A DNA stretch of 64,000 bases, taken from the NCBI GenBank assembly GCA_947561395.2, contig OX387192.1, forward strand, positions 17,334,221-17,398,220, given 5' to 3'. The notes below the pieces were generated by a model. It was not told the origin of the DNA. It saw only the letters and a program-made list of their open reading frames with translations, and did no database searches. The stretch is from Buxus sempervirens. Lineage: Eukaryota > Streptophyta > Magnoliopsida > Buxales > Buxaceae. The position numbers and the translations under genes were made by a program. This document shows positions 1 to 64,000 of this stretch, one piece after another. Numbering within the stretch: the first letter of the stretch is position 1; each line of letters starts with the position of its first letter.

Positions 1-639
1 TAGGTTTGAAATTAATCTAAACATATTTCTATTTATCCTACATTCAGTTATAATTCAAACTCATGCTCGGACGAAGTTCTTCCAGAAAACTCAGAAAACA
101 CTCATGCATCAGAATAAATTCACGAATAAACTCAAATCCTCAATTTTAAAACAATGCTACTCACCTCTTGCACGCTTATATCCCAGCACAAGGATATTCC
201 AAACCACGGCCGATCACCAACTGTACGGCTGCGTGCCTGCGAATGTCGCCGAAATGATCCCCTGTTTGCAAGTGGAAAAGCCTTCTGAAATCTGGATCAC
301 CGACACCACAAATCCAGTCGGAGCTCTCACTGTTCTCGTCTCTTCCCAGCGAAACCCTAATCGCCACACCAATTGCCGCAAATCGCCAAATCGCCAAATG
401 TCTTCAGTTACCAAAAGTATACGATACGAGTATTCGAAACCAAAGACCTAATTTCCCCTTTAGTATATATACCTTCCATACGTATTGCCGCTCGACAACC
501 TTTGAAAATCATTGATTCCGTGTACGCTCGTCCACCGAAATCCCTACGTATACCCGCGTCTACTTAAGTTAATATGTACACATAATGAATTTTAATAAAT
601 AATAAATAAATAAAAGCTTAGCAAAATCGGGGTTTTACA
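1..639 (-). repeat. 3' LTR of chromovirus A, truncated by window edge
   Basis: This stretch matches 10595-11233 base for base except for about eight substitutions, several of them C/T or G/A. It ends in ...GGGGTTTTACA at 639, the same terminus as the right-hand LTR. On the minus strand this is the first 639 bp of the 3' LTR (U3 side, TGTAAAACCCC). The remaining ~1.7 kb would lie to the left of the window. Confidence 0.95.
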
Positions 640-650
640 TTCTCCCCTCC
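640..650 (-). other. Polypurine tract of chromovirus A
   Basis: On the minus strand, GGAGGGGAGAA directly abuts the LTR start TGTAAAACC. A purine run in this position is the expected primer for plus-strand DNA synthesis. The same arrangement (AAGGAGGGGAGGA then TGTAAAACC) is present in chromovirus B. Confidence 0.85.
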
Positions 651-678
651 TACAAAAATTTCATCCTCGAAATTTACC

Positions 679-2237
679 TCAAGAAGCAACAAATAATTCC
701 GGATACTTCTTCTTCATCTCTTCCTCACCTTCCCAAGTGCATTTTTCCATAGTATGATTCTGCCATAGCACTTTTACTAAGGGAACAACCTTGGTGCGAA
801 GAATCTGCTCCCGACGGTCTAAAATCTGGACTGGTCTCTCCTCATATGTCAGGTTCTCTCGAATCACTAAAGGCTCGGGATCTATCACATGACTAGGATC
901 CGCTATGTACTGCCGCAACATGGATATATGAAATACATCATGGACTCCTGCCAAATGATCTGGCAAGGCTAGTTTATAAGCTACAAGGTTAATCTCCTTC
1001 ACAATCTCGAATGGCCCAATAAAGCGTGGAGACAACTTCCCTTTCTTCCCAAACCTCAAAATACCCTTGGAAGGTGATATCTTCAAGAACACTTGGTCTC
1101 CCACTTCAAATTTCAGTTCACGTCGTCGGGTATCTGAATAACTTTTCTAACGACTCTGTGCAATCAACAACCGCTGTCTAATCAACTTCACCTTTTCCAT
1201 GCTGTCTTGTATAATCTCCGGCCCAAAGTACTGTTTCTCACCTACCCCCACCCAACATACTGGAGATCTACAAATCCTGCCATAAAGTGCCTCATAGGGT
1301 GCCATCTGTATACTAGCCTGATAGCTATTGTTCTAGGCAAATTCGGCTAAGTGTAAATACTTACTCCAACTGCCACCCCAATCCATGACAAAACACCTCA
1401 ACATGTCCTCCAAAGTTTGAATAGTTCTCTTTGACTGACCATCAGTCTGTGGGTGGAAACTAGTGCTAAAGCTCAACTTAGTTCCAATGGCCTCCTGGAA
1501 ACACTGCCAAAAATGCGAGGTGAACCGAGAATCCCTATCCGACACAATAGACACTGGAACCCCATGCAACCTGACTATCTCTTGAGTATACAACTCAACC
1601 AATGATGCTAAATTCTGAGTGGTCTGGTAAGGCAAAAAAGTGAGTTGATTTGGTCAGTCTATCCACAATCACCCATACGCCGTTGTGGTTCTTAGCTGTA
1701 GGCGGTAGCCCATTCACAAAATCCATCGATATATGTTCCCATTTCCACTCGGGAACTGGCAAAGGTCGCATCAAACTTGGAGGTCTCCTATGCTCTGCCT
1801 TCACTTGTTGACATGTAAGGCATTTGGCTACATATTCCGCAATGTCCTTCTTCATGCCCGACCACCAATATACTGCCTTCAGATTTTTGTACATCTTGGT
1901 ACTACCAGGGTGAACTGCATATTTGGACCTGTGACTCTCGTCTAGTATCAATCCTTTGACTTTAGCATTATCTGGAACACAAGTCCGCCCTCGGAATCTC
2001 ACCAATCCATCCCGCATCTCAAAATCTTTCGCGGCCTCATCACCCTTCTCTACTAACCCCCTGATGCGTAACAAATCGGAATCCGCCAACTGACCTTCTC
2101 GTATACGCTGAATCAACTCTGGCTCTGCCTGAACCAGTGCCATGATCAATCCATGCCCATGAGTGCTGAACTCCTTAAGCCAATCTACCACTGTATCAAC
2201 AAGAGTGCACTGACTAGCCATGAAGGTAGCTAGTGTG
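679..2237 (-). pseudogene. Chromovirus A integrase and chromodomain, broken
   Basis: This is the C-terminal part of the polyprotein after the solo-LTR insertion. It has an H-H-C-C zinc module ([10 protein letters not shown] ... CLTCQQ), the integrase core, and a C-terminal chromodomain (about 837-687 on the minus strand) ending in KKYPELF, as in Tekay/Del chromoviruses. Damage: a one-base insertion in a T run near 1640 shifts frame after KSTHFF; a stop at 1333-1335 replaces the Tyr of EFAYNNSYQ; a TAG at 1147-1149 stands where chromovirus B has Gln. The third catalytic residue of D,D-35-E is Lys (GQSKRTIQ) where B keeps Glu (GQSERTIQ), so the enzyme would be inactive even if the frame were open. 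Joins 5644-7599 across the inserted solo LTR. Confidence 0.93.
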
Positions 2238-3270
2238 GCCACTGTGCGCACCCGATTTCGGCCGCACGATGAGGTGCACGCAAAACGATGCGTGCCTCGG
2301 GATTTGTTTGGAGTCGCCACTGCCTGAAGGGGTGCAGGCAGACACCTGGGTGCCTAAGTTTGTCTATTAAGGCTTGGTCTACGGCTTGAGATTCTAAGTA
2401 GGTTCTCGGTTGCGGTCTGGGGAAGTCCGTAGACACCCCAGTCCACCCCGTCAAGTGACGGGTCCCATAAGTTTCCTTGGTTTGAGTCAATTCTGGTCTC
2501 TCACTCACCCGATTCCTATTCCAGCATGCACACTTGTTTAAGTCTGGCGGGACCGCCAAAGTGGTGCGGGTCCCTTTACTTGGTTTTATCTTCTTTAATT
2601 AGAATGATCTGGGTCTGATGGGGTGGGCCCCGTTGGAAGGCCCACGGTATCCCTTGGTGGGCCGAGTGTGGTGGCCCTTTGGACTTTGGTTCAAATGAAT
2701 TGATTTTACTTTAAGGTTTAAGTTGGATTATTTCAATGGATTTCATGCCAAAAGTGGGCCGGGATTGCTTTGTGGGCCCTTGAGTGGGCCCCACAGTTGT
2801 TTGCCAAGTGATTTTGATTATCTTGATTAATTATACCAAAGCGGGCCAGGCATCGGGCTTGGGGCCCTTTACCTGGGCTTGGGCTTGAAAGCCCAAGACT
2901 TCCTAAGTTAGGGTTTTGAAACCCTAACCTCGGTTGGTTAATGGGCTTGGTGGGCCCGATAGGCCCTACCCGTGGTCTCGGCCAAACCACAACCTACTTT
3001 AAGCATGCCTGGCCCAAATAGGGCTTGGGTGGGCCTCGAGTGGTCTGGCCCACTCAAATCTTTTATTTATCTTAGTTAAGCACAAATAAATTGGTCGGGC
3101 TTGGTGGGCCCCATTGGAAGGCCCACCGGAAATCAATTTGGACCGGGTCGGTCCATGGCCCATCTTGGGTTTCCGAGTGATCCAGAAACCCTACTGGTTC
3201 GCCCGGATTTGATCAAACAAACCAAAAAATCACACAAGATCAGCAAAAATGGCAAAAAAAGAATTCTGGC

Positions 3271-3378
3271 AGTGTAGCCGGCCTGAGATGCCGGTCACAC
3301 GTAAGTCTCTGTGTATCCGGCATCTTTAGCCGGCTACACATGGGCTTCAGTTGATCCGGCCTGAGTTGTCGGATCAAC
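3271..3378. repeat. 39-bp-period CCGG hairpin array in solo LTR 1
   Basis: Three hairpins have CCGGC cores at 3278, 3317 and 3356, exactly 39 bp apart. Each has a 7-nt loop. Outer stems are GTGTAG/TCACAC, GTGTAT/CTACAC and GTTGAT/ATCAAC, so stem sequence changes while pairing is largely kept. The array lies about 1.0-1.1 kb from the 3' end of the LTR. Confidence 0.9.
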
Positions 3379-4974
3379 CCCCAGAAGCCCCTTTTTTCGA
3401 TTTTTGCATTGGGGTTGGGTTTTTAGGCTTTCTAGGATGTTCCAGTGATCATGTGGGCTCCTGTGTGAGCCCACAGTGGTTCAGGTGGGAGGAAGACCTC
3501 CCTTTGGTCACCTTTTTTGGGGTTTTAGTGGTTCAAGCAAGGGGGAGGAGGCTCAAGGTGTTGCCTCCTCCCATTTTTGGGACACTCCCAGTGGCGGAGC
3601 AGGGACCTATGTGTCCTGTTTCGTTCTTATAATTTCATATGACAGCAAACTGCTGAGATAAAGGAAAGACAATAAGCTAAACTCAATCTACATGCTCTTG
3701 AACCATGGAGAACATGCATGCCTTTTGGTGTGTTGTGAGCATAAAAAATGAAAGGCACGTGTGCGTGCCCATGCATGCCATGAGATGGCTAATGGCTCAA
3801 ACATATATAATGATCTAGCATAGCACTTGGGGGTGTGTGAAGGTGGGCGCGCATGCATGCTTTTGAGACTACGAAAGCATGTTAAAATCAACTCCACATG
3901 GGAACTAAAGAATCAAGGAAAGAAGAGATGAGAGGGGGGCTTATGACGGGATACATGAGAGGCAAATGTGGGGGAACATGCTCCCCCGTGCGAACGAGAC
4001 AAGTTGGTAACAGTATGACGTTCTAAAAACCGTAGCAAAACATGCTTGAAAGGAACCATCTCCCTCCCTTAAAACCGTACGGATGGTCCTCCTCTTACCA
4101 TGGAGGTTAAGCTACTTCATGTGGCCACAGATGGAGAAGGAGGGGAGCAAAACAAGGCAAGAACATACTTTGAACATCACACACACACTGGTTAGTTTAA
4201 AAGCTCTCAAACTTGCTCATTTTAAACTATGTTGAACAAAAGGTTACAGTGAACATTACCTCGGGTTCTGAACCCTTGTGGAGTGGGTGTGAAGTCTCCT
4301 TGGAGCAAGCTAAGGTGCTGGAGCACCTTCTTTGTCCACCAACAGCAAGTCCTCCTCCTTGGCTTTGGTGAAAGATGAAGAGGAAGAGAAGAAAAGGAGA
4401 AGAGATTGGCCTTAGGGTGATGTTTTAGGGTTTGGGGAGCCAAAGGGGGGCAAGAAGAGATGGAGGAGAGTGGGAGAGAGAATGGAGAAGCTTGGGAGAG
4501 ATGGGAGACCTCCAAAAAAATGAGCCGTCCCCATAAGTTTGTGCTAGGGTTTCTTTTTATAACCCATAACCAAAACTCAATTACTTTCTCATTTTATCAC
4601 CAAACCTTACCCATTTTCCATTTGTGCCTTTTTTTAAATATATGCAATGATGGCTTTCTTTTCTTAGCCTCCAAGTCTAAGTTTGCTTGGACGAATTCTC
4701 CACATGGAGAATTCGTCCAACCACATATATTTATTTTTATTTTCTTTTTTTTTTTCTTATGTACTTTTATTATTATTATATTAGGATTTTTTTGTTTCAA
4801 GTTTTGGATGCACATGCATCTTTTGATTTTTTTTCTTTTCCTTTTATTTTAAATACTTTAATTAGATCTTTAGCAAAAATATTATTTTTTAATTCAAAAC
4901 TTTTCATTTTGCTGCTCTTTCTTCACTATTTGCCACGTGTGCAGATTTTCAGAAACTTCAACTGCCCACAACTC

Positions 4975-5500
4975 GCTCGTTTGATATCCGATTTTAGCAA
5001 ACTTAGTGGCGTTGGAATCAGTACGAGATTCCCTATCCACTGAACTTCAGTTTAGCAGCAAACCCGAGTTTTTTAGCAGAAGTGTCGGGCCGCGTTCGGG
5101 AGCCGATTTTGCTCATATTTCCTTATCCGGGACTCCGATTCCAGCAAACTCAGTTGCGTTGGAATCGTGTCGAGATGCTCTTTCTGCTGGTATCAAATGA
5201 GGTAGCTGATCTGGGGTTTAGCAGAAAGTCAATTTCTGGCTTTGCTCAAGTTTGACCGCCCGCAGAACCTTCATCCGGACTCCGATTCCTGCAAACTCAG
5301 TTGCGTTGGAACCGTGTCGGGATTCTCTATCCAATGACATAGAGCAAGGTATCTGGATCGGATCTTAGCAGAAAGTCAACTTTTGGCTCCGCCCAAGTTT
5401 GACCGCCCGCAGAACCCTCATCCGGACTCCGATTCTTACAAACTCAGTTGCGTTGGAACCGTGTCGGGATTCTCTATCCAATGATATAAAGCGAGGTGGC
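4975..5500. repeat. 147-bp tandem repeat block in solo LTR 1
   Basis: The word TCCGATT followed by a conserved CAAACTCAGTTGCGTTGGA-like segment starts at about 4987, 5134, 5281 and 5428, a spacing of 147 bp each time. Copies are diverged but recognisable. Homologous blocks occur in the other two members of this LTR family with the same spacing. Confidence 0.85.
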
Positions 5501-5643
5501 CAATTTTCTCTTGATCAAAAATTCAACTTTTGACCCCTCAGGGTTTGACTTTTCTGCTGTCTTTTAGCACATACATTTTTTTGTTTTCTTCTTCTTCTTC
5601 TTTTTCTTTTTGGTTTAATCAAAATTTGGGTGCTTACAGCCAC

Positions 5644-7599
5644 CTCATCTTGGGAAACACCCCTACGACTCAATGCATCTGCCACCACATTTGCCTTGCC
5701 TGGATGGTAATGAAGTGTGAAATCATAATCCTTTAGAAGATCCATCCATCTCCTTTGCCTCATATTCAGCTCTCTCTGAGAAAATATATACCTCAAACTC
5801 TTGTGATCTGAGAATATCTCGAATTGGGCTCCCATCAAATAGTGCCTCCATAACTTAAGTGCAAATACAATCGCTGCCAACTCTAGATCGTGCGTAAGAT
5901 AATTCTTCTCATGAGTACGTAGCAACCTTGAAGCATAGGCTACCACATGCCTCTGCTGCATCAAAACACAGCCCAACCCTACTCGAGAAGCATCACAATA
6001 GATCAAGAACCCCTCACTCACTGATGGTACAATCAGGACTGGAGCTGAAGACAGTTTGCCCTTCAATTCTTGGAAACTAGCCTCACACTTGTCGTCCCAC
6101 TCAAACTTCACAGCCTTCTTAGTGAGGTTGGATAAATGCGCTGCCACTCGGGAAAAGTTCTTGATGAACCTTCTATAATAACTCGCCATTCCCAAGAAAC
6201 TTTGTATCTCAGTCACTGATGAAGGTGTAGGCCAATCCGCCACAGCCTGAACCTTAGCTGGGTCCACTGCTATCCCATCTCCCAAAATCACATGTCCCAA
6301 GAAACTCACTTCTCTTAGCCAAAATTGGCACTTGCTGAACTTGGCATACAATCTGTGCTCTCTCAATGTCTGCAATACAATTCTGAGGTGCTGTACATGA
6401 TCCTCTCTACTCCGAGAATACACCAGAATATCATCAATGAACACAACCACAAAGCTGTCCAAGTGCGTGTGAAATACCCGATTCATCAGGTTCATGAAGA
6501 TAGCTGGGGCATTAGTCAGCCCAAAAGGCATAACCAGAAACTCGTAGTGTCCATATCGAGTGCGGAAAGCCGTCTTCTCTATATCATCCGGGGCTACTCT
6601 CAACTGGTGGTATCCAGATCTCAAGTCGATCTTAGAAAACCAAGACGCTCCCCTCAACTGGTCGAACAAGTCGTCAATCCGAGGCAACGGATACTTATTC
6701 TTAATAGTGACTTGATTCAACTGGTGGTAATCTATACACATCCGCATCAACCCGTCCTTCTTCTGGACAAACAGGACCGGTGCACCCCATGGTGACACAC
6801 TGGGTCTAATAAAGCCCTTCGCTTCCAACTCATCCAACTGCTTTTTCATCTCTTGATTTTCAAGTTGTGACATTCTGTATGGTGGTTTGGACACAGGTGC
6901 CGTACCAGGTAAGAGTAGTATACTGAACTCAACCCCTCTAGGTGGTGGTAATCCCGGCAAATCGTCAGGGAATATGTCCTCAAACTCTGATGCTACAGGC
7001 ACACTAGAAAGACTAAGTGCCATAGACTCTGTCTCATCAACCTCAATGGATGCTACCAAACTGATCCGCGTTCTCAACCCCTCACAGTGGAAACAGTGCA
7101 CAGGCTGATCTGGCTGACACACCATAATGGTACCCTTATAGCAGTTTATGCTCACATGGTGTCGAAAGAGCCAATCAATGCCTAAGATTACATCAAACTC
7201 CCCAAATTTCAGTTCTACCAAGTCCCTTGGCAACTCCAAAGAACCCAACCTGATCATGCAATCCCTAAATACGGTCTGTACTCTAGTGGCTTCCCCCAAT
7301 GGTGTGTGTACAAGTAACTCAGACTCGAGTGTGGAAGGAATCAAACCAATACGGCATGCACAATGAGGAGTAATGAAAGACCTAGAAGCACCCGAATCAA
7401 ACAAGCATATAGCTGATCTACCATGGATGAAAAGAATACCTCCAACCAGCTGTGGTGCCTCCGGCTCCTCCTCACGAGCCTCCTCAATATGCTCCTTTTC
7501 AGGCTCATCCTCCTGAGCTGCTACTGCATACACCCTGGTCTGCTGGGGCCGTGGGGGTGGTGCCTGCTGCCTCTGTGGTGCCTGCGGCTTCTGTGGGGC
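5644..7599 (-). pseudogene. Chromovirus A protease, reverse transcriptase and RNase H
   Basis: A long open stretch encodes retropepsin (LFDSGAS near 7398), then RT ([19 protein letters not shown], catalytic FIDDILVYS) and RNase H ([22 protein letters not shown], ending [15 protein letters not shown]). This segment has no internal stop and its catalytic residues look intact. It is cut at its 3' side by solo LTR 1. Upstream it is separated from gag by a TAG at 7600-7602, where the relative suggests Gln. The reading frame on either side of the solo LTR is consistent with one original polyprotein. Called a pseudogene because the whole polyprotein is disrupted. Confidence 0.93.
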
Positions 7600-8754
7600 C
7601 TACCTACCCTGATATCCACCACTGCCCTGACCCTGAAATCTCGGTGGTGCTTGTAGCGCTGCCACTGGTCTAGGATACTGAAATCTAGAAGCCTCGGCCG
7701 ATCGGGTATTTGTGGGTGCAGTAAGGGCTGGCTTGAGTAACTGGTAAGTATTTGGGTGTAGACAATCAGCAACCCGATGCCCATGCTGGCCACATCTGAA
7801 GCATGCACCTGGCGGTGACACACATGGACCTGGGATGTGAAATCAGCCGCAACTAAAGCAACCTCCAGAACCTCTCCTATCGCTCTGTCCATAATCGATC
7901 CTCGGTCTCTTGTCCCTATCCGGGACCCTCAGTGTCTCTGTAACACTCGGCTACGCTCTAACTCTGCTCTGCTCAGTCCCTGAGTCTCGAATCTCCCTCT
8001 CAACCCACGGAGCTCTCCCCACTAAATCAGAGTATTTGGTGCACATCAGCACCGAGACCATGCGCCTAATGTCTGCCCTCAGTCCTCCCTCAAAATTCTG
8101 GGTGCGTCTCTGCTCATCATGCACTATATGGTGAGCAAATCGAGAAAGAACCGCGAACCGAGCCTCATATTGTGCCACGGTCAATGATCCCTGAGAGATA
8201 TCCATGAACTCTCTCTCCTTCTGCAACCTCTCCTCTGCCGAAAAATACTGCTCATAGAAGACCTGCCTGAACTGGTCTCAAGTCATCTGTATCCCATCTA
8301 CCACTTGTCTCTGCAGTGACTGCCACCAATGCTGAGCCTCACCCTCTAAGGTGAAGGTAGCCAATCTCACCTTCCGGTCCTCCGGACAGTCCATAGTGTC
8401 AAACATGCGCTCCACTCTGGCCACCCAGCTCTCCGCCTCCAACGGATCTGGAACTCCATAAAACGGTGGGGCAGTCAGCTTCCTGAACTGGTCGATGTCC
8501 CTCAAGGACAACTCCTCTCTCACCCGCTGCTGATCCACTGCAGCTCCATGACCGTTCTGCTGGCCATTCCCATTCCCTGTTTGACTCATCCTTTCCTCCC
8601 TCTCCAATGCAAGGAGGTTGGCAAGTGAGCCAACAGCAGCCCAAATATCCTCTACCCCAGGCGGAGCTCCTCGTGGAGGTGCAGGTGGCTGCTCCTGCGG
8701 TATATCCTCCTCTGGATATTCCATAGCCCTCATGCGTCTGCCTCTGCCAGACAT
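7600..8754 (-). pseudogene. Chromovirus A gag, with several premature stops
   Basis: Starts at an ATG at 8754 (MSGRGRRMRAMEYPEE), about 140 bases downstream of the PBS on the minus strand. It contains the retrotransposon gag domain (DQFRKLTAPPFYGVPDPLEAE ... HWWQSLQRQ) and a CCHC zinc knuckle (CFRCGQHGHRVADC, minus strand near 7800-7760). Lesions: TGA at 8278-8280 where Trp is expected before DQFR; TAG at 7951-7953 and 7600-7602 where Gln is expected; TGA at 7843-7845 where chromovirus B has Arg (CGA-type codon). All four are C-to-T or G-to-A transitions at the DNA level. Confidence 0.92.
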
Positions 8755-8895
8755 GATTTCCTGTAAACAGAAAACACCACATTAGTTAGGAACTCTCTTC
8801 TAAACCTCATGGTTCTATCTAGCATACACACATTATTTCCCCAGGGTTTCCTAAGGTCATACTACCTAGGAACCTCTACTTCCAGCTTTAAAAGG

Positions 8896-8907
8896 TCTCT
8901 GATACCA
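8896..8907 (-). other. Primer-binding site of chromovirus A (tRNA-iMet type)
   Basis: On the minus strand TGGTATCAGAGA follows the 5' LTR end (...GGGGCGTTACA) after four bases. It is the classical plant PBS complementary to the 3' end of initiator methionine tRNA. Confidence 0.93.
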
Positions 8908-9507
8908 TCTCTGTAACGCCCCGGATCTGTGTTGTTCAATAAAGATATAACACGTCTCACAGAGTGTTAGGTAAGGATCTTTATACATTTATGATCGCTG
9001 GATAATCATCTAACTAAAACATATCAGAGTGCACAAATATATATATATGAGCTATGAATTCAATAATTAAAACTTAACTAGGATTCAAATAGTACAACCC
9101 CAAATGACTTTATTACACCTCAATCATTCAATTCAAAATAACCTACGAGTCCTAGGGAATGTAATAGTAGTCTTCCTCCCTATAATTCTCAGTCGGATCT
9201 ACCCCAACAGTCGCCTCACCTCGAGTATCTGAAAATAAAACAAAAACAACAGAGTGAGATACGAATATCTCAGCGAGTAGCATATGCATGCAAAAATAGT
9301 TAACCGCAGTTCAAATTATGCATCGATAAACATTCCGTACAAATAAGCAACTAATGAAATTTCCGCATTTAAAACTAAAACCAATTAATCAGTTCTAATC
9401 ACATTTTCGATTCAATGCGGCAACACATCGATTGGTCAATGTCATGACTATTGTTAAGTTGATAAATTAAACATACCAAGAAGATACTCCACACATCCAT
9501 GTACACA

Positions 9508-9631
9508 GTTCCGGCCTACTCAGGGTTTCGGAAACTCTGAAATGACGGCCTACTCAGGGTTTCGTCATCCAATGCCGGCCTACTCCCAGAGTTTCGGCAT
9601 TGACAACCAGGCATACTCAGGGTTTCTGGCT
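9508..9631. repeat. Constant-loop, variable-stem hairpin array in chromovirus A LTR
   Basis: The segment GGCCTACTCAGGGTTTC (or a close variant) occurs at 9513, 9547, 9577 and 9610. Each copy is bracketed by a different pair of complementary arms: TTCC/GGAA, ATGAC/GTCAT, CAATGCC/GGCATTG and CCA/TGG. The arms change together while the loop stays fixed. Confidence 0.85.
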
Positions 9632-10239
9632 GCTCTACACCGATCGTGGCAGCACACAAGGCCATGCAATTTCAACAACCAACAATAACATTACATTACT
9701 AAGCTTAAGCATGGATCCACGACAAGCTAAACCAAAACAATAAATCATCGTATAATCTCAATTCCAACATCAAAATAAAACAATACATTCCACATCATGT
9801 ATAATTCATCACAGTTCACCACCTGTCCCTCTGGACCAAACAGTACCTCAAGTACTTCCAGTATTTTCCCAATTTTGTAACACATGCCATTTGGAAATAA
9901 AACTCAGTTATTCACCCCAAGAAAATCTTTACAATACATTTAGAATTTTCCAAACAAGTGAAACCAGACTTTAATAATTTCTCAATCAAAACAGTGTATA
10001 AAAACAAAGAGGAAACTAGCTTGGAACTCCTAGTGTTTTGGTACCCAGTACATCACCTACAAATAACCTAGACTTAGCCTTGGGAGCCTTTAAGAATTTC
10101 CACTTAATTTTCCTCTATTAATTGATTAGGTAATATAGGTTCCAAAGTCCCAAACAAGTGATTGGTTAAGTGGTTTAACCCTCAAATCATCAAAAACCAC
10201 TTGGTTTAGTAAAAAATTTCAATTCGGCAAGTTTATTAG

Positions 10240-10495
10240 ACCATGCGCTCACCTCCTGAACTGAGCGCAGGGTCGGCGGATAGTTCTAGGGTTGAAATTG
10301 GGGTATGCGCCTACTCGAATTCAAGTGAGCGCGAAGTGGGCGTGAAGTGGGCGTGAAATGCGCGCATAGGTTTTAAGTGCGCTCGAGCTGAGCGCCGAGT
10401 GGGCGCGAGCTCGGCGGATAGTATACATTTAACTTGCGCCTACTACCCGAAGTGAGCGCAAGTGAGCGCCAAGTGGGCGGATGCTCACTGCGTTT
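10240..10495. repeat. CpG-rich GCGC inverted-repeat block in chromovirus A LTR
   Basis: A GC-rich island in AT-rich LTR sequence with repeated words GAGCGC, GTGGGCG and GCGCCTACT. Perfect inverted pairs include TGCGCTCA/TGAGCGCA near 10244-10269, GCGCTC/GAGCGC near 10379-10395 and TTGCGC/GCGCAA near 10433-10462. Confidence 0.7.
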
Positions 10496-11233
10496 TGCGA
10501 CTCTCTGTTATTTCCAGATCTCCGACTCTGGCCGATCTTTTTCGGTCTGTAACTATTCCAGTAGTCTCCTAATATCCCCAGAATACATCCAAAGTAGGTT
10601 TGAAATTAATCTAAACATATTTCTATTTATCCTACATTCAGTTATAATTCAAACTCATGCTCGGACGAAGTTCTTCCAGAAAACTCAGAAAACACTCATG
10701 CATCAGAATAAATTCACGAATAAACTCAAATCCTCAGTTTTAAAACAATGCTACTCACCTCTTGCACGCTTATATCCCAGCACAAGGATATTCCAAACCA
10801 CGGCCGATCACCAACTGTACGGCTGCGTGCCTGTGAATGTCGCCGAAATGATCCCCTGTTTGCAAGTGGAAAAGCCTTCTGAAATCTGGATCACCGACAC
10901 CACAAATCCAGTCGGAGCTCTCACTGTTCTCGTCTCTTCCCAGCGAAACCCTAATCGCCACACCAGTAGCCGCAAATCGCCAAATCGCCAAATGTCTTCA
11001 GTTACCAAAATTATACGATACGAGTATTCGAAACCAAAGACCTAATTTCCCTTTTAGTATATATACCTTCCATACGTATTGCCGCTCGACAACCTTTGAA
11101 AATCATTGATTCCGTGTACGCTCGTCCACCGAAATCCCTACGTATACCTGCATCTACTTAAGTTAATATGTACACATAATGAATTTTAATAAATAATAAA
11201 TAAATAAAAGCTTAGCAAAATCGGGGTTTTACA

Positions 11234-12268
11234 TGTTGGGTTGCTTCTTGCACATCCATGGTGGCAAATTTTATGGAATCAAAACCACTGGCCATATACT
11301 ATATGTGGTATTCATTTATCGAAATGGATTAAATCCATCACTTGCTAAACCCAACCTAACATTACGGGTCTCCACAGCGAAAGATGGGTGATTGATATCA
11401 AATGACTTCCAAGCCTTTGAGTCCGCCGGATGCATTAACAAACCATCCTTGGTACTTCCCTCATCATGCCATCGCATGTCAGAAGCTATTTTTGATGACA
11501 TAAACATCCTTTGGAGCCTTGGTTTTAGTGGGAAATAACGTAAAACCTTGGCTGGAATTTTTCTCTCACCTTCCGATTGATCTTTAACATTCTTATACCT
11601 TGAAGTGCCACATATATCACAATTCTCCTTTTTGTCAGGCTCTTTCCAGAACAACATGCAGTTTTTGGGCAAGCATCAATCTTTTCATATCTCAGACCCA
11701 ACTCTTAAATAATCTTTTTGGCTTGGTAATGGCTCCCAGGTAATTTTGATTCCTCGGGAAATGAAATTTTCAACAACTCAAGCAACTGGGTCATAGACTT
11801 GTTACTCCATGAATTTAAGCACTTCATATGAAAAAGCATCAAAATAAATGACAACACAGTCTGCGTCTTACAACCTGGGTATAATTCATGCTCATATTCA
11901 TTCATTAATTTGGAGAAGTTATTAGTATGTTCATTGTGCTGGTGTTCAGGTTCTTGCCCTTCCAAGTTTTGGTTCCCAACACCACTTGACTCTTCATTCT
12001 CGTTTTGGTTTCCAAAACCACTTGGCAATTCATGCAAGTTCTGATTCCCAAAAATATCATGTACTAAGTCTCTAATACAATCATCTCTTGTCACACTAGG
12101 CTCATTATTCCCCAAATTGTTAGTAGACACTGCTAATTGTAAAATATCTTCTCCATGATGATACCATGTCCTATAATTTTTAGCAAATCCAAGCCTCAAA
12201 ATGTGGTCTTCTACTGTATTTCGATGATGCCATAACACATTATTGCATTTGGGACACAGACACTTCAA
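11234..12268 (-). pseudogene. TNP2-like CACTA transposase, N-terminal fragment
   Basis: The first segment (12268-11705) has the transposase-associated motif: CLCPKCNNVLWHH, then GFAKNYRTWYHHGED. A linker follows, then CPKNCMLFWKEPDKK, a CxxC pair (CDICGTSRYK), and the Transposase_21 start (KVLRYFPLKPRLQRMF, MRWHDEGSTKDGLLMHPADSKAW, VRLGLASDGFNPF). Frame changes near 11690. Beyond 11316 the homology continues, with two stops, up to the chromovirus A insertion point. In related transposases several hundred more residues follow, so the catalytic part is missing here and may lie left of the window. Confidence 0.85.
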
Positions 12269-12969
12269 TTGTTCCCCAATATTGGTTCTATGATCAAATG
12301 CAAACTGAAGAAAACCCTGAACACCATCAAGGAATATATTGGTTGCCCTATTTAAGCTTGAAAATAAGAATTGTATTAGTATATCAATAAGACATATAAA
12401 ATAAAAGAGTCTAAACCAAATAAAATTTAATAGTTATATACCTCATCCAAGACTTATCCATAGGAGAGTATGTTGTTCCTCAAAGCTCTCAATTCTTTGT
12501 TGATTTGGTTGCAAATAATCCTCACTCCTTATTTCAACTAACAATTCAAGTGACTTTAATTACCATTATCAAATGTATACATTCATATTTATAGAACTTG
12601 TAATAGAAAAAAAAGGTGAAACAACTTTTAACAAAGAAAAGAATATAAGGCAACCTATAATACATAGTAGACACTAGTTTTATCTAAGCAACACAATACT
12701 AAAGGAAAGAAAATAAATATTCTAATCAGTATTGTCCATGATGAATAGTAGTTACTAGTTTTGTTGAGGATCTAATTACCATTTGGAAGTGCATGTGAGA
12801 AGCATGCCATCATTTTGTTGAGGATCTAATTACCATTAGGAAGTGCATTTGGCCTTTATATTGTTCAAAAGCCTAATTAATGGTGGTTAGGTATCAGTTG
12901 GGTTTTTCCAAAAATCCTAATTAACTTGTCACATCAATGGTCCAATTCTCAAGAAAAGAAGCAAAATGA

Positions 12970-13690
12970 AGGAGGGGCCATGCTCAGGTCACTCCACTCC
13001 ATGTGGCTGCAACCTTGCTGAGCTCAAGGTCTAGTCTCTTAAGGAGGGCTTGTCTCAAGTCCCAACCTCATCCCACTTCACATCCTCTCCAGTGCAGAGC
13101 TCTTGAGCTTTGCTTCAACGTGGCTCTCAACAGGCTGCCAACCACACTTGGCCCTCTCCTCCATAGCCAGCCTTCTCTCTCCAATGCTCTCATTGCAGCA
13201 TTAAAGAGAGCTCAGGTACATCAGAGGAGGGGTTGCATAGAACAGCAGCAACAGCAGCTCTTTTGGCCATTAAAGTGGAATTAGAACAGCTTATCATTTC
13301 CATCCTAGATGATCCTAGTGTTAGTAGGGTGATGAGGGAGGCTGGGTTCTCCAGCACCTTTGTCAAGAACAACCTAGAGGACTCTTCAGCTACTTCTGTG
13401 TTCCCTTGTTATGGAAGCTCTGGTGGTGTTTTCTCTTCTCCTTGTTCTCCTTCTCCTTCTGATAATCACAGGGAAATCCTCAACAACAGCAATTACTGGC
13501 AAACCCACCTCCTGAATCTCTCGTTTGAGCAAAACCCAGTTCTATTCCCCACTCAAAAGAAAAATTTATGCACCCCCATAATAGATTCAGCTACTGAGGG
13601 GGATATCAGATTGGTTTTGGGAGTTTTGTTGAGGAAGAAAAGAAGGAACACTGTAATCGTTGGGGATAGTTTGCCCACTAAGAGACATGT
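12970..13690 (+). pseudogene. SMXL: Captured fragment of an SMXL (SMAX1-LIKE, SMXL3/4/5-type) gene
   Basis: Reads as the double Clp-N domain of the SMXL/D53 family of strigolactone/karrikin-related repressors: [40 protein letters not shown], a Gln run, then [20 protein letters not shown] and REAGFSSTFVKNN. It continues through YWQTHLLNLSFEQNPVLF to KKRRNTVIVGDS, where homology stops. Homology begins abruptly near 12970 without the normal start. A one-base deletion in the Gln-run region (about 13265) splits the frame. It lacks the C-terminal ATPase-like region and EAR motif. Wording is closest to SMXL4/5-type proteins. It lies antisense to the transposase inside the CACTA block, which suggests capture by the transposon. 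Confidence 0.88.
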
Positions 13691-13864
13691 GTATTCATTT
13701 AACTGTTTCCCTCAAACTACATTCTTACATGTAAATTCCAATTAGAACAAAATATTTATTGTAAATACCTAAAGTGGATAAAAGGGAAAAGGAAAAAACA
13801 GGGGGGAAAATCATACGATCAAAAATAAAAAATATAAAAAAGGAAAAGGAAAAAACAGTCAGCA

Positions 13865-15672
13865 TGTGAGACATGGAAAATCAATCCAATGACTTCCTCA
13901 ATCATCACACGGGATTGTATAAAACTAAGAGTCGCCACCATTCAATTTAGGTGTGAATGGACACCAAAATATTAAATAAGCACAAAAGGCAATTTTTAGG
14001 GTAAAAATAACCCTCCTAAAAAACAACCAGAGATAGGTAGGGGGATTAGGTTATGAGTAGGGGAAGGTGTTAGGCACCCCTATTCATCCACACAAGGTGG
14101 TTGCCAGGCATTGTTCATGTTTAAATAAAGGAAAAAAAAGGCTTGCTATAAAATTCATGAAAAATCACAAAAAAGACAAAATTGTATGGTTTTTTCATAC
14201 GAATAGTCTGATTGATCCAGAATCTTCAAATATGATCATACCATTCCTAGGGTTTCATGATCAAAACAAAATTGAGATGAAATCAAATAAAATCAATTTA
14301 AAGTGAAAAATCCAAAAATCTGGCTTCAAGTCAAATTCTAGAAATCTAGAAAAATATGATTTTTATAAAATATTTCAAAATTGAACTTGAACAGTCCAGG
14401 ATATAGATAAAGCCCAAATTTCACATTAAATCCGAAAATCAAAACCAAAAATACCCATGTTGATGAAAAACACCAAAAGGGGAGAACTGAGACCGTAGGG
14501 TCTTCTCTCAATAATGAAAAACGATTTAAAAACCACATCATGAAACCCTAGAATTTATTTTCAGGCTTCTGGATCCAGATCTACCATATTGATCATGATA
14601 AATCTAGGATCCTAGCCTAAAACCACAAAAAGCACGAAAACAGTGCTGTAGGTGCAAAAGTGGTAAAAATCCAAATTTTATAAAAAAATAGGGGATCTCA
14701 TGCTATAAACATCATGGATTCATGTTATTCATTCAGATATATCATAAAAAGCATTAAAATATGATCAGGATATCCAAAGCAGCCACATCTCACAAATTAG
14801 AGCACATGGGGGTCTACCCTACGGATCCACCTGTTCTCTTTTCCCCTAGCTCTCTCTTCACGTTTTACGGCTAGAGAGGATTCTTGAGGTACTTGGAGAT
14901 AGGTTTGGTTATACAAACACAATCAAAGGCTTTATTCTAGAAGAAAAGAGAAAAACAGATATGGGGTTCTATTCTAGGGATCCACCTGTTCTCTTTTCCC
15001 ATAGCTCTCTCTTCACGTTTTATGGCTAGAGAGACTCTTGAGGTAATTAGAGGCAAGTTTTGGAATACTAGATACAAAAGATGGCCTTATTCTACAACAA
15101 TAGAGATGATCCTATTACTTCTAGAATTGAAATATGAAATAAAAGGGAAAAGGGACTTACCTGGATTGAGAAAGCAAGGCAGCAGGGGTTCCTCTTCTTC
15201 TCTTGGAGCTCTTGATTCTTCAAAATTTCGTGGCCCTCAGCTTGAGAATCTCACCTCTATTTATAGGCAAACACAGGGGCAAGGCTGGTCCAGTATTTGG
15301 CAAGATAGAATTTCAGTTTGAGTTAAATACAAGATAATGCCCATCCATAGCCAACCAAGGTGGCTTCAGCGAATAAAATACGTAATTCGCTCATTTAAAG
15401 ATATATTGGACTAAAGATAAAGCTCAGAAATCGAGAGAAGGACAAAACTCGCACGTGTCTTTAGTAACTGTAAATGAATTGCGGTCCAACTGTGACCGTA
15501 TGGTTACTACGGGCGCGCCTGACCGTAGAGAATTTTCGAGCACGACGGGCCCGTGAAGGAAATACGAGCAAAGTCTGCTTAGTCAGTTTTTATGCATTTT
15601 TGACCTGTTTTAAGCTCTAATTACATGTTTTTATTATTTTCTCATTCTGTAGTGCAATTTGGGGTGTCTACA
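13865..15672 (-). repeat. 3' LTR of Ogre 1 (1808 bp)
   Basis: Plus-strand ends are TGTGAGACATGG and TTGGGGTGTCTACA, giving TGTAGACACCCC...TGTCTCACA on the minus strand. The first ~693 bp are almost identical to 47826-48518 (one substitution, one A-run indel). The U5 contains TGGCGACTC (complement 13929-13937), the same nine bases that begin the PBS. A heptamer array lies at 15480-15569. The bases outside the LTR are cagca. Confidence 0.92.
15480..15569. repeat. 14-nt-phased heptamer array in Ogre 1 LTR
   Basis: Heptamers TGCGGTC (15480), GACCGTA (15494), TACGGGC (15508), GACCGTA (15521), a degenerate TCGAGC (about 15535), GCCCGTG (15549) and TACGAGC (15563). Spacing is 14 nt with one step of 13. 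Neighbours are complementary in turn. Confidence 0.82.
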
Positions 15673-15686
15673 GCTGCCTCCTCTTT
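15673..15686 (-). other. Polypurine tract of Ogre 1
   Basis: On the minus strand AAAGAGGAGGCAGC ends exactly at the 3' LTR start TGTAGACACC, the expected position for the plus-strand primer. The sequence 15687-16020 has no gene that I can support. Confidence 0.75.
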
Positions 15687-16020
15687 GCTGGTAATTGGAA
15701 CCAATTACAAGCAGAGAGCAAAAAGACCCACCAATTGCACTTTCTAAGATTTTTGTCTAATCAATTGCACTTTGTAAGGATTAAATGGATGATTTGAAAA
15801 AAGAATTGATTGTGGAAGATTTGGTAAGAAATCCCTCAGCTTAAGGGCCAAATCCTCCTCTCTCCTCTCACTGAGCACTTGTGGGCTATGAAGTGAGATT
15901 TGAGACAAAATTTTTAAACAAAAGTGGGTAAGGTGGCAATCCTTGCAACTTACAACTAATATGGACATTAATCTTTTGAAAAGTGTGGAGAAAATAATAA
16001 AATGTGCAATTTTTGGCTTC

Positions 16021-16124
16021 GCCCGTATTTCTATCACGGACAGATGCTGCCCGTAGTTTGTTCACAGGCGAATGGGACCGTATTGCTTTCACGGGCGTCT
16101 GATGCCCGTACTGATGTTACGGAT
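16021..16124. repeat. 14-nt-phased heptamer array upstream of gene A
   Basis: Eight alternating heptamers: GCCCGTA 16021, CACGGAC 16035, GCCCGTA 16049, CACAGGC 16063, GACCGTA 16076, CACGGGC 16090, GCCCGTA 16104, TACGGAT 16118. All steps are 14 nt except one of 13. The array ends TTACGGATTTTACT, the same ending as the array before gene B. A telo-box-like AAACCCTAA follows near 16180, in what looks like the promoter/5'-UTR region of gene A. Confidence 0.88.
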
Positions 16125-16449
16125 TTTACTCTCCTTCTTAAGACCGCGATCGCGAATTTTCTTCTTCTGCTCGCATTCAAACCCTAATTTCTCTGTGCCC
16201 GTGCTATTTTCTCCGGTCCTTGCTCTCTTCTTCTTCAACAGTGTTCGTCTTCTATCTTCGACGACCACTGATCTCCAGCGACTCTCTCATTCTCCGGCGA
16301 TCACTTGCTTCTCCGGTGAGTTTTCTTGTTTCCGGCGACCTTCAGAGCTCTTCAACCAGCGACATTGCAGCCGTCTTCCTTCTCAGGATTCCATTCGAAG
16401 CATCAATCATCCTCGAACCTCTTCTGTGGGTGAACAAATTGGAAGCAAG

Positions 16450-17528
16450 GTGTGATCTTTGTTTTCAAATTTTCCCATTTCGACTCATACAAGTAAGTGG
16501 CCGAATCCTCAAACATTTTTATATGCAGCATTCATACAAATTTTCTTTATTGTCCCCAATTTCCATGCTCACTGTTGGGAAATATGCATTCGACCAAAAA
16601 TTTTTCTGATTTGTTTCTTAGACTTGAATCTTTGCTTGGCCTTATTTTCTCCTCATGCGATTTTTTATTTGGCCGAAATTTCTCTAAGCTTCTCATGTGA
16701 CAGTAATTTTTTTCTTGATTAAACCAAATGCTTATTTTGTCTACATTGGTCTGATTTGATTTGCAATTTCTATGCCACATGAATCTCTGTTTCCACATGT
16801 AAGTAACAATCCGAATCAAGCTGGATTTTGGGGATTTTTCTGTCTATATTGAGGATCCCAAAATTTTTCAGCATTTGCTTGTTTTACTGATGCCAACTGA
16901 CAGTATTTCTCTGATTCTTGCTATGCCTATTTTCATGTGATTTTCTGCTTTGATCAGTTTACTTTTGTGTCTCTGAATGGACAAATTTGCTGGATGAATC
17001 TCCCAACTTTGAAACTTGCTTGTACTGATTTTGTGGCTTTGTATGAATTCATGTTGGACCCATGCCTGAATTTGCTTGATGAGCTTGCTTTTCCCAAACG
17101 TTTTTCTGCCAATTTACCATGTATGAACTGTATTCTTCTGGAACCATTTTTATGATTGACACATGGTTGACTTTATGTCATCTTTGTTCAAAATATGAAT
17201 TCTTCAATCACTTGAATATTCCAAGCTTTTTGCCAATTCCCTGAAATCCCACAAAATTAATAGTTTAGGGAATTAAAGCATTCTATACACAAATCAGAGT
17301 TTTTTTTTTCTTTTTCAATTTAGAAATAAACCCAGAACTTTTAAGCATAAATATATTTTCTTAATTAAATCAAAGGTGAAAGGTGAACTCCTTCCGTTGA
17401 TTTGCATTTTCTTCCATTCTCCCTTTTTCTTTTTTCCTGCAAATCAGTTAAACTTGGTTAAAATGGAAATCAAGCAATTAAAAAATTTTAACAAGAATAA
17501 TTAACCAACTCCCTGATTTGAACCGTAG
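16450..17528 (+). other. Putative 5'-UTR intron of gene A
   Basis: A donor-like AAG|GTGTGA at 16449/16450 follows a pyrimidine-rich, UTR-like stretch (about 16170-16449). An acceptor CGTAG ends at 17528, immediately before the ATG at 17529. The stretch between is T-rich and stop-filled in all frames, as expected of a plant intron. Only transcript data would settle it; the acceptor is better supported than the donor. Confidence 0.45.
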
Positions 17529-20347
17529 ATGGCTCGCCTTCGATCAGCCTCTAGGGACCCTGTAGATGAGCCTTCCTCTTCGAGGGTTAGGCGTGATCCT
17601 GCTGATGTGGCCTCGTCTTCGAGAGCCGAGAGGGATTCGGATTCTGATGTCCCTGATCTCCCTTCTGGGGATTCGCGTGAGGCGACCCCAGAGGTATACT
17701 CTAACCTTTCTGAAATTTCATATCCTTTCCAAAAATACATCCTCCTGATTCTTCAATTATTTTCTTTTAGCCAGCTGTTGAGGCTTCGGGCAGAGATAGG
17801 AGCCGTAGAGGGCGCCGCAGCGGAGGCAGAAATGGAGGCCTTGATGAGGGCCATAGAGGAGGCCGCAGAGGGGGCCGTGGCAGAGATGAGGCCAGGACCA
17901 GGGTTGAGATCCCTGAGGAGGTGGCTGCCCAGATTAGGGATACCGATCTTTTGCATGGCTTGAGGACTCATCCCTCAGTGTGTATTAGGGCGGATATCCC
18001 TTTGGAGTATCCTATGTCCCACTATAGAGGGAGCTGGGCCAGTTTCATTAGATTCTTGGGAGCCTGCAGTTCAGCCTACCGTCGGGAGTTAGGCTTATAT
18101 GGATTTGGCATGTTTATTACTATTCCGGACGTGCGCTTGGATCGGGCCCTCATTGCTGCATTGCTCGAGAGATTCTTCCCGGAGACTTTGAGCTTCCACT
18201 TCCCAGATATTGAGATTGGGATCCGGCCTTCTGATTTCACGCTCATCACCGGGATTAGGATGAACGGTTATGTTATTCCTGAGATGGCGATGCTAGAGGC
18301 TGATGAGGTTGCTGGTTATCTTGGATATATCGTGCTGCCTCCTAAGGCCTGGGATAGAAGGAGAGCGAGATTGTCTCTGACATGGTTGAGAGAGACCTTC
18401 AGGAGGAGGCAGTTTGGCCAGCTTGCTGCCAGTGACCACGTTTTCCCATATGCCTTCCGATTCCTCTTTCTGTATATGATGGGATCTTGTTTCTTCCCAG
18501 AGGACACGACTTCAGTTAGTCCTCATTTCCTGAGCTTACTGGGAGATCTTCAGCGGGCGAGGAGGTATGCCTGGGGCCCGCTTATTTTTGGCACTATTTT
18601 GGCCGGCCTTCGCCGATCAGTGAGCGGCCTCTCTACTTCCAAAGGGGCTGGAGTTGGGTGCCGATTCTTCTGGCCCTTTCTGCAGGTGAAACATCTATTT
18701 CCTTTCTTTTTCTCTTTCTCTCTCTTTTTCCCTTTTTTCCTATCTCTCCTTTTCTATTCCTCTAACTCTTTTCTTCTTTTTGCAGTTCTTTGCTAGGGTT
18801 TATATACCCTATTTCCGCCCTACCTCTACGGTGTCTGAGGAGATGTATCCCATGGCACGTAGATGGTGTCATGTAGAGCACGACTCTGAAAAGAGTCGTC
18901 CCAGGTCCGCCCAGGCCCACTTGGACAGGTTGTACCGGTCTGAGGTAATTTACTTTAATTCCTCTTCTCTCTTCTTTTCTTTTCTTCCTGAATCTTATAT
19001 CTAATATCCTGTTCCTTTTTTTAGCTGTTTGTCCCCAGGATGGAGGATATTCATGAGGTGCTGGCCCTGCATGCAGCCAGAGATGATGCATTTGTCCCTG
19101 ACCAGAAACAACAGAGATACCAGTTCTTTATTGGTCAGCTGGGTAGCATCTGGTACTGCGGCAAGCGCTTCTTCTTTCAGCATGTGGGAGAGCCGCGGAT
19201 TCCTGCCATCCCGCCAGATACTACTCCTTCCTACCCTCCTATGCCTGTTGATCCTGCCCAGTTCCTAGATTGGACTGAGGCAGAGACTTTATTAGAGGAG
19301 GGTGACTATGATGCCTGGTTCAGGCGAGCTTCAGTTGGGTGCCTCATGCCACCCATGCCTGTCCGTGGCGGAGTCACTGAGATTGGAGGGGTAGTGATTA
19401 GGGCTTATGACACTACGGTATGCCTTCTTCCTTTTCACCTTTCTATTTTCATTTGATCTTGACATTTTCTGACCCTTTCTTTTCTATTTCAGGAGGCTCA
19501 GTTGGCAGAGATCCGGTCTCGATATGCTGATCTAGAGTGCCAGCGAGATGCTGCGATCACCGAGCGGGATGCCCTTTATATTACCATTTCAGATCTCCGG
19601 GGGCAGCTAGCCAGAGCACATGGCCAGGAGGGTCCATCTGATGCACAGGACCAGGCGGGTCCATCTTACACTCAGGTTATTTTCTTCCTTTATTTCCATT
19701 CCTGCTATTATAATTGTTTATCTGGTTCTGACTGAAATTTCTTCTCTTAGTTTCAGGAGGACACAGCCGGCCCTTCTTCACCTGCTTCACCCGTGCCCAT
19801 GCATTTTCTAGATGAGGTATTTTCTGTGGCACGGGTGGAGTTCGTGACGTCTCCCAGTCCAGTAGAGGTTCCTGCAGCAGAGCCCGAGGTAGAGGCTACT
19901 GATATTGCACCTGCTGCTGAGGATGTGCCAGAGTCGGCCCCAGTAGCTGAGACTGCTCCTGTGGCATCTGCGGATGTAGATATGGATTCGGCTATGGACG
20001 CTGCTGTGGTAGAGCCTACTGTGGAGGCCGTGGTGATGGAGGAGGCTACAGTTGATCCTGTGCCTGAGGTGGATGCTGATGTACCAGGGACATCTGCTCC
20101 TGCTGGTCCTGCTATGGAGGCTATAGAGGAGACGCCTGCTGCTGCTGATCCTTCTGCGGATTCTTCCCGTATTGATTCTGATCCCGAGTCTACGGGATAT
20201 GTAGATACTTCAGGGTACGTCCTTCCTGATCATCCCATTGCTGGCCTTGTGCCTTTATATATGTGGCATGATATTCAGTCTGTTTTGAGCAGGATGACGC
20301 GTAGCACCGCCCGCAATATTGTGCGGCATGTCTTTGAGCGTAGGTGA
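17529..20347 (+). CDS. Gene A: plant mobile domain (PMD) protein, six exons, antisense inside Ogre 1
   Basis: Exons: 17529-17693, 17771-18685, 18786-18944, 19025-19417, 19493-19675, 19751-20347. All introns are short, GT-AG and phase 0, giving about 803 residues. The N-terminus is Ser/Asp-rich; exon 2 opens with an Arg/Gly-rich stretch, then the PMD (about residues 110-420) with LDRALIAALLERFFPETLSF, FHFPDIEIGIRPSDFTLITG and AWDRRRARLSLTWLRETF. Exon 5 is probably coiled coil; exon 6 is rich in Ala, Val, Glu, Asp and Pro. The TGA at 20345-20347 may be a decayed Arg codon, because the frame continues 20 codons through an RG-repeat tail to a TAG at 20405-20407. PMD proteins are known both as host proteins (MAIN/MAIL) and as passengers of Ty3/gypsy and MULE elements. 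Its job here is unknown. The intact splice pattern beside a broken gag-pro is notable. Confidence 0.8.
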
Positions 20348-20624
20348 TCTTCAGGCCGTGGTCGGGGTAGAGGACGAGGCCGTGGCCGTAGGGGCGGACC
20401 TGCATAGACAGTAGATTAAGATTTTTCATATATACTTGTATTTTTGACAAAATTGATGTAAACATTCATATATATATAAAAGAAATTTAATTTTCACTCA
20501 TTTGTGTTCTTTTCTGCTTTCTTTTTAGTATTTATTGCATGATGAATGTTAAAACAGGGACAGGTGAAGCTTAGGAAAACAAAGAAATTGAAACTGCCCA
20601 ATTTTTTGCATTTTTTTTCGGCAG

Positions 20625-20757
20625 AACCGTACTTAGACTACGAGCAGGCTATGCCCGTAATATGAACACGGGCACACTGTGCCTGTAAAGTTTTCACGGT
20701 CCCAGTCTGTCCGTATTCTTTATACGGGCGCCATATACCCGTAGTCTATTTACGGAT
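20625..20757. repeat. 14-nt-phased heptamer array upstream of gene B
   Basis: Ten heptamers at exactly 14-nt steps: AACCGTA 20625, TACGAGC 20639, GCCCGTA 20653, CACGGGC 20667, GCCTGTA 20681, CACGGTC 20695, GTCCGTA 20709, TACGGGC 20723, ACCCGTA 20737, TACGGAT 20751. Odd members are RCCCGTA-like and even members are YACGGGC-like, so each can pair with either neighbour. The array ends 24 bp before a TATA box. Confidence 0.93.
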
Positions 20758-20780
20758 TTTACTGCCTTAACGATTTTTTC

Positions 20781-20788
20781 TATATAAA
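20781..20788 (+). promoter_or_regulatory. TATA box of gene B
   Basis: TATATAAA lies about 92 bp upstream of the gene B ATG (20880), directly after the heptamer array. Spacing would place the start of transcription near 20810-20820. It drives transcription antisense to Ogre 1. Confidence 0.6.
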
Positions 20789-20879
20789 CTCATGGGGAAC
20801 GTCATTGTAACACTTTTAATAGTTTGAAAACTCCCTGAGCACGTCTTTTCACGCTTTCCTTGGCTTCTTTGGCGCTTCC

Positions 20880-22643
20880 ATGGCTTCCCCTACGCCGCTT
20901 TCTTCTGTTGTTGAATCTCCTCCTGCAAGACACCTTGTTAGATCAAAACCTCCTAATCTTACCAGGTACAATGTGGTAGATTCTTTTTATGACAGATGGG
21001 TTAAGACTGGTTAACTCCATGACCCTTGACGAGGAGATTCGTTGGAATTCCATCCACTTAGGGCATATCCTACACCTCCCTAAAATTCCCTTTAAGTGGG
21101 AAATCATTGAAGCTTTGATTGGACACTGGGTTCCTGAACTAAATCTCTTCCGTTTTGATGACAAAGAGATGACTCCTACCATAGAAGAGATTGAAACCAT
21201 CCTTGGCCTAAGATTTTCTGAAAAAGTTGTGAACCCGCCCCTAAAGCCTAGCTACAAAAAGGAGGCTTCCACTTTCCTGGGTATAGGGAAGAAAGACTTA
21301 GGGAATTCTGAAACCCTATTGACTTTGTCGAAGACCTTTTTGACTGAAAAACTTCTAAGGAGTGGGGACAAGGATTCTAGGTTTAATGCATTGACTCTGG
21401 TAGTGGTCAATCAGTTGCTTTTTCCACGGGGTGATGACCAGGTTGACTTGGCTCTTATCTCAATTATCTGCCAGGTTAGGGAACGTGAGAGGTTGGCCCC
21501 TATGATCTTAGCAGAGATATACCAGGCCCTTACTGACTGCTATTTCAGAAAGAAGAAGCGCTTCCTTGCCTGCGCCCCTATCCTACAGGTAAAAAAAAAC
21601 ACATGTATTTTTTCTTTTCTTTTTTTTTTCTTTCTTTTCTTTTCCTTCTTTTTTTCTTTCTTCTTCTCTTTTTTTTTCTTTTTTTTTTCTTTCTTCTTTT
21701 TTTTTTCTTTTTCTTTTTTTTTTCTCTTTTTTTTCTCTTTTTGGAAATAAATTGAAATACTCCCCTTTTCTGCAGCTTTGGTTGCTTGACCACCTTAGCC
21801 AGGTTGAAGAGATAATTCGCCGCTTCTTTCCAAGATTGAAAGTTCCTATTTTGATGAGCAATAGGGGGTGTCCTAATATCCAAGGCGGCAAGTAGGGATG
21901 GTTCACTTTCTTGGGTACTCTCCAGGATGATCAAGTGAGATGGCTTGGCACTTATCAGCCCAATCCAGAGACAGTGATCAGCTTCAGAGATAGGAACTTT
22001 CTGGTCCTGGCAGGCTTGAAATCTGCTGTTCTTTATCTTCCTTTGAGGGTTCTTCGACAGTTCGGAGCGACCCAGGGAATTATGATCCCCACTTATATCA
22101 GCCACCATGGGGCTAAATGCTTAATTAATGAATGAGTGGTCCTATGTTCACTTTCTGCGGGGTCCTGTCTTTTCTGAGTCCCATGTGAAGGACTATCACT
22201 TTTGGATCAAGGAGCAGGTGCAGAGTCATGCCCCAGTACCAGAGGATCCTCCTGCAGTTGTTCCTCCTACCTATGAGGACATTCTGGAGTCTGAAAGGGC
22301 AACCCATAGGCGGCTTCATCAAATATGGGTACGGGAGGCTCAAGAACTTAGGATAAAAGTCCTTGTTCTGGAGAGGAAACTTGAGGAGCAAAAGTCTGGC
22401 CGCATTGCCATGGAGAAAAAACTTGAAGAACAAAGGCAAGCTCGTCGCTTTGAAGTCCGAGTGATGCGGAAGAAGTATCAGGATTCCTTGGCCGACCTTA
22501 GGGCATTGAAGATCAAGCATTCTTTTTCAGATGAAGTCATCTCCTTCTTGAGTGATCCTGATGTGGAAGGAGCTTCTGGAATCATTGCAACTCAGGCAGC
22601 TAGGATTAGGGAGCTTGAGGAGCAGTTAGGGAGTAGGGATTAG
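20880..22643 (+). pseudogene. Gene B: DUF7745/PMD-like accessory gene, decayed
   Basis: Start ATG at 20880 (MASPTPLSSVVESPP). Exon 1 runs to 21588; the intron is 21589-21775 (GTAAAA...TGCAG, very T-rich); exon 2 runs 21776-22643. The conserved core is GHILHLPKIPFKWEIIEALI, then LFRFDDKEMTPTIEEIETIL, the wording of the DUF7745 family, which resembles PMD and is common in plant transposons. The last ~120 residues (EDILESERATHRR ... ARIRELEEQLG) look like coiled coil. Lesions: a frameshift near 20985-20995, a TAG at 21893-21895, and a shift near 22128-22135 at CLINE/NEWSYV. Family name from memory of motif wording; moderate certainty. Confidence 0.72.
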
Positions 22644-23569
22644 ATCCTTTTATCTCTTTTTTTTTTCTTCATACTTTTATACAAAAGCAAACTCCATTAG
22701 TGGAAAGACAATAGATTTAATTCAAAAATAGGTTTTATATTATTGGCCTCAGAATTCTCAGATGCTTATAAAAACAGAAGTTTTATGAAAAAGTATTTGA
22801 TTTCTCATCACTGGCCAAAGTATAGTTTTTTTTTTTTTTGAAAGCTGATCCAAAATACTTAATCACATATAATTAAAGGAATTAAAATCAGATTGAATAA
22901 TAAAGAGCGTAGTCCAAGCAATAGGGAGAGACCAAATCTGTCTACCCCGTGACCTTTAGAATCATCCCCTAATGGCTTTACTTTCATGATTGATCCTGCT
23001 AATCTGCTCAGTTTCCAATGCTCATGCTGATTACATTTGGACCACATGATCAACTCAACCTTTGATTTTTTTTCTTCTTTTTTTTTTTCTATTTTTTCCT
23101 TTTTTTGCACTTATTGCTTATTGCCCCTAGTGCCAATTACGGTTTTCACTAGGGTTGGCTTCTGTATTCCGTCATCACCAATCTTACTCTGAAAGTTGAA
23201 TGAATATACTAAAATCACCGAGGGCTTAATAATAGGACGAAACAAAGGCTAAGCTCGGTTTATGAAAGAAAATGTATTAAAGGCTCAAAATTTTCTAAGT
23301 GTGAAAATGGGTCAACTGGACTTACAGTCATGATGAATTCAATCCCATTCCCCTTTATTTTGTATTTGGCTTTCATTTGCCCCTATTTTTTTCTTTTTTT
23401 CTTTCTGCCCCTATTGGTTTCGCCCCTATGGGCCTTGCCCTAGTATAAGACTGTAAGTCCAGTTTAGGTTTAACAAAGAAGACGAACAGGCTCAAATTGG
23501 CTTGACTAGGGATGCAAATTTTGGGATATAAGGAACAATGGCCTTAGATCATTTCCTAGTAATATTCAT
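22644..23569. other. Ogre 1 spacer between gene B and integrase; no gene seen
   Basis: AT-rich sequence with long T runs (for example near 22828, 23075 and 23390). It is the 3' flank of gene B on the plus strand and of integrase on the minus strand. No conserved coding potential is visible on either strand. The two convergent transcription units must end here. Confidence 0.6.
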
Positions 23570-24836
23570 TCATGGAAAATATCTCTTTACTGCATCAGAG
23601 TTAATTGGCTCAGGAAAATCTTTCCCATCCATTTCTGTTAAGATGAGAGCACCCCCTGATAGGATCTTCTTGACCACATAAGGTCCTTCCCAATTTGGTT
23701 TGAATTTTCCACGAGGGTCTTCCAAAAAGGGTAAGATTTTCTTCACTACTAAATTTCCTTCTTGGAAAGTTCTGGACTTCACCTTCTTATTGTAAGCCTT
23801 GGCCATTCTCTTCTGATACAATTGGCCATGACAAAGCACTTTTAATCGCTTTTCCTCTATTAGATTGAGTTGATCATGTCTTGACTGTATCCATTCAGCT
23901 TCTTCTAATTCAGCTTCCATTAGCACTCTTAGTGAAGGTATTTCTACTTCTACTGGTAATACTGCTTCCATTCCATATACTAAAGAGTACGGGGTTGCCC
24001 CTGTAGAAGTTCGAATTGAGGTTCTGTAAGCATGTAGATCAAGTGGCAGCATTTCATGCCAATCTTTAAAACTCACTACCATATTCTGAATGATCTTCTT
24101 TATATTCTTATTTGCTGCTTCCACTGCCCCATTCATCTTTGGTTTATACGAAGCTGACTTATGGTGGGTAATCTGAAACTGTTCACGCATCTTTCTCATG
24201 TCCTTGTTCTTAAGGTTTGAAGCATTGTCGGATACTATGGCACTTGGCAAACCGTAACGACAAATGATATTGTGCTTCAAGAATTTCAAAACGTGGCTAC
24301 TTGTAATGTTTGCATATGAAGCTGCCTCTACCCACTTGGTGAAGTAATCAATTGCTACAAGTATAAACCTGTGTCCATTTGATGCCTTTGGCGATATCAT
24401 CCCAATGACGTCTATGCCCCACATGGAGAAGGGCCATGGAGATGTCATGTTGTGCAATTCACTTGGGGGTGCATTCTTGTTATCCGGATACACTTGGCAT
24501 AAATGACACCTTTTGACATTTATATAGCAATCATGCTCCATAGTCGACCAGTAATATCCCAATCGCAGAATTTTCTTGGCGAGCATGTGCCCGTTCATAT
24601 GAGGTCCACACACTCCTCCATGTACAGTTTCAACTAGCCTTTCTGACTTGGTCTTGGCAACACATCTAAGTAGTATATCATTATGTGATCTTTTGTACAA
24701 CTGCCCACCACTTAGTAAGAACTGTCCTGCCAATCTTTGTATTGTTCTTTTCTCTGTAGAAGTGACATTTTCTGGCAAACTCCGATTACTTAAGAAGTTC
24801 TTAATATCTTGAAACCATGGTACCTCTTCTTCTGGG
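23570..24836 (-). CDS. Ogre 1 integrase region of the polyprotein
   Basis: Open from the chromovirus B insertion site to the stop after RYFP. It contains an H-H-C-C zinc module (HGGVCGPHMNGH ... CHLCQ), the DDE core with Asp in WGIDVIG and SDNASNL and Glu in NGAVEAANK (second Asp to Glu spacing 35 residues), and the GPY/F-like C-terminal segment (FKPNWEGPYVVKKIL). No chromodomain, as expected for the Tat/Ogre lineage. The zinc and catalytic residues are intact. The frame agrees with the RNase H piece at 34338-36681 across the 5-bp target duplication. It marks the end of pol; the two antisense genes follow before the 3' LTR. Confidence 0.92.
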
Positions 24837-24841
24837 GTTTC

Positions 24842-27189
24842 TGTAAAACCCCGAATTTTCCTTAAATAATAAATTAAATTAGTAAATAATATTACCCAGA
24901 GTTATGATTGATAGAAACATTTTAATATTGTAGGGGGTGATCAACTTAGCGGAGATCCAGAATTAGACGCAGATCTGACCGTCCGATCATGAGATATCAA
25001 GGTATGTATTCTGATTGGGCGTGTGTATGGAATTTGGTATAGGTGAGACACATGGGATAAGTGAGTATAAGTATTAGTTTAATAACCTAAATTTATACGC
25101 GTGTATTCTCGCTCGTATTGATCAGCCGCAAGCGACAAGCGACCGAAGGAGAAGAAGAAGAAGGGGAAGAAGAAAAGCTTGGGTTTTTGGAGTTCTTCAT
25201 CTTCCAGAGTGTTGCTGGGTGATAGAGAAGCGTGGTTGAGAGAAGAGAGGAAGAGGAACCTTCGTTCAAGAGGTAGGTGACACCGTTTGGTTTTAAATTC
25301 GGATTTATCTTTGTTTAATCGCAAACGCATGTTTCTATGATATGTAAAGTTGTATTTAGTTAGCTAAGCATGTTATAAATACATTAGAATGAGTTTAGAC
25401 GAGAAAAATCGTGATTTAGAACTGTTTCTGCTCGATTTGGTGAGACCGCCGACCTCGACTGTGCGAGGCGCTCATCGGCGATCTTAGGCGCTGGTTAAAG
25501 TTTTGAGGACGCCGTGGACTGCGGGACGACGGACCGTGGGCGCTCGAAATTGCACTACCGCCGACTGATGACCGCCCGGAGCGATCCCAGGCGCTCTCAG
25601 CAGAATTTCCAATTTTTCATAATTTCGAACCTAATTCAATTCTAAACTATTTTTAGACAATTTTAATGATTAATTAAGGTACTTTAAGACCAAAATAAAC
25701 TACCTAAATCCCTGTTTTACAGAAAAACAAATTAGGGAGATATTTAGGACATTAGTTGCCAAGTTTTGAAGGTATATGAGAAATGTGATTTTGGAAAAGC
25801 CTAACTACCATTTGATTATCTAAACACTTCTAAATGGCATTATAAATCATAAGACATTATAAAGAGAATTCAGAATCCGAATGACGGAATAATGAAGTGA
25901 ATGTACAGATATAACCATTATATGCCGCTAGGCACCAACCCTTATAGAAATATGATACTTTAGGGAATTTTGGAGTCTAGTGGGCATAGCTGGTTATGGA
26001 TCCATAGTCGTAGCAAGATAGCTGAGGGATATGTCATTTGGGTTGAGTTACTCCTATATGCGACGCGCTTCCTTTGTAAGTTAGTTTGTCTGGGAAGGTC
26101 CTATGTCTGGAGGGACACCCCGGTGAGCCGCTGGTGATTCCCTGTACATGTGGATAAGCAACCACCTCCATGTATTGATTCAGGTGCTGCATGCTGGTGG
26201 TACATGCCAACTTTGATGGGTACGTGTGCAATAAGTCGGTGACTACGGCTCTTGTCTAAGCTGCGCTGCATGGGGCTTGAGTATCATTAGTAGCATCGCT
26301 CCTAAGTCGCACGGTGGTATAGCAATTGGTTGAGAATCATCTCAAAAGGTTTATCTTACTTTGTGAGTCCTACAATGACACTGAAAACATAACACTTGAT
26401 ATGATTACTATTGTGCACGTGCGGGATGCATGTGATTGGGATATTGGTTGGATGTGACTGCTTAGTACATCCTGGCAATGTATGGATTATGCTACTGATT
26501 TGGCTATTGAGTTCTTATATTAAAACTTGCTGAAAATCATTTCTAGAACTGTTATCAAACTGTTTTGTGTTCATGAATGGTATAAACGATTATGCGAGCC
26601 TGATTTATCGATGTTGCTTTATCGTGCATGAAATGTTACTTTGCTTATATTAACTGTTTAATCATGCATGTGTTACCTACTGAGATATTCGTATCTTACC
26701 CTACTTCTATTCCATTTTTTTTCAGCTGATACGCGAGAGGGGGATCTCTTAGACTTCCAGGGAGAGATAGCCGAGTATTCGCCGGAGGATTATTATTATC
26801 CAGATCTTGTCTGAGGTGGATTGATGTTATAGACTTAGCATTTTTAATTGGTTTATTATCATTTATTGGATTTGATGTATGAGAGAGACAAGAGAGAGTT
26901 AGTAACCAGTTCATTTTACCAGACTTTGATATTACTGACTGATGGTCAAGCTTTATGCTTGTTTGAGGATTTTGATCTACACTTCCGCACATACTTGTTT
27001 CCGCAACTCTGATAGTTTACTATATACATTGGATTTTCTTTCTTTGGTCTGGTATGTTATTGATGTTGTAATTGATATGGGCCAGTAACACCTCGGATTT
27101 GGTTTTTGAACTAAATTCGGGTTGTTACAGTAGCGAACCGGGTTCGGGTCGGGTGCCGGTTTGCACTGACCCGGGTTCGGGGCGTTACA
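24842..27189 (+). repeat. 5' LTR of chromovirus B
   Basis: TGTAAAACCCCGAATTTTCC ... GGGGCGTTACA, 2348 bp. It contains a CpG-rich block (about 25440-25610) of GGCGCT/GACCGCC words and several short palindromes between 26000 and 26300. No protein-coding content is believable in it. Confidence 0.95.
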
Positions 27190-27193
27190 GAGA

Positions 27194-27205
27194 TGGTATC
27201 AGAGA
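27194..27205 (+). other. Primer-binding site of chromovirus B (tRNA-iMet type)
   Basis: TGGTATCAGAGA four bases after the 5' LTR end, complementary to initiator tRNA-Met, identical to the PBS of chromovirus A. Confidence 0.94.
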
Positions 27206-27313
27206 AATGGTCCTAACCTTAGATTAGCCAGCTTTAGGGGAATGGGATTGGGAGTACGCTAGATAGAACCCCTAGAATTATTGGATTCTAACAAGTGAAA
27301 TTGTATTTTGCAG

Positions 27314-28320
27314 ATGGCTGGTAGGGGAAGACGTGCTAGAGTTGATCCTATTGAGGAGGAGCAGCAGGATGTTCCACTACCTCCACCACCTCCAGGGGTG
27401 ATATATGGACTGTTGTTGGCACCTTGGCAGAGCTTCTTGCCAAGGAAAGGGAGGAGAGACTGAGCCAGCATGGCAATGGCGGAAATGGTGGCAATGGTCA
27501 CGGAGAGGAGCCTATACATGAGCAGGCCATACATACGGCCAAGGATCTTGAGCAATTCAGGAAATTGGATCCACCTATCTTCAGTGGACGACCAGATCCT
27601 ATGGAGGCTGAGAGATGGCTGATGCGAGTCGAGTGGATTTTTGAGGCTATGGGATGCCCTATGGACCGGAGAGTGCGTTTGGCAGCATTCTTGTTTGAGG
27701 GAGAGGCAGTGCACTGGTGGACAGCCAGAAAGAGGCAGGATCCACAGGCTACGTACATGACTTGGGATAGATTCCGAGAGGTCTTCTATGACCAGTATTT
27801 TTCTGAGGAAGTTTGGCTCAAGAAGGAGCGGGAATTTATGGAGATTACTCAGGGAGGCCAGACGGTGGCTCAGTACGAGGCTAGATTTGCAGCCTTGTCC
27901 CGATTTGCACCTCATATGACACAGGATGAGAGGAGGCTGACTTCACATTTTGAGCGGGGTCTGAAGCCTGAGATTAGGAGTATGCTGACAGTACTCTTGT
28001 GCACCGAACTGAAGGACGTGATACGTAGAGCCACTAGAGCTGAGAGTGACTTGGAGGCTAGAGCGAGCCAGAGCAGAGCTAGGCCATCTATGGGGCCGGC
28101 AGATCAGAGAGGTTTCCTTAGTGGGAACAAGAGACCCAGAGACTGGACTAGGGCAGAGCCTGCAGGAGGACAGTATAGAGCAGTTCCGAAGGCATGTGCC
28201 AGTTGCGGCGATACCATGTTCCTGGACCGTGTGTTGCAGCGCCAGGCACCTGCTACCGATGTGGTAGGCCGGGTCACAGGATCACGGATTGTCGATTTCC
28301 TACTACTTATCAGCCGTTAG
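27314..28320 (+). pseudogene. Chromovirus B gag
   Basis: ATG at 27314 (MAGRGRRARVDPIEEE). A one-base deletion near 27400 shifts frame before the gag domain, which then reads DLEQFRKLDPPIFSGRPDPM ... VHWWTARKRQ and YEARFAALSRFAPHM. A second one-base deletion near 28207 breaks the frame just before the zinc knuckle ([14 protein letters not shown]), which continues in the next frame. Gag packages element RNA in the cytoplasmic particle; this copy could not do so unaided. Confidence 0.93.
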
Positions 28321-30737
28321 CTGTGCCACGACCGGCATTACCATTGCCAGAGACCGCGCCTGCTTTTCCACAGAGGCCACAGTTCCAGCAACCAGCTCAG
28401 AGAGCACCGGTTGGGCAGAAGCCCCAGGGCCGAGGACCAGTTCAGAGAGGAGGCCAGAGGCAGACAGTACCTGCTCAGCAGCAGCCAGCGAGGGTATATG
28501 CAGTGGATGCACATGAGGAGCGTGAACCCGATCGTGTGGAGGATATTGAGGGTGATCCCGAGGCACCTGAGTTGATTGGAGGTATTCTCTTCATCTGTGG
28601 TAGATCAGCATGTGTTCTGTTTGATTCTGGTGCTTCCCATTCTTTTATATCGCCTGCTTGTGCACAACGGATTGGTTTGTCACCCACTGAATTGGATACT
28701 GTTTTGTCTGTGCACACACCGTTGGGAGAGTCTACTCGAGTGGAGCATATGTATAGAGACTGTATGATTAGATTGGTTAGATTGGAGTTGTCTGGTGATT
28801 TGATTGCCTTAGACATTGGGGGTTTTGATGTGATATTGGGGATGGATTGGCTATGTAGACACCATGTGACGTTGGATTGTTATGCGGGTACAGTGATAGT
28901 TAGAGGGCCAGATCAGACCACTCATTGTTTCAAATGTGAGGGGTTGAAGTCGCGGATTGGTCTGGTAGCATCTGTGATAGCAGAGGAGCTTAGGAGTGAC
29001 ACCCTTGTCATCTTCGATGTACCTGTTGTACAGGAGTTTGCGGATGTGTTTCCAGAGGATTTACCTGGATTACCACCTGCTAGAGGAGTAGAGTTCAGGA
29101 TACAGTTGATGCCTGGTACGGCTCCAGTTTCGAAACCAACCTATAGGCTTGCGAAACCAGAACAGGAGGAACTTAAGAAACAGTTAGATGAGCTCCAGGA
29201 AAAAGGTTTCATTAGACCCAGTATGTCTCCGTGGGGCGCTCCAGTTCTATTTGTCCAGAAGAAGGATGGAAGCATGAGGATGTGTATTGATTATAGGCAA
29301 CTGAATGAAGTCACAGTGAAGAACAAGTATCCGTTGCCTAGGATTGATGACCTATTTGACCAGTTAGGAGGATCATCTTGGTTCTCCAAGATAGACTTGA
29401 GGTCAGGATATCATCAGGTGAGAGTAGCAGAGGAGGACATAGAGAAGACAGCTTTTCGTACACGCTATGGGCATTATGAGTTCTTGGTTATGCCTTTTGG
29501 GTTGACCAATGCCCCAGCTGTTTTCATGGACCTCATGAACAGGATTTTTCATGCATACTTGGACAGTTTTGTAGTGGTGTTCATTGATGACATCCTAGTA
29601 TACTCTAAGACCCGAGAAGCACATGAAGGGCATTTGAAGTTAGTATTGTGCACTTTGAGAGACCACAAGTTGTATGGGAAATTTAGTAAATGTCAGTTTT
29701 GGCTAAGGCAAATTTCTTTCTTAGGTCATATTATCTCAGGAGAGGGTATATCTGTGGACCCTGAGAAGGTAAAGGCAGTGGCAGAATGGCCGAGGCTTAC
29801 TACAGTGACATAGGTCAGGAGTTTCCTTGGTATGGCAGGTTACTACAGGAGATTCATCGCTGGATTTTCACGTATAGCTGCACCCTTGTCTAATCTAACC
29901 AAGAAGGCAGTGAAATTCCAATGGGATGAGAAATGTGAGCAGAGTTTCCAGGAACTGAAGCAGAGATTGACTACTGCACCAGTTTTGATTGTGCCATCCA
30001 TGGATGAGGCATTTGCGGTGTATTGTGATGCTTCTAGGATAGGCTTGGGGTGTGTACTGATGCAGCAAGGTAGAGTTATAGCGTATGCTTCGAGATTGTT
30101 GAGGCCGCATGAGAAGAACTACCCTACCCACGATTTGGAGCTTGCTGCCATAGTCTTTGCATTGAAGCTATGGAGGCATTACCTTTATGGAGTAGAGTTT
30201 GAGATGTTTTCTGATCATAAGAGCTTGAGATATTTGTTTTCACAGAAAGACCTGAATATGAGGCAGCGAAGGTGGATGGATTTGCTAAAGGATTTCAAGT
30301 TTACTTTGCAATACCACCCTGGTAAGGCAAATGTAGTGGCGGATGCTTTGAGTAGAAAAAGTTCAGTTGAAGGTCAAATAGCTACTTTAGCAGCTTTCAT
30401 GATGAGCCAGTGTAGATTGATTGATTCAGTCAGAGATTGGCAGGGAGAGTTTAGCATGCCACAGGATGGAGTAATTCGAGTTGCTCGTGTTCAGATTGAA
30501 CCAGATTTGGTTCAGTTGATTCGGGAGAAACAATTGATTGACCCACAGTTGATCCAGACTAGGGAGATGATGAGTAGAGGATCTGAGGGAGCTGTAGATT
30601 TTGCAGATAGAGATGGGCTATTGAGATATAGAGGTCGTATTTGCGTTCCAGCTAATGAAGAAATTAAGGAGAAAATATTGACGGAGGGTCATAGATCGAA
30701 GTATGCAGTTCACCCAGGAAGTACGAAAAATGTATAA
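28208..30737 (+). pseudogene. Chromovirus B protease, RT and RNase H
   Basis: After the zinc knuckle come retropepsin ([10 protein letters not shown]), RT ([24 protein letters not shown], catalytic FIDDILVYS) and RNase H ([40 protein letters not shown]). A TAG at 29811-29813 stands where chromovirus A has Glu, so this one is a G-to-T change. A one-base insertion in an A run near 30727 ends the frame at the start of the integrase zinc module. Confidence 0.94.
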
Positions 30738-31943
30738 GAACTTAAAGGAAATCTATTGGTGGTCAGGAATGAAGAGAGAGATTGCAGAGTATGTGGCAAA
30801 GTGTTTGATATGCCAGCAATTGAAGGCCGAGCATCGGAAACCACCTGGTTTACTTCAGTCACTTCCTATTCCAGAGTGGAAGTGGGAGCATGTGACTATG
30901 GATTTTGTATCAGGGTTACCACTGACAGCAAGGAAGGAAGATGCTATTTGGTTGTTGTGGATAGACTGACTAAGTCCGCACATTTCTTGCCTATGAGCAC
31001 TTCGCAGCCGATGAAGTCTTTAGCTGAGTTATATGTCAAGGAGATAGTGAGACTTCATGGAGTGCCAGTTTCTATAGTGTCTGACAGAGATGCACGATTC
31101 ACAGCACGCTTTTGGCTTGCATTTCAGGCAGCTTTGGGGACTAAGCTTAATTTCAGCACTAGTTATCATCCTCAGACAGATGGACAGTCTGAGCGTACCA
31201 TTCAGACTTTGGAAGACATGTTGAGATGCTGTGTTATGGATTGGGGAGGCAGTTGGAATCAGCACCTACCATTGGTGGAGTTTGCCTATAATAACAGCTA
31301 TCAGGCGAGTATTTAGATGGCACCATTCGAGGCACTTTATGGCAGACCGTGTAGATCCCCAGTGTGCTGGGTGGAAGTTGGTGAAAGATAACTCATTGGG
31401 CCCCAGATTGTACAAGATAGCATTGAGAAGGTGAATCAGATTAGGCGAAACATGCTTACAGCCCAGAGTCGTCAGAAGAGTTATGCAGATACTAGAAGAA
31501 GAGATTTGCATTTTGAAGTTGGTGATTGGGTATTTCTGAAGATATCACCATCTCGTGGAATCAAGAGATTTGGAAAGAAAGGCAAATTGGCTCCAAGATA
31601 TATAGGTCCGTTTGAGATTAAGGGTACAGTGGGACCATTAGCATACAGATTGGCTTTACCTACACAACTGGAAGGAGTTCATGACGTATTCCATGTTTCT
31701 ATGTTGAGGAAGTACGTGCATGACCCTACTCATATCATTCAGCATGAGCCGATAGTAGTGCGAGGGGACTTGACTTACGAGGAGCATCCAGTTGAGATTT
31801 TGGACAGGAAGGAGCAGGTTCTTCGTACTAAGGTGATACCATTTGTGAAAGTACTTTGGCAAAATCACACGACTGAGGAAGCTACTTGGGAATTGGAATC
31901 AGAAATGCAGAGGAAGTATCCCAACTTATTTCCAGAACCATAA
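30703..31943 (+). pseudogene. Chromovirus B integrase with chromodomain
   Basis: H-H-C-C module ending CLICQQ, then the catalytic core with SDRDARF and GQSERTIQ (Glu retained) and a C-terminal chromodomain ending RKYPNLFPEP. Lesions: a one-base deletion near 30945 at IWLLW/VVVDRL, TAG at 31314-31316 and TAA at 31389-31391, both where Gln is expected. The chromodomain (about 31780-31930) is intact; in chromoviruses it directs integration to marked chromatin. Confidence 0.93.
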
Positions 31944-31971
31944 GGTAAATTTCGAGGACGAAATTTTCTTT

Positions 31972-31984
31972 AAGGAGGGGAGGA
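31972..31984 (+). other. Polypurine tract of chromovirus B
   Basis: AAGGAGGGGAGGA directly precedes the 3' LTR start TGTAAAACC at 31985. Confidence 0.9.
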
Positions 31985-34332
31985 TGTAAAACCCCGAATT
32001 TTCCTTAAATAATAAATTAAATTAGTAAATAATATTACCCAGAGTTATGATTGATAGAAACATTTTAATATTGTAGGGGGTGATCAACTTAGCGGAGATC
32101 CAGAATTAGATGCAGATCTGACCGTCCGATCATGAGATATCAAGGTATGTATTCTGATTGGGCGTGTGTATGGAATTTGGTATAGGTGAGACACATGGGA
32201 TAAGTGAGTATAAGTATTAGTTTAATAACCTAAATTTATACGCGTGTATTCTCGCTCGTATTGATCAGCCGCAAGCGACAAGCGACCGAAGGAGAAGAAG
32301 AAGAAGGGGAAGAAGAAAAGCTTGGGTTTTTGGAGTTCTTCATCTTCCAGAGTGTTGCTGGGTGATAGAGAAGCGTGGTTGAGAGAAGAGAGGAAGAGGA
32401 ACCTTCGTTCAAGAGGTAGGTGACACCGTTTGGTTTTAAATTCGGATTTATCTTTGTTTAATCGCAAACGCATGTTTCTATGATATGTAAAGTTGTATTT
32501 AGTTAGCTAAGCATGTTATAAATACATTAGAATGAGTTTAGACGAGAAAAATCGTGATTTAGAATTGTTTCTGCTCGATTTGGTGAGACCGCCGACCTCG
32601 ACTGTGCGAGGCGCTCATCGGCGATCTTAGGCGCTGGTTAAAGTTTTGAGGACGCCGTGGACCGCGGGACGACGGACCGTGGGCGCTCGAAATTACACTA
32701 CTGCCGACTGATGACCGCCCGGAGCGATCCCAGGCGCTCTCAGCAGAATTTCCAATTTTTCATAATTTCGAACCTAATTCAATTCTAAACTATTTTTAGA
32801 CAATTTTAATGATTAATTAAGGTACTTTAAGACCAAAATAAACTACCTAAATCCCTGTTTTACAGAAAAACAAATTAGGGAGATATTTAGGACATTAGTT
32901 GCCAAGTTTTGAAGGTATATGAGAAATGTGATTTTGGAAAAGCCTAACTACCATTTGATTATCTAAACACTTCTAAATGGCATTATAAATCATAAGACAT
33001 TATAAAGAGAATTCAGAATCCGAATGACGGAATAATGAAGTGAATGTACAGATATAACCATTATATGCCGCTAGGCACCAACCCTTATAGAAATATGATA
33101 CTTTAGGGAATTTTGGAGTCTAATGGGCATAGCTGGTTATGGATCCATAGTCGTAGCTAGATAGCTGAGGGATATGTCATTTGGGTTGAGTTACTCCTAT
33201 ATGCGACGCGCTTCCTTTGCAAGTTAGTTTGTCTGGGAAGGTCCTATGTCTGGAGGGACACCCCGGTGAGCCACTGGTGATTCCCTGTACATGTGGATAA
33301 GCAACCACCTCCATGTATTGATTCTGGTGCTGCATGCTGGTGGTACATGCCAACTTTGATGGGTACGTGTGCAATAAGTCGGTGACTACGGCTCTTGTCT
33401 AAGCTGCGCTGCATGGGGCTTGAGTATCATTAGTAGCATCGCTCCTAAGTCGCACGGTGGTATAGCAATTGGTTGAGAATCATCTCAAAAGGTTTATCTT
33501 ACTTTGTGAGTCCTACAATGACACTGAAAACATAACACTTGATATGATTACTATTGTGCACGTGCGGGATGCATGTGATTGGGATATTGGTTGGATGTGA
33601 CTGCTTAGTACATCCTGGCAATGTATGGATTATGCTACTGATTTGGCTATTGAGTTCTTATATTAAAACTTGCTGAAAATCATTTCTAGAACTGTTATCA
33701 AACTGTTTTGTGTTCATGAATGGTATAAACGATTATGCGAGCCTGATTTATCGATGTTGCTTTATCGTGCATGAAATGTTACTTTGCTTATATTAACTGT
33801 TTAATCATGCATGTGTTACCTACTGAGATATTCGTATCTTACCCTACTTCTATTCCATTTTTTTTCAGCTGATACGCGAGAGGGGGATCTCTTAGACTTC
33901 CAGGGAGAGATAGCCGAGTATTCGCCGGAGGATTATTATTATCCAGATCTTGTCTGAGGTGGATTGATGTTATAGACTTAGCATTTTTAATTGGTTTATT
34001 ATCATTTATTGGATTTGATGTATGAGAGAGACAAGAGAGAGTTAGTAACCAGTTCATTTTACCAGACTTTGATATTACTGACTGATGGTCAAGCTTTATG
34101 CTTGTTTGAGGATTTTGATCTACACTTTCGCACATACTTGTTTCCGCAACTCTGATAGTTTACTATATACATTGGATTTTCTTTCTTTGGTCTGGTATGT
34201 TATTGATGTTGTAATTGATATGGGCCAGTAACACCTCGGATTTGGTTGTTGAACTAAATTCGGGTTGTTACAGTAGCGAACCGGGTTCGGGTCGGGTGCC
34301 GGTTTGCACTAACCCGGGTTCGGGGCGTTACC
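31985..34332 (+). repeat. 3' LTR of chromovirus B
   Basis: Same length (2348 bp) as the 5' LTR with about 14 substitutions, among them agacgc/agatgc, taccgc/tactgc and gccgct/ccactg changes at CpG sites. The terminal base is C in place of the usual A. Followed by target duplication gtttc. Confidence 0.95.
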
Positions 34333-34337
34333 GTTTC

Positions 34338-36681
34338 TTCTAGAACAAGGCAATAAGCTGGTTCATCTCTGACTTCAATTTCCAGTGGTCTAATATCAAC
34401 AACTTCTGGCATACTGACCATTGAAGCCAATGTTGCTAGAGCATCCGCAAACTGATTTTTGGCCCTTGGCATATAATTGAAGGAAATTCGAGTAAATTTA
34501 TTGCTTATTTCTTCCAAATACTGGTGATAGGGGATCAATTTGTGATCTTTGGTTTTCCTTTCACCAGTTGCTTGGAAGATGATAAGACTCGAATCCCCAT
34601 ATACGTCAAGTTCCTCTACTTCATGGTCTAAGGCAGCTTGCAACCCAATTATGCATGCTTCATACTCTGCTATATTGTTTGTGCATTGGAACCTTAACTT
34701 CACTGCGATTGGGATGTGTGCCCCATCTGGCTTGATCAAAATAGCCCCTATTCCATTTCCATTCATATTGGCGGCCCCATCAAAGAACATTTGCCAAGAG
34801 CTTTCCCCTTCTTCTTCTTCAGTAAACAGGATTTCCTCATCAGGGAAATTAGTCTTCAAAGGTTGGTATTCTGGTAAAGGGTGTGCGGCTAAGTGATCAG
34901 CAATGGCTTGACCCTTAATGGCTTTCTGTGTGATATAGGTGAGGTCAAATTCAGAGAGTAATAACTGCCGCTTTGCTGTTCTGCCAGTTAAAGCTGGTTT
35001 CTCAAATAGATACTTCAAAGGGTCCATTCGGGATATCAATAAGGTGGAATGACTAAGGAAATAATGCCTTAGTCTTTGAGTTGCCCACACTAATGCACAA
35101 CAAGGTGGAATACTTTGCTTCATATTCTGTAAATTTCTTACTCAGGTTGTAAATCGCCCTCTCATTTCTACCTGTATTGTCATCCTGCCCTAAGACACAC
35201 CCCATTGACGTCTCCAAAACTGACAAGTATAAAATCAATGGTCTTCCTGGAGTTGGTGGTACTAGCACAGGTGGGTTCAATAAATACTCCTTTATCATGT
35301 CAAAGGCTTCTTGGCAATCGTCATTCCAGACTGTCGGGTTATTCTTTCTTAGAAGCTTGAAAATTGGTTCACAGATAGCGGTGAGCTGTGCTATGAACCG
35401 GCTTATATACTGAATCCTTCCAAGAAAACCACGAACTTCCCTCTCGGTTCTAGGTGATGGCATTTCAATGATTGCTTTAGCTTTAGCTAGGTCTATCTCA
35501 ATTCCCCTTCTACTTACTATAAAGCCCAATAATTTTCCTGATGTAGCCCCAAAGACACACTTCGCAGGGTTAAGCCTTAGACTATATTTCCTGAGCCGGT
35601 CAAATACCTTCTTCAAGTTGATCAAGTGGTCTTTTTCTTCACATGATTTGGCTATCATATCATCCACATAAACTTCCATCTCCTTATGGATCATGTCATG
35701 GAATAAGGCCGTCATGGCCCTCTGGTAGGTTGCCCATGCGTTCTTAAGTCCAAATGGCATGACAGTGTAATGGAAGGTACCCCAGGGGGTGATAAAGGCT
35801 GTCTTCTCTTGGTCTTCCTTAGCCATCTTAATCTGATTGTACCCAGAAAACCCGTCCATGAATGAGAACAGGCTATGTACCGCAGTGTTATCCACCAGGA
35901 TGTCTATGTGTGGAAGTGGAAAATCATCCTTTGGGCTTGCCTTATTCAAGTCTCTGTAGTCTACACACATTCGGACCTTTCCGTCCTTCTTTGGTACTGG
36001 TACTATATTTGCAAGCCATTCATGGCAAGTGGAGACTTCTAAGAACCCGGCTTGAAATTGCTTAACCACTCCATCTTTGACCTTCAATGTCCATTCAGGT
36101 TTTAACCTTCTCAGTTTCTGCTTAACTGGCTTGGCATCTGGTAGAATGGGTAGCCTGTGCACAACCATGTCCGTGTCTAAACCTGGCATATCCCGATACG
36201 ACCATGCAAATACATCTTCATAATCAGCCAAGAACCGTATCATTTCATCCCGCTGTACCTCAGATAAGCATACCCCAATTTTTACTATCTTTGGGTCATA
36301 TTCGGTCCCTAGGTTTATTGATATGGTCTCTTCAATATTGGGTTGGACCCCCTTTTCATGACGCTCTAATTGATATGTGATTTCTTTTGGAGGGTCGTCT
36401 TCTTCGTCCTCGGTCTCTTCTTCAACCCCCATTAGGTCAAAGTCGAGCTCAAGGTCGAAGTCATACTCATCCTGATCCAATTCCGTTTGCTTATATGGTT
36501 CATAAATGGTTTGGACCATTTTGAAAATTTTATCTTTTCTAGAAAAAATTGAAAAATCTTTTTGTGTTTTTTGAGAGCCTTCTACAAAATCTTTCCCTGA
36601 AGACGAAGGCTCATTAAAACCTTCAGGAAAAGGGCATTCCACTAATGGAGTTTTTTTTTGGAAGCCATGTCTGTTTGCCAA
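34338..36681 (-). pseudogene. Ogre 1 reverse transcriptase and two RNase H domains
   Basis: On the minus strand: RT with RMCVDYRDLNKASPKDDFPL, GFSGYNQIKM, MPFGLKNAWATYQRAM and catalytic VYVDDMI. Next is a first RNase H in which the usual catalytic Asp is replaced (LILYLSVLETSMGCVLG). Last is a second, archaeal-type RNase H (MFFDGAANMNGNGIGAIL, NNIAEYEACIIGLQAAL, VYGDSSLII, KNQFADALATLASM) with its acidic residues present. A short deletion near 35100 (about 10 bases judged from related proteins) shifts frame after YEAKYSTL, between the two RNase H domains. A degenerate first RNase H plus an added second one is characteristic of the Tat/Ogre lineage. The last codons join the integrase across the chromovirus B target duplication. 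Confidence 0.93.
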
Positions 36682-39280
36682 ACAAACGCGGCTTCAAAAG
36701 TAAGGGGAGTTTCCTCCCAATTGTTTAGAATAAAAGAATCTGGGGCAGGGATACAAGCCTGCTCCTCAAGCTCAAGGTCCGCAACTGAAATCACCAATAC
36801 TGGGTGAGTTGCATCGCCTGTTTCTTCTGTAGGGCCAGTCCCAGATGGAACTTCTACTGCAGCCCAGTTGATAAAAGGTAGCTCATCTGCTACTTTTTCT
36901 TGGTTGCCTTCTGTCATGGCAAAGAATGCTCCCACATCCTCAGAAAAGCCCTGCTCCTGTTCTGTCTGTGGTCCAGGCCCACCCAATGCTTGTGGGGGTG
37001 GAGGTGGAACATATGGTTGCACGGTTGAGGACTTGGGTTTCTGGAATGGGTTGACATTGTAGTATGGGGGTTTGGACTGATCCTCAGGAGGAGACAGCTG
37101 AATCATGTGAGAAAGCTTAGGAAAAGTTTCCCTGATGTGCGGGAATTTTATGTCTTCTATTTCCTTCTAACTTTTCCATTTTCTTGGCCTGGACCCCAAT
37201 CCTGCTCTATGAACCATCTTCTTAACCTTTATTGGTTCTATCCTTCCTTGCAGGTTAACCCCCAGTCCTTTTCCAGGGTGGAAATTGTACTTTTCCAGCA
37301 CATTCTTGACCATCTTCTCAGCACAGGTCAACTTTCCTTCTTTTTCCTGATACCCCCCAGGTATGAAATTAACAGTTTCAAATTGGAAAGAGTGAAATGC
37401 CATCTTATCAGTAGTCATTTCCATGTTAATACAGGGTACATCAGGGGACCACATGGGGGGAACCAAATTTTCGGCTAGGACAGTAATCACCTTTTGCCTT
37501 CTGATATATTTGACTCTTTGGTGGAGGGTAGATGGTATGGCCCTAGCTGTATGAATCCACGGCCTTCCTAGGAGTAGGTTGAAAGCTGCAGGTATATCCA
37601 TCACCTCAAATGTGATGTTGAAAATATACGGTCCAATTGTGACCGGCAGTTCAACCTCCCCTAGGGAGTGTGTTTTAGAGCTGTCAAATGCTCTTATGAT
37701 TCTTCCATTTTGCTTTATTTTGTTTTGCTCCAGACCGAGCTTAACAAAGGTTACTAATGGGCAAACATTGAGAGCCGACCCATTATCAATCAAGACCCGG
37801 GCTATCATGCAACCTTTACTGAGTACAGCTATGTGCAATGGGTCAACATGATGATACCCTGCTGGGCTGATTTCGGTCTCAGAAAAGGTTATAACATTAT
37901 GGGATAAAATTTGCCCAACCATCCGGCCTAGTTGGTCTGGTTCAATGTTTTTAGGCACATGGGCCCCCTGGAGTATCCGTAACAAGGAGTCCCTATGTTT
38001 TTCAGAATTTAACAATAGGCCCAGTATTGAGATCTGGGCAGGGACTTTGTTCAACTGCTCGATGACATTGAACTCACTCTTTTTTATTATTTTAATGAGG
38101 TCAGCAGCCTCACTATTAGTTACCTGAGGGGCATCTTCCCATATCTTGGCCTTTCCTTTATTTTTTTCTTCTTCCTTCTCCTTCTCTGTTTCCTTTTGTT
38201 TTTCTTCTACCCCTACACATTTTCTTGACCTCATCATGAGGTTCACTTCTTCCTTGCTTTCAGCTGCAGGGCATGTAGTGGTAAAAGCTTCACTGTAGTT
38301 CCATGGTACAGCCGATTCAGAGTAGGAAGGCTTGGGGACATTTATCACCAAGGGAGGAAGTTTAGACTTGGATGCGGATGTCTGGGTAAATGGAACATTA
38401 ATAACCAGAGGTGGAAGTAGTTTTGATGGAGGAACATTAACAACCAAAGGTGGAAGTTGTTTTGGTTGAGGGGTCATAGAAGTGACTGATGCATTAGGAG
38501 GGTCATAGTTTATGACCAATGATGGTTTTGACTAAATGGGTGAAATAAAGGTGGATGGGCTGCAATTGATGACCAATGGTGGTTTTGCAATGTTTATTTG
38601 GGCCATGAGGGACGAGACCCGGTCCAGAGATGAGCTAACGTTCTTTGCAGCACTATCATTCCCCTTTGAAATCACATTTACTTCTTTGTCTTCATTTCTC
38701 CTGTCAAAATATACTTTGACCGTTGTCCCTATGGGAGCAATTAATTGAGATGGGTCAAAGGTTATTTTGTTAGAAGAGATGACTCTTATGACATTAGATG
38801 GGCCTGCCCCGTGATGCTGGGGTAGTGGGTTTTGTCCAATATCGGTTCTTGGAGGATTGGGAGCCCCTGTATTGAAAGACAGGGTATTCTGGTCCAGTAA
38901 ATCCTGAATGGCATGTTTCAAAGGCCAGCACTTGTCAGTAGGGTGCCCAGGTGCACCCATATGGTAATGACAAGTGGTGGAAGGGTCAAAATTTCTCCCC
39001 TTGGATGCATTCGGATTAGGTTCTCTTAAGGTGACATACCCTGCTTTCAATAAAGTGGGCAGCAACTGAGAAGGAGTCATGGGAATAGGGGTGAAAACCC
39101 TATTTCTCCTTGCTGCAAAATAGGCATCCTTTTCCTCCTTAGTAAAAACCCTTTTTTGGTCTGAAGGTGCTGCTGGAACATTAACCCTCATGGGGGCCAG
39201 GGTAGATGGAGCAGGTGGAGTAGGAAAATGAGCTGGTATGTTGATTTGTATGGGCTTGTTAGGGCCAGATGGTGGCTGTA
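36642..39280 (-). pseudogene. Ogre 1 gag C-terminus, protease and G-patch-like segment
   Basis: Reading from the solo LTR 2 insertion: a Pro-rich linker; FTKEEKDAYFAARRNRVFTP; a zinc-knuckle-like CHYHMGAPGHPTDKC; a TAG at 38532-38534; a Lys/Glu linker; then the protease (VLIDNGSALNVCPL, FEVMDIPAAFNLLLGRPWIH). Next is a Gly-rich YNFHPGKGLGVNLQGRIEPI segment resembling a G-patch. A second in-frame TAG follows KWKS at 37165-37167, after which the frame stays open through a Pro/Glu-rich linker to 36642. Ogre 2 reads through the second position without a stop, so that TAG is probably a mutation. Processing protease and gag parts act in the virus-like particle. Confidence 0.88.
36651..36659 (-). 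other. A9 slippery run at the protease/RT frame junction of Ogre 1
   Basis: The upstream frame ends ASKKKLH-stop just after this run, while the downstream RT frame reads through it in the -1 frame (QKKTPLVECPF). Nine consecutive A on the coding strand contain the A-AAA-AAA heptamer used for -1 frameshifting. A simple indel mutation would look the same. Confidence 0.55.
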
Positions 39281-40066
39281 CCATATGTAAGCACCTCATT
39301 TTTGCGCTCCCGGAAAAGCCAGAAATGCAAACCCTGGACAGAAAGTCAAACCCTAAGGGGTGAAAAGTTGACTTTTTGATCAAATAAAATTTGGCCACCT
39401 TGCTTTATCTCATTGGATAGAGAATCTCGACACGGTTCCAACGCAACTGAGTTTACAGGAATCGGAGTCCGGATGAAGGTTCTGCGGGCGGTCAAACTTA
39501 AGGAAGAGCCGAGAGTTGACTTTTCCTCTAATTCCGTGCCAAGTACCTTGCTCTATACCATTGGATAGAGAATCTCGACACGGTTCTGACGCAACTGAGT
39601 TTGCACAGATCGGAGTCCGGATGAAGGATCTATGAGCCGGTCAAACTTGAGGGGAGCAGAAATTGACTTTCTGCTAAACCCCAGAACAGCTGCCCAAACT
39701 TGTCCCAATGGACAAGTCATCCTGACACGATTCCAATGCAATTGAGTTTGCTCGAATCGGAGTCCCGGATAATAAGTTATGAGCAAAACAAGAAACCCTA
39801 AAAACTGCCCACATGGCAAAGACAGCAGAGAAAATAGCAGAAAAAGGTGTCTGGGGGCAAATCCGTAAATAATCAGGACAGTCAAAAATATCTGATGGCA
39901 TATCTGTAATTATCTGGGGACGAATCTGTGAATATCAAGTTGATGAGAAAATAGCTCAAGGACCAATTTGCAATTTCTAAGAAAATCACCCCACATGTTT
40001 AATTCCCCACCACATCCTTCCCTCCCTCTCTCTCCTCCATAACTCATCCCCCATTCCCCACCACAT

Positions 40067-40359
40067 CTTTTTCTCTCTCTCTCTCTCTCCTTCATAAATC
40101 CATGTCCCCTATGCATCCCCCCATACATCATACCATCATGCAAACAACTCTCTCTCTCTCTCTCTCTCCCTCATGAACATCCATGCATGCACCTCATCTC
40201 ATCTCTCTCTCTCTCCCTCTCATGATTAATGTTCCCTATGCATGCACCCCCCATGTATCATGCATCATAGCATCATACATCTCTCTCTCTCTCTCTCTCT
40301 CTCTCCTTCATAAATCCATGTCCCCTATGCACCCCCCATACATCATGCATAAGCATGCA

Positions 40360-40391
<32 letters not shown>

Positions 40392-40395
40392 CCCC
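40067..40395 (+). repeat. (CT)n microsatellites in solo LTR 2
   Basis: Four or more runs of TCTCTC of 16-26 bp separated by CATGCATGCA-type segments. A similar pyrimidine-rich tract precedes the 5'-UTR-like stretch at 40500-40620. Confidence 0.9.
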
Positions 40396-41808
40396 CCATG
40401 CATGCATGCCCATCCTTCATGCCACATAATAAAACCCCCCAAAGCCACATACGTATGGTCTCTCTCATTTTTGAGCACACTTTTCATCTCCCACCATTCT
40501 TCTTCTCCAAGAGCTCCAACCTCTCTCCGATCTCTCCCAAGCTCTCTCATCTCTCCCAAGCACCTCACCTTGCTCCATCTACCACTTTTTTCTTCTTCTT
40601 CTCCACTCTCACTCAAGCAAAGGGGGAAGGTTTTCTATTGGTGGTGCCAAGAGAGGGTCCAGCCTTGGTCCTAGCTCCAAGGAGGCTCCACACATCCTCT
40701 ACAAGGGGTCAAAACCCAAGGTGAGCTTTCTTGGGCCATGTTGTTTAACATATGTAAATATGAGTTCATTCGGAGCATGTGAGTCCTCAAAGATGCTATA
40801 ATATTCTGTTTGTGCATGTTATGGATGTTTTCCTCTTGTATTATTACCTCTTCATGTCTTTTATGGATCATCACTCTTCTAAGGTAAGGAAGGTAAGTTC
40901 CCATTAGTTTAAAGTGAGGAGGAGGGGACTCCTTAGTTGATCTAAATGGTCTAAAGGTCATTGTAGGTTTGCTGTATTTTTTTTAGTGTAAAGCCGTTGT
41001 ATTGTTAGTGGTTTCTTTCCACTTAAAGGAGGAGTATGTTCCTCTAATGCAAGTCTAATGTATCCCCCAAGTAAACCCCCTTCTTTTCCCTTCCTTGGAT
41101 ATTGTATTCTTAAACTAAGTGGGTAAGTTAGGACAACATGTGATGCATGCTAGGTACGTTTTTATTTTATTTTTATTTTTATATGATTAGATTGTCACTT
41201 TGCGGATGTGCGGATCTATCTCTATATGGAGCATATATGTTGTTACTTTTAAACCATACAAGTATATCATTTTTTGCTAGTTATTTTGCATGTTTGATCA
41301 CGATGTCTTCACCCCATCAAGTTGCTGATTTCGGCTCCATGGAGTTACTCTACTTGGTTTACTATTCGTCCCACTTGCTCATTTACTTGTTCTCATGTCA
41401 ATAGCATGTTTAGGTTTTCTGGGTATGCCATTATAAAATCTATTTTCTACACTTTTTAAGCACAATAACATGCACTCACATATCTTGATATGAAACCTAC
41501 CTATTAAAGCATGTCTCATATTGTTTGGCTATTTAATTTGTGTACCATGGTTGTCTCTTTTTGAGCATGAGATACCCAAAACAGGGAAGCTTGATCCCCG
41601 TTTAGGTGCTGGTCCCATTGCAAGAGAAAGAAGGAGGGGAAGCCCCCACTTTCCCTCTAGTTTGGCTTGAAGAGCCTCAAAGAAGAAGCAAGGTGGCTCT
41701 TCTCCAAACCACTGTGGGCTCACACAGGAGCCCACACAACCCCTGAAACACCCCAAGGAGCCCAAGAAACCAACCCCATTGGAAAAATCCAAAAAATGGA
41801 TTTTTTAT

Positions 41809-41915
41809 GTTGATCCGGCAACTCAGGCCGGATCAACAGAGATCTGTTTGTAACCGGCGAAGAATGCCGGATACACTGTCCTGTGTGCGTAGCCGGCATC
41901 TCAAGCCGGCTACAC
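41809..41915. repeat. 39-bp-period CCGG hairpin array in solo LTR 2
   Basis: CCGGC cores at 41815, 41854 and 41893, exactly 39 bp apart. Stems: GTTGATCCGGC/GCCGGATCAAC (11 bp, perfect), GTAACCGGC/GCCGGATAC (one mismatch) and GTAGCCGGC/GCCGGCTAC (9 bp, perfect). Loops are 7 nt: aactcag, gaagaat, atctcaa. Confidence 0.93.
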
Positions 41916-42984
41916 TGCCAGATTCCCCTTTTTGCTATTTTGAGATATTGTGTTGATTTTTTTGGTTCATTTGATCAAACCAGTCGAACCAGAAGGGTTT
42001 CCGGGTCACTCGGAAACCCAAGATGGGCCTTGGACACCCGGTCCAAATTAATTCCCGGTGGGCCTTCCAACAGGGCCCACCAAGCCCGACAAACTCCTTT
42101 TGTTAAATAAAGATAAAATCAATCCATTTGAGTGGGCCACACCATTGGAGGCCCACCCAAGCCCAATTTTGAAGTATGTTGATCTAGACTTAGATATGGT
42201 TTGGCCGAGGCAAAGGGCAGGGCCTATCGGGCCCACTAAGCCCATTAACCAACCAAGGCTAGGGTTTCCAAACCCCATCTCAGAAATTCTTGGGCTTCCA
42301 AGCCCGAGACCAGGTAAAGGGCCCCAAGCCCAGTGCTTGGCCCATTTTGGCACAGATAAGAAAGATAAATCAAAATCACTTGGCAACCGACTGTGTGGCC
42401 CACTCAAGGGCCCACAAACAGTCCCGGCCCACTTTTGGCATGAAATCCATTTAAATAATCCGACTTAAACCTTAAAGTAAAATTAATTCATTTGAACCAA
42501 AGCCCAAAGGGCCTCTCAGGCTAGACTGAGGCCCACAAGGGACACGTGGGCTCAACCAAGCCCACCAAGGAATCCACGGGCCTTCCAACAGGGCCCGCCC
42601 ACTCAGACTCGTCTCACTTTAAAGCTAAAAAGATAAAATCAAGTAAAGGGACCCGCACCACTTTGGCGGTCCCGCCAGACTTAAACAAGTGTGCATGCTG
42701 GAATAGGAATCGGGTGAGTGAGAGACCAGAATTGACTCAAACCAAGGAAACGTATGGGACCTGTCACTTGACGGGGTGGACTGGGGTGTCTACGGACTTC
42801 CCCAGACCGCAACTGAGAACCTACTTAGAATCTCAAGCCGCAGACCAAGCCTTAATAGACAAACTTAGGCACCCAGGTGTCTGCCTGCACCCTATCAGGC
42901 AGTGGCGACTCCAAACAAACCCCGAGGCACGCATCATTTTGCGTGCGCCTCGTCGTGCGACCGAAATCGGGTGCGTACACCATA

Positions 42985-44105
42985 TTTACCTCACCCTCCT
43001 TCTTGTTCCCATTCTTCTTTATCCCGCTTCCTTTCTTCAGATTAGGGTCTTGCTGACTAACCATGGCAGAGTGGTCAATTATCTTACCTGACCTGATCCC
43101 GTCTTCTATTCGGTCAGCCACTTGAACCAAGGCAGCAAAATTAGTGGTGGTCTGACCCACCAGGTGGCTGTAGAATGGTTGACCCAAAGTGCTGATGAAA
43201 GTAGAAATCATTTCCTGTTCTAGCATGGGTGGCCTGACCTGGGAGGCCGTCTCCCTCCACCTCTTGGCATATTGCCTTACAGTCTCATCCCTTCCTTTGC
43301 TCATTCTCATGACGTCGTACCTGTCTGGCACGATCTCTGAATTGAACCGGTATTGAGCCAGGAAGGCATCGGCTAGGTCCTTCCATCTTTTGATCCTTTC
43401 ATGGTCCAGAGTAGTAAACCATCTTAATGCGGTTCCAGTCAGACTCCTTTGGAAAAGTTGGATCAAGATACCCTCATCCTGCCCGAACTGGCATAGGGCA
43501 CCGCAGTATAACTTCAGGTGGCTCATGGGGCAACCAGTGCCATCATACTTGTCCAAGTCTGGGCACTTAAACTTAGCCGGCAGGTTAACATTGGGGTATA
43601 GGCACAGGTCTTCAAAATTGGTGCCCCCAAAGTTGTTTACCCCTTTGACTTTTCTAAGTTCATCTTGGATCATTTCTAGCTTATGCATGAACTTTCTTTC
43701 AACCTCTTCCCTTATCCTTTCCTTTTCCTTAGCCTTGTTTGACTCAGCTGTCTCATCCCTGCTCAGTATAGGTTCAGGGGTAGGTTCATAGACGGGTTCA
43801 GGAGTTGGTTGCACTGGAGGTGGAATGTTGACTTGGGGTGGAGGTGCAGGGTTGGATGTGGATGCCTGGTTCTGGGCCTGCATTTGTTGGGCCTGCACTT
43901 GTTGGGCTTGTACAGCCAATATGTTCTCTAACATTCGGGCTAGTCCTGCTACTTGTTCTTGGAGTAGAACAACATCTGGATGAGGAGCATCAGCTTCATC
44001 TTCAATGGGATTCATGGCGCGAGCTCTTGATCTGGTTACAGGAGCTATGATTGCAAGTGTATTAGTACCTGGATATAAAATAAAGGAAAAAGTGTCAGTG
44101 CCCAA
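42985..44105 (-). pseudogene. Ogre 1 gag, N-terminal and central part
   Basis: Open on the minus strand from 44105. A plausible start is the Met in RARAMNPIEDEADAP at about 44012, or an exon beginning after TATCCAG near 44070. It contains a Gln/Pro-rich linker, a Lys/Glu coiled stretch (EERIREEVERKF-like), and the gag domain: LPAKFKCPDLDKYDGTGCPM, SHLKLYCGALCQFG, RWKDLADAFLAQY, YAKRWRETASQVRPP, TTTNFAALVQVADRIEDG. The region is intact here, interrupted only by solo LTR 2. Gag forms the particle that packages element RNA. Confidence 0.88.
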
Positions 44106-44279
44106 TTAATCTCATTCACATGCCTAGGAATGCCGATGTGCAAGCTGGGTGAACACGAGTTTGGATTTTTTCTTTATTTGCTTTTTTTTCTTATTTTTTT
44201 TTTGTTTTTTGTTTTTTTTTGAAATTGAATTGTTGGAATATTCTAGGGCTTCCAACAGGTCCCACAAAAGAGAGAAAGG

Positions 44280-45276
44280 TTTGAAATTCAAAGGCTTTCA
44301 GAGGCCCGGGGGTTTTTTTGAAAAAGGTCTGAAATTCAAAGGCTTTCAGAGGCCCAGGGATATTTTTGGAAAAGGTCTGAAATTCAAAGGCTTTCAGAGG
44401 CCTAGGGATATTTTGAGAAAAGGTCTGAAATTCAAAGGCTTTCAGAGGCCCGAGGATTTTTGATGAAAGTCTGAAATTCAAAGGCTTTCAGAGGCCCAGG
44501 GATATTTTGAGAAAAAAAGTCTGAAATTCAAAGGCTTTCAGAGGCCCAAAGATTTTTGATGAAAGTCTGAAATTCAAAGGCTTTCAGAGGCCCAGGGATA
44601 TTTTGAGAAAAAAAGTCTGAAATTCAAAGGCTTTCAGAGGCCCAAAGATCTGAAATTCAAAGGCTTTCAGAGGCCCAAAAGAAAAAGGTCTGAAATTCAA
44701 AGGCTTTTAGAAGCCCAAAAGATCTGAAATTCAAAGGCTTTCAGAAGCCCAAAAGAAAAAGGTCTGAAATTCAAAGGCTTTCAGAGGCCCGAAGATCTGA
44801 AATTCAAGGGCTTTCAGAGGCCCAAAAGAAAAAGGTCTGAAATTCAAAGGCTTTCAGAGGCCCAAAAGTTCTGAAATTCAAAGGCTTTCAGAGGCCCAAA
44901 AGAAAAAGGTCTGAAATTCAAAGGCTTTCAGAAGCCCAAAAGATCTGAAATTCAAAGGCTTTCAGAGGCCCAAAAGAAAAAGGTCTGAAATTCAAAGGCT
45001 TTCAGAGGCCCAAAAGTTCTGAAATTCAAAGGCTTTCAGAGGCCCAGGATTTTTGAAAAATCTGAAATTCAAAGGCTTTCAGAGGCCCAGGAGTTTTTTT
45101 GAGAAAAAAAAGTCTGAAATTCAAAGGCTTTCAGAGGCCCGAGGATTTTTTGAAAAATCTGAAATTCAAAGGCTTTCAGAGGCCCAGGATTTTTGAAAAA
45201 TCTGAAATTCAAAGGCTTTCAGAAGCCCAAGAGTTTTGAAAAATTTTGAAATTCAAAGGCTTTCAGAAGCCCAAGG
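44280..45276. repeat. 24-copy tandem repeat in the Ogre 1 leader
   Basis: The core TGAAATTCAAAGGCTTTCAG followed by AGGCCC or AAGCCC occurs 24 times, separated by variable A/T/G spacers of 6-25 bases (GGGATATTTTGAG, AAAAGAAAAAGGTC, GATTTTTGATG). Each core is itself an inverted repeat (CTGAAA/TTTCAG). A related hairpin TTGGAA/TTCCAA lies just left, at about 44232-44257. It sits between the heptamer array and gag. Confidence 0.95.
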
Positions 45277-45434
45277 AACCTTTCTCACACATTTTTTTTA
45301 TTCAATTATTTTGTTTTTTTTTTTATTATTTTTTTTTGAAGCATTTTATTCAAACTTGTTTCCCTTTAATATTATTTAAGGGTTAAAGGAAGATTTTAGT
45401 GGGAAAAACTGATTAAAGTTGAATCCTCCGAGAA

Positions 45435-45567
45435 AACCGTATATTCACCACGGTCCGGCCTTGCCCGTGTTCATATTACGAGCAAGCCGTGACCGTATGA
45501 CCAACACGGGCGAGCCTAGCCCGTATAACCAATACGGGCGAGCCCAGCCCGTGTACTAAATGCGGTT
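45435..45567. repeat. 14-nt-phased heptamer array in the Ogre 1 leader
   Basis: Ten heptamers at exactly 14-nt steps: AACCGTA 45435, CACGGTC 45449, GCCCGTG 45463, TACGAGC 45477, GACCGTA 45491, CACGGGC 45505, GCCCGTA 45519, TACGGGC 45533, GCCCGTG 45547, TGCGGTT 45561. Read on the minus strand it shares CGTAATATGAACACGGGC with the plus-strand array before gene B (from about 20656). Confidence 0.94.
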
Positions 45568-46030
45568 TTAAGGAGCTCTTTTATGTTTTTTCAGTTTTTA
45601 CATGGTTTGATCACTTTGATTGCTCATCCAAACATACGGTTCACCCATTGCAGGGCTTCTAAACTGTCCCAAAGTGGACTTTGGCCTTTTTGCTAAAACA
45701 CATGTTCAGGAAGGTACATGTACCCTCCAAATTGGCACCATACTCAAGAATTTGGTACCCTTTTTGTTGCTCTTTGTATGAACATTGGGTAGGATTGATT
45801 CTAAACAGAGTTAGAAACTCTTCCTATGGGCTGCACCAATTTTGGAAACATGCATATTTTGGGACCAATTTTATCCCGAACCAATGGGCACCATGACACC
45901 CCTATGACATGAAAATAATGCAAAACAATAGGATTACCTTGTTTACCTTCAATATGGCATCCGCATTATGCCCTGGTTTGTAAGCCATGCACACGGCCTT
46001 CCCACAATCATACAAACCCATATTCCCACG

Positions 46031-47067
46031 TGAAAGAGTAGAGGACTACTCTATAGGTCCACGATCTACAACAATTCAGAATTTAACAATGCTGAAACAA
46101 TACACAGAGAATTATACGAGGAAACCTGGATCCAGATCCAGGAAAAACCTCGAGTCTATATGAGGCGACTAACCCTTCGAAAATCCACTATTGAATGAAA
46201 AGACAATTACAAAGGAGTACATACTTAACCTTTACAATTGGACTCACTCAACAGCAGTTCATAGTTCGAATCCACGAACTGCAACACAACTTGAATCCAC
46301 AAGCTGCAGAACACGATCAGTCCAGATCGCAAACAATCACTCACCAGTGATCCTCAGCTCGAATCCACAAACTGCAACACAGCTTGAATCCACAAGCTGC
46401 AGAACACGATCAATCCAGATCGCAGCAATCACCTCAGAATCCACTGAGACGATCCAATGCAGTAGGAATCCACCTACGCATCAATCAAAGCCGATCACCA
46501 GTCCAGGCGATCACACGATCAGATGAAGTTCCGAATTGAAGAAGAATCCTCTACCTTCAATTCCAGGTGATCTATCTCAGATCTCACCCTCACTCGATCG
46601 CCGACTCTCTAAAGAAGATTTGATTGAATCTCAAACACCTCAAGATTCGAAATCAAAAATGATCCAAAGAAAAAAGTCACAATTAAAAATTACAACACGT
46701 CTATTTAAAGAATAAAACTCAGATCGCGTAGAGCGCTGGTGGCGTCGTGAAGCGATCGGTGTAGACGGCTGGAAGCGAACTCAAGTCCCGCTCAGAACAA
46801 GTTGAATCAGTTAAAAGCGCGCTGCCAGCGAGCTGCTAGCGGGAGAGTATGCGGCATGTGCACGGACCTTTCTTTCAAAACACTAATTCACTTATGAGCT
46901 GCCAGCGGGTGGCAACGGCGTTAAAGCTGTGTGGCAGCATCGTCTTCTTCTTCTTTACTCAATTAATTGAATTTTCATTATTTAATCTGCACATCTTGAA
47001 GCTTCATTAGAAGACATAATTTGTCAAACATTTGCCATAAAAAGGAGTGTGAGTTTTCACACTTACA
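46031..47067 (-). mobile_element. Copia solo LTR (1037 bp) inserted in the Ogre 1 leader
   Basis: TGAAAGAGTAGAGG ... TTTTCACACTTACA on the plus strand, flanked by ccacg at 46026-46030 and 47068-47072. It is the reverse complement of the LTR at 59646-60681, with scattered differences. It carries the same fixed-loop hairpins in complement (GAATCCAC loops). Leader sequence on both sides (45570-46030 and 47068-47805) has no gene I can support. Confidence 0.95.
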
Positions 47068-47805
47068 CCACGTAATTGTGTACTTTAGCCAAAAACGTGT
47101 AACTCCACCTTCAAGCGTAGGGGTTTTTGGTTTTGGCTTAATGGCAACTTAGCACTCAAGCCTAGTGATGACCAGAATCCCAGATCCACGTTATCATCCC
47201 ATCATTAGCTCAAAGTTCTAAGGTGAATGTTTTCACTTTCGCTTTCCGAAGTATCGACCTCATTGCGCCAAGCTACACACATTCGGGTTCAACTTCCTAT
47301 AGGTTAAGGGTAGGCTGTGTAAAAAATAAAAGGTGCACAGTGCATAGTAAAAATAAGGTGCATTCACAACGTCCCAAACCCTTGCCACTCTTTTCGTAGC
47401 CATGCATAAACAAACCAAGGCACAATATGAAGGCATATTTAAAGTAAACAAATACACAAAACAATCCTATGGCACCTAAAACATGCTCATAAAAAAAATC
47501 ATCTAATCATGCAAACATATGATCATGCTATACACCTAAAATCATCATGGAGATCATGCTGAAAATTAAAACATGCTATCATAAAAATATAGCAAGAAAT
47601 AAACATGGTTCAGCAAAACGGACCTCCCCTACGCATGTTTGTAGAAACAATCCTATAAATCAAAATTAAGCATGTTTCTACCCCCATGAATTCTTAATCA
47701 ATAATTCAGATTTAAAATATACTCAACATGCTTAAGAACACAAAATAGCAAGCAAATCAAAAAATCAAAACATGAACAAACACCAAAAAGGCTGAAATCC
47801 TCAAG

Positions 47806-47823
47806 TCCCCAGCAGAGTCGCCA
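47806..47823 (-). other. Primer-binding site of Ogre 1
   Basis: TGGCGACTCTGCTGGGGA on the minus strand, two bases inside the 5' LTR end. Position and length fit a PBS. I have not identified the matching tRNA from memory with confidence. Confidence 0.8.
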
Positions 47824-47825
47824 GT

Positions 47826-48518
47826 TGTGAGACATGGAAAATCAATCCAATGACTTCCTCAATCATCACACGGGATTGTATAAAACTAAGAGTCGCCACC
47901 ATTCAATTTAGGTGTGAATGGACACCAAAATATTAAATAAGCACAAAAGGCAATTTTTAGGGTAAAAATAACCCTCCTAAAAAAACAACCAGAGATAGGT
48001 AGGGGGATTAGGTTATGAGCAGGGGAAGGTGTTAGGCACCCCTATTCATCCACACAAGGTGGTTGCCAGGCATTGTTCATGTTTAAATAAAGGAAAAAAA
48101 AGGCTTGCTATAAAATTCATGAAAAATCACAAAAAAGACAAAATTGTATGGTTTTTTCATACGAATAGTCTGATTGATCCAGAATCTTCAAATATGATCA
48201 TACCATTCCTAGGGTTTCATGATCAAAACAAAATTGAGATGAAATCAAATAAAATCAATTTAAAGTGAAAAATCCAAAAATCTGGCTTCAAGTCAAATTC
48301 TAGAAATCTAGAAAAATATGATTTTTATAAAATATTTCAAAATTGAACTTGAACAGTCCAGGATATAGATAAAGCCCAAATTTCACATTAAATCCGAAAA
48401 TCAAAACCAAAAATACCCATGTTGATGAAAAACACCAAAAGGGGAGAACTGAGACCGTAGGGTCTTCTCTCAATAATGAAAAACGATTTAAAAACCACAT
48501 CATGAAACCCTAGAATTT
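47826..48518 (-). repeat. Truncated 5' LTR of Ogre 1
   Basis: Matches 13865-14557 with one substitution and one A-run indel, then stops abruptly at GAATTTATT. The U3 side (about 1.1 kb) is missing and unrelated sequence of the CACTA type follows. The missing part would have held the promoter end. Confidence 0.92.
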
Positions 48519-50302
48519 ATTGGACGTGTAATCTAGGTGCATGCTACAGAAAATAAGTCTATTTTCTTTGTTTTATATTGCACGTGTAATCTAGGTGCAT
48601 GCTACAGAAATACACTCAAATAGCATTAAAGTAAGCCCTGAAAACAAAGTGTAATTCGGCTTCATAGCATGACAAATACACTATAGACACAATGCCTAGG
48701 ACTTTCTTCATTAATTTTCCAAGAAATTACACTCATAGCCAAAGATTGACAGCATGAAGTTAATGCTTGTCCCACGATCCAGACATGACTGAAATGGTAC
48801 GTTCACTCCTCATGCATAGTAAAAGTATACTAAAATGACAAAAATACCAGCAAACTGCAACTTCAATCCTCACGTAAAAGCTCAAGGTCCCACAGATTAC
48901 ATAACAAAACAAAGCTAAATATTTTTCTTCTTCTTTCAAACATTTAACCAAACAGTGAGTACACAATACACAATAAAGTGCTAAACCCACGATTCATGGA
49001 TTCATGGATTCATGGTTCCACGTTCCTTGAAAAGCCTAATGCAAGGTAGGCAAAGAATGCCTGGTAAAAGATAAGAAAGTCATTATAGTGAATACATTCA
49101 GCTTACTTTGGCTTCGAAAATGGGAACTTAGTGATGACAATAATCTTGGTGCATTTGCCTTGTGTAAAATACAAACACATTGGCCTCCAACGATCACGCT
49201 TACGAGCCAATGATACAGTTGAACGACTCGAGTCTTTAGTAGAGACGGAAGCAGAGATGTTAAATCTCTAGACAGGAGAAAGTGACGGAACGAAGGTAAA
49301 ATCAATAGACTCCTAATTGGGGAAAATCAGTAGGTAAAAAAGAGAAATTCTAGATTACAATACTCTATAAGAGCAAAATCAATCGACTTCTACAAATAGG
49401 TATGAAACACCAATTGGGGAAAACAAAATATAGAAAAAAGCTAAGAAATTTACTAAGAAAATAATGAGATGTGAAATAAAATAATACTTACCTCAGATTG
49501 TAACGAGTGGAATCAACAGAAAAAGGAAAATCCTTCAACGAATGACAATAGCACCAAGGATGGCAATAGCAGGTTGAGTTTCCTTTACAGAGAGTAGTCG
49601 AGAACGGCAGGTTAGGGTTCTGTTATAGAAAAAGCAATTAGCAGTTGTCGTTCTTTTCAGAGGGCTAACATTGTTCCATCGATCAATGTTCAATATGCCT
49701 GAAGAACTTAAGCAGAAACAGATGATGAAAAAAAATAAATCCAAAACCATCAGAAAAAAAGAGATGCACATTTAAACCAGAAAATTTCGCATATTAAATC
49801 TTTGAGTGAACCATAGAAAGGGGAAAGGAAAAGAATCACGAAACCAGAAACCTGTAAAACCCTCAAATAATGCGAAGATCAACAGTCACAGAGGGTCTGC
49901 TTCACTGAGTGCTGATCGGGTGTCTTCAATCTTTCACAATAGATAAAAAGTGGGAAGCAAGTTTACTGAATGACAAAGGCTTTTGCAGGTTAATGGATGT
50001 GTGCGTGGGACTAGGGCTTGATCAAGATGGTGAGAGGGAAAGGAGAAGAACGAAGATGCGCGCGCAGGAAAGGGAGAAATGTGTTGCGCGCGAAAGAGCA
50101 AAAGCCCAACAAAAGGCGTCGTCGCGAAAACACAAAAGAGCATCGCAAAAGCCTAAACAAAAGGCGCCGTCGTGCAAATAATAAAAGGCGACTAACAAAT
50201 TGCGGCAGACGAAAAAAGGTGTCGCAATTTGATGTTTTAGTGGCTATCTGAGTAAGTGTCGTAAAAACGTTGCCGCTAAAAGCATCTTTTTTTTTTGTAG
50301 TG
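48519..50302 (-). mobile_element. Right terminal part of a CACTA transposon
   Basis: The right end read on the minus strand is CACTACAAAAAAAAAAGATGC, the CACTA terminal inverted repeat, followed by a GC-rich subterminal zone (about 50040-50270) with repeated AAAAGGCG(C/T)CGTCG-like words. The flanking DNA continues at 50303 as gag of Ogre 2. The left end meets the truncated Ogre 1 LTR. Other content: a 59-bp-spaced duplication of GTGTAATCTAGGTGCATGC (48525 and 48584) and three GATTCATG repeats (about 48992). No coding gene is visible. Confidence 0.8.
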
Positions 50303-50988
50303 ACTGTGGAGTATGAGAAGGAAATGGAAAAAGAAAAAGCCAGGGAGGAGATGGAAAAGAAACTCCTGCACAAGATAGAGAGGATCCAGGAAGAACTCAA
50401 GGAGGTGAAAGGTGGAAACAGCTATGGAGGTACCACCTTCGATGACTTATGCATATACCCGGATGCATGCCTACCGGCCAAGTTCAAGTGCCCAGACTTC
50501 GACAAATATGATGGCACAGGCTGCCCTATGAGCCACTTGAAACTATACTGTGGGGCCCTATGCCAATTTGGCCGGGATGACAACATTCTGATTCAACTCT
50601 TCTAGAGGAGTTTGATAGGGTCGGCTCTAAGGTGGTTTGCCACCGTGGACCATGGCAGGATCAGAAGATGGAAGGACTTGGCCGACGCCTTCTTGGACCA
50701 ATATAAATTTAACTCAGAGATCGTGCCAGACCGGTACGACATGATGACAATGAGCAAGGGAAAAGAGGAGTCTGTAAGGTAGTATGCCAAGAGGTGGAGA
50801 GAGGCCGCCTCCCAAGTCAGGCCGCCGATGTTGGAGCCTGAGATGATCTCAACCTTTGTAAGCACACTGGTCCAACCTTTCTATAATCATCTGGTGGGTT
50901 AGATCACCACAAATTTTGCGGCCCTGGTACAGGTGGCAGACCGGATTGAGGAAGGGGTCAGGTCAGGAAAACTTATTGACTACTCTAC
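50303..50988 (+). pseudogene. Ogre 2 gag, first piece, with three TAG stops
   Basis: Same gag domain as Ogre 1, diverged: a Glu/Lys stretch, LPAKFKCPDFDKYDGTGCPM, SHLKLYCGALCQFG, RWKDLADAFLDQY, YAKRWREAASQVRPP, TTNFAALVQVADRIEEG. TAG codons at 50603-50605, 50780-50782 and 50900-50902 each occupy a position that is Gln in Ogre 1. The left limit is the CACTA terminus, the right limit solo LTR 3. Its LTR and PBS are not in the window. Confidence 0.93.
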
Positions 50989-52027
50989 TGTACTCGCGTC
51001 GGAAACGCGGCACGGGAAAGTTCGGAGTCGCCACCGCCTGACGAGGTGCAGGCGGACACCTGGGTGCCTAAGTTAGTCTATCTTGGGCTTTGGTCTGCGG
51101 CTTGAGATTCTAAGTTGGGGTCTCGGTTGTGGTCTGGGGAAGTCCGTAGACACCCCTGTCCACCCCGTCGGATGACGGGTCCCGTAGGTTCCCTGGTTTG
51201 AGTCAGCTTACTTTGGTCTCACCCGATTCCTAATCCAGCATGCCATTTTGGTTAAGTCTGTTGGGACCACTTGAGTGGTGTGGGTCCCTTTAATTGATTT
51301 TATCTTGCTTAATTTAAGTGATCTGAGTTTGACTGGGTGGGCCCCGTTGGAAGGCCCACGGTGTTCTTGGTGGGCTTGGTTAAGCCCATATGCCTCTGGT
51401 GGGCCTCTGTCTAAGCCTAGGAGGCCCTTTGGGCTTCGGTGTAATGAATTGATTTTACTTAATTTATTCAAGTCGGAGACTTTAGTGATTTTCATGCAAT
51501 AAGTGGGCCTGCATTGATTTGCGGGCCCCTAAGTGGGCATCCATAGTGGATGCCAAAGTATTTTCAATTTATCTTATTTAAATTGGCCAAGGTGTTCTGG
51601 ACATCAGGCTTGGGGTCCATGATCCAGCTTTGGGCTTGAAAACCCAAATTCCATGAAGTTAGGGTTAAACCCTCACTCAAGTCAGTTAGTGGGCTTTGGC
51701 GGGCCCGGTAGGCCCTCGCCCTGGGTCTTGGCCAAACCACGCAATTTAAACATCATTCCACACAGACAAGTCCTGGTGGACCGCATTGGGTTTGCCCCAC
51801 CTGGTTTGATTAGCTAATTCCACTTAATCTTGCTTATTTGCATGCTTTCGGGTTTATCGGGCTTGGCGGGCCCTGTTGGAAGGCCCACGGGTATTCCGAG
51901 TTGGACCGATGGTCCATGTCCCAAGTTGGGTTTCCTGGCGATCTGGAAGCCCTATTGGTTGACTTGGTTTGGTTAAAAATAGCATGAAAATTCGGCCAAG
52001 ATCAGAAAATACAAAAAGAAGCATTTC

Positions 52028-52098
52028 TGTGTGTATTTGGCCTTGGTTGCCGGATACACACAGGCCATAGGTGATCCGGCCTGAGTTGCCGGATCACC
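52028..52098. repeat. 39-bp-period hairpin pair in solo LTR 3
   Basis: Two units whose cores are 39 bp apart (52037 and 52076). The second, GGTGATCCGGC/GCCGGATCACC with loop ctgagtt, is an 11-bp perfect stem. The first has two mismatches. Position relative to the LTR 3' end matches that in solo LTRs 1 and 2. Confidence 0.88.
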
Positions 52099-54141
52099 TT
52101 GAAATGGCCTGTTTTCGGGGTTTGGCCATTGGGATGGCTTCCGGGGGCTTCCTAGGGCCTTCTATAAGCTGTGTGGGCCCCTGGATGGGCCCACATTGGT
52201 TCAGGTTCAAGGGAGAAGCCTCATTTGGCTTCTCTTTTTTTTTCTTTGGGTTTTTCAGCAAAGGTGAGTGGGGCACTGGGGGACATGGGGCTTGCTGCCC
52301 TTCCTTTCTTTTCATTGGCACAACAGTAACAAGGAGACCCCTACCTTGAGTGTTTTCAGGTCACTCATCCGCAAACAAACATGGTCAATTGTTTAGGTCC
52401 TCATGCCATGTAAATTAGTAGCAAAAGCCCACTTGCTGTAAAGTGTGGGGCAGCAACCCAAAGAAGAGGTTTAAGCATGCTTCTAAGGCTTGCCATGGTG
52501 GACTAGGGGTGGGGAAGCATGGCAACAAGGTTTTAGGCTCATGGCATATGAATTGAGGTATAACATGCAACTTCTTAAACCTATCAGAGGCACAGAACAG
52601 CGGGGGATACGGCTGCTGCCAGCAGCAGCTCCAAAGTGCTTTGCATGCTTATTAATCTAAGATGAAAACACTTGCTGCATGCCCTGGACAACAGCCACCA
52701 ATGAGAGGGAAGGGAAAGGGGATCATGCTCATGTGCTTGAAATAGCAAGCCAAAAGGGGGGAGGAAGGCAGCATGCATGAGTACAAATCAAAGGCAAGTG
52801 ATCATATAACAAGGCCTGCTGTAACCACACCAGGACAGCAAACTACAGGGGGGGGGGGGGGGGGGGAGAGGAGCATGTATGAGATCATGGGACAGCAGAC
52901 AATATGGGGGAATGAGCATGCAACCAAGGGTTGCTGGGCTAGGCCTGGTCTTGGGCTTAAGTCTGCTGGGACAGCAGCAAACAGTGAGAGTTTGCTGCTG
53001 TCACCAGCAATCACCCACTTAGGACAAAGTAAAGGGAGTTGGGGAGTGAAGGGCTGCCTTCTGGTGGGTGCCTAGGGGCTGGGTAGAGCATACATTTCAG
53101 GAGAAAAAAACAAGTAACAATTAGCAATGAACCCATCAAATGATCTTTGACAATAGCAATTCGTGAATGACATTTGTTGGTGCATTACTTGTGTGCAAAG
53201 AGATATGCATGCGTGCAAGACATGGCCCCTGGGGGTCTAATTTTTATGATAGGAAACAGTAGCTTGTATGCAAGAGGATCTAATCCCACATGCAAGAATA
53301 ATAAGGAATGAATGCTCATCAAATCCTAACATGCATGACACTACCACTGGAAGACCTTGTGCAAAACGAAACAACAACCAAGTATGTGTAAAGTCAACAC
53401 AAGCATGGTCTAGCATGCATCACCTACGACCTCCAGCAAGGTCTGATCCCCAGCCTAATGAACAAACAATGAAAAGACACAACAATAGAAGGGGAAGAGA
53501 AGGGGGCTCAAGGGGGGGTACATTAGATAGAAATGAAGGAGGAACAAGCTCCTCCTTGAAATAACACACAAGAGCCCAAAACAGCAGCTTAATGAGCACC
53601 TAAAATGTGTAAAAAAAAACTACTCTCTAGTACTCCCAAGAACACCCTACGTGGACCTCTCACTTTTGGAGGTTTTCATGTGGTGAAATGAAAGGCATGC
53701 ACATGTCATGGAAACCTTAGAATAGGCTTACAGCAGGGGAGGTAGCCATACACAATAACATGCTTAGAAAGACACCATTTTCACATATATAAAGCAAAAA
53801 AAGGTGAGGACTAATACCTGGGGGTCCCTAGGTTCTTGTGTGAGGTGGAGGTTCTCCTTTGAAGCAACACACCAGCTGGAATCACCTCCTCTTGACAGCA
53901 GCAGCAAGGGATTCTCCTCTTGTTTTTGGGTTCAAGTGAAGGAGGAGGAGGAGGAAGATGGGCTGAAGCACTTGAAGTGGTGTAGTGAGGTGACGGGGAG
54001 GCAAAGGAGTTGAAGAAGGGGGGGGGGGGGGGGGGGGGGGCGGTTTGGATAGGAGCAGGTGGGAGAAGAGAGCTCAAGAACAGAAAAAAGTAGCCAACCC
54101 CCGGAAATGGGCTGTTGTTGGCCTTTTATAGACCAACTTAA

Positions 54142-54391
54142 AGTATCCGGCAACTCAGGCCGGATACACTAAGCCCTCTTCATAACCGGCCTCTATGGTC
54201 GGTTACATAGGTGCCTCTTTGTATCCGGCATTCAATACCGGATACAAAACATAATCATCCGAAAATTAAATGCCGCCGCGAATTTGTCGGGCGTCCGGCG
54301 CGAATCTCGCCGAGCTAATATTTGTATCCGACATTTGAGTCCGGATATGAAGAGGGGCAAGTGTATCTGGCATATTTGGTCGGATACAAAT
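54142..54391. repeat. Second 39-bp-period hairpin array in solo LTR 3
   Basis: CCGGC cores at 54147, 54186 and 54225 (39-bp steps). After a CpG-rich interruption, two more follow at 54328 and 54367 (39 bp apart, out of phase with the first three). The best stem is TTTGTATCCGG/CCGGATACAAA (11 bp). Loops are 7 nt. Confidence 0.9.
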
Positions 54392-54973
54392 CGAAAAATT
54401 ACGGATTTGCCCCTCGACTTGACCGATTCGACCGATTTGACACTTTTGAGCAATTACGGATTGGTCCCTACGAATTTTGGTTTAGTCCCTGAGATTTTTA
54501 TTGACTTTTGGATATTTAAGATTTAGTCCCTGAGATATTTTGCTGCGTTGGCTGCCACGTTTGCAGTTCCTGCGCCACGTGTGCAGTTTCCGGTTTTGCT
54601 GCTCGGAAACTTCGACAGCTCATATCTCCTTCGTCCGGACTCCGATTTGAGTAAACTCAGTTGCTTTGGACTCATATCGGAGCCCTCTATCCAATGATGT
54701 AGAGCTAAGCACCTGGCACGAGGTTAAAAAAAGTCAACTTTCGGCTCCCCCTTTAGTTTGACCGGCCCACAGAACCTTCATCCGGACTCCGATTCTAGCA
54801 AACTCGGTTGCGTTAGACTCGTGTCGGGATTCTCTATCTATTGAGATAAAGCAAGGTGGCCAATTATCACTTGATCAAAAGGTCAAATTTCGACCCCTCA
54901 GGTTTTGACTTTTTAGCCGGGTTCTGCATTTCCGGCTCTTCTAGGAGCGCAAAAATGAGGTGCTTACATCTAC

Positions 54974-56134
54974 TTTGACCAAGCAATTTGATTCCTCCGC
55001 TTCCCTAGCACAGAAGAAGGGGACTAGGTTTAAGAAGAACGGGGCAAAAAAAGAAGGAGAAGTAAACTAGGTACAGGCTCCTCCCTCCAAGAAACCGCTC
55101 CATGTGAACATCTCTGCACCCCAGCAGGCCCAGCAGTCATATCAGACTCTTCTCAATGTCAATTTCTCCCCCTCTATGCCTGCAAATCAGAGGAGGGCTT
55201 TTACTAAGGAAGAGAAGGATGCCTGGATGGCAGCAAGGAGGAGCAGAGTTTTTACTCCCCTTCCCGTGTCTCTCTCCCAACTATTACCGACCCTGCCGAA
55301 AGGAGAATATGTGACCTTGAAGGAGCCTAGCCCGAATGCCACAAAGGGAAGGAATTTCGATCCGGCAGTCACTTGTGACTTCCACTTGGGTGTACTAGGG
55401 CACTCTACAGATACTTTTCTGGGTTCTGAAGCATGCGGTCCAGGATCTGTTGGATCAGAAGGCCCTGGTTTTTAATACTGCTGCGCCCGCCCCGTCGGAA
55501 ATGATATCGGGCAAAACCCCCTGCCTTACCACAATGGGGCAGGCCCGTTCAACTCCATCACTGCCATATCTGCCAGAAGAAGGGCCTTTGACCCATCTCA
55601 ACTTATAGCACCCGTGGGGACCTCGGTCAAGGTCCATTTTTTCCAAGAAAAAGAAGAAGAGGAGGTCAATGTTGTCTCCCAGAAAAATGATCTTGCTGCT
55701 GAGGACATTAGCTCCTCTCTGAACTGGGTCTCCTCTCTTATGGCCCAAATAAACATTGCAAGGCCTCCTTTGGTCTTCAATTGTAGTCCACCCACTTGTT
55801 TACCAGCCAAGACATCAAAAGCTCCACTGGTCATCAAACTTGACCCCACCACTGCATCCATCTCCTCTTCTGTTCCATGAGCCACCTCTGGAGCCAAGCT
55901 CCAAACCTTGGTTGTAAACGTTCCTTCATCCTGTAACGTCCCTAAACCGGCCCATACACCCCCGATCCAAACTCCAGCCGTTGGTGGTTAATGTCCCTAA
56001 ACTGGCCTATTATGAGGCAGTTGTACCATGGAATTATAGCGAGGGGGTCACGGCTACAGTACCAGTGGTCAGGAACCAGAACCAGGAGGAGGTGAACCTC
56101 ATGACGAGGTCAGGGAAATATGTGGAAGGAGTAG
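54974..56134 (+). pseudogene. Ogre 2 gag, second piece, and linker
   Basis: Continues Ogre 2 gag after solo LTR 3: a basic KKNGAKKEGEVN stretch, TAG at 55068-55070, then FTKEEKDAWMAARRSRVFTP and the zinc-knuckle-like CDFHLGVLGHSTDTF in which the last Cys is lost to a frame change. Further frameshifts follow before the segment ending at the solo LTR 4 site. The parts SLNWVSSLMAQINIARPPLV and MTRSGKYVEGVV correspond to the Ogre 1 linker. Confidence 0.88.
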
Positions 56135-56223
56135 TGTAGACACCCCAAATTGCACAAACAATCATCAAAAATCATTATTTCCTGGAAAGCCAGCACAGAA
56201 ATTGAAGAAAATAAACTTTTACC

Positions 56224-56366
56224 TGTATCCGGATACTCAGGCCGGATACAAGTACTTCTTGCTGTATCCGGATACTCATACCGGATACATGTGAGCCTTA
56301 GTGTATCCGGTACCATGTACCGGACACCTTAAGGCCCTTTTTTATCCGGTCTGATATACCGGATAC
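56224..56366. repeat. 39-bp-period CCGG hairpin array in solo LTR 4
   Basis: Four units with CCGG cores at 56229, 56268, 56307 and 56346, exactly 39 bp apart. Stems include TGTATCCGG/CCGGATACA (twice), TCCGGTAC/GTACCGGA and TATCCGGT/ACCGGATA. Confidence 0.93.
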
Positions 56367-56517
56367 TTTAAGTTTGCTCAAAATTAGGGTTTTCCGAGAG
56401 AAATCACTTGTTACCATTATATCCCTCATTAAATGAGGGGAAATCTCGGAAATAACCTTAGGGTTAAGGTTGGGGGGGTTCTAGACATTAAGTTGTGTCT
56501 ACCAATGACCTTAGCCT

Positions 56518-56530
56518 TTGCCTATAAATA
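56518..56530 (+). promoter_or_regulatory. Likely LTR TATA box in solo LTR 4
   Basis: CTATAAATAGGAG at this position is followed by a CAAAGGCAACC-type leader. It lies about 385 bp from the LTR start, a usual U3/R position. Judged by motif only. Confidence 0.55.
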
Positions 56531-58449
56531 GGAGCCTCCTCCTTGAGCAAAGGCAACCAACTCTTGTTTTGAATTCTCGCAAAGAAGAACTCCAAGAGAA
56601 GAAGGAAACCGCTGCGGAATCGCCTCCAGAACTCAGGTAAGCCTCAACTTTTTCTTTTTATTTTCTGTCTTTACATTCCTAGATCTAGATCTCTTCTTCT
56701 ACCTTTCTGTAGTGTAAAGCCTTCTTTGTGTGCGAAAACCCTTCCCCGGCTCAAAGTATCTCGAGACTCTCCCTAGCCGTAAAACGTGGAGGCGGGATCT
56801 AGGAGAAACGAGACTGGGGATTGACCCTAGTGCTAGAACCCATGTAGCATAAGGCCTTTTTGATTGATTGTAAACCGTTTCATATTCAAAGTACCCTTGA
56901 TTATCTTAAAGAACCGTGTTTAACGGGGAGAGAGAACAGAGGGAAACGATAATGGAACGGAACCCTAGGCTATTTTAGAACCTCATTTTTAGGAAGATAT
57001 ATGCATGCTATGTTGTTCTATTGATCTTGTATGTTTTTTTCAAGCTTGCACATACATAGCACTTTTTTGGCGGATAGGCTCACATTTGGGGATTTATTAC
57101 ATTCATTGTGATAAATCTCCAATAAATGGCCTCAATCAAATTCTGGAATGTTTTTCAATATTTTTTAAGGTTTTGGATTCATCTCACACGAATCTCACAC
57201 ACTTTATAAATTTTCGGATTTGATTTTCTTCAAGAATGGCTTAGCTTGACAGCACCTGTACCCCTACTTCGGACGCCCATAACTTCATCATCCGGATGAA
57301 TTTTGGGGCGATTCTAGAACCATGGGAAAGGTGAGGCTGTCTAGTTTATGTCCACCAAATTTCACAAATTTCCATCAAACGGATTTTTGACACCTCTCTG
57401 TCGAAGTTAAGTGGACAGTTCAGGTTCAAATACAGAACTTGTCACTTCGGCGGAGCGCCATGTGTTCGTTTTAAGTCCGATTCGAATGATTTTTGTTTCT
57501 GAGTATTCCTTTATGAGTCTATTTTCAAATCCAGTTGGTTTCATAATTTTTGGATTCCATTTGAATTATTGGTAGCCGATTTACTCAGAACTGTTCATTT
57601 GTACTTTTCTGGGTAAATCTGTGATCTTCGGGGCCTGTTCGGGTGACCACCCAAGGCACATCCGAAGGGATTTTTGTATGAGGCTAGTTTCTATGGAAAG
57701 ATGGCCATACAAACTTCAATCACACCAAATTTCGTGGACGTTTATATAGTGGATTTTTCTAGACAATTTTCCAAAGTTGCCCACTTACCACTTTTAAAAA
57801 ATCCCCAGCAGCAACTTCAAAGGAGCATAACTACTAGGTTTTTTATCAGAATGAAGTGAAATTTTGCATGAGACTCTCATTTACCCTAATCTTTCAAATG
57901 GATTTGGTTTGGTTCAATTTAAAATGATATTTGAATGATTTCAAGGCAAGTGGCATACTTTTTACTGAATTTTCCGGGTTTGATTCAACTTTGTTTTTTT
58001 AGCAACTTGTGCTTTGATTTCCATTTTTTGAGATATTCCAGAAGTGATATTGACATAAGAGAAGATCTAAAATCCATTTGGATCTTCATGTGAATATATC
58101 ATACACTTGTTCCTTTTTCAAGGCTTTTTCATGATTTTTAGCAAGCTTCTTATTTTCTTTTTAGCATGAACATACACTTGGCAACCACTTTGCGTGGATG
58201 AATGGGGTGCCTAACACCTTCCCCCGTTCATAATCTAATCCCCTTACCCATCTCTGGATTTGATTTTCAAGTAGGGTTATTTTTATCCTAGAATGTTTCT
58301 TTTGGCTATTTTTGCCTACTTTTGAACTCTTTGGTGTCCATTCTCACCCCAAAATCATGAATGGTGGCGACTCTCCCATTTTTGCGTTGAGCCCGTGTGT
58401 TGACGGAGGGATGATCATTCCGGTGATTTTTCCCATGTCTCACAAGTAG

Positions 58450-59645
58450 AAAAAGAAAAAGAAACAGAAGTCAAGAGAGAGAAAAAAGAAACAGAAGAAA
58501 AAAGAAAAAAGAAAAATGAAAGGAAAAGAGAAGATAGGAAAAGACACCCCCCCCATCGGGTGCAAAAAATGAGGCAGCAGACCTCATAAAAATTATAAAA
58601 AAAAGTGAATTCAATTTTGTGGATCAGCTAAACAAGGTCCCGGCCCAGATTTCAATTCTGGGCCTTTTGCTAAATTCTGAAAAGCACAGGGACGCGTTGT
58701 TAAGGGTGCTACAGACTGCAAATGTATCCCAGACTATCGATCCGGACCAACTAGGCAAAATGGTTGGTCAAATCTTGTCACACAATGTGATAAGTTTCTC
58801 CGAAGGTGAGATAAGCCCAGGTGGGTGTTATCATGTTGACCTTTTGCACATCACAGTGCTTTGTAAGGGCAATATGATCGCACGGGTTTTAATTGACAAT
58901 GGGTCGGCATTAAATGTCTGCTCATTAATCACTTTTGTCAAACTTGGTCTGGATCAGTCAAAGATCAAACAGAATGGGAGGATTGTGAGGGCTTTCGATA
59001 GCTCTAAGACACACTCCCTAGGGGAGATTGAACTGCCGGTCACAATTAGACCAAATATTTTCAATATCACATTTGAAGTGATGGATATTCCAGCAGCCTT
59101 CAATTTGCTCCTAGGGAGGCCATGGATACCTTCGGCTAGGGCAATACCATCCACGCTCCACCAAAGGGTGAAATACATAAGAGGGCAAAGAGTGATAACA
59201 GTCCTAGCTGAGAACTTGGTGCCTCCCATTGTGTCACCTGACGTACCCTTGATAAATGTGGATTTGACTGTCGACAAGATTGCGTTCAACTCGTTTCAAT
59301 TTGAAACGGTCAATTTCATACTTGGGGGTGTGAGAAAAGAGAAAGAAAACAGACTACTGCTGAGAAAATGGTGAAGAAAGTGATGGAAAAATACCACTTT
59401 TATCCAGGAAAAGGCCTGGGGATTAATTTACAAGGGATGGTGGAGCCAATCAGGGCCAAGAAGCTGATCCCTAAAGTAGGGTTGGGATTTAAACCCCGAG
59501 GATGGAGAAGAATGAAGCATGAAGAAGGAGAGAAAAGAAGCAAAGGAAAAGTCCCTCATTTAAGGGAAAATTTTCCTAAACCCTCCTATATAATCCAACT
59601 ATCTTCTCCCATGGACCAGTCCAAACCCCCTTACTGAAATGTCAA
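58450..59645 (+). pseudogene. Ogre 2 protease and G-patch-like segment
   Basis: A purine-rich Lys/Glu/Arg linker (58450-58560) precedes QLNKVPAQISILGLLLNSEK, the protease with VLIDNGSALNVCSL and FEVMDIPAAFNLLLGRPWIP, then a frameshift near 59340-59370, and MEKYHFYPGKGLGINLQGMV resembling a G-patch. Unlike Ogre 1, the frame continues through the position of the 37165 TAG. It ends with an in-frame TGA after KPPY and is cut by the copia LTR at 59646. RT and integrase would lie beyond the copia element, outside the window. Confidence 0.9.
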
Positions 59646-60681
59646 TGTAAGTGTGAAAACTCACACTCCTTTTTATGGCAAATGTTTGACAAATTATGTC
59701 TTCTAATGAAGCTTCAAGATGTGCAGATTAAACAATGAAAATTCAGTGAATTAAGTAAAGAAGGAGAAGTTGATGCCACCACACTGCTACCACGCCACTG
59801 CCACCCCGCTGGCAGCGCATAAGGGAATTAGTGTTTTGACAGAAAGGTCCGTGCACATGCCTCGTACTCTCCCGCTAGCAGCTCGCTAGCAGCGCGATTT
59901 TAACTGATTCAACTTACTCTGAGCGGGACTTGAGTTCGCTACCAGCCGTCTACATCGATCGCTTCACGACGCCACCAGCGCTCGACGCGATCTGAGTTTT
60001 ATTCTTTAAATAGACGTGTTGTAATTTTTAATTGTGACTTTTGTCTTTGGATCATTTTGATTTCGAATCTTGAGGTGTTTGAGATTCGATCAAATCTTCT
60101 TTAGAGAGTCGGCGATCGAGTGAGGGGGAGATCTGAGATAGATCGCCTGGAATTGAAGATAGAGGATTCTTCTTCAATCCGTAACTTCATCTGATCGTGT
60201 GATCGCCTGGACTGGTGATTAGCCTTGATTGATGCGTAGGTGGATTCCTACTGCATTGGATCGTCTCAGTGGATTCTGAGAGGATTGCTGCGATCTGGAT
60301 TGATCGTGTTCTGCAGCTTGTGGATTCAAGCTGTGTTGCAGTTCGTGGATTCGAACTGTGGATCACTGGTGAGTGATTGTTTGCGATCTGGACTGATCGT
60401 GTTCTGCAGCTTGTGGATTCAAGCTGTGTTGCAGTTCGTGGATTCGAACTGTGGATTGCTGTTGAGTGAGTCAAATTGTAAAGGTTAAGTATATACTCCT
60501 TTGTAATTGTCTTTTCATTCAATAGTGGATTTTGAAGGGTTAGTCGCCTCATATAGACTCGAGGTTTTTCTTGGATCTGGATCCAGGTTTCCTCGTATAA
60601 TTCTCTGTGTATTGTTTCCGTATTGTTCAATTATGAATTGTTATAGATTGTGGACCTATAGAGTAGTCCTCTACTCTTTCA
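59646..60681 (+). repeat. 5' LTR of the copia element (1036 bp)
   Basis: TGTAAGTGTGAAAACTCAC ... CTACTCTTTCA. Matches the solo LTR at 46031-47067 in reverse complement. It contains GCTGGCAGCG/GCTAGCAGCG words (59808-59896) and an array of fixed-loop hairpins (60236-60452). Confidence 0.95.
60236..60452. repeat. Fixed-loop hairpin array in the copia LTR
   Basis: The loop GTGGATTC is enclosed by different complementary arms: GTAG/CTAC (60240), TCTCA/TGAGA (60269), CAGCTT/AAGCTG (60320), CAGTTC/GAACTG (60345), then the last two again in a 93-bp duplication (60413, 60438). CGATC/GATCG arms enclose TGGATT (60296) or TGGACT (60389). Several loop starts are 25 nt apart. Confidence 0.92.
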
Positions 60682-60683
60682 AG

Positions 60684-60695
60684 TGGTATCAAAGC
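60684..60695 (+). other. Primer-binding site of the copia element
   Basis: TGGTATCAAAGC, two bases after the LTR, is complementary to initiator tRNA-Met with one difference from the usual TGGTATCAGAGC. Confidence 0.9.
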
Positions 60696-60741
60696 CTCTT
60701 CACTTTGAATTGCTATACAAAGTGTGATCTAGATCTATAGC

Positions 60742-62623
60742 ATGGATTTTGGAAAAGAAGGAGGATCTGCCTCTAGACCTCCATTATTTGAAGGTAACAA
60801 TTATTCTTACTGGAAAGCAAGAATGAGAGCTTACCTGAAATCAATCGATGAGCGTGTCTGGCTCTCGGTTTGTAATGGTTATCATCCACCTGTTATCACA
60901 ACAGAAGTAGGTGTTGTGATCCCTAAACCTCATGATCAGTGGACTAAAACTGAATCTGATCAATGTGGATGGAACAACAAGGCAATGAATGCCTTATTTT
61001 GTGCTGTTAGTGTTGAGGAATTCAGGAGAATTTCCTCATGTGAAGTTGCTAAGGAAGCTTGGGACACTCTTGAGGTCACTCATGAAGGAACCTTAGCTGT
61101 CAAGCTTTCCAGACTTCAAAGACTTACTACATCTTTCGAAACTCTATATATGAAAGATGATGAGTCTTTTGATGAGTTTTATGCTAAACTCTCAGATATT
61201 GTTAATTCTAGTTTTAATCTTGGAGAAAAAAATCTCTACATCAAAGGTTATTAGAAAAATCTTAAGATCTTTGCCTGAAAGATTCAGACCTAAAGTAACT
61301 GCAATACAAGAGGCAAAAGATGTAGATAACATGAGAATTGAAGATCTGGTAGGATCTTTACAGACTTATGAGCTAGATCTGAATATTCCAAAAAGAAATA
61401 AAGGAATAGCTCTAAAATCTGTAAAATCTGTAAATACTGAAGAATCAGATAATTCTGATGTTGATATGGATGAACTTGTTCTCTTAGCCAAAAAGTTTAA
61501 GAAAATGTTTAAAAAGAGACAATCCAATTCTTCATCATCCATGGACAGATCAAATAGGAGATCTGATAAGAAAATGTCTGATCCAAGAAAGGAGAAGAAA
61601 TTTTCTCAGAATGATGAAGTCCAATGTTACAAATGTAGAGGATTTGGACATGTTGCATCTGATTGTCCCTCAAAGGATAAAAAGAAAAAGACTAATTATC
61701 AGGTTACTTGGGATGACAGTAACACTGATAATTCTTCACAATCTGATGAGGATATCTCTGCTAATTTTACTGCTTTCAATTCTTTTTACTCATCCTCTTC
61801 TGGTAGTTCAATCTCTGGAATTGCAGGAGATAATAAAGAGACTTTATCAGATGATGAAGAAGAACTACAAGAAGCCTACAATCAGCTCTATAAGGAATTC
61901 AATAGAGCTCAGAAGAAAGTCAAGAAACTGAGTAAAAAATTGAAGGAATCCGAAACAGAGAAAAATAAAGCTCTTACAGAAATTGAGTCAATAAACCAGA
62001 AGTTACTTGAAAGACATGCCAAAGAAGACTCTCTGGTAACTTCTTTAACTGAAAAAACTGAAAAACTAAAAGAAAAGGAAGATCAGATTTCTGCACTTCA
62101 AGGTAAAGTGATTGAACTTGAGAAAGGTTCAAATTCAAGTAAATCTAATGCTTCAAATTCTTCTACAGGAAATCATCAAATTAATGAGGAATCAATTTCA
62201 AAGGAAGTTCCTGAAAGCTCAAATTCTTCTGAAAAGAGAATGAGTGTAAGTAATCAAAACAAGGAATCTTCACAGAAAATTTCTGCTGGAGAAGTAAGAC
62301 TAACAGGTAAATCTTCAACTTCTGAGAAATATAAATCTGTTCAGTTTAGAAATGCTGGCAAGTCTAGAAATGTTGATTTTTCTGAACATAGGTTCATACC
62401 TGTATGCCATCACTGCAATAAAAAGGGTCATATAAGACCAAAGTGTTATGCACTGTATGGTTTCCCTGATGGATATTTTGATAATAAGAGAAAGGTAAAC
62501 CAAAGTCAGTCCCTGGACTTATACAACAGATTTGATTCTCTGTTAAAATTGACTGAAACACCTTTACGTATTGAAGCTTATTGTGTGGTAAAGCTTGGGA
62601 TCTATAGGCTATCACCTTTATGA
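60742..62623 (+). pseudogene. Copia (SIRE/Maximus-type) gag with a frameshift
   Basis: ATG at 60742. The first part (PLFEGNNYSYWKARMRAYLK ... EAWDTLEVTHEGT ... KLSRLQRLTTSFETL) is the UBN2-type gag core. An extra A in an A run near 61230 ends this frame; homology continues in the next frame (RSLPERFRPKVTAIQEAKD). Two zinc knuckles follow: CYKCRGFGHVASDC and CHHCNKKGHIRPKC, separated by a Ser/Lys/Glu-rich coiled-coil stretch, as in SIRE-type gags. The end after about 62520 no longer looks like gag and runs into non-coding sequence. Confidence 0.9.
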
Positions 62624-63230
62624 AAAGAAAAGTTTTGGAAATGGCTGCCATAGAGATTAGAGTGAAAGCCACTGTAAATCTCAAAAAGAAAAAGATAAAG
62701 AAGGTATATTCTTGGAATGAACTGTAAACTCAGGTTTTTTAAGGATCAATACCTTCTTTAAAAAGAAAAGAAAAAGAGATCAGAAAAGGCTACCTATCTC
62801 TGATGTGCGAAAGCCACCAAAATGAAGTTGGGATATGTCTATACTTTTCAAGATTGTTTACACTGAAATAGCCTTCTATATGTATGAAGTGTAAAAGTCA
62901 AAAATGTTGCTCATTTCTCACAAGCATTGATTCATTAATATGCATATGTGCTTAATATCTTGAAGAAAATTTATAATATGAGAAACCATGAAGGAAATTT
63001 TGCTCTTTGATATGAAATGTACCACATCTGAATTAACTTTGATAGGTACTTCAAGATTAGTTTTGTGATAAGTACTTCTTAGATTAAATAAGTTGATTAT
63101 CTGGATGATTTTTGGTTTAGCTAAAATCTTAGCTTTGTGTTTGGAAGTATGAGGCTGTCATGAAGAATAGTTCAAACCTCTTTTATAAATTTCTGCCTTG
63201 AATCTGTGTTTTTCTTTGTGTGTGCATGTG
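62624..63230. other. Non-coding stretch where copia pol is expected
   Basis: AT-rich sequence, stops in all frames, no integrase or RT motif on either strand. Probably the upstream region of the accessory gene that follows. Confidence 0.6.
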
Positions 63231-63348
63231 CACCTTCTACGTCGCTAGAAGCATGCATGTAGCCTTCTCTAGTTTTCTTGATCTGGCACATGCCCACTTC
63301 TACGCCGCCAGTTGCTTGCTGGCAGCGTACTTTGTTTGCCTATATATA
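63231..63348 (+). promoter_or_regulatory. Putative promoter of the copia accessory gene
   Basis: TATATATA at 63341-63348 is preceded by short inverted repeats: CTTCT/AGAAG (about 63234-63251) and GCCAG/CTGGC (about 63307-63322) with GCTGGCAGCG at 63318-63327. That word also occurs in the LTR at 59808-59817. A pyrimidine-rich leader and a donor-like CAG|GTAAAA (about 63471) lie downstream. Confidence 0.55.
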
Positions 63349-63645
63349 GGTGAAATTGCGGTCATTTTTTTACCCCTTTTCCTTTTCACCCTCTTCGTTT
63401 TCCCTCGCCTCTCGCGTCGTGTCCCGGTGCTGCTGTCGCTGTCACCTTCTTCCTTCCTGCCTACTGTTCAGGTAAAAAAATTTTTTTTACTATCTTCGTC
63501 CTGCTTCTTCATTTTCTGCTTCCTAGTTCAGTAGTTGTCTCTCATTATTCTAAGCTAGGGTTTAGTAGATTTTTCTGCCATTAGGGCTTTCTCGTTTTGT
63601 TGGTTGGTTCTGTCTGTTTTCTCTTTCTCTTCCATTTTTTTCACC

Positions 63646-64000
63646 ATGCCTCTCAAGAGAAAGTCGAGAACTGATTCTCCTTCAACATCGTCTCCTCCTG
63701 TGAGGTCTCCTCCTGTGAGGTCTTCTCCTATTCTTTCTTCCCCTCCAGTGAGACCCCCTTCCCCTTCTCATTCTTCTGAACCGTTTGTGGGGAATGGTTT
63801 ATCTGATTTCAATGATTTCTTCAAGCACAGGCCACTTCTTCTGGAAAGGGCCATCAAGCTTGAGTCATTTTCTGAATCCCCTTTCTACTCATTGTTTTCG
63901 GACAATGGTTGGAAAAAATTTGCTTTACTCGGTGGTTTTGCTTATCCGGACCTGGTCCGAGAATTTTACTCTAATCTTCATCATCTCCATCTTGCCAATC
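63646..64000 (+). CDS. Accessory open frame in the copia element, putative plant transposon protein, cut by window edge
   Basis: ATG at 63646 and open to the last base (118 codons). It begins with a Lys/Arg patch and a Ser/Pro-rich low-complexity tail (SPPVRSPPVRSSP repeats), then a folded-looking part with ERAIKLESFSESPFYSLF, WKKFALLGGFAYPDLVREFY and SNLHHLHL. LVREFYxNL is the hallmark wording of the plant retroelement family usually named 'putative plant transposon protein', often found as an extra gene in LTR elements. No function is established. The frame, TATA box and leader together make a real gene likely. Confidence 0.65.
   Translation, partial: MPLKRKSRTDSPSTSSPPVRSPPVRSSPILSSPPVRPPSPSHSSEPFVGNGLSDFNDFFKHRPLLLERAIKLESFSESPFYSLFSDNGWKKFALLGGFAYPDLVREFYSNLHHLHLAN

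Follow-up and report, generated by a model that had tools for sequence, protein, structure and literature searches.

Phased heptamer arrays at four places in one retrotransposon

What purpose is served, and by which protein, when a single LTR retrotransposon repeats the same short word in phased arrays at four separate places? The window, the whole 64,000-nt stretch of Buxus sempervirens DNA analyzed here, contains such an element. We keep the label "Ogre" of the initial annotation in its name, Ogre 1, and assign it only as Tat-type (Ogre-like): between its LTRs are gag, pro, RT, RNase H and integrase of Ty3/gypsy type (gag, RT, RNase H and integrase identified by Pfam), the composition of a Tat/Ogre element. 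The 3' LTR lies on the minus strand (13865..15672; ends TGTAGACACC...GTCTCACA), as does the 5' LTR (47826..48521), which is truncated at 48521 and lacks the part bearing an array. The sequence adjoining the 5' LTR we take to be the primer site, with a putative primer tRNA. Two antisense genes, A and B, located between pol and the 3' LTR, both encode a PMD domain (PF10536; 62.3 bits for A and 47.9 for B, with a gathering cut-off of 34.9), and PMD proteins of related elements also match this family. The PMD exon of gene A (17921..18700, plus strand) is preceded immediately and in frame by an Arg/Gly-rich stretch and likely ends at a predicted donor site (...LQ|VK); the acidic, Ala/Pro-rich translation of 19793..20347 (plus strand) is likely its 3' exon, a candidate link judged from the letters. 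Gene B comprises exon 1 (20989..21594, plus strand; DUF7745/PMD) and a 3' part (22128..22643, plus strand) that appears coiled-coil-like by eye.

The arrays consist of YACGGGC/GCCCGTR heptamers (motif 1), alternating in strand with a 14-nt phase. Those in the leader (45435..45567) and upstream of gene B (20625..20757) have 10 heptamers each, and the gene-A promoter array (16021..16124) and the LTR array (15480..15569) have 8 and 7, respectively; an additional, degenerate eighth heptamer of the LTR array lies at 15466. These counts are as first annotated, and a position check bore out all nine exact 14-nt steps in both longest arrays. The phase had been called strict in all four; it is so for the leader and gene B, while the gene-A and LTR arrays contain one 13-nt step each (16063 to 16076 and 15508 to 15521). 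Likewise, the four places stand, with the correction that the gene-A array, described as lying at the gene start, precedes the PMD-A exon by 1.8 kb. The LTR array occupies LTR positions ~104-193, on the U3 side, with a TATA box (CTATAAATAGAGG) ~210 nt downstream in the sense direction. The gene-B array is directly followed, after 22 nt, by the TATA box of that gene (CTATATAAACTC; 20780..20791, plus strand).

We scanned the window with a score for eight alternating sites at phase 14 (maximum 56). The top four peaks were the four arrays (53, 51, 35 and 34 of 56); the best score in 60 first-order Markov simulations was 33, and phases from 10 to 20 other than 14 never exceeded 32. Chance thus falls far short of producing the leader and gene-B arrays. 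Those of the LTR and gene A, each broken by its 13-nt step, beat the simulations only narrowly on this score, and they rest on conservation in other copies.

Conservation and genome-wide abundance of motif 1

The initial annotation had proposed a pattern search; ours covered the 676-Mb B. sempervirens genome and used three consecutive consensus sites (YACGGGC-N7-GCCCGTR-N7-YACGGGC). It gave 10,529 matches (5221 + 5308), versus none on either strand for the reversed-pattern control. When distances between motif-1 sites were tabulated with no phase filter in 94 DNA sources (28 of them chosen via the 14-nt pattern), opposite-strand distances peaked at 14 (193) and 42 (173), with 10 occurrences at 13 and 2 at 15, and same-strand distances peaked at 28 (209) and 56 (118). 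The 71 sources not chosen by the pattern gave 92 occurrences at 14, 71 at 42, 6 at 13 and 1 at 15 on opposite strands, and 90 at 28 and 51 at 56 on the same strand. The 14/28/42/56 phase therefore holds without a phase filter, and also in pattern-independent sources.

Array sites are present upstream of gene B in all 20 fetched copies, 16 of which have the full gene-B type array; the TATA box is exact in 17. Among the exceptions, two copies have a gene-A type array and no TATA box, and two have the array partly replaced. The leader array has the same place and phase in seven other copies, all found via the 14-nt pattern, and the gene-A array is conserved in element L044. Sites are more conserved than spacers both in the gene-B array (0.958 versus 0.839, n = 19) and in the leader array (0.979 versus 0.915, n = 8). 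Spacers in Ogre 1 differ from one step of an array to the next, and the spacers and site variants typical of a given array recur from copy to copy. Two further places with motif-1 arrays, 11.5 kb apart, are taken as the LTRs of an element that lies between them and in which gag was the only gene found.

A sister group with a different word at the same places

A sister group of elements, with integrase ~90% identical, has another module at each of these four places. This motif 2 is a palindrome, GTATCCGG-N9-CCGGATAC, repeated with a 39-nt period; the genome has 20,444 such palindromes, and the control search found none. The LTR, gene-A, gene-B and leader positions of the group all carry it. Leader arrays are at the expected place in 5/5 elements and gene-A arrays in 4/5; four of these five were examined at places predicted from the first, and among these four the counts are 4/4 and 3/4, with a unit of one of the four leader-array elements (L103) already in the genome-wide motif-2 listing. 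The gene-A stretch of L106 was searched for a motif-2 unit and yielded none, and a search for motif-1 arrays in L088-L090 and L099 also found none. A TATA box lies directly 3' of the array at gene B in both groups, and in L088, from the motif-2 group, at gene A as well. The window itself includes a homologous solo LTR (56135-58444; TSD AGTAG), in which four motif-2 palindromes in steps of 39 nt (56225..56366) occupy the corresponding LTR position. Relatives lacking the phase had been expected to speak against a shared module; the motif-2 relatives have a 39-nt phase instead, and the module is kept at the same places. The word thus differs in concert at all four places between the two groups.

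These results lend weight to the view, put forward in the initial annotation, of a common regulatory and putatively protein-binding module, whose protein may be encoded by the element: the gene-B array lies just before a TATA box, A and B are PMD genes, and the four places are re-worded together in the sister group.

Separate DNA sites or folded RNA

Alternating complementary heptamers could also form functional hairpins in genomic RNA, for packaging, dimerization or export, or as DNA cruciforms, and the initial annotation had explained the phase by two alternative folding registers. Folding of the leader (z = -7.4 and -8.5), gene-B (-8.5 and -5.7) and gene-A (-4.6) arrays is indeed strong, but this is not telling, as any inverted repeat gives it, and folding of the LTR array is no stronger than that of shuffled sequences (z = -0.85). 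Single arrays hinted at compensatory change in motif 1, namely in LTR pairs and in leader variants, which match in nested pairs (1:10, 2:5 and 6:9); the overall count did not bear this out. Over 149 distinct neighboring motif-1 pairs we counted 10 and 6 compensatory double changes, against permutation means of 11.2 and 7.3, and the gene-B array has five complementary versus five non-complementary double changes. Neighboring motif-1 heptamers vary independently, and since they show no excess of compensatory change, the folding registers are unsupported. Motif 2 behaves differently: its 33 units have six two-sided complementary double changes versus one non-complementary (permutation mean 0.92; 0/5000 as high), although these collapse to about four independent events. 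Moreover, placement immediately before antisense TATA boxes is what a DNA promoter element would show. Separate double-stranded DNA sites fit motif 1 better than folding registers, and we consider a role in RNA or cruciform structure improbable.

Divergence of the antisense PMD proteins

Between the two groups, identity is mostly 90-91% for integrase, 80-84% for PMD-B and only 49-52% for PMD-A. Within groups, PMD-A is 87-93% identical in one and 96-98% in the other, with three sequences, all within the first 4.3 Mb of one contig, representing motif 2. Within-group dN/dS is 0.04-0.15 for A and 0.10-0.11 for B, which shows purifying selection on both genes. Stop codons occur in two of five compared motif-1 PMD-A copies (one of two in L044, and L097). 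Between-group dS is saturated for gene A, so this gene was perhaps exchanged by recombination instead of adapting.

We suggest that the arrays are probably cis-regulatory modules read by one trans factor, most likely element-encoded (PMD-A with PMD-B). A sequence-specific factor would bind the phased, strand-alternating sites and act at four control points: the LTR promoter, the leader, and the promoters of genes A and B. PMD-A may be the recognition part and PMD-B its more conserved partner. As a transactivator or anti-silencer, the factor would act back on the antisense genes that encode it and presumably increase sense transcription driven by the LTR. Related elements would have changed the recognized word at all four places together, and the different words of the two groups point to a private switch protein for each element. 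DNA binding is not an established property of the PMD fold, and its binding to the arrays is a prediction from sequence. A comparison of the gene-B protein with a large protein collection gave 128 candidates and no scoring match, and a PDB sequence search for PMD relatives also gave no match; an AlphaFold model of PMD-B with PMD-A as the sole other row reached pLDDT 33 and was not used. Up to 1.5 kb from the 30 best of 117 scored genomic PMD hits (8447 candidates) there was neither a motif-1 array nor another prominent alternating word; genes A and B of the window score too low to appear among the 117, so this survey is no test of the link to Ogre.

Shared words in a second Tat family

LTRs of a second Tat family carry either word, which would follow if the same factors acted on unrelated LTRs. 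One of its solo LTRs (about 39286-42978), lying inside Ogre 1, has a motif-2 array (41811..41913), and another of its LTRs in the window has motif-2 arrays at 54143..54387. One second-family element examined has motif-1 arrays and a sole PMD gene that is PMD-B-like; PMD-A was looked for in the stretches read of this element and not found, so it would need the factor of another element.

The sharing of both words with a second family, and this element with no PMD-A found, are also what could be seen if host transcription factors bound the arrays, with elements collecting host sites in their promoters and the PMD divergence being coincidental. The promoter position and TATA spacing would suit any activator. 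However, within its group each word fills all four places at a fixed phase of its own, and among the elements read the two groups differ completely despite the similarity of their integrases; so exclusive and concerted a switch is not easily attributed to a host factor. We therefore regard host factors as unlikely readers, though as a more credible choice than RNA structure.

The spacers of second-family arrays are near-identical, as after recent duplication. This, and the coupled arm changes of motif 2, which template switching would give, agree with functionless phased palindromes produced by tandem duplication and by quasi-palindrome correction during reverse transcription. Against such a by-product, the Ogre 1 spacers differ along arrays, array-specific spacers and site variants are kept across copies, sites are conserved above spacers at gene B and the leader, and both groups have arrays at the same four functional places. 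We judge it very improbable.

Relation to known systems

The regulation by element-encoded PMD proteins proposed here resembles VANDAL/VANC, in Arabidopsis MULE DNA transposons, where a short motif is likewise repeated in the non-coding parts of the element (PMC5735166). Both there and in our proposal the protein is element-encoded, related elements use different motifs, and protein and motif diverge together (PMC5735166). Ogre 1 shares a short motif that is enriched in non-coding regions and varies from one related element to another. It differs in being a class I LTR retrotransposon, with PMD instead of VANC: Pfam finds only PMD/DUF7745 in genes A and B. Foamy virus Tas offers a second likeness, one element-encoded activator serving both the LTR and an internal promoter (PMC8670036, PMC4929722). 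The same sites similarly stand at the LTR and internal promoters of Ogre 1, where, in contrast to foamy virus, the internal promoters are antisense and the arrays long and phased. To our knowledge, Tas and PMD belong to unrelated protein families.

Antisense ORFs between pol and the 3' LTR are described for the plant LTR elements Grande (gene23) and Retand (TRP28); those of Grande have their own promoter, and TRP28 has been suggested to be a DNA-binding regulator (PMC7264820, PMC11963269). The domain in Ogre 1 is PMD, unlike in gene23 and TRP28, and the portions of these reports consulted describe neither cis target arrays nor concerted target change (PMC7264820, PMC11963269). Host PMD proteins MAIN and MAIL1, in contrast to the element-borne genes here, have been tied to the promoter motif DOWN and to transposon silencing (PMC7156037, PMC9899485), and whether they contact chromatin is presented as open (PMC9899485). 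DOWN (CATGCAGTTT, MORC1 promoter), the one known plant motif compared with the arrays, differs from both words when compared by eye.

An additional ORF with PF10536 is reported in 57% of Ogre elements (PMC6317226); thus many Ogre elements carry PMD genes, and the literature covered gives no function for them. The arrays are a concrete candidate target sequence for a PMD protein. With arrays as the target and two sister groups as a built-in specificity control, one binding experiment could answer the question. More tentatively, Tat/Ogre PMD proteins may be self-specific DNA-binding regulators. Concerted switches of PMD-A and all four arrays would then divide sister elements, and LTR families that are not even related, into separate regulatory groups, much as in a lock-and-key arms race against host silencing. 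If this holds, plant LTR retrotransposons would have circuits of their own for transcription or anti-silencing, with sets of targets that can be exchanged together.

Four phased heptamer arrays in Ogre 1

Ogre 1, a Ty3/gypsy retrotransposon of the Tat type, lies on the minus strand of the window, with its 3′ LTR at 13865-15672 and its 5′ LTR cut at 48521. It is interrupted by a gypsy element (24842-34331), a solo LTR belonging to a second Tat family (about 39286-42978) and, in its leader, a copia solo LTR (46026-47067) that is 94% identical to another copia LTR at 59646-60686. A separate gypsy element lies at 1-11234 (LTRs at 1-640 and 10595-11234, 98.8% identical), into which a Tat LTR of the second family is inserted at about 2246-5560. 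Two genes, A and B, are located between integrase and the 3′ LTR on the strand opposite to pol. Both encode a plant mobile domain (PMD), in A by PF10536 (6e-17) and in B by DUF7745 (3.5e-21) and PF10536 (1.4e-12). The PMD exons of both share the end ...LQVK, which we infer to be a splice donor, CAG|GTAA. An Arg/Gly-rich stretch, possibly a nucleic-acid contact, lies in frame ahead of the PMD of gene A (~17780-17920), and likewise in PMD-A of L088, an element of the sister group described below.

The initial annotation had placed four arrays of strand-alternating YACGGGC and GCCCGTR heptamers (motif 1) in this element, and all were found again: in the leader (45435-45567), before gene B (20625-20757), before gene A (16021-16124) and in the LTR (15480-15569). 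The leader and gene-B arrays do contain 10 heptamers joined by nine exact 14-nt steps, and the gene-A and LTR arrays, with 8 and 7 heptamers, contain one 13-nt step each. The repeating 28-nt unit is GCCCGTR, 7 AT-rich bases (GC 0.22), YACGGGC and 7 mixed bases (GC 0.54); the heptamer core is TACGG, and position 6 is the loosest. When the window was scored at fixed phase, its four top places were the four arrays, and among phases 10 to 20 only 14 stood out. The leader (53) and gene-B (51) scores far exceed the maximum of 60 simulations (33), which the step-broken LTR (35) and gene-A (34) arrays barely pass, so that the case for these two rests on conservation in other copies. A TATA box, CTATAAATAGAGG, follows the LTR array by about 210 nt, and another, CTATATAAACTC, begins 22 nt beyond the end of the gene-B array. 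Between the leader array and gag (44275-45280), tandem repeats of 40-48 nt span about 1 kb and contain an inner palindrome-like CTGAAATTCAAAGGCTTTCAG; they are present also in the loci L042 and L045.

Conservation of the arrays across the genome

A search for phased sites returned 5221 + 5308 perfect three-site stretches in the 676.5 Mb (247 contigs) of the genome, and none with the reversed control. In 94 DNA sources we tabulated, without a phase filter, how far apart good sites (at least 6 of the 7 bases matching) lie; opposite-strand distances peak at 14 and 42, same-strand distances at 28 and 56. Since 28 of these sources had been chosen via the 14-nt pattern, we recounted on 71 sources not so chosen: opposite-strand distances of 14 and 42 occurred 92 and 71 times, those of 13 and 15 occurred 6 times and once, and same-strand distances of 28 and 56 occurred 90 and 51 times. 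Among the steps of 71 distinct arrays with at least four sites, 415 of 431 were 14 nt, 15 were 13 nt and one was 15 nt, as counted by a script that favoured 14 and considered 13-15 only.

The leader array is retained in all seven further copies read, a set biased to intact arrays by its strict-pattern origin. For gene B the sample was independent of the array, consisting of the DNA upstream of 20 among the 150 best gene-B matches (scored out of 6015 candidates, each at least 93% identical). Array sites were present in 20/20 copies and the full array in 16. It is partly replaced in L082 and L083, where a junction to foreign sequence falls within the array and the proximal sites remain; in L068 and L087 an array and promoter of the gene-A type immediately precede gene B, as though a deletion between the two arrays had removed gene A. 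Of the 20 copies, 17 have an unaltered gene-B TATA box, L077 has one change in it, and L068 and L087 lack it. Site columns are more conserved than spacers both in the gene-B array (0.958 versus 0.839; n=19, the 16 full-array copies plus the window, L044 and L045) and in the leader array (0.979 versus 0.915; n=8). The comparison covered one further copy for the gene-A array (L044) and five 10-kb loci for the LTR array.

A second word at the same four places

Among the direct repeats of the window we found a different palindrome, GTATCCGG-N9-CCGGATAC (motif 2), at exact 39-nt spacing. In a homologue of the Ogre 1 LTR, the solo LTR at 56135-58444, a motif-2 array lies at LTR positions 91-232, the site of the motif-1 array in Ogre 1. 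The genome contains 20,444 exact motif-2 palindromes (reversed control, 0), and among the matches listed their spacing within clusters is mostly 39 or 78 nt. On contig 1, at least five places among the matches listed have an LTR array, then an internal array and, about 5 kb beyond it, a second LTR array; we take these as five motif-2 elements. Gene B lies downstream of the internal array in 3/3 elements read (L088, L089, L090).

L088 is 92% (RNase H) and 90% (integrase) identical to Ogre 1. It has four motif-2 palindromes in the LTR, four with a TATA box before gene B, and two with TTTTATAAG before gene A, whose core promoter resembles that of Ogre 1 by eye. At the leader position, worked out beforehand, stand four palindromes 39 nt apart, between flanks 78-82% like Ogre 1. 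The remaining four of these five motif-2 elements all have the four-palindrome leader array, a prediction that was blind for three of them (L103 had one unit already listed). Palindromes occupy the gene-A position in three of the four; none was found there in L106. The motif-1 array finder detected no array in L088-L090 and L099. The two groups thus mark the same four places but differ in both word and phase, in agreement with the module first suggested for LTR, leader and the starts of the antisense genes.

Double-stranded sites or RNA pairing

The heptamer chain had also been proposed to fold in alternative registers. Single strands fold well for three arrays, the LTR array excepted, and leader-array variants match one another in nested pairs. 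If pairing mattered, each heptamer change should be answered by the neighbouring heptamer. Compensatory double changes did not exceed chance: there were 10 among 81 distinct minus-to-plus neighbours (permutation mean 11.2) and 6 among 68 distinct plus-to-minus neighbours (7.3). Over all plus-minus site pairs, double changes were 5 complementary and 5 non-complementary in gene-B arrays, and 2 and 0 in leader arrays. The motif-1 heptamers therefore appear to behave as separate double-stranded sites. Pairing finds more favour in motif 2, where arm changes are coupled more often (6 complementary changes to 1 non-complementary, against a permutation mean of 0.9). These represent about four events, because three second-family LTR stretches share one variant and the leader has another that is fixed there, and template switching on quasi-palindromes could yield the same coupling. 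In 5/5 motif-2 elements read (L099:1217, L100-L103) the leader array opens with TAACCGG/CCGGTTA, a palindrome altered in both arms; L101 has one additional right-arm change.

Protein divergence alongside the word

Between groups, identity is 90-91% for integrase, 80-84% for PMD-B (exon 1) and 49-52% for PMD-A. Integrase of the window copy is 89.6, 90.9 and 90.1% identical to three motif-2 copies; against L088, L098 gives 91.4% and L096, in two pieces, 93.0 and 81.2%. Within the motif-1 and motif-2 groups, respectively, identity is 94-95% and 97-98% for integrase, 87-93% and 96-98% for PMD-A, and 93% (L045) and 95.5-97% for PMD-B, motif-1 PMD-B being also at least 93% among the best 150 of 6015 candidates, a selected set. 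Five motif-1 PMD-A copies were compared, and two of them contain stop codons (one of two in L044, and L097). Within-group dN/dS (A, 0.04-0.15; B, 0.10-0.11; integrase, 0.06-0.10) indicates purifying selection on all three, which argues that the PMD proteins are of use to the element. Between groups, dN rises from about 0.05 in integrase to 0.11 in B and 0.45 in A. Because dS of gene A is saturated, its sequence may have been exchanged and not only have evolved fast. Plain exchange of the 3′ end as the source of the word change fails for the leader, which lies beyond the conserved pol region, at its far side.

Other array carriers and a possible trans factor

The second Tat family, with LTRs of the form TGTGCGCACCCGATTTCGG...GGTGCTTACA, carries motif-1 arrays in some LTRs (L001, L040, L041 and L046) and motif-2 arrays in others, which are in the window, at 3274-3374, 41811-41913, 52033-52096 and 54143-54387. 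The element between array places C1:9888449 and 9904794 (contig 1), taken as a member, has a single uninterrupted frame for a PMD-B relative (42% identical) at L053:986-2479 (C1:9891585-9893078), on the sense strand, 5′ of gag and without the gene-B intron; the C-terminal half of this protein shows relationship to the coiled-coil-like section of gene B. The parts of this element that were read showed no PMD-A, and the interior of L052, another element flanked by array places, has gag but no pol that we could see. Such elements may thus depend on a factor made elsewhere.

Our literature search, over titles and abstract starts with most subscription journals outside it, returned no description of these arrays; an earlier one is possible. 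PMDs are present in 57% of Ogre elements (PMC6317226), and DNA binding has been proposed for Retand TRP28 antisense proteins (PMC11963269). We propose that each group has a single trans factor of its own, element-encoded and in the simplest case PMD-A partnered by PMD-B, which would recognise the arrays and control the two antisense promoters as well as the LTR and leader. Its effect would be activation or protection from silencing, for which the foamy virus Tas protein and VANC anti-silencing of VANDAL DNA transposons (PMC5735166) are among the closest worked-out parallels.
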